From IMG/VR virus record IMGVR_UViG_3300036715_002050, positions 1 through 64,000 of that record: a stretch of 64,000 nt of DNA; one strand, written 5' to 3'. Each line of letters begins with the position of its first letter. The stretch's first letter is position 1. The position numbers and the translations under genes are program-made. Below, piece by piece: positions 1 through 64,000 of the stretch. This DNA comes from a virus. A model generated the notes under the pieces. That model was given only the letters and a program-made list of their open reading frames with translations. It was not told where the DNA came from and searched no databases.

Positions 1-1462
1 CACCAACAGTGATCCAGTTTGTACCATTTACAGTAGCTTGTAGAGACAATGCACCAGTATATACACCAGTTACTTGTACGGTAATCATACCCGCAGAGTT
101 TAAAGCAATCGACACAGCAGAACCAGCAGTAGCAGCACCAGCAGGCACTAAGTTCTGCGTAGTGATTGTACCTGACGCTACAACATCTGCTACAGCATTA
201 ACCGTTAGTCCGCTTTGATCACTTGCAATCGTTACTGGGAACGAAGAGGCCATTACATTTTGACCCAACGTAATAGCGGTCCCGTTAATTTCGTTAATAG
301 CCGTCTTGGTGTTGCCTAAGTTACTATTGGCGCGTGGACTGGTAGCCATGATACCGAATGTAGCATCAACCTTTAGCGTCGTTGTAGCAGAGCCCCCGTT
401 GTTAGTTACACGCAAACGGAAATAGTTACCAGGCAACGTTACGTTTTCGTTTAATGGAGCGCCAGCCGTACGTGTGAACGTATCTGTTGAGGAAAGCTGT
501 GCTCCCGCAAGATCAATAAATTGATCAATGTTTACTGTATAGGGCTGGTCACAAACAACTTCGATTTGGGCAGCCTGCAACGACAAGATCGTTTCGATTG
601 CGCCCGTAAAGGTTGCACCCGACGCTAGCTGAACAGAAGTAGAGTTGTTAGTTGAAGATGGGTAGTACAATTCGCCCTGAGCTACACGCAAACTGCCTGA
701 AGGGGTTTGTGACAATAGCTGGTTAGTGCCCGATGTATAAGTAGGTGGGGTGGTCGTTACGGCGGCAGATACAGGCTGAGTCGTTGCAGAACCATCAACG
801 GATACAACACCCGCAGCAGAAACTTTGATGGTTTGTAGTAATCCACCACCGTCAATACCACCTACAGCCATAGCCGTAGTAGGCGCAGCTACGCCATCAG
901 TACCAACGGCGGAAATCGTAGAAGTAACAGTTCCGCTTACCGGAATGGCTGACTGGTTGCTCGCAATAACCACGGGCGAAGACGACGCCATTACCGCTTG
1001 ACCTAACGCGGGGGTTTTGGTATTGATACTGGATAAGGAAGCGTTGCCAATTACTTGGTTCGCAGCAGTCGCATCGCCGCCGCCCCCGCCACCGCCCGAC
1101 GCTTCATAGAACGCGCCGTTGGGTTGCAATAAACGTACCGGGATGAAGTCCGTTAGCACGTCTTGTTGCTGAACGGTGATCGACGCAGACTTCGCCACGG
1201 TATACTGAGACAAATCCACGCCACCAGCGGCCACCAAACCTTGGGCATTAACTGGTGACAACCAAATCACGCCGCCCGTATCGATCTGACGTACCGCAAG
1301 ACGCTGGGATACCCCCACGCCATCGGAATCGTTTAACGTTACGAAAGCGTCAACCAAATAGTGTTCTGCATCGGCAGCAGAAATCGTGATGGAGCCCGTG
1401 GAAGTGCCGTCTGCGGTTAACGCAGCGGTCCAAGTGTTAAGCGTGAAAGAATATTGTTTCAT
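1..1462 (-). CDS. Virion fibre/appendage-like structural protein (3' end beyond window)
   Basis: The reading frame is open from an ATG at 1462 to the left edge with no stop, so the C-terminus lies outside the window. A purine-rich ribosome site (AAAGGAC) precedes the ATG. The protein is rich in Ala, Ser, Thr, Val and Gly. It carries two copies of a module of the form VMASS-PV-IAS(N/D)QS (about 200-270 and 960-1020 on the plus strand), a phrase common in tail-fibre and other virion proteins of large phages. A glycine run (about 1075-1095) follows an N-terminal domain of roughly 120 residues. No enzyme motif is visible. The position downstream of the capsid gene fits a structural role. Virion protein is likely; the exact location on the particle is not determined. 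Confidence 0.6.
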   Translation of the reverse strand, partial: MKQYSFTLNTWTAALTADGTSTGSITISAADAEHYLVDAFVTLNDSDGVGVSQRLAVRQIDTGGVIWLSPVNAQGLVAAGGVDLSQYTVAKSASITVQQQDVLTDFIPVRLLQPNGAFYEASGGGGGGGDATAANQVIGNASLSSINTKTPALGQAVMASSSPVVIASNQSAIPVSGTVTSTISAVGTDGVAAPTTAMAVGGIDGGGLLQTIKVSAAGVVSVDGSATTQPVSAAVTTTPPTYTSGTNQLLSQTPSGSLRVAQGELYYPSSTNNSTSVQLASGATFTGAIETILSLQAAQIEVVCDQPYTVNIDQFIDLAGAQLSSTDTFTRTAGAPLNENVTLPGNYFRLRVTNNGGSATTTLKVDATFGIMATSPRANSNLGNTKTAINEINGTAITLGQNVMASSFPVTIASDQSGLTVNAVADVVASGTITTQNLVPAGAATAGSAVSIALNSAGMITVQVTGVYTGALSLQATVNGTNWITVG

Positions 1463-1509
1463 GGTAGTCCTTTGTCCAACAAGATTATGGCGCAAAGGAC
1501 TGACTGACT

Positions 1510-1543
1510 AAAAAAGACACCTCACCGGTTAGAGTGGGGTGTC
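1510..1543 (-). terminator. Intrinsic terminator after the broken small gene
   Basis: Arms at 1516-1524 and 1535-1543 form a 9-bp stem with one G-T pair. On the minus strand the hairpin is followed by six T (1510-1515). It lies just after the expected stop of the small frameshifted gene at 1547 and before the start of the fibre-like gene. Confidence 0.7.
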
Positions 1544-1546
1544 TGG

Positions 1547-1815
1547 TTATTTGTGGGCTAGACGAATCCATCTTCTACTTCCACAATCGCTGATTTTATC
1601 CATTGCTTGTGGATCTTTGTCAAGTTTTGCTTGATAAGCGTTTTGTTGAGCTAAAAGCGGATTTAGTTTAAAATTCCGCTCTTTGCAAATACGTTTAAAT
1701 TTATTAACATCTAATCCATATTTTCACACAGCATCTTACGAGTAACACCTTTTTGTCTCTCCTCAAGTATTTGATTAATCATCTCTTCGGATAAGTCATA
1801 GGTTTTTCTAGTCAT
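1547..1815 (-). pseudogene. Small gene with HTH-like look, broken by one missing base
   Basis: From an ATG at 1815 the frame reads 34 codons (MTRKTYDLSEEMINQ…) to a stop at 1711. The next frame continues without interruption (KYGLDVNKFKRICKERNF…) to a stop at 1547. The span is 269 bases; one extra A in the run at 1721-1724 would give a single 89-residue protein. The region around KGVTRKMLCE(K)YGLDVNKF has the rhythm of a helix-turn-helix unit, and the protein is basic. Base composition is more AT-rich than in the flanking structural genes. It has its own predicted promoter and is bracketed by terminators, as in a moron or a remnant of a selfish element. The break may be a sequencing error or a real mutation. 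Function unknown. Confidence 0.5.
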
Positions 1816-1821
1816 GCCACC

Positions 1822-1850
1822 ACTATAACACATGAGCCGCGCAAACACAA
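1822..1850 (-). promoter_or_regulatory. Predicted promoter of the small island gene (leaderless)
   Basis: On the minus strand TTGTGT (1845-1850), a 17-bp spacer and TATAGT (1822-1827) form a sigma70-like promoter. Only 6 nt separate the -10 hexamer from the ATG at 1815, so transcription would begin at about the start codon. The -35 match is weak (3 of 6). Confidence 0.4.
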
Positions 1851-1884
1851 AATAAAACGGCTGGTCCTGTACAGGACCAGCCGT
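1849..1884 (-). terminator. Intrinsic terminator after the major capsid gene
   Basis: A perfect 28-bp palindrome (1857-1884) centred on CTGTACAG is followed on the minus strand by a T-rich stretch (TTTTATTTTG). It lies 28 bases after the capsid gene stop and probably ends the morphogenesis transcript. Confidence 0.8.
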
Positions 1885-1911
1885 AAGTTATTGATTTAAT
1901 TCAGGAATTAA

Positions 1912-3315
1912 TTAAAGATTTCCAATCAGGTTATCTACCAACACGTTCTTGCGTGGTTCGAACATAGCCAACGTGCAGAAACGGAAGTGGATTTCGCTGG
2001 ACGTCAAGTCTTGGATACCGACCTTCTTACGGGAGTAAGGAGACAATTCCGGCATCTTCATCGTATCAGCCGACAACATGAATCCCGTTACGAACCCAGG
2101 AAGCTTGTTACCCAAGTCCGTGAAGACCGTGGTACCTGCGCCGGAGTTAGCTACCTTGCCGATGAACTTAATCGTAGAAGCAGCGCCGGAAGCAGTGGAA
2201 CGATAGACGTTGAAGTAAGCTACGCCGCCCGTGCCTGGGGGAGTAATCGTCACGGTGACTTGGTTCGCGTTCGTGGCCACAGTGATGCTGGACGTGGCGG
2301 ATTGTACGGATTCACCGATTTGGTTGACGCTGGTCACGTAGTATTGGAATACCGTACCTGCCGTGAAAGCGGTCGAACCTGCAGCTTGCGCTAGAGCGAT
2401 GGTCGATGCAGCAGGACCGTTGCTACGAGCGCGTTGTGGCTGGGTCTTAGCACGCAAGAATTGGGAGGCTTCCAAGCTTACTTCGCCACCGGCTACCCAG
2501 TTCTTACGCACGTCTTGACCAACAGCCGTTTGTGGGCTAGAACCTAACACGTTACGTTGGTTCACGGCTTGAGCTTGCGAGAACGCCGACAAGGTAATTG
2601 GATCAATGATCAACTTGTCCGGGCTACCGAAGTTCAACTTCGCACGCAAGTGAGCGTTTTCAATCGTCAACTGCGTCAAAATCCCGTTGCCAGGGATTAC
2701 GACAGATTGGCTGGACCCGTATTCGGAGAACATCAAGTCCTGGGTGTTGCTGTCCGCGTCAGACTGACGGATCTGAGGATCGATGCCCAACATGTTGGGC
2801 AACTTCGGGATGGCTAGCTGGTTACCATCGAACACGCCCGTGTTGCTGAAGTCGGCCTTACCACGGAACAAGTCCAATTCGATATCAGCAGACAACTTGA
2901 TTGCGGCGTCGGAGGCTACGCGGTCTTCTGCGCGCTTACCGTCAACCGTGTCAATCATGTTCGCAGCATCGGTCACACGACGGATCGTGGTGTAGAAAGC
3001 CATCGGCACCACGGCACGTACGTAGTCAGAGTCATCGTACTGTCCAGCAACACCTTCAGGCTGCGCTGAACCACCAAACGTACCATAGCTTAGCTGACGG
3101 TTCCATTGGAACGTTAGAGCCTTGCAAGGCATGGTGCTTACTTCCTTCTGCAAGATCAAATCCTTGCTTTGGAAGGTAACATTGCGCATTTGGATGTCCA
3201 AATTTTCAATGTTAAGTGCTGCACCTTGAGAGTACAAAGAAGGGGTGCTACCATACGTACCCGCTTCCAACGTTTTTCTTAGATTTGCAATTTCTGCAGA
3301 AAATGTATCGGCCAT
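1912..3315 (-). CDS. Major capsid protein with inserted Ig/FN3-like domain
   Basis: This 467-residue protein is the probable major capsid subunit, expected to have an HK97-type fold. The evidence is its place after portal, protease and scaffold-like genes, its length, a helical N-terminus (ADTFSAEIANLRKTLEAG) of the kind often removed by prohead protease, and a C-terminus of the type ending in a receding EPRKNVLVDNLIGNL tail. Residues of roughly 310-415 (AGTVFQYYVTSVNQIGES… NVYRSTASG…) look like a fibronectin III or Ig-like beta-sandwich inserted between the P-domain-like part and the C-terminus. Such domains decorate some large phage capsids. A strong ribosome site (AAGGACTCAAC) precedes the ATG, and an intrinsic terminator follows the gene. 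Capsid is the best reading; a capsid vertex paralogue is the alternative. Confidence 0.75.
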   Translation of the reverse strand: MADTFSAEIANLRKTLEAGTYGSTPSLYSQGAALNIENLDIQMRNVTFQSKDLILQKEVSTMPCKALTFQWNRQLSYGTFGGSAQPEGVAGQYDDSDYVRAVVPMAFYTTIRRVTDAANMIDTVDGKRAEDRVASDAAIKLSADIELDLFRGKADFSNTGVFDGNQLAIPKLPNMLGIDPQIRQSDADSNTQDLMFSEYGSSQSVVIPGNGILTQLTIENAHLRAKLNFGSPDKLIIDPITLSAFSQAQAVNQRNVLGSSPQTAVGQDVRKNWVAGGEVSLEASQFLRAKTQPQRARSNGPAASTIALAQAAGSTAFTAGTVFQYYVTSVNQIGESVQSATSSITVATNANQVTVTITPPGTGGVAYFNVYRSTASGAASTIKFIGKVANSGAGTTVFTDLGNKLPGFVTGFMLSADTMKMPELSPYSRKKVGIQDLTSSEIHFRFCTLAMFEPRKNVLVDNLIGNL

Positions 3316-3338
3316 TGTTGAGTCCTTTCCTAGTTACG

Positions 3339-3365
3339 ACGGGTTAAAGCGGGCGGTTAACCCGT
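3339..3365 (-). promoter_or_regulatory. Hairpin in leader of the capsid gene
   Basis: A perfect 9-bp stem (arms 3339-3347 and 3357-3365) lies between the scaffold-like gene and the capsid ribosome site. There is no T run on the minus strand, so it is not a typical terminator. It could be an RNA-stability or processing element that sets capsid mRNA level. Confidence 0.3.
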
Positions 3366-3369
3366 TTGG

Positions 3370-4263
3370 TTACTTGGTTAATAGTGCAGCAAGCTCTGGA
3401 GTAACAACTTCACCAGATGAGTTCATAAAGATGTTGATTCCTTGACGTTCAGCCTTGGTTAGAGGTTGGGCTATTACTTTGTCCAACTTCGCACGCATTT
3501 CTTGCTTCGTCATGTTAGACAAATCAACCTTGTCTTCAGACTTAGCTAAAGGAGCCGCCACAACAGCACGAGCCGGTTCCTGAACGAAAGTCTTCTTCAA
3601 AATTGCAGTCACGTCTTCAAAGTTCTTCTTCAACGAAGCGATTTCTTCGCGTAACGCTGCTGCTTCTGACTTAGCCATACCGTCTCCTTCTTCGGGCGCG
3701 GGTTCGGCGCCAGGTTCACCAGCAGCAGGAGCTTCCGTTCCTGCAGCGTCCATCGGTGGTTGAGCCATGGAAGCGGCTTCTGCAGATTCTCCGGCAGGTG
3801 CTCCGCCGCCTAATCCTTCAGCAGCAGCGCCACCCATCATCCCTAGATCGTCGCCATCGCCGTCACCTTGAGACATCAAAGGCACTAGGACAGCCATCAT
3901 TGCTTCAATGTGATCTCGGAAATCTTCGCGGGACAATGACGCGTAATAAGAGTGCAAGTCTTCTGCGGCTTCGGGTGCTGCTCCGCCGCCATCCATACCT
4001 GCACCGCCATCGGGAATTCCTTCGGCTGGTGCTCCGCCGTCGTCTGCTCCACCATCTGTCGCAGATGGTTCTGAAGGCTTCTCTTCGGCTGGAGCTTCTT
4101 CTGGTGCCGGGGCGGGCTTGTCGTCTTCCTTCGCTAACTTTTCAGGCATCTTGCCTTTTTCAGCTTTCTCTAAAGTCTTATCGGAAGAAGCTTTGGCAAT
4201 TTGAATTGCAACGCCTTCAACTAGCGAAAGAAGATCCTTTTCGGTGTATCCTTGTTGAGCCAT
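3370..4263 (-). CDS. Probable scaffold / prohead core protein
   Basis: This 297-residue protein sits directly upstream of the capsid gene. Residues about 40-200 are highly acidic and low in complexity (Ala, Pro, Glu, Asp, Gly), including runs such as PAPAPEEAPAEEKPSEP. A short ordered helix lies near 103-130 (LHSYYASLSREDFRDHIEAM). A predicted coiled coil follows (EAAALREEIASLKKNFEDV, about 200-222), and the C-terminus is basic and helical (KQEMRAKLDKVIAQPLTKAE). Acidic, disordered, coiled-coil proteins beside the capsid gene are typically internal scaffolds cut by the prohead protease. No enzyme motif is seen. The role is inferred from composition and position only. Confidence 0.5.
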   Translation of the reverse strand: MAQQGYTEKDLLSLVEGVAIQIAKASSDKTLEKAEKGKMPEKLAKEDDKPAPAPEEAPAEEKPSEPSATDGGADDGGAPAEGIPDGGAGMDGGGAAPEAAEDLHSYYASLSREDFRDHIEAMMAVLVPLMSQGDGDGDDLGMMGGAAAEGLGGGAPAGESAEAASMAQPPMDAAGTEAPAAGEPGAEPAPEEGDGMAKSEAAALREEIASLKKNFEDVTAILKKTFVQEPARAVVAAPLAKSEDKVDLSNMTKQEMRAKLDKVIAQPLTKAERQGINIFMNSSGEVVTPELAALLTK

Positions 4264-4292
4264 GATTGGATCTCCTTTCTTAAGCCAGTTGA

Positions 4293-4766
4293 TTAGGTGG
4301 TTAGCATGCCTGGGAATTGCGTCGAGTCGAAGGTCGATACCGGAACGCCCGTGATACCAGCAACAGAAACCGCCACAGTGTTAGCCGTCAAATACAATTC
4401 GGTCGAAGCTCCAAACGCGGTAAACAAACCGGTTAGCTGGAAGAAGTTGGCCGCCGTCAACAAAACAACGTTGGCGATAGTCGAAGTCTCCAACACAATT
4501 TGGACTTGGTGAGGACCGTAGGACGTTTGCGTGATACCCAACGCGTCAACTACCGGACCGGGACCACCTGAATATACCGGACCTACCGCTTGTGGCTGGA
4601 TACGTACGAAAGCCGATTGAGAACCAGCCGTGCCTGCACCGATTGCTAAGGTTGGGTTACCGTTGGTATCAAAGCCTGCCGTCACAGCTAACGCCGACAA
4701 ACGTAACGCCAAAATGTCTTTAGCAACGCGCGCAATTGCTTGCGACTTTTTATCTGGAAGTGCCAT
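4293..4766 (-). CDS. Small virion protein, possible capsid decoration
   Basis: A 157-residue protein with a short basic helix at the N-terminus (DKKSQAIARVAKDILALRL). The rest is rich in beta-forming residues (Ala, Thr, Val, Gly), with a repeated alternating pattern such as ELYLTANTVAVSVAGITGVPV. It lies between the protease-region genes and the scaffold-like gene. A ribosome site (AGAAAGGATC) precedes the ATG. I do not recognise the family; a head decoration or minor capsid protein is the most natural guess from position and composition. Confidence 0.4.
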   Translation of the reverse strand: MALPDKKSQAIARVAKDILALRLSALAVTAGFDTNGNPTLAIGAGTAGSQSAFVRIQPQAVGPVYSGGPGPVVDALGITQTSYGPHQVQIVLETSTIANVVLLTAANFFQLTGLFTAFGASTELYLTANTVAVSVAGITGVPVSTFDSTQFPGMLTT

Positions 4767-4859
4767 TTATTTGATCCTTTCTTACAACATAAGTCGTTTA
4801 GAGCAGCGCGGTGCGCGGCGATTTACGTAAAGTCACAATATCCTTTACATAACAATAGA

Positions 4860-4887
4860 TTGCGGACCGGGCGATTTGGTTTATAAA
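4860..4887 (+). promoter_or_regulatory. Predicted promoter of the plus-strand cysteine-rich gene
   Basis: TTGCGG (4860-4865), a 16-bp spacer and TATAAA (4882-4887) form a sigma70-like promoter on the plus strand, inside an otherwise minus-strand operon. It would give a leader of about 23 nt before the ATG at 4917. Confidence 0.45.
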
Positions 4888-4916
4888 ACTTGAACAGATG
4901 TGTTAATCTGTTGCCC

Positions 4917-5228
4917 ATGAACGAAGATTCCAATAAAAACCCGTGCCCAAAATGCTCTAAACCGTGGTCCCGAAAGCTCTTTAATAAGTCACAAAAGTAT
5001 TGCCGAGAATGTGCCGCAGAATATGCCGCACAGTATTATGCAGACAAATGCGGGTGGACCCCGTGTGCTCAATGCGGTAAACGCCGTAAGTTAGATGAGT
5101 GGTCCAAATGCTCCAAGTGTGCACCAGTCCATAGATGCATTAAATGTGCCAAAGTCCTCTTAGCCATCCTGTTTTACGCAAATAGAAAGGTCTGTGTCGG
5201 GTGTTACCACCCAAAGACACAGACCTAA
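4917..5228 (+). CDS. Cysteine-rich zinc-ribbon protein on opposite strand
   Basis: From the ATG at 4917 this encodes 103 residues; a TTG at 4890 in the same frame is possible but would sit almost on the -10 element. Cysteines occur as repeated CxxC pairs (NPCPKCSKPW, KYCRECAAEY, TPCAQCGKRR, SKCSKCAP, RCIKCAK, VCVGCYH), enough for about three zinc ribbons. The basic content (about 20 Lys and Arg) suggests nucleic-acid or protein binding. The gene is oriented against the surrounding capsid operon, has its own promoter, and its stop codon lies in the base of a strong terminator. That layout fits an accessory gene or moron. Precise function unknown. Confidence 0.6.
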   Translation: MNEDSNKNPCPKCSKPWSRKLFNKSQKYCRECAAEYAAQYYADKCGWTPCAQCGKRRKLDEWSKCSKCAPVHRCIKCAKVLLAILFYANRKVCVGCYHPKTQT

Positions 5229-5235
5229 TTTTTTT
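5188..5235 (+). terminator. Intrinsic terminator overlapping the stop of the zinc-ribbon gene
   Basis: An 11-bp perfect stem (5188-5198 with 5216-5226) is followed by seven T (5229-5235). The descending arm encodes the last residues and touches the TAA, so coding sequence and terminator are merged. Confidence 0.85.
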
Positions 5236-5243
5236 GTGCATAA

Positions 5244-5665
5244 TTATTTAGGCGCTTGTTGTTTTGCGTAATTAATCATACGTCCAATATCGTCCGGCAG
5301 CCCTTCAGTTTCATATAAAGGGATGTGGTCGGTCATACCTAACGCTTCTGCCACTTTATGTGTACAATGACTACAATTGCCATTTGGCATAGACTGTATG
5401 TGTGCATCTAGCGGGTGGGGCTGAAACTGTGATTGAAGTTGATATTGTAGACCCTTTTTAGGAGCGAGCCTTTTTGGCGGAACTCCATTTGGAACATGTT
5501 TCCACATTAAAGCAGTTAGTTTATCACCAATCCCTTCATGTTTTTTATTTTGGATGTAATGTGGCTGTGCCACCGCCGGATCCATAACGGACATTCCACC
5601 ATTGTGGAAACCTGCTGCTAGCCAGTGTTCATCACGAGCGTCATCCAGAGCGCCATGGACAGCAT
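5244..5665 (-). CDS. Head-region CxxC protein, start disrupted by one missing base
   Basis: The uninterrupted ATG-started frame is 5244-5594 (116 residues). The same frame stays open and protein-like upstream (…DEHWLAAGFHNGG) back to the protease stop at 5667. An ATG at 5665 is one base out of phase: inserting a single G there gives M-A-V-H-G-A-L-D-D… and a 140-residue protein. The C-terminal half (PLDAHIQSMPNGNCSHC…) resembles the PLDGQITRDPHNQLYNCKHC segment of the neighbouring protease protein, with a CxxC pair followed by an Ala-rich helix. It may therefore be a paralogue of that protease tail. It sits directly after the protease gene and is probably a head-assembly protein. Function unknown. 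Confidence 0.5.
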
Positions 5666-5666
5666 C

Positions 5667-7619
5667 TTAATTGAACTTAGGCAAGGTTGGGTCGTGCTTT
5701 TCTAGCTTTTCTTTGGGCGCCGCTTTAGAAGTCTTACGCTTGATATCCAATGAACGCATGCGCAACACACGCGGATCAACTTTGACCTTGGGAGTCATTC
5801 GTTCGAAGTTTTCGACTATGTGCGAATCTTTCAAATTTGTTTTATCCGGGACTTCTTCCAACTTTTTATCGGACTTATCGGCTTTCTTGGCTAAAGCCGC
5901 TCCTTGCGTGCGCATCCCGGGCGCAGTTACCGCTACACCCGATCCAGCCGTTTCCGTCTTCCACATTGCCCCTTCTGCTGCGTCCGCTTGCATTTGGGCT
6001 TGGTCGTTACTTGAACCAATAACCTGTTTGGCAACATGGGCTTGTAAAGCATTTTGACAATGCTTGCAATTGTATAGTTGGTTGTGAGGATCACGGGTTA
6101 TTTGACCATCTAGTGGCAAAGGGCGACCTAAATTTTCTGGCTTGTAACGATCAATCCATTCCGGGTAGCGTGGATGTTCTGGTTCTCCTGGCGAAACAGG
6201 GTTTTCTGGAGATTGGTCCAGCAGTTTTTGCTGGACACCATTATGCATATCCAATCCCAAGGCGTGCAAGTTTTTAATCTTAGGATCGTCGGTGCGATTT
6301 AACCCGTCTCGATGGTGCTTTTTAGCAAAGGCATGTTCATCATACAGTCTTTGAAAAAGCTGTTGAGTTGACTCTCCGCTGTCACTGTATCCACTATTGC
6401 TAGTCGCAGTAGGCATAGACAAAATAGGCAAAGCCTTTTGCATAGGTGCGGGCTGCCCTTGGGGTGCTTGCGGGGTAGGTGGTTGTTGCTGGGCGTCTTG
6501 TTGCTGTTGCGCTGACTGCGCCACTTGCATCTGCGCTTTGGGTGACGTAGGGCTGGGCGTGGCACCTAACGACAACCCGCCCAGTGTTTGTACCGGCGAA
6601 ATCATCGAGTCCATTGGGTGATGCTGTCCCACTACCGAATCCGGGTGCGCATTACGGAACTTGTTTTTCAATTCCGACACCATGTCTTTTTCTACGAACA
6701 ATTGCGCAGCTTGTGGTGAGTAACCATGGCGTTGCGCAAACAACTTGGCCGCTTGACCAACGTGGTGCTCTGCTTTTGCTGCATGTTGCGTCGCTTCCAT
6801 GATGTGCTGGATTGGTTTGCCGTCCGGACCCAACTTTTGTTCGCCACCTGTTTGCTGATGGCGTGATTCGGCAATCTTTGCGGCCAACAAATGGTGGGCA
6901 GCAGCATTCACCAAAGAAGCATATTTTTGTTGGTCTGGATCAATGAATTCCATCGGTTCCATGAACTTCGCCAACAATCCCGGCTGAGAGAAGGTGTCGG
7001 AGTAATAGAACGGACTTTCGTACTTGGACAACACCACGTCCGCTGACGACTTGATCAATACGATCTTGGATTCGGGCGTCACTTCCGTTTTCTTATCTTC
7101 GTACACACCCGACACAGCCGCAGCATTGCACGGCTTAATCGTACAAGCCACGTGCTTTACCACGCAAGCCGTGATATTGCCGGACTTATCTTTTTCTAAG
7201 GTGTCTCCTTCCACAGAATACTGGATGCGGATTGGCAACCCACGCTTTTGGTAGTATCGGATGATAGCCGCAGTCTCTTGCGCTCCACGATGCCCTTCTT
7301 CGTCAAACAGTTCCCCGACGATATACAAAAAGGGCGCTTGGATGTAGTCCCAATAAGTCTTGATACGCTCGTCGTCACCGGCATCTTTCTTGGTGAAAAT
7401 CTTTTTGGCTTCCAAGATTTTACCAATCAAAGTTCCAAACGTGGAGCGCTCAGCCTTTTCGTCCGAGTCCCCCTCTTTCTTGCCGGGCATCACATGCTCC
7501 ACATTAAGCATGCCCTTCCCCTCCTCTAACGAAGAAATATCCATACCCTTCAAGGAGACTGTTTCGCCAGACTTATCCGGGATTTCCGGATTGGCGATTC
7601 CATCGATCTTCAAACCCAT
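5667..7619 (-). CDS. Prohead maturation protease with long C-terminal extension
   Basis: This 650-residue protein has an N-terminal serine-protease domain of the prohead (T4 gp21/U9-U35) type. A candidate catalytic His lies at 42 (GMLNVEHV) and the nucleophile Ser at 135 in RIQYSVEGD; the S-(I/V)-E-G context is typical for this group. Cys-containing TIKPCNAAAVSG follows near 160-175. Beyond about residue 250 the protein is helical, then Gln/Pro-rich (about 355-400). A CxxC segment (YNCKHC) lies in the C-terminal third, with a Lys-rich tail. The extension may serve as built-in scaffold. It lies between portal and capsid genes, as expected. In the family the protease cleaves scaffold and capsid N-termini. 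Assignment is good; the exact catalytic triad is inferred. Confidence 0.7.
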   Translation of the reverse strand: MGLKIDGIANPEIPDKSGETVSLKGMDISSLEEGKGMLNVEHVMPGKKEGDSDEKAERSTFGTLIGKILEAKKIFTKKDAGDDERIKTYWDYIQAPFLYIVGELFDEEGHRGAQETAAIIRYYQKRGLPIRIQYSVEGDTLEKDKSGNITACVVKHVACTIKPCNAAAVSGVYEDKKTEVTPESKIVLIKSSADVVLSKYESPFYYSDTFSQPGLLAKFMEPMEFIDPDQQKYASLVNAAAHHLLAAKIAESRHQQTGGEQKLGPDGKPIQHIMEATQHAAKAEHHVGQAAKLFAQRHGYSPQAAQLFVEKDMVSELKNKFRNAHPDSVVGQHHPMDSMISPVQTLGGLSLGATPSPTSPKAQMQVAQSAQQQQDAQQQPPTPQAPQGQPAPMQKALPILSMPTATSNSGYSDSGESTQQLFQRLYDEHAFAKKHHRDGLNRTDDPKIKNLHALGLDMHNGVQQKLLDQSPENPVSPGEPEHPRYPEWIDRYKPENLGRPLPLDGQITRDPHNQLYNCKHCQNALQAHVAKQVIGSSNDQAQMQADAAEGAMWKTETAGSGVAVTAPGMRTQGAALAKKADKSDKKLEEVPDKTNLKDSHIVENFERMTPKVKVDPRVLRMRSLDIKRKTSKAAPKEKLEKHDPTLPKFN

Positions 7620-7621
7620 AA

Positions 7622-9634
7622 TTACTCCTTGAATAGCTTCTTCAACAATTGACGCGTTGCTTCTACTTCCGCTTCAGACTTGTGGAATTCTTTGGAAATA
7701 GCTTCCAAACCACCCATCACGTCGTTAAACGAAATGTCCTTAGAAGAGACTTCTGAAACCGGATACGATTGCTTACCGGATTGGTCGCCCTTTTGAGCCT
7801 GGTCGTCCCCGGCCTCTTCCTTTGATGCTTGGTCGCCACCACCTGGCGCCGGTTGCTGTGCTTGCTGTTGCGCTTCGGCTTGCATCTGCTTGGCTTGCAT
7901 GTCCATCTGCTGCTTTTGCATGTCTAGCTGGTTCAAGAACTGAATCCACTGATACCAAAAGGTATTTTGGATAAATTGGTACTTCGGGTCTAACGCTGCT
8001 CCCTTAACCCCGAAGACTTCTTCCAAAATCACACCATAGGGCACGTAGTTTTCGATGATCCCCTTGATAGCCGGGTTCATAGGGAAGTTGCCACCCAGTC
8101 GGTCCGGCAACGCTTCTTTCTCCACCAACGAATAAAGCTCGTTCGGCGTCATGTGAAGTTGAGATTCGATTTGCAGACGTTGGGACTCTTTATCTTGGTC
8201 TACTTTGTCCAAGCCTAACAAATCCACGTAACAGATTTCCGCCAACTCTGGAGCGATCAACGGGAAAATACGGTGGTTGATGAAATCTTGTAAATCCAAC
8301 AACAAAGGTTTGATGCCAGCATCACGTGCTGCTTCTAGTTGGTAGGAATTGCTGGTTTCAGACAACGCTTGACTTTGCGTACCACGGCTCAAATAAGCGT
8401 ACCCGGGGATTTCGACTGGATCCATTTGGAATGCAGACAAAATGATGCGGATGTTGGAGTCATAAAGGTATTGGAACTCCATGTCCTTTTGGCCGGTGTC
8501 CAATGGTTGCCAATTGATTTCGTCGTCCGGACCGATGTTAAAAATCGGTGCGCGCCAAGCATTTTGAGCGCTATTGATAGATGCGTTAAAGTGCTGACGC
8601 AAGTCTTCCAAAGCTTCGTCGTCCACCGCAGATGATTTGATAACCATCATCCCTTTGGTAGCTCGACCGGACTGGAAGTACATCTTATTGTATGTCGTGA
8701 TGTTCAAATGTGTGATCACGTCATTGATTACTTTATCAATAGGCGTCGGTGGATACCCAACCAAGTCTACATTGGTTGTCGGGAACAAGTTGTGCACGAT
8801 CAACTCTTTGTCCGTGAACGCTTGCAACGGCTTCCCATTGATCACTTGGATGTAGGAGTATTCGTTTTTGCGCCATCTATCCAACACGATGGGCGCTACG
8901 ACATCTTCGTTGATTTTGCCGAAGATTTGGTCTAGAGTCTTGTTGGCGTTGTTACGGATGGCTTGCGCTTCTGACCCACCATGCGTAGCAAAGTAAATCG
9001 TACCGGAGTCGACCGGGCGAAATCTGCCGAAAGACTCTTGCTGTGTCGCCGCGTTTTTGCGCTGGATAATTTCTGTAGCAAAGCGACCGAACAACAAGCC
9101 GTCTTGAATAGACAAGCGCAAAAATTGTGGGAAGGTCATGTACTGATTGGGATTCAAATTGTCCAAATGTCCACACGTATATAACAACTTGGACGCTTTT
9201 TCGATCTGCTCCAAAATCTCCTTGCGCTTTTCGGACTTCAAGCCGCGTTCTAATTGCGGCTTGATCGTGATTTTGTACCCAAACGCAAAACGGTCTTTTT
9301 GAGGACGACCGAACATAGAGATTTGGTTAGCTCGGACTTGCAAAATGATAGCGATCAACGGGTCTTGTAAGGACACGCGCTTCAACAACACGTCGGGCAC
9401 CAAGTATTGCTTGGGTTGGTACACCGATGCATAAATGTTGATCAAGTTCGGATCTACTTCGAAAGCTTTACGGGTCGAAGATTGGATCTTGTAGTGGTTA
9501 GTTTGCTCGCCTACAATGAACTCTTTCAAATTCTTTTCCAAAGAAACAGATTCAAGCTGTGCAGCCTTGATCGACTCTTTGTCGTCTTTTTTTAAAGACT
9601 TTAACGCATAGTGAAATTTAGATTTTGGTGCCAT
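7622..9634 (-). CDS. Portal protein
   Basis: This 670-residue protein matches the portal (head-tail connector) family of large myoviruses. The N-terminal part contains the conserved stretch DPLIAIILQVRANQISMFGR. A helical and beta core includes FPQFLRLSIQDGLLFGRFATEI, VHNLFPTTNVDLVGYPPTPID and a stem/tunnel-like segment with GYAYLSRGTQSQALSETSNS near 440. The C-terminus holds a Gln/Met-rich helix (about 560-600, MQKQQMDMQAKQMQAEAQQQ) and ends with an acidic helix. It forms the dodecameric DNA channel at one capsid vertex. It is three bases upstream of the protease and two genes below the large terminase, the usual order. Confidence 0.88.
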   Translation of the reverse strand: MAPKSKFHYALKSLKKDDKESIKAAQLESVSLEKNLKEFIVGEQTNHYKIQSSTRKAFEVDPNLINIYASVYQPKQYLVPDVLLKRVSLQDPLIAIILQVRANQISMFGRPQKDRFAFGYKITIKPQLERGLKSEKRKEILEQIEKASKLLYTCGHLDNLNPNQYMTFPQFLRLSIQDGLLFGRFATEIIQRKNAATQQESFGRFRPVDSGTIYFATHGGSEAQAIRNNANKTLDQIFGKINEDVVAPIVLDRWRKNEYSYIQVINGKPLQAFTDKELIVHNLFPTTNVDLVGYPPTPIDKVINDVITHLNITTYNKMYFQSGRATKGMMVIKSSAVDDEALEDLRQHFNASINSAQNAWRAPIFNIGPDDEINWQPLDTGQKDMEFQYLYDSNIRIILSAFQMDPVEIPGYAYLSRGTQSQALSETSNSYQLEAARDAGIKPLLLDLQDFINHRIFPLIAPELAEICYVDLLGLDKVDQDKESQRLQIESQLHMTPNELYSLVEKEALPDRLGGNFPMNPAIKGIIENYVPYGVILEEVFGVKGAALDPKYQFIQNTFWYQWIQFLNQLDMQKQQMDMQAKQMQAEAQQQAQQPAPGGGDQASKEEAGDDQAQKGDQSGKQSYPVSEVSSKDISFNDVMGGLEAISKEFHKSEAEVEATRQLLKKLFKE

Positions 9635-9642
9635 AACGACCT

Positions 9643-10629
9643 TTATTCTACGCTGAACACAATAAGCTGCATAGAGTTTACCGTAGACTGGTTAATAACG
9701 CTTAACGAAAAAGCGTTACCGACCTTGATTAGAAACCCCACTGATCCTTGTGGAGTCAAAATGGGCTGGATGGTATTACTTACTCCCGAATCACCATTGA
9801 ATTGTACCACTGCCGGTTGATCGGTTTGCACCCACACAAATCTTTTGAATGCATTAAAGAACTGCATTTGGCTGGATGTAGGGACAATGCCACTTTCTAG
9901 TGGAATTGCCGACGATACGGTAGCTTCCACCCATTGCGGTGTAACTTGTGTGACCACATACGCCCCCCACGAAGCCGACGAAAAAGCACCCGATAGCAAC
10001 ATGGTGTCACCGATTTGAACACCGCTGCTAGAGAAGGCTAGTGCTTGGGACTGGGCTGTTACCGCCACCGTTTCAGCTACCCCCACAAAGGGAGCTTGAT
10101 AAGCTCGGATGCAAGTGATAAAGGTGGACGACTTGGCGATGATTTGCCACGTACCCTGGTTTAAGTAGCTAAAAGGACCTGTGGAGTCGCCCGTAGTAAG
10201 CCCGGGAACAAAAAAGATATCCCCCACCACACATGTGACAAACGAGCCTGCACCCGAAGCAATCGTAAACGTCGCGGTAGCATTGTTGTTGATTGTCACC
10301 ACCACGCTACACGCGTTCAAGTTGATGTTACGATCAGTGCGGAAGTTAGCTAGTCCGGCTGTAGTCCATCTGTAAGTGCTGTTTAAGACAGGGTTGATGG
10401 TGACAGCAAAAGACATGACCCCATCGATGCCAGTCGTGTCTACACCACTAAAAACGGACTTGGTGCCACTAGGAGGTATGGTGAACACCGCAGTCTGCGG
10501 GTTCGAACAAGTCATCCCTTGAATGACCTGCAAAAAGTCCGGTACGCGTTTACGTGGGTTAAATTGGTTTTGGGGGTCCAAAGCGACGGTCAAGTCCGCG
10601 TTGAAGTTTAGTTGTGTGCTTTGAGCCAT
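9643..10629 (-). CDS. Virion structural protein between terminase and portal
   Basis: This 328-residue protein is almost entirely beta-prone (Thr, Val, Ser, Ala, Phe), without charged helices or catalytic motifs. A repeated pattern of GDIFFVPG…, GDTMLLSGAF… and WQIIAKSSTFITCIRAYQ suggests tandem beta-barrel or Ig-like units. It starts MAQSTQLNFNADLTVALDP and is preceded by a ribosome site (AAAGGAATAAC). It lies between the large terminase and portal genes. A head-completion, decoration or neck protein is plausible; I do not recognise the family. Confidence 0.5.
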   Translation of the reverse strand: MAQSTQLNFNADLTVALDPQNQFNPRKRVPDFLQVIQGMTCSNPQTAVFTIPPSGTKSVFSGVDTTGIDGVMSFAVTINPVLNSTYRWTTAGLANFRTDRNINLNACSVVVTINNNATATFTIASGAGSFVTCVVGDIFFVPGLTTGDSTGPFSYLNQGTWQIIAKSSTFITCIRAYQAPFVGVAETVAVTAQSQALAFSSSGVQIGDTMLLSGAFSSASWGAYVVTQVTPQWVEATVSSAIPLESGIVPTSSQMQFFNAFKRFVWVQTDQPAVVQFNGDSGVSNTIQPILTPQGSVGFLIKVGNAFSLSVINQSTVNSMQLIVFSVE

Positions 10630-10671
10630 AGTTATTCCTTTGGTGGCAAAGATTACTTTATGACGATACCG

Positions 10672-12582
10672 TTAAAAAGTAGCCTTGAACCCTTTCTTTT
10701 TGATAATGCCACCATCTCCTTCACGAACAAGGTCGTGCGTAAGCTCTTTTAAGGTTTCTGAAATGACTTCGTCAGCAGACTGTGGTTTATATTCTTCGGG
10801 TGCGTTGTAATCCCCGGCTTTAGGCAAGCGCATCTTCATTTGACCGTTAGATAAGAATAAGTTGATGATCAAGTAGCGTAAGGCGTCCAAAGCATGGTCA
10901 GCTTGGTGCGGCGCTGGCACGTCCAACGTGTTCCCGGCGGCATCTACCTTCCAAGAATACCCTTGGAATTCCGTTACCAGCGGAGCGCAAGCGTCTCCTT
11001 CCAAAATATAGACTTCGGGTGGTTCGTCTGGTGCAGGGAACAATTTATTGCGTACAGATTCGATACCGATATTGATTTCGCCCTTGGACCAGTTCATCAA
11101 GCGGAACCCGTACTTAGAAAAAGCTTCGTTGGCATCTGCGGAGGCGGTATCAGAGAAGATAACCGGCTCCCACACCAAGCGGTTTTTGCAATAGCGCATA
11201 CGGTCGTTTAATTCTACGCGCAACAAATAGATCACGTCGAAAACGAACAAGTAATTGCCGACCACGACACCGGAAACCACGGAAAAGGGGTCGGTGTACC
11301 CATGGTCCATTCCGGCGAAGAACATGCTTTGGGCGTTAGGTAAGCGCATTAACATACGGATAAGCTCTTGCTGCGTCATCTTGTCTTCGTAATGGTTACC
11401 CGTAATCATGGTCGCCATACGTTGAGCTGAAATAACATGCTTAGCTTTATCAAAGCGCGGGTAAATCAACCCGGACTTGGACGGTTCCCAGCACATCAAT
11501 TGGGATTTGATGATGTCCAAGTCGGCGTCTTTGATTTCGTCGATAGTGGAATCAATCTCTTTCAACATCTTGGTGTGCGTAGACTTTTGTTCTGTAGCCA
11601 AACGTCCTAGGCACCCTGCAAAGATCGGACACTTGACACATCCAGCATAGCCTTTATGCTTCGTAAACTTATCTTGCTCCGGCAAAGGCAAGTCGTCAAA
11701 GTCTTGCTGTGAAATAGTCAAAAATTGGTCACGATTGACGTACAAATCGACCATGGGTTGTGCTGGTAAATGTCGTTCGGGCTCGCAAGACTCTGTCGTG
11801 TCAATAATATTCCAATGCAACACGCGCGTGTTGGTCTTTTCAGCTTCATCGATCATCTTTTGGACTGGACCGACCGAACTCTTTCTGGTAGAAGTGTAAA
11901 AAGACAGCGGACGACCACCTGTGCGAGGCGATGTAGGAATGCGCTTGGCTTCGCGGATGACGTTGTTGTCAATCAAGTCCAATTCGTCTAGAGTCAACAG
12001 TGGCGCATGCTGGCCGTTGGTAGATTCTACCGTCGCCACAACGATACGGATCTTATTAACTTCAAACATGTATTCAGACTTCTTCGAACCGTCTAGCGCT
12101 TCCCACATCTTGGGCGTAATCTCTTTGCCAGTCGAGTAATGGGCGTAGCGCCCAATCGACAATTCTTTGGAGTTCTTGGTCATCGATGCTTCAATAATCA
12201 CAGGCATAGCCAAAAAGCCTTCGATGTATTCCTTGCACTTGTCGGACTGGTCCTTCAAAGCGGCACCGTGTACAACGTCTCGCTTCAAATGCAACAAAAA
12301 CAATAGTTCGATAATGGCGCTGGATAATGTCTTCCCACCAGCACGGTTTGCGTAGGAAACTACCGAACGGTAAGGCTGCTTGCCCGAGCGCGCGTTCTTA
12401 TAGATTTCCCAGACCATTTCAAACGGACTGGATGTAGATTCTGCGTCTACATGGTGATCGATCAGTTCGATATTCAAGAACAGCTTCAACCACGACTTGA
12501 GTTCACTGGCTGTTTCACAAGGCTTATACAAAACCTTGCGCTTCAAGTCTACTTCTTTTTGATAGTCACTTATGGTGGGCAT
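10672..12582 (-). CDS. terL: Terminase large subunit (packaging ATPase/nuclease)
   Basis: This 636-residue protein powers DNA packaging and cuts the concatemer. The ATPase domain has a Walker A of the form NRAGGKT (79-85) and Walker B LLTLDE (193-198). The RNase H-like nuclease domain shows acidic residues at D424 (AGMDHGYTDP), D476 (IFSDTASAD) and D564 (QADHALDAL). A cysteine cluster C313-x2-C316-x5-C322 in the linker could bind zinc. Its start codon overlaps the stop of the upstream gene (TAATG), implying translational coupling. The assignment rests on the complete motif set and the portal and capsid genes downstream. Confidence 0.92.
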   Translation of the reverse strand: MPTISDYQKEVDLKRKVLYKPCETASELKSWLKLFLNIELIDHHVDAESTSSPFEMVWEIYKNARSGKQPYRSVVSYANRAGGKTLSSAIIELLFLLHLKRDVVHGAALKDQSDKCKEYIEGFLAMPVIIEASMTKNSKELSIGRYAHYSTGKEITPKMWEALDGSKKSEYMFEVNKIRIVVATVESTNGQHAPLLTLDELDLIDNNVIREAKRIPTSPRTGGRPLSFYTSTRKSSVGPVQKMIDEAEKTNTRVLHWNIIDTTESCEPERHLPAQPMVDLYVNRDQFLTISQQDFDDLPLPEQDKFTKHKGYAGCVKCPIFAGCLGRLATEQKSTHTKMLKEIDSTIDEIKDADLDIIKSQLMCWEPSKSGLIYPRFDKAKHVISAQRMATMITGNHYEDKMTQQELIRMLMRLPNAQSMFFAGMDHGYTDPFSVVSGVVVGNYLFVFDVIYLLRVELNDRMRYCKNRLVWEPVIFSDTASADANEAFSKYGFRLMNWSKGEINIGIESVRNKLFPAPDEPPEVYILEGDACAPLVTEFQGYSWKVDAAGNTLDVPAPHQADHALDALRYLIINLFLSNGQMKMRLPKAGDYNAPEEYKPQSADEVISETLKELTHDLVREGDGGIIKKKGFKATF

Positions 12583-13217
12583 TATTCGTCCTCATCCGGT
12601 TTGTCTTTACGTTTTGCTTTAGCGCTTTCTAGCTGTTTCAAAACGTCCGTTACAGACTCTTCGGCTTGCTGAATCGCCGGGACCGCGTTCGGCACTACAG
12701 TGATAGCTTCTTTACGTCCACGTTTATTCTCTACAACCACCTTGGCGACCTTGTCTTTCCCCGCCATCGTCTGGAACATCTTGGCGACCGCTGTGTATTT
12801 TTCCATGTCGTTTAAGTCCATACCTTGCAAGTCCGATTCGTCGCCCGACGCCAAATATCTTTTCAACTTGCCGCCCTGTAACTTATGCGTGGCTTTCATG
12901 TATGTCGACAAATATTCTACCGATTCACTAGCCGTGTTAATAAAACGGATCGACACGTTTTCCATGATCTGATTTAACGCTTCGTCCCGGCGATCAAACC
13001 AACGGAAACGCAAACAGGCATCGACCACGTGACCAAAAGTCACGTGGTCGTCATTTTCGTAGGCTGCTACGTGAATATCTTTTAACGACCTCCCCTGCAA
13101 GAACTGGTTGTACCAAGGGAGCGTCTTTTGCAACCCCATAGGCAGCCTCTTGTTCTCACGAAACGCCGCTAATGCTTCCGCTTCTAGTTCTGATAAATCT
13201 TCTTCACGTAGACCCAT
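12582..13217 (-). CDS. Protein coupled to terminase, possible small terminase subunit
   Basis: This 211-residue, mostly helical protein lies immediately upstream of terL with overlapping stop and start codons. It opens with an acidic helix (LREEDLSELEAEALAAFREN), has a central helical core and ends in a Lys/Glu-rich tail (ESAKAKRKDKPDEDE). Position and size fit a DNA-recognising small terminase subunit. The segment VTFGHVVDACLRFRWFDRRDE could include a DNA-binding helix pair. I see no diagnostic motif, so the call is contextual. A 12-bp perfect hairpin (13022-13050) lies inside the coding sequence. Confidence 0.4.
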   Translation of the reverse strand: MGLREEDLSELEAEALAAFRENKRLPMGLQKTLPWYNQFLQGRSLKDIHVAAYENDDHVTFGHVVDACLRFRWFDRRDEALNQIMENVSIRFINTASESVEYLSTYMKATHKLQGGKLKRYLASGDESDLQGMDLNDMEKYTAVAKMFQTMAGKDKVAKVVVENKRGRKEAITVVPNAVPAIQQAEESVTDVLKQLESAKAKRKDKPDEDE

Positions 13218-13618
13218 TAATTACCTCGTTTGAATTTCTTGGTCGGGACTTTTTTGTCCACCTTTTTAACCGTTTCCTTAACCGATTTTTTGGTCTTCTT
13301 GGGCGCGTCGGTGGCTGCGGGCGCTGCATAGGTGACGCACGTTGTCACGTCTTTACCCAACAACCATTTAATCGATGGCTGTAACAAGTTGAACATCTTG
13401 TCGAAGTGCTCACCCATGTCCAAGTTAGCTGGATATCGAACTGTTAACTCCTTAGTCTCTGCGTCATAGTCGAATTCCGGTGGCACCCTCAAATCGGGAA
13501 CCAACGCCATGAACCAGTAAGCCAATTGCACGAGTTGCAGTTCGTGGATCACCCCTTGGTGTACGGTCAAATCCCGCAACGACAACAGCTTCTTTTGGGC
13601 TTCAGTTAGTCCGGGCAT
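13217..13618 (-). CDS. Hypothetical protein with basic C-terminal tail
   Basis: A 133-residue protein with an N-terminal helical domain (LTEAQKKLLSLRDLTVHQG), a middle part with strands (ELTVRYPANLDMGEHFDK), and a strongly basic, disordered tail (KKTKKSVKETVKKVDKKVPT). The start codon shares a base with the stop of the next gene (TAATG), so translation is coupled. The tail suggests nucleic-acid contact, possibly in packaging or recombination, given the terminase on one side and an SbcD-like nuclease on the other. Family not recognised. Confidence 0.5.
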   Translation of the reverse strand: MPGLTEAQKKLLSLRDLTVHQGVIHELQLVQLAYWFMALVPDLRVPPEFDYDAETKELTVRYPANLDMGEHFDKMFNLLQPSIKWLLGKDVTTCVTYAAPAATDAPKKTKKSVKETVKKVDKKVPTKKFKRGN

Positions 13619-13959
13619 GATTCGTCACATCCAAAAACATCTTTTACGGTGGGAGCCTTGCGACCATCAAGCCACGTCCAAGTTTTATCGAATGAACCAT
13701 TAAAAACACCACTAAAATAAGTAATGACCGGGTCTAGCGGCGGATTGGTTTGGATCGTTCCCGGCCCCATGCGGGGCCACCACGGGTTGCTGTTCGGCCC
13801 AATTAAGTCGGGGGCAGGTGGAGTGATTTGATAAAGCTGCAGATCGTGGAAGGATGCTGCCACCAACAATGCTGGCAAATGCTTTGCCACTTGTTCTAGT
13901 TCTGTTGATTCACATTCTACCAAGCATTCTTTTTGTCCATTTTTAAAAGTTAGTTTCAT
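13606..13959 (-). CDS. Hypothetical protein, Pro/Trp-rich middle
   Basis: A 117-residue protein beginning MKLTFKNGQKECLVECEST, with a helix that contains VAKHLPALLVAASFHDL. A proline-, glycine- and tryptophan-rich centre follows (PNSNPWWPRMGPGTIQTNPP). A segment near the end resembles a WLDGRKAPTVKDVFG turn. It overlaps the next gene by 13 nt and the SbcD-like gene by 4 nt (ATGA), so it is part of one operon. No known family recognised. Confidence 0.5.
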   Translation of the reverse strand: MKLTFKNGQKECLVECESTELEQVAKHLPALLVAASFHDLQLYQITPPAPDLIGPNSNPWWPRMGPGTIQTNPPLDPVITYFSGVFNGSFDKTWTWLDGRKAPTVKDVFGCDESCPD

Positions 13960-15062
13960 TTAGTTAAGCTCCGGGTAATTACTTCACGAGCCTTGGCGGC
14001 TACGATGGTCATATCTACTCCATGTGTAGGAGTGTGTTGTGGTACGAACTTTTCGAAAGCTACCAAAATACCGTCGGACTCTTTAGCTGTCGTGCGTGTC
14101 TTAGCACGCGGATAGGTGCGGATGCGTACGCTCGACGGGATAACTTTTTTGCGTTGGCTAATATAGTCATGTGTCCCATACAGATCAACGACAATAGCAT
14201 TCCCAGCATCAATAGCGGCATGTAGCACCCCGTCGTCTAGTGGTTCTTCTTCACGATCAGCAAATGCCACCATTTTAGTGACGCAATGTTCTGTAGGAAA
14301 CTGACGTAAATCTTTTACCATTACCATTTCACGAGCGTCTACGGTATAAAGATGGATAAACTTTTCTTGGTTGCTGTCTAACACCCCACGCCATCTTGGA
14401 GAACCAACGTAATGCAACTTTCCTACGTCAGCATGGTTGTGGATATGTCCCGATACGATCTTTTCTTGTGGGACCAAGTTGGCGTCCGTACCGTCTTCAA
14501 TAGGGAAGCCGTTTTCGTAACGAGCGCCGTTAAAAGACTGGTGGCAAAAGACCATCCGTGTTTCTAACTGTGCGAACGTAGAACATGGCAAGTCTAAAGA
14601 GTAAATGGGTTGAGCGTACTTGTGGCACTGTAACAAGAACAAGTCGTTGCTGTGGTAGTACGGCAAAAATAGCATCCGGTCTTTGTGCCAAGGCTGGGTT
14701 ACAACTCGAACACGTGGATAACCAGCAAAAAAGTCCATAGATGTGGTGGAATTCACGTCTTTGGAATTCGCTTGGTCATGGTTACCAGCCAACAGTACGA
14801 TGGTGGCATCGGGACCACCGTGTCCGGCAATCTCGTCCAACCCCGCCGATAACGATCTGAGTTGCGTGGACCAAAAGTCCATCACATACGCATCCAAGAT
14901 GGCGTGGTTATGGGTTTGGTCGCCCATGAACACCACGTAGTCCGGAGTATGTTCGTAGCACAACTTCTGTACATAAGACATAAGGTTTTTGCACTCATCG
15001 ATCTCATTGCGAACGACGTGCATGTCCCCTATGACCAACACTTTTTTGAGTGACGTATCCAT
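13956..15062 (-). CDS. SbcD/Mre11-like recombination nuclease (T4 gp47 type)
   Basis: This 368-residue calcineurin-type phosphoesterase has the full metal-site set: D13 and H15 (IGDMHV), D48 (FMGDQTHN), N94-H95-D96 (AGNHDQ), H174 (FCHQSFNG) and H206/H208 (SGHIHNH). The family (SbcD, Mre11, T4 gp47) works as the nuclease partner of an SbcC/Rad50/gp46 ATPase in DNA end processing and recombination-dependent replication. The partner is present at 21406-23571 on the other strand. The gene is coupled to its neighbours (overlaps of 1 and 4 nt). Confidence is high for the fold and good for the gp47 role. Confidence 0.82.
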   Translation of the reverse strand: MDTSLKKVLVIGDMHVVRNEIDECKNLMSYVQKLCYEHTPDYVVFMGDQTHNHAILDAYVMDFWSTQLRSLSAGLDEIAGHGGPDATIVLLAGNHDQANSKDVNSTTSMDFFAGYPRVRVVTQPWHKDRMLFLPYYHSNDLFLLQCHKYAQPIYSLDLPCSTFAQLETRMVFCHQSFNGARYENGFPIEDGTDANLVPQEKIVSGHIHNHADVGKLHYVGSPRWRGVLDSNQEKFIHLYTVDAREMVMVKDLRQFPTEHCVTKMVAFADREEEPLDDGVLHAAIDAGNAIVVDLYGTHDYISQRKKVIPSSVRIRTYPRAKTRTTAKESDGILVAFEKFVPQHTPTHGVDMTIVAAKAREVITRSLTK

Positions 15063-15604
15063 TACTTAAACTTTAGTTCGCCGGGACGTTGTGGTCCGCC
15101 AACAATGATCTTTGAATCGTTCAATCGCACACCACTTTGCTGAGTTAGAGTGCCGGGTGTAAGGTCATAATCGCCCGATTCCAAAGCGGTTTTCAACTTG
15201 TCTAACTCCTTTGCTAAATTAAAATCTTCAAGCGTAACGCTTTGGGCTTTTTGGATAGAGATTTGGTCTTCTATCGTGTCCTTCAAAACGTCTGCCTCTT
15301 CTATTAACACAATAAAGGCTGGATCGATTGGCATCAAAACGAATTCTGTGCCACCTAGTCGGTGACGCTTCTGCGCCCATGGCTGCAAGTTGCACTCCCC
15401 AAGCACGTAAAGCTTTGTGCCCGCACGCCACTGATCACAATCAAACAGCGTTACCACTTCACGCAGTTCACCTTGCTGGGTCTTCTTCCACTTAGGCTTG
15501 GCTTCGACCGGCGCTTCTTCTGTGGGCTCGGAGCCCTTCTTTTGAACGATTTCGACAGGGAACGGTGCAATCGCCACACGACCTGCAAAAGTTTTTGTTG
15601 TCAT
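15062..15604 (-). CDS. GroES/gp31-like co-chaperonin (probable)
   Basis: I chose the ATG at 15604 because AAAGGAAAACCT precedes it and an upstream start would overlap the sigma gene; this gives 180 residues. The N-terminal strand GRVAIAPFPVE resembles the first strand of GroES. After a charged, flexible stretch (about 20-45, a possible mobile loop) the segment GTKLYVLGECNLQPW and the closing EFVLMPIDPAFIVLIEE recall the GroES G-strand and its final LIMxxxDILAIVE motif. A C-terminal extension of about 75 residues is extra. A GroEL-like gene at 19360 supports a chaperonin lid, as T4 gp31 does for capsid folding. The similarity is by eye and moderate. Confidence 0.5.
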   Translation of the reverse strand: MTTKTFAGRVAIAPFPVEIVQKKGSEPTEEAPVEAKPKWKKTQQGELREVVTLFDCDQWRAGTKLYVLGECNLQPWAQKRHRLGGTEFVLMPIDPAFIVLIEEADVLKDTIEDQISIQKAQSVTLEDFNLAKELDKLKTALESGDYDLTPGTLTQQSGVRLNDSKIIVGGPQRPGELKFK

Positions 15605-15614
15605 AGGTTTTCCT

Positions 15615-16619
15615 TTAAATTCCAAAATGCGCTCGTAATAACTTTTGTTCAAACATCGGCAAACAATGCAAAGCACGAGTCATTTTTCTGTACACATCCA
15701 TTTTTTCTGATACCGCATCTGGTTGCACTGTCGTCGCTGATGGTGTTACATCTATCAATGATGGAGCACCCTCTTCTGTGTCGTCACTTTTACCAAACAG
15801 CGACAAGTGCGACGATGCAGACATTATATCTTGCACGTCGCTCTCAGTCAATGCGCAATTTTCGCCAATTTCTTGATTGATTCTATCAGCGGTTGCGGCT
15901 GCACTCAATCCGTCCTTTCGGCATTTGTTTGCTTTGTAAATAATTCGACGATCATCGGGTAGGAAGTGCACCATCGTAGAAGAGTATTCTTTGATGTGTC
16001 CTGCAGTGATGCGCCCGATGATAACAGAACGAAACACCTTGGTGAATGGTGGCACAAACTTGTCGATGGCTGTCAACAACCCTTCTTGGGCGATCTGGAT
16101 CAGATCCATGTACTCCAAGTGACTGTGGGGAGTAGTGTTCCAAAACTTCTTGCATCTGTTCAACGCCAGCGGCGCGTTAGTGCGGGCAATAACCATCCGT
16201 TGACTTTCTACTTTTTGGTAGATCGCCCACAACGACGGCAAGTTCTGCGGGGTGACTTTTAACCGCTTTAACCAAAAAGACAACATGGGGTGATTGATTC
16301 TGTAGGTTGATAGTGCCGTCAAATTCCGCTGTTGCAAGTGACCGGTAATTTCCGACGAAAACTTGGTTTGACGCTCTCGGAAATACGGTCGAGCCGCCAA
16401 GATATTACATTTTTCTTTGGTGATGAAGTCCACGAACACGCCATAGGCGGTATCTGCTAATTGCAACGCGATAAGTTCGTCAACAAAGTCGCGTTCGTAC
16501 TGGATTAAGTCCATAACTTGGGTGCGTTGGAGTTCAAAAAACTCTTGGGACGAGAAATCCAACCCCATTTTGGCGATATCTTGGTCCAAGTATTGTAAAT
16601 AGTTATTGTAGTTAGACAT
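15615..16619 (-). CDS. RNA polymerase sigma factor, lacks region 4.2
   Basis: This 334-residue protein carries sigma70 region 2: NAPLALNRCKKFW (148-160, 2.1), MDLIQIAQEGLLTAIDKF (171-188, 2.2) and FRSVIIGRITAGHIKEYSST (196-215, 2.3-2.4). A middle part with ADRINQEIGE may correspond to region 3. The protein stops at RALHCLPMFEQKLLRAHFGI, which matches the first helix of region 4 only, so the -35-binding helix-turn-helix is absent. T4 late sigma gp55 similarly lacks a standard region 4 and reads only the -10 element. It probably directs host RNA polymerase to phage late promoters. The stop is 10 nt before the next start, so the truncation is unlikely to be a frameshift. Confidence 0.75.
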   Translation of the reverse strand: MSNYNNYLQYLDQDIAKMGLDFSSQEFFELQRTQVMDLIQYERDFVDELIALQLADTAYGVFVDFITKEKCNILAARPYFRERQTKFSSEITGHLQQRNLTALSTYRINHPMLSFWLKRLKVTPQNLPSLWAIYQKVESQRMVIARTNAPLALNRCKKFWNTTPHSHLEYMDLIQIAQEGLLTAIDKFVPPFTKVFRSVIIGRITAGHIKEYSSTMVHFLPDDRRIIYKANKCRKDGLSAAATADRINQEIGENCALTESDVQDIMSASSHLSLFGKSDDTEEGAPSLIDVTPSATTVQPDAVSEKMDVYRKMTRALHCLPMFEQKLLRAHFGI

Positions 16620-16627
16620 AAATTCCT

Positions 16628-18139
16628 TTACTTAGACAAAAACCTGATGCCGTCATAGATGCTGTTGTAAATGTCCACACGTTCTAACGCGTGGCGATGT
16701 AAAATGAAGTTGTGTGGTACATCAAAGTCAAAAACATAGAAAAATTCTTTGCCGGGCGGCTTGCGCAGAGCACGACCAATACCTTGGGACAACGAAATGA
16801 AAGACTTACCTCCGCGTAAGTAGATCAAAGTCTTCACCGGCAAAATATCGGTACCCATACCAACCGCACTGGTGCCAATCAAGATAGGTGCAACGCCGTC
16901 GTTGAACGCTTGAACGATTTTGCCAGTGTCGTCCGACGCATACTCCTTGGGTACAGACTTCAAATGCTGCTTGGTAAGAGTACCATGAGCAAACAGCACC
17001 GAATGTTTGAGAAGAGGCAACAGCTTGACGAACTGGTCGATCTCTTCGATCAAGATCAAGACTTGATGCTGGTGCTTGGACACAGCTTCGTTAGCCAGGT
17101 CCGCAGCACGTTGGAGTACCAGCGGATTGTTGTAGAAGAGTTCGCGGGTGATGGTGTCGGGATCTTTAGACGACAAGGTTTTGTGAGCGTCGACAGAGAT
17201 CATGCGGAAACGCGGTACGGGCAGCCACCCTTGGCGTACGCCTTCCCGCACGTCCATAGTGTAAACGATAGGTCCTATTAGCCCCGCCAAGACACTTTCG
17301 GTACCATCCCCGCGTGTCTGTGTGCCCGATACGAAATAACGATAGGGCACGGCGTTTAGGAGGTTTGTGGCCACGTTCTCGAAAGTAGTAGCAGCGATGG
17401 TGTGGGATTCATCTACCAAGAACAGCCCGGCTTGCGACAGGTGCGTCCACTCTTCTGTTCCTTCCACGATGTTGTTCAGCGAAGCCGCAATCCCGATGGT
17501 GATTTGGCGGTCTACTTGTCTCGACCCATCTCCTAGCAACCCCACTTTGTTTTTGCCGAACCACTCACGGAAGTTGACCACCAACTGCTGCGCAATGTTT
17601 GCGGACGGAACCATCACTATCGTGCGCAACCCGTGACGCTTTACTAGCTCAGCCAAGATCCGACTCTTCCCTAGAGCTGTAGCTAACGATATCGACCGTG
17701 GCGCCACTAAATCGGAACGACTGTTCATCAAGGCTTCGACCGACTCTGTTTGATAGGGACGTAAGTCGAATGGCTTCTTAGCCCAAACAAAGTGAGTCGC
17801 GTCGGTGGGTGGATAGGAGAAGTTGATTTGGACTACATGGTTCACACAAACTTTTTTCAACTCTTCTAAGTAACCGCTGTACATCCTTACACGACCATCT
17901 TTTAAGACTTCTACCAACGTGTCCACGATCTTGGACTTCAAGTATTCGCAAATATGGTCGTAACCGGGTATGAAACGTGATCGTGGGGTATTGCGGAACT
18001 TATTGTACGCAAATTCCTTAGAAGTATTCTTGTATTCGTACTTCTTCTTCAACAAGACGATTTGGTCCGCATCTAGACCTTCGATGTAGACGTAAGTCGG
18101 GTCATCTAGTCTCAAAACAATTGGTTCTGTAATAGTCAT
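16628..18139 (-). CDS. SF2 DNA helicase, UvsW-like
   Basis: This 503-residue superfamily 2 helicase has an N-terminal domain of about 120 residues, a Q-motif-like LRPYQTESVEA (126-136) and a Walker A variant ATALGKS (153-159; a Leu replaces the usual Gly). It also has Walker B DESH (243-246), motif III-like SGTQTR and motif VI QGIGRALRKP. This order matches T4 UvsW and related branch-migrating and R-loop-unwinding helicases used at the switch to recombination-driven replication. It is the first gene of the leftward operon and has its own promoter just before the ATG. Confidence is high for helicase, moderate for UvsW orthology. Confidence 0.82.
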   Translation of the reverse strand: MTITEPIVLRLDDPTYVYIEGLDADQIVLLKKKYEYKNTSKEFAYNKFRNTPRSRFIPGYDHICEYLKSKIVDTLVEVLKDGRVRMYSGYLEELKKVCVNHVVQINFSYPPTDATHFVWAKKPFDLRPYQTESVEALMNSRSDLVAPRSISLATALGKSRILAELVKRHGLRTIVMVPSANIAQQLVVNFREWFGKNKVGLLGDGSRQVDRQITIGIAASLNNIVEGTEEWTHLSQAGLFLVDESHTIAATTFENVATNLLNAVPYRYFVSGTQTRGDGTESVLAGLIGPIVYTMDVREGVRQGWLPVPRFRMISVDAHKTLSSKDPDTITRELFYNNPLVLQRAADLANEAVSKHQHQVLILIEEIDQFVKLLPLLKHSVLFAHGTLTKQHLKSVPKEYASDDTGKIVQAFNDGVAPILIGTSAVGMGTDILPVKTLIYLRGGKSFISLSQGIGRALRKPPGKEFFYVFDFDVPHNFILHRHALERVDIYNSIYDGIRFLSK

Positions 18140-18145
18140 AACCGA

Positions 18146-18174
18146 ATTGTAACATTCTTTTACGACAACGTAAA
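18146..18174 (-). promoter_or_regulatory. Leftward promoter at the divergent region (leaderless)
   Basis: On the minus strand TTTACG (18169-18174), 17-bp spacer, TACAAT (18146-18151). The -10 ends 6 nt before the helicase ATG at 18139, so the mRNA should start at or next to the start codon. Confidence 0.5.
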
Positions 18175-18564
18175 GAGGTGTTACGTTCGACCGCCACCGA
18201 CACTACGCCTTAAACAACTGCCCGACACGTCGTACTACAAAAGCTTGTAATCGTCTTGGAATTGGATTGCACAAAGGCGTTTCGCTGTTGTTGAACTGAA
18301 AGACGGTGAAGTCTTTGATAAGCTTTTGAAAAACGTTTCACAAGCGGGAACAGCGAATTGCACGTCGGTGACGAAGCGATGTATGGTGTTAACGAAGTCG
18401 AACCAGCAAGCGGCCTTGGGGCCGTCCGTCGAAGAAGCAGTTTACAAATATGCTGTTTTGGTGTCAAGTGAAAACGTAAGTAGATCGACGATTCTTCGTA
18501 AGTCTTTGTTTTTGTTGACGTTAACGACCCCTCCCTAAGAACCACACAGGCGTCGTCGGCTAGG
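18175..18564. other. Divergent intergenic region, no intact gene
   Basis: This stretch separates the two diverging operons. No frame on either strand gives a convincing complete gene. On the plus strand two out-of-phase segments look protein-like (about 18251-18390 with VELKDGEVFDKLLK, and about 18340-18430 with HVGDEAMYGVNEVEPASG). On the minus strand one frame reads NVNKNKDLRRIVDLLTFSL, a TAA, then a Phe-rich segment (WFDFVNTIHRFVTDVQFAV). The ORFs present, such as 18210-18545 minus, lack a natural composition. It may be a decayed gene, a gene obscured by base-call errors, or a regulatory or origin region. I cannot decide between these. Confidence 0.35.
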
Positions 18565-18593
18565 TTGACCGTTCCGTTCTGTTGTAGTATGGT
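18565..18593 (+). promoter_or_regulatory. Rightward promoter at the divergent region (leaderless)
   Basis: TTGACC (18565-18570), 17-bp spacer, TATGGT (18588-18593). The -10 ends exactly 6 nt before the ATG at 18600. The -35 is a 5 of 6 match to the sigma70 consensus. It should drive the chaperonin and SbcC operon. Confidence 0.55.
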
Positions 18594-18599
18594 GGTGAG

Positions 18600-19352
18600 A
18601 TGACTGATTCCAAGAAGAAGCCGCGAGGAAGCCTTCGTGAATTATTGCGCAACGCTGAAAATCGACCCGTGGCTGTGCCGGTTGTTCCGACTTTGACCAG
18701 GGAGCGCGTGGAAAAACTGCTCAAAGAAGGTGACGCATTGCGTCGAGAAGTAGAACGCCGCACCGCTCCAATGACTGGCCGCATGGGTCCGCCATACAAT
18801 CCGACCAAGATCACTCCGGAAGGGAAGTCCACGATCCAACATATCCCTGTAGACCAATACTCTTCTACATCAAAAATTGTAGATGTACAAATAGACGTGC
18901 GGAAGCCTGTAAAGTTTGTGGCCGATCCTACCAAGAGTCCGCAAGAAAACGCTTTGCATATGACGCGTGAGCAGTGCTTGGATATGTTTGATCAGACCAA
19001 GGAGGTGGTGTGGTTGACACTATCCTTAGTTAAGTTGGAAAGCGTGGGGGCTAAGTTTGTACCAGAAGATATCGGGACGACATTTCCGTTTGACAAGTAC
19101 ATGCGGGACCATGCGGTCGTAACAGCTTTGTTGCGTGCAGAACACGAAGCTGCATGGAAGGAGTGGCGTCGGTGGTGTAGTGGTGGAACCATTAACCAAC
19201 CTTACGACGTATGTTACAATAACGTCGTTCCTTTTATGGAAAAGCTACGTGACCACGTGTTAGTTGTGTACGGTAAGTCATGTGACTTTGATGTTAAAAC
19301 CTTGATGACTACGGTGGCCAAAGAGCGCCGAGAATTTTTCGCAGAAGAGTGA
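18600..19352 (+). CDS. Hypothetical protein, first gene of rightward operon
   Basis: This 250-residue protein starts with a basic disordered tail (MTDSKKKPRGSLRELLRNAE) and a helix (RERVEKLLKEGDALRREVER). A proline-rich linker follows, and from about residue 120 there is a helical domain with several Trp and Cys (REQCLDMFDQTKEVVW; AEHEAAWKEWRRWC). It is the promoter-proximal gene, 7 nt before the chaperonin gene, and may be an early or regulatory protein. Family not recognised. Confidence 0.55.
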   Translation: MTDSKKKPRGSLRELLRNAENRPVAVPVVPTLTRERVEKLLKEGDALRREVERRTAPMTGRMGPPYNPTKITPEGKSTIQHIPVDQYSSTSKIVDVQIDVRKPVKFVADPTKSPQENALHMTREQCLDMFDQTKEVVWLTLSLVKLESVGAKFVPEDIGTTFPFDKYMRDHAVVTALLRAEHEAAWKEWRRWCSGGTINQPYDVCYNNVVPFMEKLRDHVLVVYGKSCDFDVKTLMTTVAKERREFFAEE

Positions 19353-19359
19353 GGGTACT

Positions 19360-21180
19360 ATGCAATACAACAAACCAAAGACCGCAGCGAAGATCATGGT
19401 GTCGGACGAAAAGAAGTTACGCCAAGTAGTGTTGGAGACGATCAAGGAGATCGCACAGCGCGTTGGGTGTACGCTGGGCCCGGGTGGACGTCCGGTATTG
19501 ATTGAAGACGAGCGTGAAGGAATGCCACCGTTCTTGACCAAGGACGGTGTGACGGTCTTCCAGCACTTGGCTTATGCTGATTCCGTCAAGCAATTGTTGC
19601 TGGAGACGATGCGCTCGGCGTCGTTGCGTACGGCAGACCAAGCTGGCGACGGCACCACGACGGCGACGATTTTGTCGGACGCCATTGTGCGTGAAGTCAT
19701 TGCGTTCTCAGAAAAGAATCCGTCGTACAGCCCTCAACAGGGGGTGCGTGCGTTGCAACGTCATTTCCAAACCGTCTTGGAACCGGCGATTGTGGGCTGG
19801 GCTAAGCACCCCAAGTTGTCCAAGCGTGCTGGGCGCAAGCAATTAGAAGCTGTTGCCACATTGTCGGCCAACGGGGACAAAGAGCTAGCCGAGGCGGTTT
19901 TGGAAGCTTACTTGATGGTAGGGGATACCGGTAACATTTCTATTAATGACGCGGACGGAAATTCATCGTACCGGGTGGAGCGTATGCGCGGGTACACCGT
20001 GCAGTCCGGTTACGAGTCTTCGTGTAAGAGTTTGTGGCCGATGTTCATCAACGACCGAGCTTTGTCACGCGTGTTATTGCGCAACCCGACAGTGATCTTG
20101 TATAACGGTCCCGTGTACAACATGGTGGCGTTGGAGCCGTTGATCGAACAGATCGTGGAAAAGGTGCCGCAGGGTGGGTCGCGTGACGTGATCATTGTTG
20201 CACACTCTTTCTCGGACATGGTTGTTGGTACGTTGGGGATGAACGCCAAAGAGGGTGACACTTTGCGCGTCGTTCCGTTGTGCGTCCCACGTACGCTCGA
20301 CGTGAACGGCCCCACAGAGCTTCTGTTGGACTTGGCGGCTTTGTCAAGCGCTTTGATCTTGGACCCCGTCAATAACCCGCTGAATTTGGCGCAGCTAGAT
20401 CAAATGGGCACCGGTTTGGAACTCGTAGAAGTAATGAAAGATCGGGCAAACTTCATTGGCCACGCTGACGAAGATATCTTGACGGACCGCATCATCGAAC
20501 TACAAGAACAACTAGAGCCCCCACGCTCCAAGCTAGACAAAATCTTGCTGCAAGGGCGCATTGGGCAGTTGACAGACGGAATTGCGCGCGTCACGGTCGT
20601 TGGTTCTACACCAGCCGACATTCGTGAGCGTAAAGACCGGGTAGATGACGCGGTATGCGCTGTTCGTGGCGCCATCAATCACGGGGTCTTGCCGGGTGGT
20701 GGGTGGACGCTGATCCGTCTGGCTACAGAAAAATTGCCTACGGGCACAACACCTGATGACGTCTTCTTGCGCACAGTGTTGTCACAAGCTTTGATGGCGC
20801 CATTCCGGAAAATCTTGGAAAACACGGGCCTGGACAAGGAGTGTACCGAACAAGCTTTGTCCAGCATTACCCAGTCTTTTGTGACCGACCGCCCCGTAGT
20901 GTTCGATGCTTTGAAAATGGGGCACGTCGACCCATTCGAATCCGGGATCTTGGACTCGGCTCCGGCGGTGCTAGAAGCTCTGCGCTCGGCCATTTCTATC
21001 GCGTCCCACTTGGGTATCTTGGGAGCCATTATCACTACGCCCCGTGACCATGAGCTAGAACGCCAAGAAGCACAAGCCAACGAAAACTTCCATCGCAACG
21101 TAAAGCTAGGTGATCGTCTGCGACAAGAGGAAATGTCGTCGGCGGTCTTTGCGGACGGCAGCGACGAACACTTGGATTAA
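19360..21180 (+). CDS. GroEL-like chaperonin (phage-encoded)
   Basis: This 606-residue group I chaperonin homologue is longer than GroEL (about 548). Equatorial ATP-site motifs are present: TLGPGG (38-43), KDGVTVF with D62, AGDGTTTAT with D97, and RVDDAVCAVRGAINHG followed by LPGGGW, where D430 aligns with the catalytic Asp398 of GroEL. The apical domain (about 210-400) is divergent, and the C-terminus lacks the Gly-Gly-Met tail. The protein should form a folding chamber for phage proteins, probably the capsid. The candidate co-chaperonin is at 15062 on the opposite strand. Assignment is secure from the motifs; client specificity is inferred. Confidence 0.88.
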   Translation: MQYNKPKTAAKIMVSDEKKLRQVVLETIKEIAQRVGCTLGPGGRPVLIEDEREGMPPFLTKDGVTVFQHLAYADSVKQLLLETMRSASLRTADQAGDGTTTATILSDAIVREVIAFSEKNPSYSPQQGVRALQRHFQTVLEPAIVGWAKHPKLSKRAGRKQLEAVATLSANGDKELAEAVLEAYLMVGDTGNISINDADGNSSYRVERMRGYTVQSGYESSCKSLWPMFINDRALSRVLLRNPTVILYNGPVYNMVALEPLIEQIVEKVPQGGSRDVIIVAHSFSDMVVGTLGMNAKEGDTLRVVPLCVPRTLDVNGPTELLLDLAALSSALILDPVNNPLNLAQLDQMGTGLELVEVMKDRANFIGHADEDILTDRIIELQEQLEPPRSKLDKILLQGRIGQLTDGIARVTVVGSTPADIRERKDRVDDAVCAVRGAINHGVLPGGGWTLIRLATEKLPTGTTPDDVFLRTVLSQALMAPFRKILENTGLDKECTEQALSSITQSFVTDRPVVFDALKMGHVDPFESGILDSAPAVLEALRSAISIASHLGILGAIITTPRDHELERQEAQANENFHRNVKLGDRLRQEEMSSAVFADGSDEHLD

Positions 21181-21181
21181 C

Positions 21182-21409
21182 ATGGCTGCTTCTTTTAAGT
21201 GCGTAAAATGCGGACAGTTGACTTTGAACTTCAAAGACGATACTGTACCGTCGTGTCGTAAGTGCGGCAGCAAGACCAAGCGTCTTGCTGCCGCAGTCGG
21301 CCATGAAGTCCGGGAAACCAAAGACAATGGGTGGATGCCCGACCGTGTCGACCAACTCCAAAACCAAGAACAGTTGTTCAACGAGCGCATAGACAAGGAA
21401 AAGAAATGA
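21182..21409 (+). CDS. Small zinc-ribbon protein
   Basis: This 75-residue protein starts at the ATG at 21182, one base after the chaperonin stop. Two CxxC pairs (FKCVKCGQ and SCRKCGSK) about 18 residues apart form a classic zinc ribbon, followed by a charged helix. It overlaps the SbcC-like gene by 4 nt (ATGA). A 13-bp perfect hairpin (21263-21295) lies within the coding region. Probably a nucleic-acid-binding or adaptor protein; function unknown. Confidence 0.65.
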   Translation: MAASFKCVKCGQLTLNFKDDTVPSCRKCGSKTKRLAAAVGHEVRETKDNGWMPDRVDQLQNQEQLFNERIDKEKK

Positions 21410-23571
21410 CCATTCGTCTCAAGACTTTGTCGTTTAAGAACTTCCGTTCATTTGCTGAAGGAGAAGTGACCGACTTCCCGGAGCGTGGGATCTACTTGAT
21501 CAATGGTATCAATAAGTCGTCGGGTGGGTCATCGAACAGTGGCAAGTCCAACGTGACGAACGCGCTGGCGTACTTGTTGGACTCGTGCCCATTCCCGGGC
21601 AACAGCTTGCAATCGTGGTCCACCAAGGCCAAGATGCAATGCACAGCTACGTTTGTAGATGGCGACAAGGAGATTGGGCTGGAACGCGGCGCACAAGTGG
21701 CGGTTACTTTGGGTGGGCACAAGACCGCAGGTGCTAAAGAGTACAAGCCGTTGTTGACCAAGGCGTTTGGATTGTCGTCAGAACTCATGGAAGCTTTGAC
21801 GTATCGTCGTCAAGGTGTGGGTTCGTTGTTCTTGGAGCGGTCCGACGAAGAACGCAAAAGCTTTTTGAACGAGCTATTGGGGCTAAACAAGATTGAAGAA
21901 GAATTAGAAGCCATGATAGAAGAGGCTTTAGAGTTAGAGCATCGGGCTGGAGCATTACAAGGCACATCTGCACCGGTCTGGAACAGAGGGGTGCCGGTAA
22001 TCCCGCCGCCCTTGGACGTTAAAGAATGGGCTCGTCCGCGTGACGCATTGATCATGGCGAAGCACGAGATGGTGTACCGTAAGAATCGCGCCACAGAAAA
22101 CATTGGGATGCAACGATTGCAACATAAGGCTCTGTTGGATCGTGTTGAAAAAGCGATTAGCGAACGGTCGTACAAGATCAAGCAAGAAATCTTGGCAAAC
22201 GAAACTGAGCGCCGCAATTTACCACAGACCCGTAAAATCGGCGGCGCTATGGGGCGTATTCAATTTGAACTAGACGGGCTGCGCAAAGAAGCTGCCGCCA
22301 TCGAAGCCGCCCGCGCCCGTGAGATCCGCGATATCGATTACCAAATCCGCCAAGACCAAGCGTCAGCCGAAATGCAACAAAAGAATATCGCTCAACAATT
22401 GACGGAAGTGAATTCTTCGTTGATGCAAGCCCAATCCGGAACTTGCTTTACGTGCAAACAATCGTTACCCACAGACGACGCAGTGTTACAAAGTCTGTTA
22501 GCGCGTAAGCGTCATCTGCAAGAGGCGTCGGAAGCTGTCGAAAGCGTCCGTCAAACATATGGAGCGGCATGCACAAAAGCCAAGCAAGATATCAACGCGG
22601 CTTATGACATCAAGAAAGCGGACGTACAAGCGCGGGTAGATCTGTGGCAGCCCCATTTGGCTCAAGCGGTAGACACCGAGCAAAGAGCCCAACGAGAATA
22701 CGGAGAACGAGTCCAGAAAAATCGTGATGAGGCGGCGGCGTTGCAAGCTCGATTGACCTACATTCGAGAAGAGGTACAAAAGGAGTGGGCGTCAGAAGTA
22801 GCCGAGTCCTTAGAAGAGTTGAATGGTTACATCAAAAAAGAAACCGACGAGCAGCTTTTTATTAACGACGCGCTGCTCAAGATCCAATCGTTAGAAAGCA
22901 AGATTGCGCTGGCGGAGTCCGAGCACCGTGCGCAAGTAGAAATATTCAAGCGTGATATGGCAGACTACCAAAAGTCTGTTACCGAAAACGAGCGCATCAA
23001 CGCACAAGTGGGAGAACTGCTGACGGAAGCGGCGGTTTTGCGTGAAACGATAGCGCTGTTGGGGCCACAAGGTTTCTTAGGGAGTATCATCGAACAAGTA
23101 TTGGCAGATATTACGGACCGCACCAACGAATTCTTGAAAGCGGTGCCGAACATGGTGGGTACGACGTTTGCTTTGTTGACTGAAAAAGAGTCCAAGAAAG
23201 GCGTGGTGTCCAAGAAGATCACTGCGCAAGTGTACAAATCGGGCGGACCGGGTGGAGGCACGGAGCCCATCCCCTTGACTTCCGGGCTGAGCGGAGGCAT
23301 GATGTCTGTCGTGGAGTTGGCGGTGGACATGTCGGTGCAGAAAGTGGTAGAGGAGCGCACGGGCGTGAAGTTGGGTTGGTGGGTGTTGGACGAAGTGTTT
23401 GACGGTCTAGGCCCCGTAGAAAAAGAAGCTTGTTTCGAACTGTTGCGCACGGCTAGTCACGACAAGCTGGTGTTAGTAATCGAACACGACGACAAAGCCA
23501 AAGCTTTCACCGACGGACAATTATTGATCGAGGCCGAAAATGAGCAATCCCGAGTCGTTGGGTGGTGCTAA
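21406..23571 (+). CDS. SbcC/Rad50-like recombination ATPase (T4 gp46 type)
   Basis: I chose the ATG at 21406 (721 residues) because it follows GGAAAAGAA and the homologous N-terminus (IRLKTLSFKNFRSF) starts there. Walker A is extended (GINKSSGGSSNSGKSN, 34-49). Long coiled coils flank a zinc hook CFTC at 347-350. The C-terminal half holds the ABC signature LTSGLSGGMM, Walker B WWVLDEVFDGL and an H-loop VIEHDD. With the SbcD-like nuclease at 13956 it should form the gp46/gp47 end-processing complex for recombination-dependent replication. It is translationally coupled to the zinc-ribbon gene before it. Confidence 0.9.
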   Translation: MTIRLKTLSFKNFRSFAEGEVTDFPERGIYLINGINKSSGGSSNSGKSNVTNALAYLLDSCPFPGNSLQSWSTKAKMQCTATFVDGDKEIGLERGAQVAVTLGGHKTAGAKEYKPLLTKAFGLSSELMEALTYRRQGVGSLFLERSDEERKSFLNELLGLNKIEEELEAMIEEALELEHRAGALQGTSAPVWNRGVPVIPPPLDVKEWARPRDALIMAKHEMVYRKNRATENIGMQRLQHKALLDRVEKAISERSYKIKQEILANETERRNLPQTRKIGGAMGRIQFELDGLRKEAAAIEAARAREIRDIDYQIRQDQASAEMQQKNIAQQLTEVNSSLMQAQSGTCFTCKQSLPTDDAVLQSLLARKRHLQEASEAVESVRQTYGAACTKAKQDINAAYDIKKADVQARVDLWQPHLAQAVDTEQRAQREYGERVQKNRDEAAALQARLTYIREEVQKEWASEVAESLEELNGYIKKETDEQLFINDALLKIQSLESKIALAESEHRAQVEIFKRDMADYQKSVTENERINAQVGELLTEAAVLRETIALLGPQGFLGSIIEQVLADITDRTNEFLKAVPNMVGTTFALLTEKESKKGVVSKKITAQVYKSGGPGGGTEPIPLTSGLSGGMMSVVELAVDMSVQKVVEERTGVKLGWWVLDEVFDGLGPVEKEACFELLRTASHDKLVLVIEHDDKAKAFTDGQLLIEAENEQSRVVGWC

Positions 23572-23573
23572 AA

Positions 23574-23819
23574 ATGTATGACACCACGATCCGTTTTAAT
23601 TACGTACAAGTCTTCAAACGTGCACCAGATGACAATGAAATTGTATCTACCAGCACCATGCCAATGTCGTTTAATAATCGTGACACGTACAACACGTGGC
23701 TGTCAATCGTTGGACCAGGGATTATTTCCATGAACAAGGCGTTAGACGTTGTACCGACATTTACGGTGACGAGATACATTTTGCCGCTCCCTATCCATGG
23801 AGGCAAGAAAGATGTATGA
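23574..23819 (+). CDS. Small hypothetical protein
   Basis: An 81-residue protein starting MYDTTIRFNYVQVFKRAPDD; a GTG at 23562 in frame is an alternative but overlaps the SbcC stop more deeply. The sequence has alternating strands and a Met/Asn-rich turn (TMPMSFNNRDTYNTW). It overlaps the next gene by 8 nt. No family recognised. Confidence 0.5.
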   Translation: MYDTTIRFNYVQVFKRAPDDNEIVSTSTMPMSFNNRDTYNTWLSIVGPGIISMNKALDVVPTFTVTRYILPLPIHGGKKDV

Positions 23820-24267
23820 CCACAATGACGTGAACGGTAAAACTATCGGCGGAGAAAGCTTGGTGTCCCACGCCGCAGGTGTATGGGGCGAAATTGTGGA
23901 GCGACCGTACTTCTTTGTTAAGCAAGAAATCGAAGACGCCGGTTCGTTCCACCCGGTTTCATTTTTGTTGGAGCCCGGTCCGCCCGACGAGCAAGCCATC
24001 GCGTTATTCCGGATCTTTACTACAGCCGCCCGCGTCCAAGAGTATTTGAAATACTTGGACGCGGTTTCGACAGGTAAGTACGCAATCTACGAAGACTCGT
24101 TAGAAGGGATTTTGACTAACACTTGGGAAATTTTCCGGGAAGTGCTGGCGGAGTCGGACGGACCCGGTACCGAAATTCCCCGACGCATTATTGTGGTGTC
24201 CCACTCTTACAAAGGCATGCCTTATTCAATCGAATCCATCTATGACTCCGGCGCTTCCTATCATTGA
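23812..24267 (+). CDS. Hypothetical protein
   Basis: A 151-residue acidic protein. I chose the ATG at 23812, preceded by GGAGGCAAGAAAG, rather than the ATG at 23797, which lies within that site. It contains a mixed alpha/beta pattern (PYFFVKQEIEDAGSFHPVSF; IALFRIFTTAARVQEYLKYL) and ends SYKGMPYSIESIYDSGASYH. It overlaps neighbours at both ends. Function unknown. Confidence 0.5.
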   Translation: MYDHNDVNGKTIGGESLVSHAAGVWGEIVERPYFFVKQEIEDAGSFHPVSFLLEPGPPDEQAIALFRIFTTAARVQEYLKYLDAVSTGKYAIYEDSLEGILTNTWEIFREVLAESDGPGTEIPRRIIVVSHSYKGMPYSIESIYDSGASYH

Positions 24268-24538
24268 CCTTCCACCCACATGCGGGCATTGGCACCCCGG
24301 GTGGAACGGACCGTGCCCGCTGAAGCCGGTTGACAACAACCACCCCACCGTGGTAAATGTTTTACCGAAATGGCCGGTGTCTTGGGACGACCAGCTAGCT
24401 CACCAAAATCGGTATAGACAGTGGGACCAAAAAATGTTATGGTCGTACGGCACCCGGTACCAAGAATACCGAAATACACAGCACGGTGTCCGTCGAGATA
24501 ACTTAGGCGCGTCAACAGAAGGTGGCTGGTCTTTTTAA
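24242..24538 (+). CDS. Small Pro/Trp-rich hypothetical protein
   Basis: A 98-residue protein rich in Pro, Trp, His and Gln, for example CGHWHPGWNGPCPLKP near the N-terminus and WDDQLAHQNRYRQWDQKM in the middle. The ATG at 24242 lies 26 nt inside the upstream gene. No domain recognised; possibly a small virion or regulatory protein. Confidence 0.4.
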   Translation: MTPALPIIDLPPTCGHWHPGWNGPCPLKPVDNNHPTVVNVLPKWPVSWDDQLAHQNRYRQWDQKMLWSYGTRYQEYRNTQHGVRRDNLGASTEGGWSF

Positions 24539-24560
24539 CGATGTTTGACAGGGGTCTAGC

Positions 24561-24812
24561 ATGCTAGTAGAAGACATTGAACAGCCCGCAACCAGCTCTT
24601 TTAAATCCGTAACCCCTGGGGAATGTTTTCGTCACAATGGGTCTATTTGTTTGAAGCTGCAACCACAACAGTCACAATCTGGTTCGGCAGTGGAATTGGT
24701 GACCGGGAAATTGGTAGCCGTCACCGACCCTACAATTGTCGGTCGTGTAGATGCTAGATTAAAAGTTTCCAAGTACGTACAGCCAGTTTACAGCAGCAAC
24801 GATTGTAAGTAA
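24561..24812 (+). CDS. Small hypothetical protein, SH3-like beta pattern
   Basis: An 83-residue protein. The middle segment (GECFRHNGSICLKLQPQQS followed by SAVELVTGKLVAV) follows a pattern seen in small phage proteins with an SH3-like barrel, where a 'navdl.tG' phrase recurs. The ribosome site is weak (AGGGGTC). Function unknown. Confidence 0.45.
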   Translation: MLVEDIEQPATSSFKSVTPGECFRHNGSICLKLQPQQSQSGSAVELVTGKLVAVTDPTIVGRVDARLKVSKYVQPVYSSNDCK

Positions 24813-24826
24813 AACTCAGCAAGCTT

Positions 24827-24842
24827 TATCAACCATGTGGTA
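24827..24842 (+). promoter_or_regulatory. Shared upstream element, copy 1 (TATCAACCAYGTGGYA)
   Basis: TATCAACCATGTGGTA begins 43 nt before the ATG of the gene at 24870. The same element with two base changes begins 43 nt before the UvsX gene (39744). The equal spacing suggests a promoter or regulator site. There is no good -35/-10 pair here. Confidence 0.35.
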
Positions 24843-24869
24843 TGACTAACGGTTACACAAGGACAACAA

Positions 24870-25256
24870 ATGGCTATCGGGATTTCGAATGGTGTGGTGA
24901 CGGTGTCGTCTGACGCAATCGCAAAGCGCGGTCGTGGGCGTCCCAAGAAGGACAAGTGGGCCAATCTGCCAGATGACTTCAAGGCTGCGGCGCAGCGTGC
25001 GTCCAAGGAAGAGTTGACGGCGCTCTTTGCGGAAGTTGGTGAATCGGAAGGTCAGAACCGCAAGACCATGAATGAAGACGAAGAACTCAAGGACGCACGA
25101 GAACTTGTAAAGGATTTATCTGCTTGCTATCGTGAAACCACGAAGATGAACAAGACCAAGACGGACTTCTTGGTTGGTTGCCGTGACGGATTCCCCGATG
25201 ACAGCGCGCCGCGTGAAGCCGGTGCAGACACCGACGCGGACGACGTAGACGCGTAA
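24870..25256 (+). CDS. Small basic-motif protein, AT-hook-like
   Basis: A 128-residue protein with an AT-hook-like core KRGRGRPKKDKW at about 19-30, then an acidic helical region (KTMNEDEELKDARELVKDL, SACYRETTKMNKTKTDFLV) and an acidic tail. AT-hooks bind the minor groove of AT-rich DNA. A related GRPPK motif ends the protein at 37341. A strong terminator follows. Possible DNA-binding regulator or replication accessory; the family is seen in large phages but its role is unknown to me. Confidence 0.5.
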   Translation: MAIGISNGVVTVSSDAIAKRGRGRPKKDKWANLPDDFKAAAQRASKEELTALFAEVGESEGQNRKTMNEDEELKDARELVKDLSACYRETTKMNKTKTDFLVGCRDGFPDDSAPREAGADTDADDVDA

Positions 25257-25274
25257 AGCTTCTTTACTTTTTCC

Positions 25275-25309
25275 GCCCCGGCTGGTTCAACTAGCCGGGG
25301 CTTTGTTAT
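25275..25309 (+). terminator. Intrinsic terminator
   Basis: A 9-bp GC-rich stem (25275-25283 with 25293-25301) is followed by TTTGTTATA. It separates the AT-hook gene from the next operon. Confidence 0.75.
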
Positions 25310-25341
25310 AGGTGCTAAAATGGGCGTCAAAAAGGACTAAC

Positions 25342-25672
25342 GTGCCTATCTTGAACTTTGAATCACGTCATGTAGGCGGCGTGGAAGTATTTAAGATAGA
25401 TTCCGAAAAAATATCGTGAAGGGTTGGAAGCCGCTGCCGAACAACTTCAAAGTGAATGTATTTCCATGAACTACCATGGCGCCGGTTGGTACGTTTTTCA
25501 ACGCACTGGAGGTTTTCGACCACGAACTTTGCGCGGTAAGTTAGTACAAGAGTTTTTGGTGGATATGCACCGCGCGGCGGGAGATGCGTTGATCGAACTA
25601 CAAAATCTAGAGCGTAAAGAAAAAGAGATGTTGCGATTTGTGGAAAGCTTAGAAAAGGAACCAAATGTCTAA
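25342..25672 (+). CDS. Hypothetical protein, frameshifted by one extra A
   Basis: A GTG at 25342 preceded by AAAGGAC opens a frame (MPILNFESRHVGGVEVFKI) that hits a stop at 25417-25419. The next frame continues as KYREGLEAAAEQLQ… to a stop at 25672. Removing one A from the six at 25406-25411 restores one 109-residue protein. The downstream part holds a helix-rich region with LVQEFLVDMHRAAGDALIEL and a charged end. The stop overlaps the start of the next gene (ATGTCTAA). Most simply a base-call error; function unknown. Confidence 0.5.
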
Positions 25673-26302
25673 ATTACTCCGGCGTTAGACTTATCGAAGT
25701 CCACGGGTTACGCGGTATTTGAAGATGACGGGAAACAATTTCCTAAGCTCTTGGAAAAGGGCCAAATCGTCATTTCGGAAATCACGTCGACCTTTGGTAC
25801 ATATCCTTGGTCTTTTATCAATATGGCTAATCAAATGGCCGTGACCATCTATGACTTGATCAAAAGGATCATGCCTGGGCGGATCGTGATAGAAGAGACG
25901 GTCAAGGGGCGCAACAGATGGTCGCAAAAAATGCTGGAGCAGATTCATTGCTGTCTTTTGTTGCGCATGCAAAAAGGCTCCCTTGACTTAGGATCGCCCT
26001 CGGTCTACTATGTCTCTCCATCGACGTGGCGGAAACACTTAGCCATCCGCTTGGATAAGGCAGACCAAGAAAACAACAAGATCGCTCGTAAAGCGAACAA
26101 GCTCGACAAAACAGCCCGCAAAAAATTAAAGATGGAACAGGGAGTGCGCGGCATAATCTCCAAAAAACACTTAGCATTACGATGGGTAGAAACCCATTAC
26201 AATTTGACATTAAAAGTTAAAGAAGACGACATAGCAGACGTCGTTTGCTTAGGCGTTGCTTTTTCTAGAGGTTGTAAAACGGATAATGGTACGGGATATT
26301 AA
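25665..26302 (+). CDS. RuvC-like Holliday junction resolvase, frameshifted near start
   Basis: An ATG at 25665 (MSK…) leads within seven codons to a stop. One extra A in the run at 25671-25673 joins it to the long frame starting ITPALDLSKSTGYAV, giving 212 residues. The restored N-terminus LDLSKSTGYAVF is the first strand of the RNase H/RuvC fold with its catalytic Asp. IVIEETVKGRNRW supplies the second acidic residue, and EDDIADVVCLGVAF the C-terminal Asp pair. The Lys-rich insertion (ARKANKLDKTARKKLKMEQG) is typical of DNA-binding parts of phage resolvases. It should resolve branched DNA before packaging. Confidence 0.7.
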
Positions 26303-26455
26303 ATGATTGGATGGAATTGTCGGAACTGCCACAGAAGCTTTACCCGGGATTTTGCGCGGTGTGTGCAATGTGGCACAGCACAGCCCAATTTGTTTTACAA
26401 CTGGATTGTAGAAAAGTCCCGCACCCCCAAAGGAGTCCCATGGCGAAAAAGATAA
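26303..26455 (+). CDS. 50-residue zinc-ribbon protein
   Basis: An ATG at 26303 overlaps the resolvase stop (TAAATG context) and encodes 50 residues. Two CxxC pairs (WNCRNCHR and RCVQCGTA) form a rubredoxin-like or double zinc ribbon, followed by LFYNWIVEKSRTP and a basic end. It overlaps the next gene by 16 nt. Too short for most gene callers, but the motif and coupling support it. Confidence 0.55.
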   Translation: MIGWNCRNCHRSFTRDFARCVQCGTAQPNLFYNWIVEKSRTPKGVPWRKR

Positions 26456-26769
26456 AAGCCAAGAAGATAACGGCGCATCAAATAAGTGAAGCGGATTTGA
26501 TAGCTTTGCTGGAGCAAACGTACGAAGTGAAATTATCTCGATGCAACCACCCCTACAACGCTTTGGAACACAACAACACCTTGCTATGTATCCCGTTAGC
26601 AAAGTACGACCCAATCACCGAACCGTTCGTGATTGACGGTATTGCTGAAGCTATTGCCAAGCTTCGTGGTGATCACGAAATCGGGTGGCTCTTGAACACC
26701 TTGCTGAAAGACATGACTCAAAAAGAGTTGTTGCCGGAAGGAATGTTGATTGTTGACGGCATGTGGTAA
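26440..26769 (+). CDS. Hypothetical protein
   Basis: A 109-residue protein. The ATG at 26440 is chosen because AAAGGAGTCCC lies just upstream. It begins with a basic tail (MAKKIKAKKITAHQ), followed by an acidic helix (ISEADLIALLEQTYEVKL) and a mixed domain with FVIDGIAEAIAKLRGDHE. It lies just before the ribonucleotide reductase. No family recognised. Confidence 0.5.
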   Translation: MAKKIKAKKITAHQISEADLIALLEQTYEVKLSRCNHPYNALEHNNTLLCIPLAKYDPITEPFVIDGIAEAIAKLRGDHEIGWLLNTLLKDMTQKELLPEGMLIVDGMW

Positions 26770-26775
26770 TCGGCT

Positions 26776-26787
26776 GTTTATATAAAC
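26776..26787 (+). promoter_or_regulatory. 12-bp palindrome upstream of the reductase gene
   Basis: A perfect palindrome GTTTATATAAAC lies 25 nt before the reductase start. It contains a possible -10 (TTTATA or TATATA) with a distant TTGACG upstream. It could be an operator or part of a promoter; the evidence is limited to symmetry and position. Confidence 0.3.
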
Positions 26788-26811
26788 GCATTGAATTAAA
26801 GGAATGACAAC

Positions 26812-28677
26812 ATGGATATCGCAACAAAACTATTGTCGGAAGCGGTGTGGCACCGTACTTACGCTAAGTATTTAGCGTCGTTGAAGCGTCGTGAAATCGT
26901 AGAAGAGACGATCAATCGTTCGCACATGATGGACTTGGAACGCTTCCCGCAGATTTCCGGAGCACTGACCAAAGCCTACGACCAAGTACACGACTTAAAA
27001 GTCGCTCCGTCAATGCGCAAGTTGCAATTCGCTGGACCAGCCATTGCTGCCAATAACGCCAAGTCCTACAATTGCTCGTACTTACCAATCGACGATATCC
27101 GTGCGTTTGGAGAAACTCTATTCTTGTTGCTAGCGGGTACAGGTGTAGGTTATTCCGTTCAATCCCACCACGTATCCAAGCTGCCTGCTGTGCGCAAGCC
27201 GGTAGAAGAGTGCAAGTATGTTATCCCAGACAACATCATTGGGTGGGGCGAAGCACTAGACCGATTGATTGAAGCTTACTTCTTAGGGCGCACCCGTCCT
27301 ATCTTTGATTTTAGCCGCATCCGTCCCAAGGGTGAATTATTGTTGACCAGTGGCGGTAAAGCACCCGGACCCGAACCTTTGCGCCAGATGTTGGTGCAGG
27401 TGGAGTTCATGTTGCGTGCGGCAGTTGGGCGCAAGCTACGTCCTTTGGAAGCCCACGACATTCTTTGTGTGGTGTCGGATTGCGTGCTGTCTGGTGGATC
27501 ACGTCGCTCAGCCATGATCTCTTTGTTCGATAGAGACGACCGAGAGATGTTGGAGTGCAAGAACAAGGCCAACTATGACGGCGGCAAGAAGAATACGTTC
27601 CGTTGCCGTTCTAATAACAGTGCTGTCATGCCTCGTTCGTTAGTCACTCGTGAAGAGTTCGACCATGTGTACGATATGTGCATCGCGTCGGGCTTTGGCG
27701 AGCCCGGTTTATTTTGGACAGACGACATTGATTGGGGTACCAACCCTTGTTGCGAAGTGTCGTTGGAAGCTAATCAATTTTGCAATTTGTCTACGGTCAA
27801 CTTGACGTCAGTCAAAACCGAAAAAGATTTCTTGTCACGAGTCTATTCGGCAGCATTGCTAGGGACAGTGCAAGCTTCGTACACTAACTTTCCGTTCTTG
27901 CGCGACGTGTGGCGTGAAACGACCGAACGCGGTGCTCTAATTGGCGTGTCGTTTACCGGAATTGCCGACTGTCCTATTGAACTGTCCCCAGAATTGTTGC
28001 GTAAGGGTGCGGAATTGGTCAAAGAGGTCAACGCTAAGTACGCCAAGAAGATCGGCATCCGAGAAGCGGACCGTTGCACAGTCATCAAGCCTGAAGGAAC
28101 GTCGTCCACGGTGTTCGGTAGCTCGTCTGGCGTTCACGCTCGTTATTCAGAATACTACGTCCGTTCGGTACAGATGAACCGCGATACATCGGTTGCACAC
28201 TTCCTACAGGCCAACGTCCCGGAATTGGTCCGCGATTCGTTCTGGAACAAGAACGATGTGGTACTATCTATCCCACAGAATGCACCGGCTGGGTCCATCA
28301 CGTGGGACAAAGAGACAGCGTTGGATCTATTCTTGCGCGCAATCAAGTTTGATGAGAATTGGATTGCGCATGGGCATCGTCGTGGTGCAAACAAGAACAA
28401 CGTATCATGCACCTTAGAGATGCGTGACCACGAATGGGAGTTACTACGCAATCCGATTTGGGAAAACCGTTACAACTACACCGGGATTTCGATGTTCCCG
28501 CGTTTTGCTGGTGCAGAACAATCCCCATTCCAAGAGTGCTCCAAGGAAAAGTACGAAGAGTTGTTGGTACACGTCAAAGAATTGGACTTTTCCAAGTTAA
28601 TTGAAGAAGATGATGAAGGAAAGATGAATGAAGCTGCGGCGTGTGCTGGTGGAGCTTGCGAAATCAGCAAGATTTAA
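26812..28677 (+). CDS. nrdJ: Class II (adenosylcobalamin-dependent) ribonucleotide reductase
   Basis: This 621-residue monomeric-type reductase makes deoxynucleotides for replication. Key residues match Lactobacillus-type RTPR: the redox Cys C88 (YNCSYLP), N311-P-C313-C-E315 for the active site (catalytic Cys, Asn, Glu), and the second redox Cys C324 (NQFCNL), spaced 11 residues after C313 as in that enzyme. A C-terminal CxxxxC pair (CAGGACEISKI) re-reduces the site. No class I small-subunit gene is visible in the window, in line with use of B12. A ribosome site (AAAGGAATGAC) precedes the ATG. No intein interrupts this gene. Confidence 0.88.
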   Translation: MDIATKLLSEAVWHRTYAKYLASLKRREIVEETINRSHMMDLERFPQISGALTKAYDQVHDLKVAPSMRKLQFAGPAIAANNAKSYNCSYLPIDDIRAFGETLFLLLAGTGVGYSVQSHHVSKLPAVRKPVEECKYVIPDNIIGWGEALDRLIEAYFLGRTRPIFDFSRIRPKGELLLTSGGKAPGPEPLRQMLVQVEFMLRAAVGRKLRPLEAHDILCVVSDCVLSGGSRRSAMISLFDRDDREMLECKNKANYDGGKKNTFRCRSNNSAVMPRSLVTREEFDHVYDMCIASGFGEPGLFWTDDIDWGTNPCCEVSLEANQFCNLSTVNLTSVKTEKDFLSRVYSAALLGTVQASYTNFPFLRDVWRETTERGALIGVSFTGIADCPIELSPELLRKGAELVKEVNAKYAKKIGIREADRCTVIKPEGTSSTVFGSSSGVHARYSEYYVRSVQMNRDTSVAHFLQANVPELVRDSFWNKNDVVLSIPQNAPAGSITWDKETALDLFLRAIKFDENWIAHGHRRGANKNNVSCTLEMRDHEWELLRNPIWENRYNYTGISMFPRFAGAEQSPFQECSKEKYEELLVHVKELDFSKLIEEDDEGKMNEAAACAGGACEISKI

Positions 28678-28686
28678 GGAGCGAAC

Positions 28687-29355
28687 ATGGGACGAAAGAA
28701 AGCAATCAAAGCGGGGCCGGTGCAAGAAAGATTTGCCAAAGCACAGGTCTACAACGACTTGCTGGGTAAGAAGTTGGTATCCGGTGCTGTCGCGGACAGC
28801 CCGGTAGCTGTCCAAGTAGAAGCCGAAATCCAAGCTTTCATCCAAGAGAGGTTGCAAGTGCTAATGGGTGTCAAAGTAGACATGCGTGAGCACCCGGAGT
28901 TGATGGTGACCTTGGCCGAAATCAAGCTAGGAATCAAGGACATCCAAAAGCGCACTGAGCAAGCTTTCAATGCCGAGCAGCAAGTGGCGTTGTCGAAGTT
29001 AGCGGATGCGGTGTTGACAAAGGCGTCGCAGCGTGAGACTATAGAAGCAAGTCAACCGGGCCCACAGGCTGTGCCGCAACAACCACAACAGCAACCGCAG
29101 TGGGTGCAAGGTCAGCTTCAAGATCCGAGTTACATGCAGCAACCCGGCGCGCTGTCGGCAGAACAAATCGCCATTGCACAGTCGATGGGGTTGACACCGG
29201 AGCAAGCGCAAGCTAGACTAGGGCCCGGCGGCCAAGTTCAACCGATGGGTGGAACGAGATTCCGTAGACCGACAGCGCACCAAGAAGAAATCATCGCCAA
29301 CGACAACTTGATGCGTGGCGGAGAAGTCACTTCAGAAATAATCGTAACGAGATAA
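28687..29355 (+). CDS. Hypothetical protein, Gln/Pro-rich linker
   Basis: A 222-residue protein with a basic N-terminus (MGRKKAIKAGPVQERFAK). A helical domain (about 40-110; EIQAFIQERLQVLMGVKV) is followed by a Gln/Pro-rich linker (about 120-150). The helix LSAEQIAIAQSMGLTPEQAQ resembles a short UBA-like or HTH-like segment. A good ribosome site (AAGGAGCGAAC) precedes it. It is placed between the reductase and replication genes. Family not recognised. Confidence 0.5.
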   Translation: MGRKKAIKAGPVQERFAKAQVYNDLLGKKLVSGAVADSPVAVQVEAEIQAFIQERLQVLMGVKVDMREHPELMVTLAEIKLGIKDIQKRTEQAFNAEQQVALSKLADAVLTKASQRETIEASQPGPQAVPQQPQQQPQWVQGQLQDPSYMQQPGALSAEQIAIAQSMGLTPEQAQARLGPGGQVQPMGGTRFRRPTAHQEEIIANDNLMRGGEVTSEIIVTR

Positions 29356-29365
29356 GGAGCTACAC

Positions 29366-29917
29366 ATGAAAAAGAATAAGCCAGCCGCAGTGCCAGTCGT
29401 CAAGAAGGAATCGCTACAAAAGCAGATCGAATTCTTAGGACAGGCGCTTGGTGGACTGTACCAGAACCAGAAGACGTTGTCTGAGCAAGCGGTATCGATG
29501 CAAACCTTTGAAGTCACGGCAACCAAGATCCAGCAGATGTCGCTGTTGACCCAAGCCTGCATCAATCTGTTGGGAAAGGACAAGGTGCTGGCAGAAGCAA
29601 AAGCCATTGAAGCCGAGCACGTCCGTGAAATCACGGAAAAAGCCGAAGCGTTGTTGGCTGCGGAATTAGCTTCGGGTAAGACGGTCCGCTCATCGGTGGT
29701 ATCGCCCGCTTCCACCTTGCGTGTGACTTCAAAGAACGAAGATGGCACGGACGCCCCGGAGTTAGTATCCGTCGATCAGCTAGCTACCGACGTGCAAGAG
29801 TTGTTGGTAGGCAAGGCGGCTGGTGAAGTAGTCCGTGTTGGTCAGCGTGACGTCACTATTGTGGAAATCTTTGACGCTGGTGCAACGCCCGCAGTAACGG
29901 AGATATCGAATGGCTAA
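29366..29917 (+). CDS. Hypothetical coiled-coil protein
   Basis: A 183-residue protein with a predicted helical and coiled-coil N-terminal two-thirds (LQKQIEFLGQALGGLYQNQK; VLAEAKAIEAEHVREITEKA) and a C-terminal strand-rich part (GEVVRVGQRDVTIVEIFD). It overlaps the phosphoesterase gene by 8 nt. No family recognised. Confidence 0.5.
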   Translation: MKKNKPAAVPVVKKESLQKQIEFLGQALGGLYQNQKTLSEQAVSMQTFEVTATKIQQMSLLTQACINLLGKDKVLAEAKAIEAEHVREITEKAEALLAAELASGKTVRSSVVSPASTLRVTSKNEDGTDAPELVSVDQLATDVQELLVGKAAGEVVRVGQRDVTIVEIFDAGATPAVTEISNG

Positions 29918-31145
29918 TGACACTGCCGCATTAAAAAAGCTAATCACTGAATTGGCCCGTGCAGCACGCATTAACCCAAACAAGGTGACACGAGCACGTT
30001 TTGTCAAAGCACACCCCGTCCAGTCATGGGACGGGGTGTTGTTTTCTCAAATGTCTGATGACCAATTCAAAAACATCCGTGACCAAGCCATCCCGTTCTT
30101 GGTGACAGAACAAGATGTGGCCGCCGTCAAGGCGAAGCGCGACAACAAAGAGATCAAGATCGACACCGAAGAACAACTTTTCCAAAAAGAGTTGGAAGGC
30201 TCTTTGACTAAGATTTTGCAACGCTTCGGTCCGGTCGTGCCGATCCCGTTAGTCACGCCCCGTATGCCCGAAACTCCGTCTGCTTTTACCGCGAGCTTGG
30301 TTCTGTCTGATTTACACTTCGGCTCTTGCTTCACGGAAGGTACGGGCACGGCTCCATACGGTCGCACAGAAGAGTCGCGTCGTTTGGCGTCGGTGATCAA
30401 GCAAGCCCTAGTAGCTGGGCGAGGTGCCGATAAGTTGGTGTTGCATTTATTGGGTGATTTGATTCCGAATATCATCCACGATAGTGACGGTGACACTTTG
30501 GCAGACCAGTGCTGCTCGGTCATCCATTACATCGTCCAAGCGATTGCGGTGCTATCGTTGGACCTCCCTAGAGTCGAAGTGCATTGTGCCGTAGGAAACC
30601 ATGATCGTTGGCCTCATCAAAAAGACCGCATCATGCGTAACAAGTTCGATTCACTAGGCAGCGTGATTTATTACGGCATCAAAAAAGCCGTCGCCAACTT
30701 GCCCAACGTCGAAATCACGCTGTACAAGACACCGTTCTATAAGATCCCCATCCGTGGGCACCAAGTCTTGTGTACGCACGGCGACACCGTCCTAGATCCC
30801 GGCAATCCCGGCACAGCCATCCAAATCTCCTCCATCGAGAAGCAGTTGGCGCGCTTGACAGAGCTAACGCATGATGTTAAGCTCATCGCCGTTGGTCACG
30901 TACACGTGCCGTCGATGACCGTGTTGTCAAACGGTGCTACGTTTGTGACTAATGGTACGACCATGCCCACGGATCAGTACGCCAATTCGTTGGGGTATCT
31001 GTCCAACAACGCTTCGCAATGGTTGTTCAAGTCAACAGACAAAGAAGTGTGGTCTAACGCTACATTACTAAGAGTGGGACAATCAGATGACCAAAACCAA
31101 GAACTCGACAAAGTTATTCGACCTTACCAAAGTCTCGTTGACTGA
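29910..31145 (+). CDS. Calcineurin-like metallophosphoesterase
   Basis: This 411-residue protein has an N-terminal helical extension (about 1-120) and then a complete metallophosphoesterase site: D134/H136 (SDLHFG), D183 (LGDLIPN), N230-H231-D232 (VGNHDRW), THGDT and GHVHVP. It differs from the SbcD-like protein at 13956 and lacks a nearby coiled-coil ATPase partner. The active site could serve as a nuclease, a phosphatase or a nucleotide hydrolase. A terminator-like hairpin (30011-30045) lies inside codons 34-46. It overlaps the next gene by 59 nt. Fold is sure; substrate unknown. Confidence 0.72.
   Translation: MANDTAALKKLITELARAARINPNKVTRARFVKAHPVQSWDGVLFSQMSDDQFKNIRDQAIPFLVTEQDVAAVKAKRDNKEIKIDTEEQLFQKELEGSLTKILQRFGPVVPIPLVTPRMPETPSAFTASLVLSDLHFGSCFTEGTGTAPYGRTEESRRLASVIKQALVAGRGADKLVLHLLGDLIPNIIHDSDGDTLADQCCSVIHYIVQAIAVLSLDLPRVEVHCAVGNHDRWPHQKDRIMRNKFDSLGSVIYYGIKKAVANLPNVEITLYKTPFYKIPIRGHQVLCTHGDTVLDPGNPGTAIQISSIEKQLARLTELTHDVKLIAVGHVHVPSMTVLSNGATFVTNGTTMPTDQYANSLGYLSNNASQWLFKSTDKEVWSNATLLRVGQSDDQNQELDKVIRPYQSLVD
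30011..30046 (+). terminator. Intragenic terminator-like hairpin 1
   Basis: An 11-bp stem (30011-30021 with 30029-30039) is followed by TGTTTTC, within the phosphoesterase coding sequence. It may attenuate transcription of downstream replication genes. Confidence 0.4.
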
Positions 31146-31524
31146 TTTGGACAAGGAAATCCTTGCTGTCGAAGACGATATCACTTCTCACATGTTGTTC
31201 ATCGACGCCCGCACAGCCCTGTTTGGTCAAATCTTTGACCGCAGGGCTGTTTTACATGGATTGATGTTATCCAGCAAAAAGAACTTGATAGGGATGCGGG
31301 AAGCTCCGGTAACGGATTTAGAAACCTACAAGACTGTGGTCAACAATGTTCGGGTGTTTATCAAAGAGGCGACAACTCGGGAAGTAGAAATGGCAAAGCT
31401 GAAAACGGAAATCGAAAAAGCCAAGCAAAATTTGGTGGAATTGCAACGAGAAGTTAAACAGTTAAAGAGCATCAAAGAAGGGTTTGGAAAGGTAATCCAT
31501 GGCAAATTCAAAAGAGCTGACTGA
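31087..31524 (+). CDS. Hypothetical coiled-coil protein
   Basis: A 145-residue protein starting at an ATG inside the phosphoesterase gene. The C-terminal half is a clear coiled coil (MAKLKTEIEKAKQNLVELQR). The N-terminal half is helical and acidic (LTDLDKEILAVEDDITSHML). A terminator-like hairpin lies in its coding sequence (31213-31253). It could be an oligomeric accessory factor. Family not recognised. Confidence 0.5.
   Translation: MTKTKNSTKLFDLTKVSLTDLDKEILAVEDDITSHMLFIDARTALFGQIFDRRAVLHGLMLSSKKNLIGMREAPVTDLETYKTVVNNVRVFIKEATTREVEMAKLKTEIEKAKQNLVELQREVKQLKSIKEGFGKVIHGKFKRAD
31213..31253 (+). terminator. Intragenic terminator-like hairpin 2
   Basis: A 9-bp stem (31213-31221 with 31242-31250) encloses a second 7-bp stem (GGTCAAA with TTTGACC) and ends in TTTT. 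It is inside the coiled-coil gene. Confidence 0.4.
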
Positions 31525-31725
31525 ACAGGAGCATTACTTGTTAAACAACGATCCAGATTGGATTTGTACCCGGCGCGCTACAGCAATTCACTCGAAAAGT
31601 TAATCCAAGCGTATCCGGATGGGGCGCCCATCAAAGCTATAGCAGAAGCGTTAGGAATCGACCGGGAAGAAGTCAACGAACTGTTACAGCAAATCTTGAT
31701 CAAGATGCGCAGCCAAATGTCATAA
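31499..31725 (+). CDS. Small protein with HTH-like C-terminus, frameshifted by one base
   Basis: An ATG at 31499 overlaps the preceding gene. The frame reads MANSKELTEQEHYLLNNDPD then runs to a stop near 31603. The next frame continues as LDLYPARYSNSLEKLIQAYP and IKAIAEALGIDREEVNELL to a stop at 31725. One extra T at 31558-31559 gives a single 75-residue protein. The end, with AEALGIDREEVNELLQ, has the form of a helix-turn-helix. It may be a small DNA-binding regulator. Confidence 0.5.
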
Positions 31726-31733
31726 GGAGTTAC

Positions 31734-31934
31734 ATGGCTAAGCCCAAGAACCGACCACGAATTTTTGTTTACCACGAACCCATCATCGCCTACAACGTCT
31801 ACCGGGTGGAAGCGCGTACCGCCCAGGAAGCCTTGCGTGCCATCCGCGAAGGTGCTAGGGTTGATGACGTTCAAACAGGCGACCCCGCCGGGACTCCACT
31901 ACGACTTGCTCGTATCGAAGAGTTGGATGAATAA
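31734..31934 (+). CDS. Small hypothetical protein, paralogue of next gene
   Basis: A 66-residue protein. VYRVEARTAQEALRAIREGA and TPLRLARIEELDE match, in the same order, YEVEADSSANALSAF and TPLKTV in the gene that follows, so the two are probably tandem duplicates. A ribosome site (AAGGAGTTAC) precedes it. Function unknown; a small beta-alpha-beta fold is likely. Confidence 0.5.
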   Translation: MAKPKNRPRIFVYHEPIIAYNVYRVEARTAQEALRAIREGARVDDVQTGDPAGTPLRLARIEELDE

Positions 31935-31942
31935 GGAGTCCA

Positions 31943-32128
31943 ATGTACTTCTATGTGGTAATTGAAGACGGCGATGTAAACGAAATGTATGAAGTAGAAG
32001 CGGACAGCTCGGCAAACGCGCTGTCCGCTTTTTTAGATGACCCGGAAGAGTACGGGTGCGACTACAACATTTCCATGATGAAGTTAACTGTAGGAACTCC
32101 TTTGAAAACGGTGACAAATGACCAATAA
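31943..32128 (+). CDS. Small hypothetical protein with embedded terminator-like hairpin
   Basis: A 61-residue protein beginning MYFYVVIEDGDVNEMYEVEA, similar to the preceding small gene. A strong stem followed by six T (32000-32034) is embedded in its codons 20-31. It overlaps the polymerase gene by 11 nt, so its translation could affect access to, or transcription into, the polymerase gene. Confidence 0.5.
   Translation: MYFYVVIEDGDVNEMYEVEADSSANALSAFLDDPEEYGCDYNISMMKLTVGTPLKTVTNDQ
32000..32034 (+). terminator. Intragenic terminator-like hairpin 3, upstream of polymerase
   Basis: A 9-bp perfect stem (32000-32008 with 32020-32028) is followed by six T (32029-32034). It is a textbook intrinsic terminator lying wholly in coding sequence, 84 nt before the polymerase start. 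Translating ribosomes could block it, giving attenuation control. Confidence 0.55.
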
Positions 32129-35100
32129 ATTCCGACAGCTTTGTAACCCGCACCAGCACCCACAGTCCTTGGACACCGCTTCCCCGCTAGAAAAATTCGT
32201 GGACCGCGATATTGAACTTGGGTCGGGAGTTTCCACGATGACGGACCACGGGACCTTGGGTGGTGCCGTGGACTTCTACACTTATTGCAAGAAGAAGGAC
32301 GACAAGAAGAACAAGAAGCCTATTCAACCGGTCATCGGCTTGGAGGGCTACGTGTTCGATCCTGATTGCGATATCTTGCGCGCGGGCGGCATTGATGGTG
32401 AAGAAAACGTTCGCAAGTACAACAAGTATTACCATTTGACGATGCACGCACAAACCGAAAAGGCTTACTTGAAGTTGGTAAGCAAGTTGTCGCATGCGGA
32501 CTTGAACAACTCGGTGTGGGCTGGCCAAGAGAAGAAGCCTTTGTTCACGTGGAAGGACTTGGAAGAATTAGGCCAAGAGGATATGACCTTTTGCTCTAGT
32601 TGTTTGGCTGGTATCTGTGCCAACCACTTGAAGAAGGGGCGCCCCGATCTTGCCGAAGCTTACTACGCCCGCATGCGTTCGGTAGTGAAGCCCGGCAACT
32701 TCTACGTAGAAGTGTTCCCGCACGTTACCACCCACCAGTGGACTGAAGGTTGCTTCGTGACGTTGAAGGACGGGCGTGTATTGCGTTTCCGTGACTCCAA
32801 GCGCTTTGATGTCGGCGGCCAAGAGATCCCGGCGTCGTTGTTGCACCGCTACATCGGCAAGACATTGACCGGCACTTATCACTACCAAAAGATGGAAGCG
32901 TTGGATTATCCATGCGAAATCATATCTGTCAAACTGGTCAAGGATTTCGTTCAGGACGAATGCACGCCCTTCGCTCCCGACGGCGACAATCAATTGTCGT
33001 GCAACCGCGTCATGCTGGAACTAGCGGCCAAGTACGGGGACAAAGTCTTGGTCAGCCTGGACAGCCACTATTCTACAGTGGATTATCGTCGCGTACAGGA
33101 CATTAAGAACTTGCAAGCGGGATGGGGTCCTTTCTTCGGCAACTACCACATCTACTCTTCCGACGAAGCGTTCACTTACTTCTCTTCCAAGATGGGTACG
33201 ACCGAAAAGCAGTACGAAGAGTGGATCGATAACTCCTACGAATGGGCTTCCAAGTTCAAGGATTTCAAGATCACTAAGCGCGACTTGCTACCTCGTTCCC
33301 GTTACCCTCAAGACACGGTCAAACACGTCTACGAACTGATCGAGAAGCACGGTCGCTATGATGGTAGCCCTGAGCAGAAAGAACGTCTAGAACGCGAAAT
33401 CACCCTATTCCACGACAACGGCACCCAAGACCTGTTGCCCTACTTTTTCACGGCAGAAGACTTTTGTGCTTACTATGCTTCCAAAGGATACTTGTCCGGT
33501 CCGGGTCGTGGGTCGGCTGCCGGTGTTCTTTTGTCTTACTTGTTGGAAATCACCCATGTTAACCCACTAAAGCACAATTTGTCTTTGGATCGCTTTATTA
33601 CTTTGGACCGTATTTTGTCAGGGAAGATGCCTGACATCGATACGGACTTCGGTGACGTCAGTGTGTTGACCGCTCCCGGTGGTTACTTGGACACTTTTTT
33701 CAAAGGAAAAGCTGCGCAAATTTCTACAGTAACGACGATGAAGCTCAAGTCTTCCATCCGTGACGTGTTCCGCCAAGTACACAAAGGCGGTATCCCATAC
33801 GAAGTAGACCGACTAGCGTTCGACTTGCCTGATGAGCCCCAAGGTATCAAGTCCTATGACTTCGTCTTTGGGTACGAAGACACTGATGGCAATCACATTG
33901 ATGGAGAGATCGAAACCAATAAAGAGTTGGCGGGCTTGGCTCGTCAATATCCTACGGAATGGGAACTCATTGTCAAGTGCTTAGCGGTCGTGCGCGGAAA
34001 GTCTCGACATGCTTCAGCTTTCGTATTGTCCGAAGACCTGATTGACTCTATCATTCCTTTGACTATCCAAAAGGATGATGACGGAGCCGGTATTGTGACC
34101 CAATACTCCATGACTGGGTGTGAAACCGTTGGTGGATTGAAGTTCGACTTCTTGGGGTTAAAGATGTTGAAAGACATCCAAGACGCCGTTAAGTTGATTC
34201 AGCAACGCAATCCTGTAGCTGATTGGTCACAGAAGTCCATAATCATCGATGGTCTGAAGGTCCAGACGTTCCGGGTGATCCCACACGAAGGCAAACTCTA
34301 CGACATTTACGACTTGCCTTATTCCAAGGAAGTGTTTTTGGAGATTTCTGAAGGCAAGACCGAAACGGTTTTCCAATTGAACACGTCTTCGGCGCGCAAG
34401 TGGCTGAAAGAGTTTGACTATTATCGACCAGACACAGACGTCAAGTTGATTAACGGACTTGACGACGTGGGTATCTTTACAGCTTTGGACCGCCCAGGTC
34501 CTTTGGACGCCAAGATGCGCTCGTCGGATGGTGACGAAATCAACATGTTGCAGGAGTACGCTCGTCGAGTTCGAGGCATTCAGAACCCGGAAGCGATCAA
34601 GATCATGGAAGAACTATTGCCCGAGACGTTCGGGGTAATGGTTACCCAAGAACAGCTACAGCGTTTGTACCAGAACTTGACTGGGTGCAACGGTATCGAA
34701 GCCAACACATTCCGTGACAAGATCGGCAAGAAGAAGATGGAAGAAGTGATGGCGATGAAACCGTACTTCATCAAAAACGCCGAGCCCAAGATCGGGTTGG
34801 CGAATGCGGAAGCTGTGTGGTCGCAAATCGTGACGTGTGGCAACTATTGCATCGATGCAACTCAGCGTCTGTTGACAGATCGTGGCTCTATGTCTATGCT
34901 GGACGTCGTGGCGACCCCAGGGGTGAAGGTCGCTTCGATGGGGTCGCAGGGAATGGAATTCATCGAGCCGGAAGCTAAGTGGTGCAGTGGAGAGAAAGAG
35001 GTACTAGAGGTTGAATTGGAAGACGGAACGATTATTCGTGCTACTGGTGATCACAAGTTCTTATACGAAGGTGGGTGGGTTACATTAAACGACTTAATCT

Positions 35101-35141
35101 CCATTGGTGAAATGGAGATTTCATATGGCATTGAAGATTGA
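32118..35141 (+). CDS. dnaE: DNA polymerase III alpha, N-terminal part fused to N-terminal split intein
   Basis: This 1007-residue ORF holds residues 1-910 of a bacterial-type (family C) polymerase followed by a 97-residue N-intein. The PHP-like start (NPHQHPQSLDT, TMTDHGTLGG) is followed by the palm catalytic motif PDIDTDFGD with D506 and D508, and FDFLGLKML with the third Asp D677. The extein ends …TCGNY and the intein begins with Cys911 (CIDATQRLLTDRG). Block B is RATGDHKF, with the TxxH motif. The ORF then stops, with no C-intein. The rest of the enzyme is at 36086. Protein trans-splicing would give a 1285-residue polymerase. The role is replicative DNA synthesis. Confidence 0.9.
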   Translation: MTNKFRQLCNPHQHPQSLDTASPLEKFVDRDIELGSGVSTMTDHGTLGGAVDFYTYCKKKDDKKNKKPIQPVIGLEGYVFDPDCDILRAGGIDGEENVRKYNKYYHLTMHAQTEKAYLKLVSKLSHADLNNSVWAGQEKKPLFTWKDLEELGQEDMTFCSSCLAGICANHLKKGRPDLAEAYYARMRSVVKPGNFYVEVFPHVTTHQWTEGCFVTLKDGRVLRFRDSKRFDVGGQEIPASLLHRYIGKTLTGTYHYQKMEALDYPCEIISVKLVKDFVQDECTPFAPDGDNQLSCNRVMLELAAKYGDKVLVSLDSHYSTVDYRRVQDIKNLQAGWGPFFGNYHIYSSDEAFTYFSSKMGTTEKQYEEWIDNSYEWASKFKDFKITKRDLLPRSRYPQDTVKHVYELIEKHGRYDGSPEQKERLEREITLFHDNGTQDLLPYFFTAEDFCAYYASKGYLSGPGRGSAAGVLLSYLLEITHVNPLKHNLSLDRFITLDRILSGKMPDIDTDFGDVSVLTAPGGYLDTFFKGKAAQISTVTTMKLKSSIRDVFRQVHKGGIPYEVDRLAFDLPDEPQGIKSYDFVFGYEDTDGNHIDGEIETNKELAGLARQYPTEWELIVKCLAVVRGKSRHASAFVLSEDLIDSIIPLTIQKDDDGAGIVTQYSMTGCETVGGLKFDFLGLKMLKDIQDAVKLIQQRNPVADWSQKSIIIDGLKVQTFRVIPHEGKLYDIYDLPYSKEVFLEISEGKTETVFQLNTSSARKWLKEFDYYRPDTDVKLINGLDDVGIFTALDRPGPLDAKMRSSDGDEINMLQEYARRVRGIQNPEAIKIMEELLPETFGVMVTQEQLQRLYQNLTGCNGIEANTFRDKIGKKKMEEVMAMKPYFIKNAEPKIGLANAEAVWSQIVTCGNYCIDATQRLLTDRGSMSMLDVVATPGVKVASMGSQGMEFIEPEAKWCSGEKEVLEVELEDGTIIRATGDHKFLYEGGWVTLNDLISIGEMEISYGIED

Positions 35142-36220
35142 ATGTGGTTGTGGTCGAGAAGTTACGACTAACACTTGGTTGAATCACGTAAAAAGTTCTA
35201 AGTGCGAACTTCCAGATAAAACGTTTTATCTGGAAGTTCTTTCTTTGGTTAAGAAACACAAAAGAGGCTGGTTAAAGACACTCAAAGGCGAAGCCGTTGC
35301 CGACAGACAGTGGTTTATAAAAGTCTTAAATGGAGTGAATTCTACAGAAGACTTTGTTTTTGACCCGCCACGTCCACTGGGACAAATCAGAAAGTCTTCT
35401 GCCAAAATTAGCTCTGAATTGCGCAAGGGCTCAAAGAATCCGTCGGTAAAATCCAAGAGTTTTAATTTTACCGTAGAACAAGTAAAAGAGCGGGCCAAAC
35501 AACTGTATCAGACAGGGGCTACAGCACGGAGCGTCTTAAAAATTTTAAAGGCAGAGTTTAAAGATTTTCGCTTTTTGATTTCTGACCAGGGTTTAAAAAA
35601 GGCTGTAGATATCGTCTCTTGGTTGACTGGCGTATCCGTTCAGCAATTAAAAGCAGAAGGTATCAAGTACCGAGGGATAAGAATCGCTATTGGCCAGCAA
35701 GCCTCACCCACAATGAAAGAGGTGCGTTCTCGAAACGCGGCTACATTGTTTTCTAAGTGGAAAATCAGTCGCCCCCATTTAGAGTTATACCAAATGATAC
35801 TGTCAGTTGATCCAGAAGCAAAGATGGAACAAAAGTTAAAGGGTACGCATAAATGGTTTTCTTATGATATTTACTCACCCAAACTCAATGCGATGATAGA
35901 GATGCATGGTGCTTTTTGGCACACGGTCCCCGGTCCAAAGACCAAAGGACGCGTTCTTAAAATGATCAAACATAATTTGGTCAATGATGTTTTTAAAGCT
36001 GAGACGGCGATAGAACAAGGGTTTCGTCTAGAGATTTTTTGGGATAAAGATTCGTTACAGTGGGAAGAAAGGATAAAGGCTCTTTATGACAAGCAACCAA
36101 TTAGCTACAAAGAAGCTCAAGATAAAGTCGGTCAAGCAATTGGGTATCCGGCCCGTTTACGATCTGACCGTACCAAAAAATTATAACTTTGTGTTGGAAA
36201 ATGGAGCGGTAGCTCACAAC
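34848..36220 (+). mobile_element. Split intein with nested homing endonuclease gene
   Basis: The element runs from the first intein codon (TGC, 34848) to the last intein codon (AAC, 36220). It comprises an N-intein (34848-35138), an endonuclease gene (35125-36186) and a C-intein (36086-36220). It interrupts the polymerase gene between codons for Tyr and Cys. The order N-intein / endonuclease / C-intein matches the 'fractured gene' arrangement described for split inteins in environmental phage sequences. Homing of the whole block into an uninterrupted polymerase gene is the expected mobility. Confidence 0.85.
35125..36186 (+). CDS. Vsr-like (EDxHD-type) homing endonuclease
   Basis: This 353-residue free-standing gene starts at an ATG with GGAG upstream, 17 nt inside the N-intein ORF, and ends 101 nt inside the C-intein ORF. 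The N-terminus is a C2HC zinc finger (C7, C9, H21, C27). The middle (about 120-190) has helices suited to DNA recognition (VEQVKERAKQLYQTGATARS). The C-terminal nuclease core has YDIYSPKLNAMIEMHGAFWH, then NLVNDVFKAETAIEQGFRLE and IFWDKD, the pattern of the Vsr/PD-(D/E)XK fold used by I-Bth0305I and fractured-gene endonucleases. Base composition is more AT-rich than in the polymerase, a sign of separate origin. It should cut intein-free alleles. Confidence 0.8.
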   Translation: MALKIECGCGREVTTNTWLNHVKSSKCELPDKTFYLEVLSLVKKHKRGWLKTLKGEAVADRQWFIKVLNGVNSTEDFVFDPPRPLGQIRKSSAKISSELRKGSKNPSVKSKSFNFTVEQVKERAKQLYQTGATARSVLKILKAEFKDFRFLISDQGLKKAVDIVSWLTGVSVQQLKAEGIKYRGIRIAIGQQASPTMKEVRSRNAATLFSKWKISRPHLELYQMILSVDPEAKMEQKLKGTHKWFSYDIYSPKLNAMIEMHGAFWHTVPGPKTKGRVLKMIKHNLVNDVFKAETAIEQGFRLEIFWDKDSLQWEERIKALYDKQPISYKEAQDKVGQAIGYPARLRSDRTKKL

Positions 36221-37348
36221 TGTTTCAACTACAGCCACTCGGTTTCTTACGCATATGTGGCGTACGTAGGCGCATTCTTGAAGCACTACTACCCTACGGA
36301 ATGGTGGTGTGCTGTTCTAGCAAACGCCGACAAGACCAAAATCTTTGAAGAACATTGGTCGCATGTGAAGGACATGGTTGTGATGCCTGACATCAACCAA
36401 TCGCAAGATCGTTTCGTGATCCGTCACGACAACAAGATCATTGCTCCGTTGGAGTTCTTGAAAGGCGTGGCGGAGAAGTCCCATGCGGAATTATGTGCCA
36501 ATCGCCCATACAAAGACTTGGACGACTTTTGCCAAAAGATTCAACAGCAAAAAGCAGACACCGCATCGGTAGCGGAAGACGGCAAACCAAAGGCAGGACG
36601 TTCAGCAATCCACATCGGCGTAGTGTCGTCTTTGATTTTGACCGGAGCCATGGATTCGATTATGCCTCCCGGTTTGGACTTGTACGAAAAGTTCGACGCG
36701 TTTGCCGCCGCGCAAGCCCGATCTTTGACCAAGCCTGGCGCCAAGAAGACCAAGAAAGCTAAGCCCATTACGACTTTGGCTGGACTAAGTCCTATTGGTA
36801 TCTATCAAAAGCAAAAGGTGATTTTACCCATCTATACGCAAGACTTGCGCGAGCGTTTGGGAGGGACCGGGATCAAGGAAATCGTCCAGCAGCCAATCCG
36901 CCACTCGTCCGGGCGCGTCACCAACGCTTACTCCTATGAGATCCAGCGTGCCGGTGGTGAACTATTGCAGTTCCATTTTGCCGACGCTAAAGAATTTTTG
37001 TCCATTAACAAGGACCGAACGCGTCAATGTCCAATCAACGCCGCATTGATTGGTTTTGTCATGGAAGATCGTGTGTTTACTTACAAGGACAAAACCACCC
37101 GCAAGCAGAAGTCCGCTTACAAGTTGACGTTCGAAGTTGAAGGGCATATCATGGACTTTGTGAAGTGGGGCAACCCTAAGACCGGCTTGCTAGAAAAGTA
37201 TATTATGAACCGACCAGACGGTACTTCTCTTAAGGGCGCCGTCGTGATACTGTTGCTTCAGAAGTGGAATCCATCACGTGATTTTTCGGCCAACGGCATT
37301 ATTGTTGTCCAAGACCCGCTAGTCTCCAAAAAGGAAGAAGATGAGTAA
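36086..37348 (+). CDS. dnaE: C-terminal split intein fused to DNA polymerase III alpha C-terminal part
   Basis: This 420-residue ORF begins with a 45-residue C-intein: block F is VYDLTVPKNYNFVLENG and block G ends AVAHN, followed by Cys46. The ATG at 36086 overlaps the endonuclease gene. The C-extein starts CFNYSHSVSYAYVAYVGAFL, matching the polymerase III alpha segment after the palm (in E. coli …GFNKSHSAAYALVSYQT). The remaining 375 residues cover the finger, OB-fold and tail regions. The penultimate His, terminal Asn and +1 Cys are all present, so trans-splicing with the 32118 product should work. Confidence 0.9.
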   Translation: MTSNQLATKKLKIKSVKQLGIRPVYDLTVPKNYNFVLENGAVAHNCFNYSHSVSYAYVAYVGAFLKHYYPTEWWCAVLANADKTKIFEEHWSHVKDMVVMPDINQSQDRFVIRHDNKIIAPLEFLKGVAEKSHAELCANRPYKDLDDFCQKIQQQKADTASVAEDGKPKAGRSAIHIGVVSSLILTGAMDSIMPPGLDLYEKFDAFAAAQARSLTKPGAKKTKKAKPITTLAGLSPIGIYQKQKVILPIYTQDLRERLGGTGIKEIVQQPIRHSSGRVTNAYSYEIQRAGGELLQFHFADAKEFLSINKDRTRQCPINAALIGFVMEDRVFTYKDKTTRKQKSAYKLTFEVEGHIMDFVKWGNPKTGLLEKYIMNRPDGTSLKGAVVILLLQKWNPSRDFSANGIIVVQDPLVSKKEEDE

Positions 37349-38219
37349 CCTAAAAGTAAAACCAGACCAATTAAGCCGCATCTTGAACGAAATGACTTTT
37401 GCCAAGCAGACTTTGGCAGTAGACGTGACCAAGGTGCAACCACAAACGCGCAACAGTTGGTTGGGCGCCCAGAACATGGCACTACAAGCCATCGAACGTC
37501 TACGTAAAGAGTATTTACAGATTGCCCGCGAAGTCACGGGGTATATTATCTTGCGTGGACCAATCGAAGAACAGCGTCAATGGGCATCGCAAGTGTCTGT
37601 ACGTTCCGGCGCCATCGTAGTTGACGTCATGCGTCAATTGATCGAGCCAATGGCTTTGAAGATGCGCTACGACGTTGTGGGTCACGCAATCAACGTAGAC
37701 GACTTGATTGCCATTCACTATATGTTGGACGAGCACCGCTATCAAGCTGACTTGGGCACCGCTTATTTCGAACCAAATTTGCCCGGGATCTTGCAAAGAA
37801 GTATCCGTTCGCTGCCTGAGTTACAGATGTTGGTCCGAGACTATGGGACCAAGACGATGCCGCGTGAGTGGTGGGCTGATTGGATCGAAAAGAACTCCAT
37901 CGATAACGCCATCGACAAAAGCAGCAACAGAAGCACTTTAAGGGTTGTGGTGGTCGGTTTGGACGATAATCTTGTATCTAGTTTCGGGTCTAGAAAAGTC
38001 CTCGTTGCAAGCACAAAAGACTATGTAAGAGAAACTGTAGCTGCTCTGCAAAATCTTTTGACGCCTGGTGAAAACGATGATACTATAGCTCCCGAAGTTG
38101 TAGCACCGGTACCGGTTGAACCGGCACCAGAAGAAGTAAAGTCCATAGAAGAACCAACTAACAAGCCACGTGCGGGAAGACCGCCAAAGGCATCGAAAAC
38201 GGATAATAAAAAGGAATAA
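37341..38219 (+). CDS. Hypothetical replication-region protein with AT-hook-like end
   Basis: A 292-residue protein overlapping the polymerase stop by 8 nt. It has a helical first two-thirds (LRKEYLQIAREVTGYIILRG; MRQLIEPMALKMRYDVVG), then a strand-rich part (TLRVVVVGLDDNLVSSFGSR), a Pro/Glu-rich linker and a basic end KPRAGRPPKASKTDNKKE. Position between polymerase and SSB suggests a replisome accessory such as a loader or clamp-related factor, but no ATPase or clamp motif is visible. Confidence 0.5.
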   Translation: MSNLKVKPDQLSRILNEMTFAKQTLAVDVTKVQPQTRNSWLGAQNMALQAIERLRKEYLQIAREVTGYIILRGPIEEQRQWASQVSVRSGAIVVDVMRQLIEPMALKMRYDVVGHAINVDDLIAIHYMLDEHRYQADLGTAYFEPNLPGILQRSIRSLPELQMLVRDYGTKTMPREWWADWIEKNSIDNAIDKSSNRSTLRVVVVGLDDNLVSSFGSRKVLVASTKDYVRETVAALQNLLTPGENDDTIAPEVVAPVPVEPAPEEVKSIEEPTNKPRAGRPPKASKTDNKKE

Positions 38220-38220
38220 A

Positions 38221-39192
38221 ATGGCAACTCAAATTGGCGAAGCAAAGTTTACTGAAGGCAAGACGTTCGCAGCAAAGACATATCACCGTATCGAAGATGG
38301 CGTTTCTTTCTACAGAATTCTGCCTCCGATCAAAGAATGTGCAAAAACCGGTGAATGGATGGTTGAATACCGTACGCACTTTGGTTTCTACGGTGTAGAA
38401 AAAGAAGGCAAGCGTCCAATGCGTGTGTGGTTGTGCCCAGAAGAAGGGCGTTACAACCCCCGTACGAAGAAGTTCGATATTATCCCAGGAAAAGAGTGTA
38501 AGGAATGCGCAAAGATCCGTGCAGTCAAGACTATCTTGAAGGGATATGAGGCGGACTTCATTACCAAAGGTAAGGACGAAAAACAAGCGTTCAAGTTAGC
38601 TCGTGAACTACCGGCTGCAAAGCCTGCTGTCGATTTCGAATCCACCCACAACTTGTCGATCAAGGGGTTTTGCAATGCTTTGTCCAATGATGACAAGATT
38701 GGCCAACTAGGTATCCCGAAAGGAACCGCGAAGGAATTGCGCGCTGCTTTTGCTAAGCACATGGCTGACACCCAAGAAAGTGCCGTAGCTCCTTCTACGG
38801 GGGTATGGGTCAAGTTCGAAAAGTCTGGCAAGGGTTTCAAGACCGAATACAAGCAGTCGTTTGAAACGGTCGTGCAAGTGGTCGGCAAGCAGAAGGTCGC
38901 AGTACCAGTCCAACACGTCCTATCGGAAGAACAAATCGAGCGCTTGGATGCGGAAGGCTTTGATTTGAAGGACTTGTTCTTAAAGCCTACGTGTGAACAA
39001 GTTGCCCGCATCGTTGACAGTGATTACGACCCGGTAATCATTGACGAAATCAACAAGACGCTGTGGGACGCCAAGATCGAACGCGAGCGTGCCGCCGCCG
39101 AAGCTAAGGCCGCAGCCGAACCGAAGTTTGTAGAAGGACAAGGTGCTGACAACGCATTCGCGGAAGACAGCAACGCCGACATCCCTTTCTAA
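38221..39192 (+). CDS. Single-stranded DNA-binding protein (gp32-like)
   Basis: This 323-residue protein uses the ATG at 38221; the upstream in-frame start lies inside the preceding gene. It has an OB-fold-like first half with aromatic strands (YRTHFGFYGVEKEG). A cysteine set follows (LCPEEG, then ECKEC), like the zinc site of gp32-type proteins. A basic middle is followed by an Ala/Glu-rich linker and an acidic C-terminus ending EDSNADIPF, almost the DDDIPF tip by which bacterial SSB recruits partners. It should protect ssDNA at the fork and work with UvsX. Terminator and new promoter follow. Confidence 0.78.
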   Translation: MATQIGEAKFTEGKTFAAKTYHRIEDGVSFYRILPPIKECAKTGEWMVEYRTHFGFYGVEKEGKRPMRVWLCPEEGRYNPRTKKFDIIPGKECKECAKIRAVKTILKGYEADFITKGKDEKQAFKLARELPAAKPAVDFESTHNLSIKGFCNALSNDDKIGQLGIPKGTAKELRAAFAKHMADTQESAVAPSTGVWVKFEKSGKGFKTEYKQSFETVVQVVGKQKVAVPVQHVLSEEQIERLDAEGFDLKDLFLKPTCEQVARIVDSDYDPVIIDEINKTLWDAKIERERAAAEAKAAAEPKFVEGQGADNAFAEDSNADIPF

Positions 39193-39211
39193 GCAAAGCC
39201 GCTAGATAATC

Positions 39212-39245
39212 GCAAGAGCCTCGTGGATACGAGGCTCTTGCTTTA
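39212..39245 (+). terminator. Intrinsic terminator after SSB gene
   Basis: A 13-bp perfect stem (39212-39224 with 39229-39241) ends in TTTAT. Its 3' arm overlaps the -35 of the next promoter, so the hairpin and promoter share bases. Confidence 0.65.
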
Positions 39246-39266
39246 TGTAAGCTAACGAGCTATACT
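39238..39266 (+). promoter_or_regulatory. Sigma70-type promoter before the UvsY-like/UvsX genes
   Basis: TTGCTT (39238-39243), 17-bp spacer, TATACT (39261-39266). The leader carries a good ribosome site (CAGGAG) before the ATG at 39284. It allows the recombination genes to be expressed separately from SSB. Confidence 0.65.
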
Positions 39267-39283
39267 GCTTGTCAGGAGTCGTC

Positions 39284-39739
39284 ATGGAAATCGAAATCAC
39301 TAGAGAATACATTCGCTATCCCAAAGAAGACCAAACGGAATTATCGACGTTGAACATGTCAGACGTTTGTGTGGCTTTGGAGAGCATCGACAAGGTCGCT
39401 CACGTGACCCGTGGATCGGCCCCCGGACTCATGTCCTTGTTTAACAGTGCGTACAAACAGCTAGGAGAAAAGGCGGTGTATATCCGCTATCAAGTAAGCC
39501 GCACCGAAAACGAGATCAACAAGCGTCGGGCAGAAATCTTGTTAGATCCCGCCAATAGCAAGCTGGGTAACGCCGCGATGCGCGAAGCACGGATAGTCAC
39601 GGATTCCGCATATCAAACTTTGTTGAATCACAAGGATATGCTGGACGCTATCTTGAAATACTTAGAATTGCAAATAAAGTCGGTAGACATGGCTTACATG
39701 GCTACCAAAAAGTGTTATGACTCGTTGTATCAACCGTAA
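39284..39739 (+). CDS. Hypothetical protein, possible UvsY-like mediator
   Basis: A 151-residue, largely helical protein with the conserved-looking phrase ILLDPANSKLGNAAMREARI and a helix pair (YQTLLNHKDMLDAILKYLEL). Size and position directly before UvsX are like those of the T4 recombination mediator UvsY, which loads UvsX onto gp32-coated DNA. There is no diagnostic motif, so the name rests on context. The ATG at 39284 follows CAGGAGTCGTC. Confidence 0.4.
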   Translation: MEIEITREYIRYPKEDQTELSTLNMSDVCVALESIDKVAHVTRGSAPGLMSLFNSAYKQLGEKAVYIRYQVSRTENEINKRRAEILLDPANSKLGNAAMREARIVTDSAYQTLLNHKDMLDAILKYLELQIKSVDMAYMATKKCYDSLYQP

Positions 39740-39743
39740 GTAG

Positions 39744-39759
39744 TATCAACCACGTGGCA
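39744..39759 (+). promoter_or_regulatory. Shared upstream element, copy 2 (TATCAACCAYGTGGYA)
   Basis: TATCAACCACGTGGCA begins 43 nt before the UvsX ATG, the same distance as the copy at 24827. A shorter TATCAACC is repeated 16 nt upstream (39728-39735). Confidence 0.35.
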
Positions 39760-39786
39760 GCAAACCGGTAATCGCAAAGGAACAAA

Positions 39787-40947
39787 ATGGCTCCAAGAGT
39801 AAATCAAGCAACAGGGATAGCGACAGCAACCAAGGTGAATTTATCGGACTTTTTCAAAAACACTCGTGGGCGTGTAGACCACAAGCGCGACCCATTCGAA
39901 TTCGGAATCCGTTCATCCAGTCCTTCTGCCAACTTTATTTACGGAAACAGCCATCGCCTGCCAAACGGTGGCGTCATGTGCTTGTGGGGCTTGCCCAAGT
40001 CCGGCAAGAGCTTATTGACTTACGACATGACGGCTCAAGTGCATCGTGATGACCCGGAAGCCGTGGTACTGAAGTGGAACACGGAATTCCGCGAGACGTT
40101 CCAAATGACCCCTAAGCAGTTGGTGTCGTGGGGGATTGATACCAACCGCTACCAAGCCTTCGAAATCAATACACCAGATTTGTTTGATGATATTCAGCGT
40201 GAAATTCCACGCTTGGTCGAAGCTGGTGCAAAGATCGGCATGGTTATTATTGACTCGCTGTCCAACATCTTGGGCATGAATGCTGTCAACCAGGATTCTG
40301 TTGAAACCCAATTGCGTGGCGACCAAGCTAAGACCATCCAAACCGGTCTATCACGCATCATCGCGCTGTTCCGTGTCTACAAGATCCCATTGGTATTAAC
40401 CGCTCAAGTCCGTGCGGAACAAGATCCCAACAAGGCCAAGTATAATCCTTACACGATGGCTGGTGGTTTTTACTTGAAGCACACTGCTGAATACTTCATC
40501 AAGATTTCACGTGATAACTCCAAGGAAGGTAAGGAAGACTTACAAGGCAACGTATTCTTGTCGGAATTGAAGGACACTTTGGGGGACGCAGAAGCAACTG
40601 GTCACAAGATCAAGCTAGAGATGACCGGCAACTCGTGCGGACCTGTTGGACGAAGCGCTTCTATCACGGTCGACTACCGCAGAGGGTTTATCAACCAACA
40701 CGAAGAGGTATTCTTGCTGGGACGTGGGCGCGGTTTGATCGATTGGGCGGGTAAGACCTACTCCTACAAGGACCGCAAGTGGGTAGGTAAGGCTACTTGC
40801 CTGCAAGCCTTGAAAGAGGATCCGGTTTTGTGCAAGGAGATCGTAGACGAGTTAATCCGTCAAGACCGTGAGCAAGACTATCCGCAACTATCACAAGGGA
40901 AGGTGTTGTCGGATTCGATTGAAGAGGAAGGCGTCACCCTTGACTAA
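39787..40947 (+). CDS. uvsX: UvsX/RecA-like recombinase
   Basis: This 386-residue strand-exchange ATPase has Walker A GLPKSGKS (68-75), Walker B MVIIDSLSN (152-160) and a RecA-like core with NEDSVE-like loop (NQDSVETQLRGDQAKTIQTG) and LVLTAQVRAEQDP. It forms filaments on ssDNA for recombination-primed replication. A ribosome site (AAAGGAAC) precedes the ATG, and a strong terminator follows. SSB, gp46/gp47 and UvsW homologues in the window complete a T4-like recombination set. Confidence 0.85.
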   Translation: MAPRVNQATGIATATKVNLSDFFKNTRGRVDHKRDPFEFGIRSSSPSANFIYGNSHRLPNGGVMCLWGLPKSGKSLLTYDMTAQVHRDDPEAVVLKWNTEFRETFQMTPKQLVSWGIDTNRYQAFEINTPDLFDDIQREIPRLVEAGAKIGMVIIDSLSNILGMNAVNQDSVETQLRGDQAKTIQTGLSRIIALFRVYKIPLVLTAQVRAEQDPNKAKYNPYTMAGGFYLKHTAEYFIKISRDNSKEGKEDLQGNVFLSELKDTLGDAEATGHKIKLEMTGNSCGPVGRSASITVDYRRGFINQHEEVFLLGRGRGLIDWAGKTYSYKDRKWVGKATCLQALKEDPVLCKEIVDELIRQDREQDYPQLSQGKVLSDSIEEEGVTLD

Positions 40948-40971
40948 GGCGGACCTTCCGGGCTAAGGTGC

Positions 40972-41002
40972 GGGCGTGGGCGATATCGCCCACGCCCTTT
41001 TT
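40972..41002 (+). terminator. Intrinsic terminator after uvsX
   Basis: A perfect 26-bp palindrome (40972-40997) centred on GATATC is followed by TTTTTA. It separates uvsX from the primase gene, which starts 12 nt later. Confidence 0.85.
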
Positions 41003-41014
41003 ATAGGAGCCCGC

Positions 41015-42064
41015 ATGTTACAGGTTGACCCAGCCGTTCTTCGTGAAACCATCAAAGAGTTAGGGTTGTCCCCAAAGAACACTTCTAATTCTTATATTTT
41101 TGTTTGTCCGATCTGTGGCAAGGACAAGTTGTACATGCACAAAAAGATCGGGTTCTTCAAGTGCTTTGTATGCGCGGACTCCCAAGGCTTCAAGGGGGCA
41201 TGTGATTACGGACTAGCAAAGCTGTCCGGCAAGAAGACATCCGATATCAAGCAACTTTTGTATGGCGCCGTCAAGTTTGAAGTAGAATGGACGACAGATT
41301 GGAAGTGGGCCCCATACGAAGATTTGATGGATGAACTGGTCTTTGAAACGGTCTTGGACGATACCCCGACCACACCGGTAGCAGCACAATACCCCCTCGG
41401 CATCTTCCCTTATGGAACTCGTCAATTCGTGCCCGCTTTGAAGTATTTGCTAGGTCGCGGTGTCACCATCCAACAGATGATCGACTACGAACTGCAATAT
41501 GACATTAAGCAACAGCGCGTGGTGTTTCCTGTCACATACAACAAGATGCTAATCGGGTGGCAAGGTCGCTACATCAACGATTGCATCAAAAAGAATCGTG
41601 AAGGAGAAGTTGTTTATCGCATCCCCAAAATCTTGACCAGTGCCGGACTTACGGGCGGGCGGTTTTTCATGTTCTGGGACCAAAGCTTGACTCATCCGTC
41701 CGATTCGGTCATTCTATGTGAAGGGCCTGTGTCGGGCCTCCACGCCATGCTGCCGGGGTTGGCCCCAGCTATCGTCTCCATGGGCAAGAGCATCACTCAA
41801 GCCCAGCTAGCGCTTCTGGCAACCCATCCTGCGGCCCGGGTGTATCTGTGCCTCGACCCCGACGCGGCGACGGATTGCCAACGCATCTTGGACATTCTGA
41901 CCGAAGAATGTCCATCAAAGCAGATCTATTTTATGCAAGTCCCAAAGCACCGAGACGACGTCGGCGCTTGTACGTCAGAAGAAGTAACAGAAATGTTTAA
42001 CGAAGCAAAGTTGATCAGACCACCTTACATTTTTACGTACTTCAAAGAAGCAACCCGGTGGTAA
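41015..42064 (+). CDS. DNA primase (DnaG-like, zinc finger plus TOPRIM)
   Basis: I used the ATG at 41015 (349 residues), which follows TAGGAGCCC; earlier starts lie inside the terminator. An N-terminal zinc finger (C31, C34, C50, C53: VCPICGKDK and KCFVCADSQG) is followed by a core and a TOPRIM domain with ILCEGPVSGL (catalytic Glu) and YLCLDPDAATD (the DxD pair). It makes RNA primers for the lagging strand and should act with the DnaB-like helicase encoded next. Upstream terminator implies partial read-through or an unseen promoter. Confidence 0.85.
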   Translation: MLQVDPAVLRETIKELGLSPKNTSNSYIFVCPICGKDKLYMHKKIGFFKCFVCADSQGFKGACDYGLAKLSGKKTSDIKQLLYGAVKFEVEWTTDWKWAPYEDLMDELVFETVLDDTPTTPVAAQYPLGIFPYGTRQFVPALKYLLGRGVTIQQMIDYELQYDIKQQRVVFPVTYNKMLIGWQGRYINDCIKKNREGEVVYRIPKILTSAGLTGGRFFMFWDQSLTHPSDSVILCEGPVSGLHAMLPGLAPAIVSMGKSITQAQLALLATHPAARVYLCLDPDAATDCQRILDILTEECPSKQIYFMQVPKHRDDVGACTSEEVTEMFNEAKLIRPPYIFTYFKEATRW

Positions 42065-42076
42065 CAGAAAGGAACC

Positions 42077-43573
42077 ATGAGCACATCGATTATCGAAGCT
42101 ACAGAAGATGGGATGACGTTGCCATTTTCGTCCGACATGCAGGACGCCGTCATCGGCTGGATGTTCAAGGACAAGACGTTTTATGTGAAGGCAAAGTCAC
42201 GAATCGAACCGCAATGGTTTTTGTCACAAAAGAACTCCAAGCTTTTTTCGGTGATTTCTAAGTTTGAAAAGCAGCATGGACGTTCGCCATCTACGCACGA
42301 GCTAGAAAACTTTCGTGAAATCACGTTGGAGCCAGAAGATACACAGCGCAAGTTGATGACACATTTGCACGGGTGTATTGAAAAGTCGACCTCTTACGGA
42401 TTGGACTTTATCAAGAAAGAGTTGACTCCGTGGCTGCGTGCCGTTACGTTCAAGCGCGGCATCGATCAGTCCGTCAACATGTGGAACCAGAAGGATATCA
42501 CCAAGTCCTATTCCCACGTTGACCAGTTAATGCGTCAAATGCGTGATATCACGTTTGACGACGCGCTGGCTGTTTGTTTTTCGGATTTTCGTTCGGTCAT
42601 CGAAGACTTGCAAAACCTGTATAAAGGAGCAATGTCTACAGGGTTGACGTTGCTAGATCGCGCATTGGTGCCCGACCATGACGGCGGCTCGTTGTTGCGT
42701 GGCGACATGACAGTCTTATTGGCCGCTCTGAACTTAGGCAAGACAACTACGGAAATGACGATAGCGGTCCACAACGCTTTGTTAGGTAAGAAAGTTTTAT
42801 TTGTTACTCACGAAGGTAACAAGACGCAATTATCAGGGAAGATCATCCAATGCGCCTTGCACTTGACCGAAAAGGATCTGTTCAAGCTGTACGAAACCGA
42901 AGAAGGTCGTCGCGTGATTTCGTTGACCACCGAAATCCTGGACCAAAACCTATCTTACATCCACTACGAAAAGCCCGGTATGTGCGTAGAGGACGTAGAG
43001 CCCATTATCTACCAAGAGCAAGAAAGATTGATGGCTCGCGGAAGTCGCTTGGACTTGGTGTTCAACGATTACCCAGGCTTGTTGCGCTCACGAAACTTGG
43101 GGTCGTCCAATGACGAACGCATTGTCCAAGCCTACGTCTACCGCTACTTCAGTCAGATGTTTACGGACTTGGATGTTCACGGGATCGTCGCCGTGCAATC
43201 CAACCGTGAAGGATCCAAAGTTATCAAGGCGGGTGAACGTTGTTTGACTACAGAAGACGTTGCCGAAGCGTGGGGCATCCCTCAGATTGCCGCCAACATG
43301 ATCTCCTTGAATCGTCAAATTGACGGCATGTTCCAAGATATTATGACATACTACGTCTGCAAAACCCGCTCCAACCGTGTGGGTGGATGTGTGGCTTGCC
43401 AAGCGGACCTGGGTCGTGCTAGGATGCATGGTAACGATTTGGGAGCAGTTTCTTACACGGGTAACATCTTCATCCCAGACCGGGCCAAGAAGTGGATTCA
43501 AAACGATTCTGTTCGCAATACGATGCTAACGAATGACCAAGTTGAAGGAGATTCTCTATATGATCGCCACTAA
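42077..43573 (+). CDS. Replicative helicase, DnaB/gp41-like
   Basis: This 498-residue SF4 helicase has an N-terminal helical domain (MQDAVIGWMFKDKTFYVKAK) like the primase-binding domain of DnaB and gp41. The RecA-like motor has Walker A in the unusual form AALNLGKTTTE (GKT 221-223, leading Gly replaced by Ala), a switch region VTHEGNKTQLSGKI, and Walker B LDLVFNDYP. A segment VAVQSNREGSK corresponds to motif H3/H4. It lies 12 nt after the primase gene, as expected for a helicase-primase pair. Confidence 0.82.
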   Translation: MSTSIIEATEDGMTLPFSSDMQDAVIGWMFKDKTFYVKAKSRIEPQWFLSQKNSKLFSVISKFEKQHGRSPSTHELENFREITLEPEDTQRKLMTHLHGCIEKSTSYGLDFIKKELTPWLRAVTFKRGIDQSVNMWNQKDITKSYSHVDQLMRQMRDITFDDALAVCFSDFRSVIEDLQNLYKGAMSTGLTLLDRALVPDHDGGSLLRGDMTVLLAALNLGKTTTEMTIAVHNALLGKKVLFVTHEGNKTQLSGKIIQCALHLTEKDLFKLYETEEGRRVISLTTEILDQNLSYIHYEKPGMCVEDVEPIIYQEQERLMARGSRLDLVFNDYPGLLRSRNLGSSNDERIVQAYVYRYFSQMFTDLDVHGIVAVQSNREGSKVIKAGERCLTTEDVAEAWGIPQIAANMISLNRQIDGMFQDIMTYYVCKTRSNRVGGCVACQADLGRARMHGNDLGAVSYTGNIFIPDRAKKWIQNDSVRNTMLTNDQVEGDSLYDRH

Positions 43574-44150
43574 GCGTGCACGTACATCAAAGAGCCAAGG
43601 TTGTGAAAACTGCGAACACGAAGATGGCGGGTCGCTCGCATACAACGACCGCAACATTTTTATTTCGGGAGAAATCAGTGCGAACACTTGGGACGGCTTT
43701 AGCCAGGTCTTCACCGCCCTAGAGAAAGAAAAAGGTCCGATCACCATCATCATCAATTCGCAGGGCGGATCGTTGTGGGACGGTATGGCGATGTACGATT
43801 TGATTCGTGCTTCCAAGAACCACACGACGATCATTGGTCACGGACTGGTGATGTCTGCCGCCACGATGATTATGCAAGCTGCCAACAAGCGTTTGTTGGG
43901 TGCTAATTCCAATTTTATGATTCACGAAAGCCGTCAAGGCTTGTCTAACGAGTTCAAGGAAATGGACTTGCACCAGCAATACCAAGAGGCGGTCCGTGGC
44001 AACAACATCATCTACAAGGTACTCGCGGAACGTTCTATTTACACAGTAGAAGAAGTGAAGACTTTGTGCCAGCGTGACTATTTCATGTCTGCGAAGGAAG
44101 CGGTCAAGCAAGGATTTGCCGATGCTATTGTCCCAGTTCGTAAGCGCTAA
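43560..44150 (+). CDS. ClpP-like serine protease
   Basis: I used the ATG at 43560 (196 residues) with GAAGGAG upstream. The ClpP/crotonase fold is shown by INSQGGSLWDGMAMYD (oxyanion Gly-Gly), nucleophile Ser99 (GLVMSAATM), His122 (NFMIHESRQG) and probable Asp173 (CQRDYFMSAKEA). An unusual N-terminal CxxC (CENCEH) is extra. No Clp ATPase gene is seen here, so it could dock on host ClpX/ClpA, or process phage proteins. It overlaps the helicase gene by 14 nt. Confidence 0.8.
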   Translation: MIATKRARTSKSQGCENCEHEDGGSLAYNDRNIFISGEISANTWDGFSQVFTALEKEKGPITIIINSQGGSLWDGMAMYDLIRASKNHTTIIGHGLVMSAATMIMQAANKRLLGANSNFMIHESRQGLSNEFKEMDLHQQYQEAVRGNNIIYKVLAERSIYTVEEVKTLCQRDYFMSAKEAVKQGFADAIVPVRKR

Positions 44151-44805
44151 AGTTGCGGCGTTCAAAGCTTGGGAGTCAACCCACGAAACCGAACTGTTAT
44201 TGGGGTTGTTAACGGTCGGCTTTTTCGTGTGTGCCGCATCGATCTCGTCATGCAGCCCTAAGCAAACAACAAGTGACCTTCAAGAGCACGTGGTCTACCG
44301 CGACCGGATCGTTACGCAGACCCGTGTGGACTATAAGGAAATTGTAGTAGATCACAACGTCTACATCCACGACGTTGACTCACACAAAACCCTGGACAAG
44401 ACGACTACGACCGTGGTACACCCAGATGGTACAAAAGTAGTGGTGGTACACGAAAAAGAAGTCGCAGACAAGTCGGACCATACACAATCCGACGCGACGC
44501 ATACACAAACAGTCACGCAAACCGTCGTCCAAAAAGTGGACGAGACTAAGTCCGGTACTGTGGACTTGAAAGAAAAGGTGGTAACAAATGTACAAACACT
44601 TCCATCTTGGCGGGTGGCGGTTGGTGGCGGGGTGGATTTGTCTCACCCAACACAACTACTTACCTTGGTTCCATCTGCTTTACCGTACGTTTTTTCTGTA
44701 GAAGTAGATCGACGCATCTTGGGACCGCTGTGGTTTGGTGCCGAAGTGACAATCGGCGTCAAAGCAACAGTTCAAACTCAACTAAAAGTAGGCGTAGAAT
44801 TCTAA
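44122..44805 (+). CDS. Membrane-anchored lipoprotein, possible spanin
   Basis: A 227-residue protein starting at 44122 (AAGGA upstream), overlapping the ClpP-like gene by 29 nt. A hydrophobic segment (ELLLGLLTVGFFVCAASI) leads to a lipobox-like ISSC with Cys44. A long Thr/Val/His/Asp-rich extended region (about 60-160) follows, and then a strand-rich C-terminus (FGAEVTIGVKATVQTQLKVG) like an outer-membrane or beta-sheet domain. An envelope-spanning lipoprotein fits a spanin in lysis or a surface-exclusion factor. No other lysis gene is near on this strand, so the role is open. Confidence 0.5.
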   Translation: MLLSQFVSAKVAAFKAWESTHETELLLGLLTVGFFVCAASISSCSPKQTTSDLQEHVVYRDRIVTQTRVDYKEIVVDHNVYIHDVDSHKTLDKTTTTVVHPDGTKVVVVHEKEVADKSDHTQSDATHTQTVTQTVVQKVDETKSGTVDLKEKVVTNVQTLPSWRVAVGGGVDLSHPTQLLTLVPSALPYVFSVEVDRRILGPLWFGAEVTIGVKATVQTQLKVGVEF

Positions 44806-44812
44806 AGGACAC

Positions 44813-45013
44813 ATGAATCTTACACACAAGCGGGTCAATAGCGCTGTTGAAGAACTCTTGACGGAACACATTGGTCTTGACGAAGACGAACTCGAAGAAG
44901 CCATGTTAGCGTTTGCGGAAATCTTACCGGAGGACGAAGAAGATGATTCCGAGTCACCACGCCGCAAGCATTCCTACCGCGACATTGAAGAGTTGTTGGA
45001 TTCGGACGAATAA
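44813..45013 (+). CDS. Small acidic hypothetical protein
   Basis: A 66-residue, very acidic protein (LDEDELEEAMLAFAEILPED) with a short basic patch (SPRRKHSYRD). The ribosome site AAAGGACAC precedes the ATG, and its stop overlaps the next start (TAATG). Perhaps a DNA-mimic or binding-partner inhibitor by composition, but this is speculative. Confidence 0.5.
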   Translation: MNLTHKRVNSAVEELLTEHIGLDEDELEEAMLAFAEILPEDEEDDSESPRRKHSYRDIEELLDSDE

Positions 45014-45330
45014 TGGGCTCCTTCACAATTCCTTTTGATCGTCGCGTAAGCAAGGTCCCACTTGGTCCAAACCAATTTCGTTATCACGTCTATCTTAGCT
45101 CCGCTCCTGTTCCTAAAAACACGATAGAATGGCTGCGTATCCGACAAGCGATGTTGGATAGTGTCGCTAGAGACATCGAGCTTACACGCCACTCAGAACT
45201 AGAGTGGACCCGAATAGAAATGGAATACAAACAAGGCCGCTGGGAATTAGTTACTACAGCTACGACGCCCAACCCCAAGGAAGCTCCAAATGGCCAGACC
45301 TCAGACGAAACACCTGCCCGCAAGAAGTGA
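45013..45330 (+). CDS. Hypothetical protein
   Basis: A 105-residue protein with a beta-rich start (SFTIPFDRRVSKVPLGPNQF), a central helix (IRQAMLDSVARDIELTRHSE) and a disordered Pro/Thr-rich end. It overlaps the next gene by 41 nt in another frame. No family recognised. Confidence 0.5.
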   Translation: MGSFTIPFDRRVSKVPLGPNQFRYHVYLSSAPVPKNTIEWLRIRQAMLDSVARDIELTRHSELEWTRIEMEYKQGRWELVTTATTPNPKEAPNGQTSDETPARKK

Positions 45331-45622
45331 AAACGAACGCTCGCCATCTCGGAAAGAGCTAGCTGAACTCAAATCTGAAAACCATCGACTGCGTCGGAAA
45401 GTCTCCCGCTTGGAAGCTTTTATTAGTAAACACGGTGAATATTCAGACAGTGTCGTAGAGCAAGCGATGGAAGAAGAGTTTGATTTAGCGCCTGAAGTCG
45501 AAGAAGCTCTCAAAACAGATCAATGTACCGAATGCAAATCGACAGACACACGGGTGCTAGATTTGGGGATCAAGATGTTCTTCGTGTGTAACAACTGCAA
45601 ATTCCGCAAACCATTATCGTAA
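45290..45622 (+). CDS. Coiled-coil zinc-ribbon protein
   Basis: A 110-residue protein with a basic N-terminus, a coiled coil (KELAELKSENHRLRRKVSRL) and a C-terminal zinc ribbon made of CTECKS and CNNCKF. Dimerisation plus a zinc ribbon suggests a transcription- or nucleic-acid-related role. It is the last gene of the rightward operon. Confidence 0.6.
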   Translation: MARPQTKHLPARSENERSPSRKELAELKSENHRLRRKVSRLEAFISKHGEYSDSVVEQAMEEEFDLAPEVEEALKTDQCTECKSTDTRVLDLGIKMFFVCNNCKFRKPLS

Positions 45623-45625
45623 AGG

Positions 45626-45660
45626 AAAACGCCGGGACCTTTAAAGGTCCCGGCGTTTTA
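45626..45660. terminator. Bidirectional terminator between convergent operons
   Basis: A 34-base perfect inverted repeat (45626-45659) flanked by A's on one side and T's on the other works on both strands. It ends the rightward replication operon and the leftward tail/lysis operon. Confidence 0.88.
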
Positions 45661-45661
45661 T

Positions 45662-46225
45662 TTAAGCAGCAAACTTAGCAACTCGGGCAACGATATCTGC
45701 CCCGTAGTCTGGGCGTCTTACACCGTCCGGGCCTTTTGGTCCCGGCGTAGTGTAGGCATCCGAATCCAACCCTTTGTCCAGCGCTTTTTGGATGTTACCG
45801 ATACCGGCATTGTAAGATCCTGCAGCTTTCTTAACGTCACCACTCCAATGCGCCATACATTGTTCGAAGATTTCGATGCCCATGCAAATGTTCTCAAAGG
45901 CATTTTGCCATTTGGGCGATCCATCCGCAGTCTTCCAAGCTAACATGTCTTGGTGTGAACGATCATCAATTTGCATCAAACCACGACCGTGCCCCACATC
46001 GCCTGTGCCCGTAGGACCACGTGGCGACAAGAACACACCGCCGCCGGATTCACGCTGCATCAACGCCGCTACTTCTAAGGCCAACTTATATGCAGCCGCC
46101 ATGTCTAGTGGGTGGCGCTTGACGCAAGCTTTAGCGATTTCAGTAGTCCACTGTTGGATCGCGGGATCTGACTTCAACTTGTCCCACAAGATATTTTCTA
46201 ATTCTAAACGGTTTTGGATTTCCAT
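45662..46225 (-). CDS. Lysozyme / lytic transglycosylase (GH23-like endolysin)
   Basis: A 187-residue muralytic enzyme. Catalytic Glu59 lies in ALMQRESGG, with GHGRGLMQIDD (about 78-88) and AAGSYNAGIGNI matching SLT/goose-type lysozyme motifs. There is no signal peptide or cell-wall-binding domain, so release would need a holin not seen here. Alternatively it is a virion-associated lysin, given its place at the end of the tail operon. In either case it cleaves peptidoglycan between MurNAc and GlcNAc. Confidence 0.8.
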   Translation of the reverse strand: MEIQNRLELENILWDKLKSDPAIQQWTTEIAKACVKRHPLDMAAAYKLALEVAALMQRESGGGVFLSPRGPTGTGDVGHGRGLMQIDDRSHQDMLAWKTADGSPKWQNAFENICMGIEIFEQCMAHWSGDVKKAAGSYNAGIGNIQKALDKGLDSDAYTTPGPKGPDGVRRPDYGADIVARVAKFAA

Positions 46226-46235
46226 GGTAATTCCT

Positions 46236-48986
46236 TTAAACCCCCGGCGCCACTAATTGTGGAGTGAATAACATTCTGGCAGCAAAGATACGCATTTGTG
46301 TTGTAGATCCACCGCCTGGGCGAACCAACATCAAAGTGACATAAGACTCTCCGGTAGCGGGTACGGTAGCTCCGGCAATCGTTTGAATGCCCGTAGTAGA
46401 GTCCATCCAATAAGTCAAGTTCGAGTCGGAAAAGGCAGGTGCAGGATAAGTCCCGTTCAAATCTGCGATAGAAAAGTGGACACGTGGAGGGACGTTGCCC
46501 GGAGCGGTGTTCGTCATGTAGGTACGCAAGAAGCCCGCGCCACCCAACACGGGATACTGCAAAGCTCCCCCAGTAGTACCAGAAGTGTAGGTATCGACAA
46601 ATGCGACCAGATACATGGCTTGGGCGTTTGATGCCGCCGAGTTAGATTGCAACAACAACGAAAAAGCGTTGGTTGGAATGACGGAGCCCGCTGGTACACG
46701 GAAGCGCATCGAAATTCCCAGCACCGAACTGGAACCTAAGAACCATGCGGGTGCGCCATAGTCGATATCAGCAGTCACAATGTTAGCGAACCAGCCTTGC
46801 AAAGCCGCTTGGTTGGTCAGGGAAGTGGTGATGTTGCCCGTCCCTGCACCTGCCATCGGCAAGAAGAAAGTTCCCATAGAAACCATCTCGGCTGCTGTAA
46901 CAATTGCTGAAGTTGTTTGCGGCGTAATGTACTTGAAATCTTTACCGGAATACACGCTACCTGCGGCGTCTACTTGTGCGACCGTAGTTGATCCGGTGTT
47001 TTGGATTTGTACAATGGGTGTGATCCCGGTCTTTGATCCAGTGTTTTGGATCACGATGTCTGCCGCTACTGTAGCCGCTGTAAACAGTTGGATTTGTTGG
47101 GCAGCTACAGCTTTGACAATTGTTGGTGCAATAGTCCCGCCGATTACTACGGGACCATTGGCATCGATATGGACTTCTGCAGAACCACCCAATGGAGCAA
47201 TGACGATGTTGCCCGAGGTCGCGGTGATTGTTGTGTTCCCGGCAGCAGCCGTTAGGGTTGTTCCGGTAGAGCCGCCCAACAACAAAGTGGTACCCGCTGT
47301 TACTTGTGTTGTTGTGGCTGCCGTGACCAAGGTTGTCCCGCCACCCCCCACTTGCAAAGCTGACGCGTTGTTAGCGCCGACCAAAAGCTGTGGCTGTGCA
47401 GCTACTTCTACGTCGATTTCGATAGGGTAAGTTGATGCTAGTGACGAAGAGGCAGCGGCACCAGAGTTCAATAAGATGCGACGGCTATAAATGCGTACAT
47501 CATTTGTTAGGTTGTTGGTACCAGTAAATGATGAACCCGGATTTGAAGGCGAGAACTTACCGATCACCAACTTGTTATCGTAAGCGCCACGACCGATGTT
47601 GATTGCACCAGCCCCCAACCCAGCACCGATTTCTCCACGGGTTAAACCCGAAGCAATAGCCGACAAGTAGTTAATGGTGTTAGTGTTGTCGTTCAAGACC
47701 GTAGCTGCCACCGGGTTGGTAGTTGCTATAACGATGTTGGTGGTGTTGGTATCGTTGATTGCGTAAATCTTGCCGCCCGCTGTGGTCGAAGCGTAGGGGA
47801 TTGCCGGTACAGATGCACCAATGTATTGGGTGTAGTTACGAGCGTAAGCACGAGCAGCGGGAGTACGCGGAGCTACGTCGTCAATACGCCAAGCCAAAAC
47901 ATAACGAGCCCCCGGAGTGGTAGACATACCCAAAGTCAACAACGGTCCTACCGCAGCCGTTAAGGTTGTCCCGTCGGTGCCACGTTGCACATCTACATAC
48001 AAGCAAGACAAGTTGGGCAAGTTGATGTAACTTAGTTGATCTGCGACTACGTTCGAAATAGCCGTGGAGTTATCGAAACACAACCCTACACCAGACCAGC
48101 GAATTTGCGTGCCGTTGAAGTCGAAGTTTTGTGCGCTGCCTAACGCTGAATCGGTATACGTTACTCGCACGTTCTTGTCGGTTGTCGGTGAATACCAACG
48201 CTCGCCGCCACCTAGCTCCCACAAGCGGGTCATTGTGGCGTCCATCCAATCGGTCATAGATGTGATGGATTTATCTGTGCCCGCAAAAGGATCCGTAGCA
48301 GACGTAGTCGTGATTGGGTTTTCTGTACGGATGCCACCGATGGTTGCCCAAGGGTAGGTATAGGTAGCCGATGGACTTTGTCCACCACTACCCAAGCGGT
48401 ACGCCAAAGAGCGAGCGTCTTCTACAGACACCACGTTATTGGCCGAGTCCGTCACCACAATAGCTACAGGACAAACTTGCGGTTGGCTGGAGAACGGTAC
48501 CGAAGAAATCAAGATACGATAAGAGAACAATGACGCCAACGGCAAAGCTGCCGCGAACTCCACGTTAGCATTTGGGTCAATGAACTCCAAAGTGTCGATG
48601 GTCGTGTCGGATGGTGCACGAACTAAATCCAAACCTACGTAGTTCGTTGATGAAGCAATAAATCCACCCTGGACTGTAGCGTTCGTGGCGGACAAAGTTT
48701 CTGGAAGTTGTGTAGACGACACCTCTAACACGGCGCCAGCATCAGATGCATAGAAGTGATTGACTTGACCCGACGCGGTGTTTAGCTGTAGCGTGTTGGC
48801 GGCAGAACCGATGGTTGCAGCCGTAACGCCCACAGTAAAGCCGCGCATGATCAATGGCTTACGCCCGGCAAAGATCGACCCCCAAGCTGTGGATGAGTCG
48901 GCCTGCATACCGCTTTCTATCGAGCGCAACTGTGGAATATCTAGACGTTGCCCGCTGTAGAAAAGATTTTGACGATTGATAGCCAT
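46236..48986 (-). CDS. Tail/baseplate fibre-like protein
   Basis: A 916-residue protein starting MAINRQNLFYSGQRLDIPQL. It has a helical and beta N-terminal anchor, a long central region rich in Thr, Ala, Gly and Asn, and stacked beta repeats (TTTQVTAGTTLLLGGSTGTT, NTTITATSGNIVIAPLGG) typical of fibre shafts. A C-terminal domain may be a receptor-binding tip. It sits in the baseplate operon next to the lysozyme. The N-terminal part resembles baseplate-attached fibre proteins of large myoviruses; the receptor is unknown. Confidence 0.6.
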   Translation of the reverse strand: MAINRQNLFYSGQRLDIPQLRSIESGMQADSSTAWGSIFAGRKPLIMRGFTVGVTAATIGSAANTLQLNTASGQVNHFYASDAGAVLEVSSTQLPETLSATNATVQGGFIASSTNYVGLDLVRAPSDTTIDTLEFIDPNANVEFAAALPLASLFSYRILISSVPFSSQPQVCPVAIVVTDSANNVVSVEDARSLAYRLGSGGQSPSATYTYPWATIGGIRTENPITTTSATDPFAGTDKSITSMTDWMDATMTRLWELGGGERWYSPTTDKNVRVTYTDSALGSAQNFDFNGTQIRWSGVGLCFDNSTAISNVVADQLSYINLPNLSCLYVDVQRGTDGTTLTAAVGPLLTLGMSTTPGARYVLAWRIDDVAPRTPAARAYARNYTQYIGASVPAIPYASTTAGGKIYAINDTNTTNIVIATTNPVAATVLNDNTNTINYLSAIASGLTRGEIGAGLGAGAINIGRGAYDNKLVIGKFSPSNPGSSFTGTNNLTNDVRIYSRRILLNSGAAASSSLASTYPIEIDVEVAAQPQLLVGANNASALQVGGGGTTLVTAATTTQVTAGTTLLLGGSTGTTLTAAAGNTTITATSGNIVIAPLGGSAEVHIDANGPVVIGGTIAPTIVKAVAAQQIQLFTAATVAADIVIQNTGSKTGITPIVQIQNTGSTTVAQVDAAGSVYSGKDFKYITPQTTSAIVTAAEMVSMGTFFLPMAGAGTGNITTSLTNQAALQGWFANIVTADIDYGAPAWFLGSSSVLGISMRFRVPAGSVIPTNAFSLLLQSNSAASNAQAMYLVAFVDTYTSGTTGGALQYPVLGGAGFLRTYMTNTAPGNVPPRVHFSIADLNGTYPAPAFSDSNLTYWMDSTTGIQTIAGATVPATGESYVTLMLVRPGGGSTTQMRIFAARMLFTPQLVAPGV

Positions 48987-49003
48987 TAATTCACTCCGTT
49001 TGC

Positions 49004-49432
49004 TTAGTCTTGTGGGTTAAAATCGGTAGACATAATTATACCACTAAATGAAAAACTACCCGTTACAATGTCCTTGGCCTTGATAGAAACACTTTGACTA
49101 GACACCGTCACGCGTTCAATCCGTAAGATTTCTGTGGTCAATAAACGATCCATGACTTGGATGACGCAATACTTTTGCTGGGTAGCACTGTTAAAGGTCG
49201 GAACAATTCCACGTCCCTCCAGCCCGCCCAAGAAGCGCAACTTGTAGAACGATACGGATCCGCTCACTCCTACCATCCCGGGAGCTTGTTCAAAAGCTAA
49301 TAAGGTATCGATTCCGTCAATCCCCTTTTGAGCGTAGGACACCGTGTAATCAAATCCACGGGTTTCTGCTACAAGCTGCCCGTTGATGATTACCTTTAGT
49401 TGAGCGCCCGCATATGTTTTAGGTAGTTGCAA
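49004..49432 (-). CDS. Small tail-tube-like or baseplate protein
   Basis: A 142-residue, almost all-beta protein (LKVIINGQLVAETRGFDYTV; GSVSFYKLRFLGGLEGRGIV). The pattern of a two-sheet barrel with a short helix resembles tail-tube or tube-initiator proteins of contractile systems. It starts 10 nt after the previous gene's stop with AAAGGAAC as ribosome site. No definite family. Confidence 0.45.
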   Translation of the reverse strand: MQLPKTYAGAQLKVIINGQLVAETRGFDYTVSYAQKGIDGIDTLLAFEQAPGMVGVSGSVSFYKLRFLGGLEGRGIVPTFNSATQQKYCVIQVMDRLLTTEILRIERVTVSSQSVSIKAKDIVTGSFSFSGIIMSTDFNPQD

Positions 49433-49441
49433 GATGTTCCT

Positions 49442-52400
49442 TTAAGATGCGATTGCTGCAGCCACTTCGTTTTGGTTGTCGTCACCCCACACGTAGACGC
49501 AACCATTAATTCTATACCCGACCAATCCGGCATCGTAGTTAGCCAAACCGGTAGATCCCGGGTATACGATGATGGTTTGGACGTCCAAGCCGGTGCCTTT
49601 GATGAAGTTGATGGTGTTACGGGCATAAACGTGCGCTAATTGACCGCCCGTCACGAAAGCGATGCCCGAAACTTGGACATTAGAAGGGACGAACGGTTGG
49701 GCTTGAGCCAACAAGATTATATTAGAGCCGGTCGGAACATCTTGGGTGAAGACATAGTCGGGGTCCAAGATCAAAGTGCCGCTAGTAGAAGTGACCGGCA
49801 AGTATCCCAAGTAATGGACAGGTGTTTGTTGGTATGGCTCGCCCAACCCTAAGCAAACGTAGCCCGGAGCGTCCGGGAACTTCACACCACTAGGGACTGT
49901 AACCGTTACGTTGCGATAAGCCCCGCCTTTGACGAAAGCTGTGGTGGTTGTACCGATGGTCTTGGTGATAGGAACCCCGTTAGAGCCATCGAAGATGTAT
50001 GGACCAAAGTAAGTAGTGGCAGCGGTGGGCGACCAAATTTGTGTTGTGTAGGTGTAAGTACCCACGCACAACAAATTCCCGGAAATGACTCCGGGTGTAG
50101 CAACCAACGTCGGCCCCGGTGTCGTCCCGTAAGTGCCGCTAGACAACACCAACCATCTGTACCCACCTTGAGTCACGTAATCACCGACTACGAAAGAGTC
50201 TGTCGTAGGGTACGCCTCTTCTTTGTTGGTGATAGTGGAATCGACCGGCACCGTAAAGGTCGTTGAACCAGTTACAGTGACTTTGAAATTGCCGTTCATC
50301 TTGGACAAAGCCAACCCTTCGATGGATACGCGGGTCCCGCTTTGTAAGTTGTGGGCTGTAGACGTAGTGATGGTCGCCACTTGGGAAGCCACAACACACG
50401 ACACGATAGTGAAGGTGCGGACCGGTTGGAAGTAGGAAGCGTTGGACGTGTTACGCTTTACCATAGACGAAGTAACCGGCAATAATACCTTGGTTGTTGC
50501 CGGACCACTTTGCACAGCAAACGCCTTACGAACCAAGGTGTTCAAGGTCTGCTTGGAAGGACGATAGAAAACCACATCCAAGAAGTTGGCTGCCAAGTTC
50601 GGTTGCACAGCACTTTGGGTGACCCCGGTTGGATTTTGGATTTCGAAGTAAGTAGCCCCCACAGTTTTGATAGGGAATGAGCCACGGTTAGCCGCGTTGA
50701 ACTCTGCACCATAAACGTTCACATAATCGCCCACGCGTAACACGGACAAATCGATGGACGTGGACATAGACCAACGCATATAGTTCGGTTGTGACGCTGC
50801 CGTTGATACGGTCCACGTCGTTGGTACGGTATAAGGAACGTGCAACGCCGTCGCAAACTCGAACGCGTTTTGGGCTTTGCCGCCGGTCACACGCACCGAT
50901 CCATTCATCCCTAGTGCAGCCGAATAGATCCACACGTAGCTTTGCTGGGTCAAGCCGTCATAGAATACGTCGGCCCATCCTTGGTATCCAACATAAGCTA
51001 AGTAACGATTAATCACGTCACATACTTCGCGTGGCGTAGCTAGCGCGATGTTCTGGAAGTCCGCACTGTTGAAAAAGATTTTGACGGACGTTCTCTCTTC
51101 AAACGACAAAGACAAGTCGTCCCCGCTAGATAGCACCCATGGACCCGGAGCAGAAGCTACGTGCGCACGTGTCGCTACGTCCCCGTAGTAGATCTCCAAG
51201 ACTTCATTGAAGGATTGGGTGGTCAACTTATGCGACGTAATTTTGACCAGCAAATCCCGGAAGTCTTCGTCAGACATCCCCAATTCGAACGGGCGAGGAT
51301 AGTCGTAGTCACGACCCCATCTGTCCAAGTATTTACCACCCGATGACGTGATGTGTAGCTGGTTGTAAATCGCCACCGAATTATCGACATTCTTCTGGTC
51401 GCCATCGGCCAAAGCGTCCAGCACCCCTTCCCACCCCGGACCTTGATAAACGGGGTTCAGCCAACTGCGCAGCGCAGCACGCACGCCCGGTGTCGATTGG
51501 TTAGCGGAAATGAGTGGTAAAACTTTTGTGTTAGGATTGGTGGTGTACGAGAATCCGTTGGTTAGCGTAAAGACGCTTGCGTCAGGCAACGTAACCACAA
51601 CATCGTAAAGACCGTTTACGTTTGGTGGGACAGTAACCGTTAAATGGGTTGAATCCGCAAACGTAGTGGTCGCCGCGACTCCGCCGACTTTAACGGTCGC
51701 ACCCGCCACGAAGCTGGTCCCGTTGACAACGACCGTTTGGCCCGTGTAACCTACGTTTGGAGATACGGACGTGACACTAAAACCAGATCCAGCTTGGTAG
51801 TAACCGATCAATGTTTGAAAATAAGAGGCGTTACGTACGGTGTTTTCGATACGGGCGTGTGAAAAGTCACCGTCAGAACCGACCTGAACGCCTACGCCAG
51901 AGTCGCCCATCCAAACGATGCTGCTTCCCCAGTTAACAGTCCGCCCTGGAGTGAATGATTGTGTAACAGAATAGCCAAACGTAGGAGCGCTCACGCCATC
52001 GGTGCGGTGATACCCCAATGTGATTACGCCGATTGTAGAGTCAACTGTCATCCACATCAAAATGTAGTCGGAAGTTAAAGGACCGTTGACGGCGTTGATT
52101 TGGAAGACAGGGTTAGACCCGTCCGACAACGTTACGGAAGCGCTAATGCCATAACGTCCCGAGCCAGAGTTATTTAGAGTTAGACCGTTTACCGTATTGC
52201 TAAACCAAGTCGAACCAGTAGTAACTGAGCCCCACGTAAACCCACCGGTATTGGTAGGTTTATTAAGCAAAGAGATTGTCCACTTATCGGACGCAGGAAA
52301 AGAGGCGGTCCCGTTAAAGTAGTTACCGGCAAAGCTAAACGAAGGTGTAAAAAGATTGACTGCTTTCAACCCACCCAAGGAAGATTGGTTGTAGGCGGCT

Positions 52401-52522
52401 GTGCCCGTTCTACTTAAGCCCGCAAAGGTGCCCAATTGACCGGTGTTTAACAACGACCCCGACGCTTCTTGACATTCAATAGCGATTAATGTAAAAGCGT
52501 CTCCGCCAATTGGTGCACTCAT
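49442..52522 (-). CDS. Baseplate wedge/tail protein with lectin-like and TIG domains
   Basis: A 1026-residue multidomain protein. Residues 1-240 look like a concanavalin/LamG-type beta-sandwich (FTLIAIECQEASGSLL, WTISLLNKPTNTGGFTW). A TIG/IPT domain follows (about 250-335; VSPNVGYTGQTVVVNGTSF). The centre (about 340-600) has the phrase LDRWGRDYDYPRPFELGMSD and a helical domain like tail protein I (P2 gpI) of baseplates. The C-terminal part holds FN3-like repeats. It lies directly below the J-like gene, where gpI-type wedge proteins normally are. Glycan binding by the lectin-like domain is likely but untested. Confidence 0.6.
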   Translation of the reverse strand: MSAPIGGDAFTLIAIECQEASGSLLNTGQLGTFAGLSRTGTAAYNQSSLGGLKAVNLFTPSFSFAGNYFNGTASFPASDKWTISLLNKPTNTGGFTWGSVTTGSTWFSNTVNGLTLNNSGSGRYGISASVTLSDGSNPVFQINAVNGPLTSDYILMWMTVDSTIGVITLGYHRTDGVSAPTFGYSVTQSFTPGRTVNWGSSIVWMGDSGVGVQVGSDGDFSHARIENTVRNASYFQTLIGYYQAGSGFSVTSVSPNVGYTGQTVVVNGTSFVAGATVKVGGVAATTTFADSTHLTVTVPPNVNGLYDVVVTLPDASVFTLTNGFSYTTNPNTKVLPLISANQSTPGVRAALRSWLNPVYQGPGWEGVLDALADGDQKNVDNSVAIYNQLHITSSGGKYLDRWGRDYDYPRPFELGMSDEDFRDLLVKITSHKLTTQSFNEVLEIYYGDVATRAHVASAPGPWVLSSGDDLSLSFEERTSVKIFFNSADFQNIALATPREVCDVINRYLAYVGYQGWADVFYDGLTQQSYVWIYSAALGMNGSVRVTGGKAQNAFEFATALHVPYTVPTTWTVSTAASQPNYMRWSMSTSIDLSVLRVGDYVNVYGAEFNAANRGSFPIKTVGATYFEIQNPTGVTQSAVQPNLAANFLDVVFYRPSKQTLNTLVRKAFAVQSGPATTKVLLPVTSSMVKRNTSNASYFQPVRTFTIVSCVVASQVATITTSTAHNLQSGTRVSIEGLALSKMNGNFKVTVTGSTTFTVPVDSTITNKEEAYPTTDSFVVGDYVTQGGYRWLVLSSGTYGTTPGPTLVATPGVISGNLLCVGTYTYTTQIWSPTAATTYFGPYIFDGSNGVPITKTIGTTTTAFVKGGAYRNVTVTVPSGVKFPDAPGYVCLGLGEPYQQTPVHYLGYLPVTSTSGTLILDPDYVFTQDVPTGSNIILLAQAQPFVPSNVQVSGIAFVTGGQLAHVYARNTINFIKGTGLDVQTIIVYPGSTGLANYDAGLVGYRINGCVYVWGDDNQNEVAAAIAS

Positions 52523-52855
52523 TACGAACCTCTCTTCTTAGTCGTGATCGCTTTAGTTAACGTAGCCGGGGTTTGGAAACTGTTTCTGACTGTAACGTCC
52601 CAAGGGCCACCTACAATGTCTGGTACTACGACATTTACGTGCGTAGCGTCTTGGAAGCCAGTCACAAGATTGATACCGCCGATAGACAACGTGGTAGTGC
52701 TGGGCGAGAGGAACCCCTGTACCAACGCCTGCGACCTGCGTGTAGTCGCCAGTGCTTCCAGCCAGTGTCAAATCATGGTTGGGGTCCGACCCAATGTTAG
52801 CCAACGAAGCGGAGTTAGACGCTTCGTGGTAAGGGATATTAATAAGTGTAGCCAT
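52522..52855 (-). CDS. Small TIG-domain virion protein, frameshifted by one extra base
   Basis: An ATG at 52855 opens MATLINIPYHEASNSASLAN… and, 44 codons on, the protein-like frame shifts to LVQGFLSPSTTTLSIGG…, ending at 52522. Removing one of two C's at 52728-52729 (plus strand) gives one 110-residue protein. The second half (SIGGINLVTGFQDATHVNVV) matches the end of a TIG domain in the next gene (GGVAATTTFADSTHLTVTV). It is likely a small baseplate-associated protein. Confidence 0.5.
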
Positions 52856-52857
52856 TC

Positions 52858-55800
52858 TTATTCTCCTACAACGTTGACCGATACATCTTGAGTCAAATTA
52901 ATCACCAAAGCTTTTTCGTATGGTTGTACAGAGATCAAGTCGTTCCCGGCATTATACGTCGGAGACAAGATGGCGACCGAAGTTACACCAGATACCATTT
53001 CTGCAGCTGCTACGATTTGGGACAAGGGAATCGGTTGGCCCACGGCACTGTTGTTGATTACTGATGCAGCGGCAGAACGGACACGGTTGATGATTTCGTT
53101 AGTAATCGAAATATCGGATAGCGTACCAGAGCGTACGCGGATGACCAATGATACTTGCGTACGCTTTACCGTCGGACCTTGGATGTTGATGTTGGCTGAA
53201 GACGCTGCGATAGCTGGGAAGGCGTCCGGCGCAGCAGGATCTCCATATACAGTTTGGTTTGCTGTGTGGATCAACCCTGTATCTACTGAATATCCGTCTT
53301 GACCGATAGCCAGAGCAACCGGGAACGATAACTTATCCAACACACTTACAACAGATCCATTAGCGTTAGAAATCGAACCGTAGTTGGATTCATCATAGAA
53401 CAAGATATCCGAGTACGCAGGGTCGGCTGGGTTTAGCTGGATATTCTTGATTTGCTTGTAAAATACGTCTGGGCTAGCTAACGTAAAGTAAGTTGACGCT
53501 GCTTGCGGACCACAAGCAACTGCCGATACCGCGCCTAGTGTCTTAGACAAGGTTACTGAAGAGTATGTACCAACTACAGCCGGGATATCTACGACCGTCC
53601 ACGTACCGTTGTTCGCTGCACCAAGCAAATTGTTTTGCAAATGGAATTGATCGCCAGGCACGATGCTGGTGGACGACATGAATTGCATGCAACCCGCACT
53701 GATAGAAGCTACCTGTTCTTCAACCGCCAACGTGTTTTCGATCCAGAAACCGGTCATAGAAGAACGTACAACACGGAACGGTCCTTGGTTAGCGGAGGAG
53801 AAGCTGTTGCGGACCATGACATACCCGCCGCCATCTGTCCCACCAAAAGCTGTTAACCAATCAAAGAAGCCGCCGACAATGTGGAAGCAAACAAAACGAC
53901 CTTCCTTACGAACGGTCCAGTTCCCACTGCCCAAGACCAAAGAGACGGTGCCCAATCCGCCGGACTTAACTACGGTCAATACGTTTGTGGACGACGCTAA
54001 AGTGTCTGTGGTAGAGAATACGTTCTTTGGCGGCGTGGCAGAGTTTTGGATTTTGCACCAAGATCCACCCAAGAAGCCCGTAGTGGCGTTGGTCTTTACG
54101 GTAACATATCCGTTCCACCATCCCTGCGCAGACGTTCCCGTGCCAAATATGGCGGCCTGAGCGGCATTTGCTGAACCTCCGGTAGTCTGGACCGAACCTG
54201 CCGATCCGATAGTGAACGTATTTTCTTGCAACGAGTGGCCGTTCAAAGCGGTTTGGCTTTGTGCGTTAGAGAACAACCCTCCGACCGCAGAGCTTTGCAA
54301 GTAACGTACGAACGTCGGAGCCGTGATTGGCACCAAGCGCAATTCTTCGTTGGCAAAGTTAAACGAGTTCGAACCAGAGATTTGTGGCTCTTGTACTGAC
54401 GGGTCAATCTTGAACGAAACCGTGGACGTACCGGCAGTGATATTAGACGAAGAAACGTAGTTGACCCCACCAGCTAATTCGTAGAACGGCAACGTCACTG
54501 TCGCGTTGTAGTATTGATCTTCCGACGATTGGGTGACTGTACCCGTACCGTCTCCTACCAAGAAACCAGTCAGAGGACTATTAGTCAACGCATTGACGGC
54601 GGTAACAATAGCTCCGGTCGTATTGGCGCCTGCGTTCAAAGGGTAGAACGCGATGTTGGACGTAGACAACAAAGGTACCATGACATCTTGAATGTAAGGG
54701 TATGTGTTTTCTACGTCCGTAATCATTGTGAACGACCACTTAGTCACAGCGGAAATAGAATGGGTACCGTTAATGTATGGGAAGATGCCCAAGTTAACAA
54801 TGTCGCCAATAGCCAAAGCCGTGCCGCCCAAGAAATTGACTTGGATAGGAGTGGCAGCCCCAGCGGTGCACAAAGCTACGGCATAAGAGACTGTGGACGT
54901 GTACGCGCCGGTAGACAGTTGGGTGGTGCGAGCAACAGAACCACCAAATGAGTCGACGGTGTAAACGCCGTTTGGCAGTCCGGCGTCGGGGGTAGCTGAA
55001 TAAACGTAAAGTGACCCGCCAGCTTTCAAAGTGTGAGTTAAGTCTGTGATGGTCCCGACTGGCAGTTGAGATGCGAAGTTTAAAGCAAAGTAAGAGCCAG
55101 CGCCAGAAGAGGTAATAGCACCAGCAGGAAGATCGAACCCGAACACAACGGTGGCCAAGCTAGGGAAGCCGTTGTGGTACGAAGAAGCCGCTGAAGAAGC
55201 CGACAAGCCGTACTTGCCCTTGTCTGCACCAGTAGCTAGCGTCACGTTATTGTAGAAGAATTCCGACGACGTAGTAGAAGCACCGACTGGGGAATTCGCT
55301 GCCGTACCGTAAGTGTAGCGCATGCGCAAGCCGTTACCTTCTGGCCCAAAGCGCGTAGCCGACCATTTGACAGCCTTGGTGGCGCTGCCCGGATCAGATA
55401 CGGTCTTGGCTTTAGCGTACACAGCAAAATCGCTGAAGTCGAAAGCACCCCAAGCGTTGTACAAGCTGCCCAATGAGTTATCTAAATCTCTTAGTACCAC
55501 GTTGTTTTGGACGTAAGTCTGTCCAACGCCTGGCTGTACGCGACGGTACATAGACAACAAGTAGTTTTGTGCCACTTCGTTTTGGTCGATAGTGACCGAC
55601 AGGTTATCGGTAGGAGAAATGGAGTAAGGACGGGTAGAATTGTAAGAAGTATTGGCAACAGTCGGCACGATTGCTTGGTCTGTGCGAGTGGTTGCAATAG
55701 ACAAGAAGGCCTTGCCCGAAGTGACTTGGATGATGTTGGTACCACCTAGCTCCGCGTTGATGGTAAAAGTGGTTCCACCAATCAAAGTTTGGATGTAGTA

Positions 55801-58734
55801 GAAACCGTCTTTCAAGATGGCGTGCTTGTCGAACTTAAAGTAGACCCACTGAGTTGCAGCCAATCCGGTTGTAGAGCCCACAGTTACCGTAACCAAGCCG
55901 GTGGTGTGATCGTAGGAAAGCTGGCTGATACTATAAGCTAACTGACCCACGACGCTGATAGATTGTGCATGCCCCTTATTGGTGCCCAAGAAGTTAGTTG
56001 CAGAGTTATTGGTACCAGTCCAAGTGATTTGCCCACCGGCCCAAGTCATTGGGTCATCCAAGAATAAGACTGGGTTTAATCCCGGGACAACGTCATAGAC
56101 TTCTACGTTGCTCACCAAGTCATGGGTACCGATGTCGCTATTGCCCGACACCACGTTCCCCAAGTGACTTACTTGGTTAGCGGCAAACTTACGGATAGGC
56201 AAGCTTAACCCCAACAAGCCTGTAGAAACCGATCCAACCATGATAGAACCAGTTGCCCCAAAAGTGTCGGTGGTCAAAGTCAATTGATTACTTTGGGTGA
56301 CAGAAGCCACGAACCCTTTTGCACCCGCGTTGATGCTGGTTACGATAGCGTCAAGCCCTGTAATCGTAGCGGTCAACAGTACGTTTTGTGGAGGAACGGT
56401 AGCACGAACGAACGACACGCCTAGTGGATTAGCTAAGGCTGTTGTGCCGGGAGAGGTTAAAGAAGAGGCGGGTGCTTCGATTTCAAAGAAGTCCGTACCG
56501 CTCACTCCTACATTGGTCACCAGATAAGCGTTGGCAGGCATGCCTTGAGCCACCAAGTTAGTGTCCCACAAAATAACCCAATCACCTTGATCAACGAAAG
56601 AGTTGATCAAGTTAGTGGAGTTCAACGTATAACGGACCAATCCCGTAGAAGGGATAGACGAAGCAAACGTCGTAGAAGAGATGATAGCGGTAGAAAGTGG
56701 TGTAGCCGTTCCGTCAACAAAAACCCACATCGACCCAGTGGTGGAAATTGTTGGGTTGGATAGGGTGCCGGACGTTACCGAAGCGCGAGTAAAAGCAGAC
56801 CCAGCGGACAAAGAGTCGCCGGTAGACAGAGGAACCGTAAGCGCTAAGTTCCCGGTGTTACGGTTCAATGAGTAATCGTTGTTCAAGCCCGATCCGGAGA
56901 TAGAGCGCTTTGGGGCGGTACCGGTTACTGTGCCATAAGACAAAGAGAACATTCCTTTGGCAAACAGCGAAGAACTGGACTCGAACACGGTTACTTTGGC
57001 ATTGCTGTTATAGCCCAAGTTGCTGATCAAGACAATGTGATCTACTTCTACGATAGCCGTTACGCCCACGATCTTGTAATTAAAGACTTGAGCCCACGAT
57101 TGCAAACTGTTGGCCGCCGACATGGTGCTGTAACCGGTACCAGCATTGACGAAGTCGGCAGCACTGAAAGAATAAGTAACGGTTTGACGACCATCAACTT
57201 GCAGACCCAAGGTTTCGGTAGCTGCGCCAATGGTGCCGCTCCACGCGCCTTGTGGGGCGGTGCGCAGGCGAGCTTGTTGTCCATCCTTGTAAAGCAAGAC
57301 GTTGTTTTTGTACAGCTTTAATGTATAAGCTTTATCAACAGGGAATCCTAGAACCAAGTTGGCGTCGTTCGATGCACTGGTTGTAACCACTTGAATGTCT
57401 TCTTGGGTTTCTGTCTTGGCTAGCAACGAAAAGGTCGTAGCATCATCAGATAGTTGTGCTACATAAGGAAGGGATACGTCGGCATTGATCGAGGTCACAC
57501 ATTCGTATGCTGTAGCCGCTTGGGTGTTGGCGAACTCAGACGAAGAAAAAGAGTGTACGAATGTAAAGCCACCAACAGTCACGGTCAGTGGGGCTCCATT
57601 TTGCAAGAACCATGGTTGTTGGGTGGAAGTCTTCACAAACGCTTTGGCGATAGGCTTAGGTTGTCCCAACGTGAAATATTGTTCTCCACCGACAGCGGCG
57701 TCCACCAGAGTTTCGGTCCCAACCCCTTGACGGACTTCTTCATATCCAGTACCGTCGTCGATGTACAACGTGGTGGGCTGGCCGTTCTTTGCTACTAGCG
57801 AAGCCGAAGTAATGCGCTTGTTTTCGTCCGCATTGATTAAGCCACGAACGCCGTTCAAGATCGCGGTATCGGTACCTTGCGTGCGAGATTGACGAGCTAG
57901 ACGGATGGCTTGACGGATCTGTTCATCGTTCCACGCGTCTACACCATTACCAATAGGTAATGGGTTGTTGAAGCTTGCACCCGAAAAAGGTGCCGTGGAA
58001 ATGATATTAATGGAATTAGCGATAACGTTACCGACCGACCCGGGCTGAGTACATACAACCGGAACAGAGTTAGAAAAGGTTTCGCCGTCAGGTAGCGTGG
58101 CTACGTCTAAGGTTCTATAAGAGAGGGGCTGAACTAACCCCGTAGAACCGGTTTGGACTAGTTGTCCAGTTGCCACCACACGATTGCCACCTTGGGCCAA
58201 TGTAACTTGCTCCAAGACATTGTGGAACTTGGTCGTAGGAGTTGACAAAGTAAACGTCCAATAATTCCCGTTGTTGACCACGTTGGTGTAAGTCAACGGC
58301 CCTTCTTGGTTTACCGTATTGCGACCGATGTAAAGCTTGCCCGTACCAGTAAAGAAGCTACCGTTGGTTACGTTGACTGTTGTAGATCCGGCCAACACTG
58401 CGGGCAAGCCTGGATAAACCGTAGACGAGATTTTAGTAAAGGACGTGTCGATGAATTGGCCGCTACCATAAGCTGGCGCATTTTGTTGTACCGTCACCTT
58501 TTCATCGGCGGCGATTTTTAGCAAGCCATCACCAGAAGCGTTGTCCAAAGAAACGGACGTCAACATTTGGAACAAGCTTTGTTCGGCCTTAGTGTCCCCT
58601 TGTGCGGCTAGCTCAAACACCGTCAACAATGGGTCGTTGACCGGCAACCCGGTGATGCCGGTGCGGCTGAAGAACTTGTTCAACATATCACCGACAAATT
58701 GCTGGAACGAATGTGGTTGCGGTAGTTTAGCCAT
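52858..58734 (-). CDS. Giant baseplate J-like protein
   Basis: A 1958-residue protein. The N-terminal 300 residues have baseplate J (Mu gp47/T4 gp6-like) features: CTQPGSVGNVIANSINII, FNNPLPIGNGVDAWNDEQIR and SRTQGTDTAILNGV. The C-terminal 150 residues carry the J-like end (VSLVIRVRSGTLSDISITNE, QIVAAAEMVSGVTSVAIL). Between them lie about 1400 residues of repeated beta-sandwich material, a very large insertion compared with ordinary J proteins of 300-400 residues. It should form the baseplate wedge ring, with the insert projecting outward. A good ribosome site (CGGAG) precedes the ATG. Fold call is secure at both ends. Confidence 0.78.
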   Translation of the reverse strand: MAKLPQPHSFQQFVGDMLNKFFSRTGITGLPVNDPLLTVFELAAQGDTKAEQSLFQMLTSVSLDNASGDGLLKIAADEKVTVQQNAPAYGSGQFIDTSFTKISSTVYPGLPAVLAGSTTVNVTNGSFFTGTGKLYIGRNTVNQEGPLTYTNVVNNGNYWTFTLSTPTTKFHNVLEQVTLAQGGNRVVATGQLVQTGSTGLVQPLSYRTLDVATLPDGETFSNSVPVVCTQPGSVGNVIANSINIISTAPFSGASFNNPLPIGNGVDAWNDEQIRQAIRLARQSRTQGTDTAILNGVRGLINADENKRITSASLVAKNGQPTTLYIDDGTGYEEVRQGVGTETLVDAAVGGEQYFTLGQPKPIAKAFVKTSTQQPWFLQNGAPLTVTVGGFTFVHSFSSSEFANTQAATAYECVTSINADVSLPYVAQLSDDATTFSLLAKTETQEDIQVVTTSASNDANLVLGFPVDKAYTLKLYKNNVLLYKDGQQARLRTAPQGAWSGTIGAATETLGLQVDGRQTVTYSFSAADFVNAGTGYSTMSAANSLQSWAQVFNYKIVGVTAIVEVDHIVLISNLGYNSNAKVTVFESSSSLFAKGMFSLSYGTVTGTAPKRSISGSGLNNDYSLNRNTGNLALTVPLSTGDSLSAGSAFTRASVTSGTLSNPTISTTGSMWVFVDGTATPLSTAIISSTTFASSIPSTGLVRYTLNSTNLINSFVDQGDWVILWDTNLVAQGMPANAYLVTNVGVSGTDFFEIEAPASSLTSPGTTALANPLGVSFVRATVPPQNVLLTATITGLDAIVTSINAGAKGFVASVTQSNQLTLTTDTFGATGSIMVGSVSTGLLGLSLPIRKFAANQVSHLGNVVSGNSDIGTHDLVSNVEVYDVVPGLNPVLFLDDPMTWAGGQITWTGTNNSATNFLGTNKGHAQSISVVGQLAYSISQLSYDHTTGLVTVTVGSTTGLAATQWVYFKFDKHAILKDGFYYIQTLIGGTTFTINAELGGTNIIQVTSGKAFLSIATTRTDQAIVPTVANTSYNSTRPYSISPTDNLSVTIDQNEVAQNYLLSMYRRVQPGVGQTYVQNNVVLRDLDNSLGSLYNAWGAFDFSDFAVYAKAKTVSDPGSATKAVKWSATRFGPEGNGLRMRYTYGTAANSPVGASTTSSEFFYNNVTLATGADKGKYGLSASSAASSYHNGFPSLATVVFGFDLPAGAITSSGAGSYFALNFASQLPVGTITDLTHTLKAGGSLYVYSATPDAGLPNGVYTVDSFGGSVARTTQLSTGAYTSTVSYAVALCTAGAATPIQVNFLGGTALAIGDIVNLGIFPYINGTHSISAVTKWSFTMITDVENTYPYIQDVMVPLLSTSNIAFYPLNAGANTTGAIVTAVNALTNSPLTGFLVGDGTGTVTQSSEDQYYNATVTLPFYELAGGVNYVSSSNITAGTSTVSFKIDPSVQEPQISGSNSFNFANEELRLVPITAPTFVRYLQSSAVGGLFSNAQSQTALNGHSLQENTFTIGSAGSVQTTGGSANAAQAAIFGTGTSAQGWWNGYVTVKTNATTGFLGGSWCKIQNSATPPKNVFSTTDTLASSTNVLTVVKSGGLGTVSLVLGSGNWTVRKEGRFVCFHIVGGFFDWLTAFGGTDGGGYVMVRNSFSSANQGPFRVVRSSMTGFWIENTLAVEEQVASISAGCMQFMSSTSIVPGDQFHLQNNLLGAANNGTWTVVDIPAVVGTYSSVTLSKTLGAVSAVACGPQAASTYFTLASPDVFYKQIKNIQLNPADPAYSDILFYDESNYGSISNANGSVVSVLDKLSFPVALAIGQDGYSVDTGLIHTANQTVYGDPAAPDAFPAIAASSANINIQGPTVKRTQVSLVIRVRSGTLSDISITNEIINRVRSAAASVINNSAVGQPIPLSQIVAAAEMVSGVTSVAILSPTYNAGNDLISVQPYEKALVINLTQDVSVNVVGE

Positions 58735-58768
58735 GAATGATTGCTCCGGAAAACGGGTAAGGTGCTTG

Positions 58769-58774
58769 CATTAT
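58769..58774 (-). promoter_or_regulatory. Possible -10-only promoter before the J-like gene
   Basis: The 79-base gap between the gp25/LysM and J-like genes is otherwise empty. It holds a perfect TATAAT (minus strand, about 58769-58774) without a convincing -35. This would suit the phage sigma factor that lacks region 4.2. Confidence 0.3.
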
Positions 58775-58813
58775 ACTATGTAGGGGATGTTAAAAGATTA
58801 CCTTATGGTTGAT

Positions 58814-61321
58814 TTATACGAAATCGACAGCCAAAGGTAATGTGTGATTTGTCCCAGTCACTTGCAAGGTAATAGTTAAGCGAGTCACAGGGCCATTTTG
58901 GGTGACAGCTACGCCCAACACCTTGGAGAAGCGAGCGTCGTTCGCAAAAAGATTAGTGGCGGCTTGTAACAGGTCGTCTGCCGTAATGTCGGCAGTCGTT
59001 TCACCGACGCCTAAGTCGATACCGAACCCGGGGTGCTGCAACAAAGCGCCCAGTGGAGTGCTCAATGCAGCACGGGCGGACTGGACCAGAACTTGCAAGC
59101 CGAAAGCCCAACGTGTACCACTATTATTGGTTACCACGATGTCGTTGTTGTTGTCTAATAATAGTGTCACACCACCAACGTTCAACAAGCCGTCGTAGTT
59201 GTTAACGCCCGGCAACGAAGCCAACAACGTATTTTCTTGAGCTGGTTTAAAGGACGGTATGAACACCAGCTTTTGAGATGACAAAGTGTTTGGCAAGTAA
59301 GCACGGATCACAGCCTGTTGGGATACCAACAAGTTAGACACAGATTGGTCTACTGTAATGGCCCACGACGTTCCTTGTTGTTGGATAGACAACACGTGAC
59401 ATAAGAATTGCGGTACGTTATTGGAGTACACGTAGACTGAAGACCCGACGCGCAAATTGGTGGCATCACTAACGAAGAACAAGTTGTTACTACCGTTAGA
59501 CAAAAATGGCAATGTAAACCCGGTTTCATCTACATAGGGTTCGTTCAATCCATTCAACGTTACGATTTCCAAAGCACGGTTCGCGTCACCCAAGTATTGC
59601 AACGCCAACTGTTCGATTGTAGCCCCATAAGGAAACGGTACAGCGAACTTGGACGTGGGTACGTCGTATTGGATGCCACTTGCTGCAGCCAAGTTCGCTA
59701 CGTAATTGATAGACGGTGGAATGACATTGATAGCCGCTTGACGCGCTTGTAACGCCAACAAATCATAAGCGTCCACAGCTTGCTGGATGTTGTAAAGCAT
59801 TTCGTAGTCAGCATCGGTTGCCGTACGCACGGGGGCTTTTAGAGGAGATCCAGTGACACGGTCATAAGTGTCCGACCCAATCCCTAAAGCGTTAGCCAGG
59901 TTATCAGCTAAAGCTTGCAAGTTGTCACGGGTTTGGCTAAAATAAGGGTAGTCAAATTGACGGACGCGTTGTACTTCTTGATTGATGCTGCGTGAGATTG
60001 AAGGCGCGATGGTCAAGCTCCCCAATGGCAGTTGTCGAAACAAATCGTGGTACACATCGGGATGTTCGAAAACGCTGTTTAATGGGTCCGCCGCAGAAAC
60101 GTTTCTTGAGTACACAGCTAACGTCGCACGAGGGTTTTGTGCTGAGTACAAAGCCTTGTTGACCGTGTAAGCTCGATCAAACAAACCAAAGATCACATCG
60201 GGATCAAACGACACTCCTTGACGGTTGATATTGACACCCACATCGCCCCAAGCTCTGACAACGGAACTTTGTAAATCCAACACAAGGTTAGCGGGCAATT
60301 CATAGACAGCTACCGAGGTAGACACGGCGTCCTTGCAAAACAAAGCGGTTTCGCGTAATGGTTCGAACAAAACCTGTTTGATATCAGAACGTAAAGCCAG
60401 CAAGATTTCTTGTGATCCCAACAAAGCTTGACGCACCTCTTCAATCTTGGCCAAAGCATTAACGATCAACTTTTTCTTGGACGCAGGCTTCTTCAAGGCT
60501 GGCGTAGGATTTACTGGGCGGTCTGTCGAAATACGCGCCCAAGCCTTCAACACCAAGCTGTAAGTGATTTCTAGCGGGGAAGAAACGGATTGGTTGATAT
60601 CGAAGCGGACCGGCGTTACGATGTAGGTGGACGAGTCCTTGTAACGAGCAAAACCCAAACGCAAGTCGTTATTTTGAGAAGACGTCTTTAATTCTGCGTA
60701 GGTTTCTAAGAACTCTTTCAAGATATGGTATTGGAAGAACCCTGTAGAAAAAGCTTTCAAGTTGCTTGGATCGATATCACTGGTGGTAGTCTTCTTGAAC
60801 ACATTTGAAGCATTCAAGTCTTTGTTAGAAATAGATTGGACAGCCGTACCGACATTGGACACAGCCGACGCTGTACCCGCAAAAATCACGGAACCAATAG
60901 AGGCATTCAAGTCAGCGTCAGCAGATAAAGCATTAGCTTGTGGACGTAAAACGGTCACGCCAAACGAGCTGCGCACAGAGATCATGCGGAATGGTGCTCC
61001 GCCGTGCTCCTCCACAATCCCTGCGAATGTAGGGGTAACCGTAACGGCAAACGGTGTAGAGATAGAAAACTCTTGTGGCGTAATGGGCAACGTAAAGCTA
61101 GCTAAGATTTTGTAGTTCTTGGAGGCGTCTAAGATTTGTAATTGGTAAGGTAGCGCTTGGTTCCACAATGCTTCATTGATGACCGGCTGCTTGAAGAACA
61201 ACGGGGTAACGAGATCGATCTGGAACAAAGCTTGAGCGATCTCCACGTTGTTTTGGGAGTTGTTGTTGACCGCTTCTTGTGTGTAGTCCCACGGATCTAC
61301 AATCTTTTTGATGTCTGCCAT
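58814..61321 (-). CDS. Baseplate protein: LysM-like plus gp25 (W-like) fusion
   Basis: An 835-residue protein. The N-terminal domain (about 60-260) has strands such as ASFTLPITPQEFSISTPFAV, as in tail-baseplate connector proteins. A LysM-like unit, YGATIEQLALQYLGDANRAL, lies near residue 545. The C-terminal 120 residues contain the gp25/W motif (LGALLQHPGFGIDLGVGE, TADDLLQAATNLFANDARFS, RLTITLQVTG). Separate T4 genes encode gp25 and gp53 (LysM), so this looks like a fusion of wedge components. It connects the J-like ring to the inner baseplate. Confidence 0.68.
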   Translation of the reverse strand: MADIKKIVDPWDYTQEAVNNNSQNNVEIAQALFQIDLVTPLFFKQPVINEALWNQALPYQLQILDASKNYKILASFTLPITPQEFSISTPFAVTVTPTFAGIVEEHGGAPFRMISVRSSFGVTVLRPQANALSADADLNASIGSVIFAGTASAVSNVGTAVQSISNKDLNASNVFKKTTTSDIDPSNLKAFSTGFFQYHILKEFLETYAELKTSSQNNDLRLGFARYKDSSTYIVTPVRFDINQSVSSPLEITYSLVLKAWARISTDRPVNPTPALKKPASKKKLIVNALAKIEEVRQALLGSQEILLALRSDIKQVLFEPLRETALFCKDAVSTSVAVYELPANLVLDLQSSVVRAWGDVGVNINRQGVSFDPDVIFGLFDRAYTVNKALYSAQNPRATLAVYSRNVSAADPLNSVFEHPDVYHDLFRQLPLGSLTIAPSISRSINQEVQRVRQFDYPYFSQTRDNLQALADNLANALGIGSDTYDRVTGSPLKAPVRTATDADYEMLYNIQQAVDAYDLLALQARQAAINVIPPSINYVANLAAASGIQYDVPTSKFAVPFPYGATIEQLALQYLGDANRALEIVTLNGLNEPYVDETGFTLPFLSNGSNNLFFVSDATNLRVGSSVYVYSNNVPQFLCHVLSIQQQGTSWAITVDQSVSNLLVSQQAVIRAYLPNTLSSQKLVFIPSFKPAQENTLLASLPGVNNYDGLLNVGGVTLLLDNNNDIVVTNNSGTRWAFGLQVLVQSARAALSTPLGALLQHPGFGIDLGVGETTADITADDLLQAATNLFANDARFSKVLGVAVTQNGPVTRLTITLQVTGTNHTLPLAVDFV

Positions 61322-61333
61322 GTTCTTTCCTTT

Positions 61334-62326
61334 TTACGAAGATTCTGTTGTGACAGAAATAGCGATTCCCGGAGTGACGGTTGCCGTTTGGGTTTCGATT
61401 GTGGGTAACAAAGCCGCGCAAGCGGTTTGTAGAGCGACTGCCGACGGGATTAATGGCTTGAAAGGGATGACCGGGGCAGGAGGCGGTGTCGCATTCAAAA
61501 TCCCCAGCAAAGTCGCAGTAAAAGTAGACAAGCTAGTAACGGCTGCCGTAAGGGCTGCTTGTTGGGCTTCAAAAGCCGACACATATTCCGGGTCAGCACG
61601 TAAGATTGGGTAGTTGGGACCGACGCCGTTGGTCAGCGTGATTGACGGCGCTTGCAAGTTGATGGTCTGCGTGGTAACAATAGACAACGCGCCCTTGGAC
61701 AGCGTAGCCGAGTCCCCCGAGTCGTTCTTGAACACCAACGACCCGTCTGCCGTCATTGAAGCTTGGGTGTAGTTGCTGGTCAAGTCTTTGGCTTGTCCGT
61801 CGATATCGGTTGGTCCTTTGTGCGTCAAAGCGACTGAACCGTCATCGTTGATGGACAAGTTTACTCCGTTGAACTCCCACACGAAATGGTGTCCTAGGTT
61901 TGGGTCGTCTATCGGACGATATTTTGTTTTAGCTGCTCCAATAATAAAAGGCTGTGAACTGTTGCCGTTATTGCAAAGTAATAACACGACTGACCCCTTA
62001 GATACCAATCGTCCATTTTCGTTTGTGACCGGATCGGCTCTAAGAGTGTATTCACTATAGTCGGCTGCATTGCCGAACATGTTACTTAATATGCAATTTC
62101 TAAACAAAATAGGTGTTTGTTTACCGCGCCCACGGCTCAAAAAGGCCATAACATTATATTCAGTCACATACTTGCTCTTGTTAAGTGGATTGTTGATGTC
62201 ATAAACGTCAACGACGTATCCTGTAGTCAAGTTATCGCTGTTAAAGATTTGATCCATAGCGGTAGCTGTACGCCCAGGTACGCGTACATCACTTTGACTA
62301 TAAGTTCCGTCTCCATTGTAACCCAT
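61334..62326 (-). CDS. Baseplate spike-like protein (gpV/gp5 type)
   Basis: A 330-residue protein. The first 150 residues look like an OB-fold (VVDVYDINNPLNKSKYVTEY; SKGSVVLLLCNNGNSSQPFI) as in gpV and gp5. A region with short beta repeats follows (LSINDDGSVALTHKG, ASMTADGSLVFKNDSGDSAT) and may build the trimeric beta-helix spike. The C-terminus is helical and Pro-rich. It is adjacent to the hub-like gene. Confidence moderate. Confidence 0.55.
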   Translation of the reverse strand: MGYNGDGTYSQSDVRVPGRTATAMDQIFNSDNLTTGYVVDVYDINNPLNKSKYVTEYNVMAFLSRGRGKQTPILFRNCILSNMFGNAADYSEYTLRADPVTNENGRLVSKGSVVLLLCNNGNSSQPFIIGAAKTKYRPIDDPNLGHHFVWEFNGVNLSINDDGSVALTHKGPTDIDGQAKDLTSNYTQASMTADGSLVFKNDSGDSATLSKGALSIVTTQTINLQAPSITLTNGVGPNYPILRADPEYVSAFEAQQAALTAAVTSLSTFTATLLGILNATPPPAPVIPFKPLIPSAVALQTACAALLPTIETQTATVTPGIAISVTTESS

Positions 62327-64000
62327 TTAGTCTCCCGTAACATTCAGCACCGTACTACCTTGAGGTCCGTGATCGTTTGTGTAGCCCGTAGGTGGCATGA
62401 AGTCTGGCCACATGTCTTCTGTCGTGTTTAATATTTGCGATTCAGGGATATTCAAACCGTTTGAGATCCCAATGTTGGTTGAAAACGAAATTGTACCTGT
62501 CAAACTTCTGGAGAAAGAATGAGTTATATCCTCGATGTGGTACAAGATGTTATCAAACTCTAAATTGTCGCCAATACAAATCGGGTCAAAGATTCCCATA
62601 CAAGAAATAGAACCACTGTAACGCAGATGATTAGACATAACTCTATCAGCAATTAAACGCGTCCATTTTACCGCTTCTTCTCCAGCCGAGTTGATGTTAG
62701 AAGAGGTCACTACCGTTTGAAAAACGTAAGGCAACACGCCATTAGCTTTCATATTGATGAAATCAATCGACGCAGGGAAAGCGGCTTTTTCAACCTCTAA
62801 CGTATCCTTGTCTGAGCCCGGAGAAATTCCACCAGACGATAGCACTTCCACGTAGTTAGCTCGCTGTTCGGAACTACGGCCAACCTGTAATCCCATAACC
62901 AGTCTATCCGGAATCACCCATCTTGGCAGCGCGTAGTATTGACTGGTTCCTTCGATGATAGCAGCACAAAAAGGGGTGGAAAGCGGGACTTGGCGGGCGA
63001 TGATGTAAGGATAGATCAAACCATCTGGACCCAATCTTAACGTAGTATACATTTCATTAATTGGTCGATTTACACTTGAATCAACGATGGACCACAAGGG
63101 CTCGTTGGTCAAGGGATTCATATAAGCCGAGTCACGACGACCGTCTAGTGGCTGGTCTGTGCGATTAATAAACCCGCTAGGTAACGCCGGGTTATTTTCA
63201 CTTCTAAAAAAAGGGTCAACTAATAAATTGGGAATTTCTGAATCCTTATTGGGAACTGGATAGAATCCCGTAGCGTCATAGTGTTGATTACCCCCTAGAT
63301 ATTTGATAACATCGGTGTATGTCGGAGTATTCGAAGAAACACTACCGAAGAATCCAGCAATCACTTTCGGGATGATAAACGATCCGTTATAGTGACGGGC
63401 TGAATCAAAGTTTCCCGGAGTGTCTCGCTCACTATCGCCCGGCCCCTTGCCCAAAAAGATAGAAAACATCAAAGGAATGTAGTTATCGATTTCGTAAAGG
63501 ATCGGGTCGTTAGTGGCTTCTAAGTTTACTACTTGAGAGGCCATGTTAGTCAACCCTTCCAATTGCGTGTCGGTGGTGCGTTGGTAATATGGGTCGTAGT
63601 AAATCTTAGATCCTAACTCGCGGAACATCGTGCCACTCACTTGGATTCTACGACTTTTAACCCCTTCTGCAGTTACTTGGATGCTTTTTGTTATACTATT
63701 GATTCTGCCCAAAAACTTTAATCCATTTTTGGGGTCATTGATAGCGGATTTGGTGTCTGCGGCAGCTTGAATTGCAACACGTAGAGCTTGTGCACGGTCC
63801 GCTCCATCTACGATGCAGCAAAAAACCCAATCGTCTGGATAAACATTGAACATGACTTGGTTATTAGCGTCGACCAAGGATAAAGAAATATTGTGGATAT
63901 AGTTGCTTTTGTTAGAATTGATCGTACCGCTTACCAAAAAGTCTTCCAAAAAGAAGACTTTTTGTTTGATAGCGTCGGCTACGGCTTCGTCCGAAGTACG
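62327..64000 (-). CDS. Baseplate hub-like protein (5' end beyond window)
   Basis: The frame is open to the right edge (the first visible codons read RTSDEAVADAIKQKVFF), so the TTG at 63949 is not the start. At least 557 residues are present. It contains beta-rich domains (INSNKSNYIHNISLSLVDAN, NVYPDDWVFCCIVDGADRAQ) and, near the C-terminus, HLRYSGSISCMGIFDPICIG and DNLEFDNILYHIEDITHSFS, the pattern of a hub (gpD/gp27-like) barrel. It lies next to the spike-like gene, one base apart, as hub and spike genes usually do. C-terminus ends at 62327. Confidence 0.55.
   Translation of the reverse strand, partial: RTSDEAVADAIKQKVFFLEDFLVSGTINSNKSNYIHNISLSLVDANNQVMFNVYPDDWVFCCIVDGADRAQALRVAIQAAADTKSAINDPKNGLKFLGRINSITKSIQVTAEGVKSRRIQVSGTMFRELGSKIYYDPYYQRTTDTQLEGLTNMASQVVNLEATNDPILYEIDNYIPLMFSIFLGKGPGDSERDTPGNFDSARHYNGSFIIPKVIAGFFGSVSSNTPTYTDVIKYLGGNQHYDATGFYPVPNKDSEIPNLLVDPFFRSENNPALPSGFINRTDQPLDGRRDSAYMNPLTNEPLWSIVDSSVNRPINEMYTTLRLGPDGLIYPYIIARQVPLSTPFCAAIIEGTSQYYALPRWVIPDRLVMGLQVGRSSEQRANYVEVLSSGGISPGSDKDTLEVEKAAFPASIDFINMKANGVLPYVFQTVVTSSNINSAGEEAVKWTRLIADRVMSNHLRYSGSISCMGIFDPICIGDNLEFDNILYHIEDITHSFSRSLTGTISFSTNIGISNGLNIPESQILNTTEDMWPDFMPPTGYTNDHGPQGSTVLNVTGD

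Follow-up and report, generated by a model that had tools for sequence, protein, structure and literature searches.

A probably leaderless helicase operon in a phage related to Myxococcus phage Mx1, and recurrent start-proximal promoters in its relatives

Introduction

Leaderless transcripts are known for many genes of the Thermus phages phiYS40 and P23-45. For bacterial genes, a TANNNT box lying about 12 bp upstream of the start, together with the lack of a Shine-Dalgarno sequence (SD), is the criterion for TA-led, that is leaderless, genes (Zheng et al. 2011, PMC3160421), and passages of PMC3160421 and PMC9031893 give the cI mRNA of phage lambda as leaderless. Kasugamycin leaves the translation of leaderless messages intact (PMC5230787). 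A search of the literature for leaderless transcripts in myxophages found none. Leaderless mRNA is already known, and the sites described here are a recurrent new set of that kind.

We analysed bases 1-64000 (the window, 64,000 nt) of a 137,415-bp virus record, for which an original prediction had proposed three promoters placed so close to an ATG that their mRNAs would be leaderless.

Results

An Mx1-related phage with two divergent operons

Judged by gene content and synteny, the record is an Mx1-related phage and was placed with Myxococcus phage Mx1. It encodes a major capsid protein, portal, terminase, DNA polymerase III alpha, ribonucleotide reductase, GroEL and SbcCD; identity to Mx1 is 42% for GroEL and 41% for the helicase. 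The leftward block runs in the order helicase, sigma-like gene, terminase, portal and capsid genes. Its operon is headed by an SF2 (UvsW-like) helicase gene without SD (16628..18139, minus strand). The frame has no start codon upstream of its ATG at 18139, which was aligned with the N-terminus of the Mx1 helicase. On the opposite side, a gene for a 250-aa protein (18600..19352, plus strand) heads the rightward operon, with GroEL next, from 19360. The helicase and 18600 sites are thus a divergent pair between the two blocks, and this control region matches, by synteny with Mx1, the Mx1-like layout in which the helicase and sigma-like genes lie opposite the GroEL operon. A 111-aa ORF (18210-18545) was considered as a gene and dropped, as no relatives of it were found.

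The second gene of the leftward operon (15615..16619, minus strand; SD AAGGA) follows the helicase directly and encodes a sigma-factor-like protein with a weak Sigma70_r2 (sigma-70 region 2) match. This order is conserved across the group, and the Mx1 counterpart is annotated "putative sigma factor".

Some other features of the record were noted. The DNA polymerase III alpha gene, annotated whole in Mx1, is split here between ORFs 32118-35141 and 36086-37348 (plus strand), with ORF 35104-36186 between them. The ends at the junction have matches to intein splicing domains, at 922-993 of the N half and 12-45 of the C half, and the arrangement looks like a split intein or a fractured gene. Of the 36 tRNA genes at positions 64001-104000 of the record, one has a CTA (amber) anticodon. 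TAG closes none of the 42 high-scoring genes with a stop (34 TAA, 8 TGA) versus 12 of the 186 called genes with a stop; suppression or recoding of TAG in the record is possible. The motif TTTGTTGTA is present at about 85-97 kb of the record, ten times on the plus and once on the minus strand, where 0.6 would be expected on each; most copies immediately follow tRNA 3' ends, and it is perhaps a tRNA trailer element. We had considered it as a phage promoter that would give the 18600 gene a 14-nt leader, and dropped this idea because of its position after the tRNAs.

Three boxes, and the number expected by chance

All three -10 boxes end 6 nt before an ATG and have a -35 at a 17-bp spacer, with coordinates and spacers exactly as first described. 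A TANNNT hexamer occupying -12 to -7, about 12 bp before the start as in TA-led genes, is found at each of them. To what extent the pattern is unusual was estimated with a bare version of it (-35 of at least 3/6, N17, TANNNT, N6, ATG), every ATG being counted. The window contains four such patterns, versus 4.0 +/- 1.9 in shuffled sequences, and the 137-kb record eight, versus 7.7 expected. Since these counts are at the level of shuffled sequence, the bare pattern is not in excess, and it was dropped as evidence. The resemblance pointed out between two of the boxes, TATGGTGGTGAG and TATAGTGGTGGC, is correct (9 of 12 letters are common, 5 of them -10 letters), and adds little. The unusual point in the window is that two of the sites are at the first genes of divergent operons.

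The helicase promoter site

The helicase site has a -10 box TACAAT (18146..18151, minus strand), ending 6 nt before the ATG and preceded by a TG extension (18154-18153), and a -35 box TTTACG (18169..18174) at a 17-bp spacer. With TGTTACAAT and TTTACG at this distance, it qualifies as a sigma-70 extended -10 promoter, and a score as high as that of TACAAT is reached by only about 0.1% of genomic hexamers. An SD of at least 4 nt, typically AAGGA, precedes 145 of the 186 called genes; the helicase is among the 18 in which not even 3 nt match an SD.

About 290 nt upstream, on the same strand, lies a competing promoter-like sequence, TTGACA-N17-TAAACT (18439..18467), which matches 10/12 positions and is closer to consensus. 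The close boxes might then be chance A/T-rich hexamers and the true promoters lie upstream, for instance at 18467-18439, so that the helicase mRNA would have a leader without SD. The presence of this sequence and the chance-level pattern count in the window both speak for such a reading.

The close box goes with the first position in the operon

Direct searches of viral contigs with the helicase and the 250-aa protein gave no match, and a first search with a helicase alignment a single remote one; broader helicase and GroEL alignments succeeded. The GroEL alignment search yielded 78 phage loci (IMG/VR), most with the same divergent block. The comparison covers about 60 distinct relatives, which are distant (helicase about 40% identity).

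A -10 box at 5-8 nt from the start was found for 31 of 127 first genes of divergent operons versus 34 of 521 other genes, as counted on gene calls made by us, in which SD starts are favoured (Fisher test, 5e-8; this p-value and the next are optimistic, because the loci are related to one another and so not independent). Close boxes were rarer on the rightward side (9/64). For the helicase, whose starts were set by homology, a close -10 was present in 18 of the 39 loci in which the gene counts as first (no AAA-ATPase gene found ahead of it), as against 1 of the 23 in which it follows such a gene (p=5e-4). In those 23 loci the operon opens with the AAA gene; 15 of these genes have an SD, and all 8 without SD have a -10 at 6-7 nt. 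The close box therefore tracks the first position in the operon, not the gene. A second set of loci, obtained from helicase-alignment scans after removal of upstream sequences already seen, gave 18 new close-box cases and none in the ten loci where the helicase is second; no close -10 was found at 14 of its 29 SD-less helicase starts.

Do these boxes have the character of promoters? We aligned 34 of them. They had been picked only for the score of the hexamer, its distance from the start and, the added 18600 site of the window excepted, the absence of a 4-nt SD. Positions that had not been selected proved informative: 28 boxes have G at -14 and 23 have T at -15, and a -35 of at least 4/6 was found at a spacer of exactly 17 bp in 10 of the 34, versus 0-5 at other spacers. 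The unselected TG and the -35 peak at 17 bp argue that the close boxes are promoters and not an A/T-rich start context. In the second set, 15 of the 18 cases had G at -14 and 13 had T at -15; the -35 at 17 bp stood out less there (at least 4/6 in 2/18).

The TG, the -35 peak, the position-specific recurrence in relatives and the absence of the box when the helicase is second all go against the chance-hexamer reading, which we now regard as quite unlikely. From the recurrence of close box, TG and 17-bp -35 in relatives, we conclude that the helicase mRNA very probably has no leader, and the close-promoter feature of this phage is probably real and used. Sequence, position, lack of SD and recurrence are direct observations; the 5' end itself we infer from them.

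Two layouts in one operon

Taking the best extended -10 for each first gene revealed two layouts. Among SD-less first genes with a promoter, the -10 lies at 4-7 nt in 24 of 27; among SD-led ones, it lies at 15-31 nt in 12 of 14. On a helicase tree, leaderless and other states interleave, with at least seven changes on well-supported branches. The window helicase is the longest branch, so that its own neighbours are not represented in the tree. What is unusual is that the start of one operon has changed repeatedly between the leaderless and the SD-led state.

A side observation concerns the helicase-GroEL intergenic region of six loci (L047, L055, L057, L061, L065 and L053), which contains paired outward TGATAT boxes (ATATCA...TGATAT). 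The arms are 0 to about 25 nt apart, and where they overlap, the divergent promoters could exclude each other.

Could the helicase promoter be read by the phage's own sigma-like protein, and not by host sigma-70, which would make the operon a middle or late one? The conserved place of the sigma-like gene as second in the operon is in keeping with this, as are the paired TGATAT boxes of one clade, often without a clear -35. However, TGn-TATAAT and TTGACA at 17 bp are features of host sigma-70, the close box is no genome-wide feature, and the promoter motif in its Mx1 version (CGCTATA) showed no enrichment across the Mx1 genome. We consider a phage-specific reader unlikely, and host sigma-70 remains the preferred one.

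The sites at 18600 and 1815

The plus-strand site has the best -35 of the three, TTGACC (5/6; 18565..18570), at 17 bp from the -10 box TATGGT (18588..18593), which ends 6 nt before the ATG at 18600. About 0.5% of genomic hexamers score at least as well as TATGGT. The box lacks a TG extension, another -10 register (TAGTAT) stands at 9 nt, and a weak GGTG 5 nt upstream of the start leaves the no-SD status ambiguous. A homologue of the 250-aa protein was searched for and none was found. For these reasons the proposal of a leaderless mRNA, well supported for the helicase by its relatives, is no more than plausible at 18600, where the mRNA would be either leaderless or with a leader of a few nt.

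The third site is the weakest. Its -10 box TATAGT (1822..1827, minus strand), with a TG extension at 1830-1829, ends 6 nt before an ATG at 1815, and the -35-like TTGTGT (3/6; 1845..1850), at a 17-bp spacer, overlaps the tail of an upstream terminator. This intrinsic terminator (1857..1884, minus strand; -23.5 kcal/mol, z -7.1) closes the capsid unit just upstream of the promoter, and a hairpin with a T-run (1509..1544, minus strand) would end a short unit downstream. With a strong terminator before it and the hairpin after it, a separate short unit would be driven from 1822-1827. The ORF that follows (1711..1815, minus strand) stops early, after 34 codons, and a protein-like reading goes on in another frame, which points to a small gene that has broken down, or else to an indel in the assembly. 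Hence the promoter claimed at 1815 is believable, and translation of a functional protein from it is not, the frame being broken.

It may be, then, that the helicase site is the sole leaderless promoter, the 18600 gene having a short leader with GGTG as its SD and the 1822 box being a coincidence in front of a decayed ORF. This would fit the missing TG, the GGTG at 5 nt, the TAGTAT register and the lack of a homologue at 18600, the break in the 1815 ORF, and the smaller share of close -10s on the rightward side. Against it stand the 5/6 match of the 18600 -35 at 17 bp, and the TG extension of the 1822 box behind a strong terminator. We hold this restriction to the helicase to be a real possibility, if not the one to expect.

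Discussion

The explanation that we favour, and think likely, combines a leaderless helicase promoter, two switching layouts, a partner at 18600 and a small promoter at 1815. A sigma-70-type extended -10 promoter at 18146-18174 would start transcription at the A of the helicase ATG. The resulting mRNA, heading the leftward block, would be leaderless and presumably initiated by 70S ribosomes, the remaining genes of the block using mostly ordinary SD initiation. The promoter would be read by the sigma-70 polymerase of the host, and the sigma-like protein, encoded next, may then alter promoter use. Across the Mx1-related group, the promoter would have switched several times between the leaderless position and one about 10-20 nt farther upstream, with an SD-bearing leader. 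The 18600 site is probably the divergent partner, with a leader of 0-3 nt, and at 1815 a small promoter, probably genuine, would drive a decayed ORF.

If this is correct, these phages form a natural series, with the start of one conserved operon leaderless in some members and SD-led in others, and so a testbed for the use of leaderless translation during infection. Promoter placement might even serve as a switchable control of operon translation in this phage group, a speculation that we find improbable. If true, 70S translation of the first gene would go on despite impaired SD initiation (host shutdown, anti-SD cleavage), and the helicase-sigma-like block would stay running under such conditions.

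Phage operons outside lysogeny control would also join a short list of leaderless examples. Like phiYS40 and P23-45, the phages considered here are large and would have leaderless genes outside lysogeny control; unlike them, they would have few such genes, all of them first genes, and the phages are unrelated. The likeness to lambda cI is that of a phage mRNA beginning at its AUG and, as proposed here, made by host RNA polymerase. In contrast to cI, a lysogenic repressor, the helicase heads a large gene block, with a layout that is found repeatedly in a phage group and switches within it. With TA-led genes (PMC3160421), all three sites share the position of the box, and the helicase also the lack of SD; TA-led genes were described in cellular genomes, whereas here they would be a few first genes of an otherwise strongly SD-led phage. 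The closest system is Mx1 itself (OR576727, PMC10720576), which has the syntenic helicase-sigma-like operon, divergent from GroEL. Unlike in the window, the AAA gene is first in Mx1, with a leader and the SD GGAG, and the helicase is second, with an SD.
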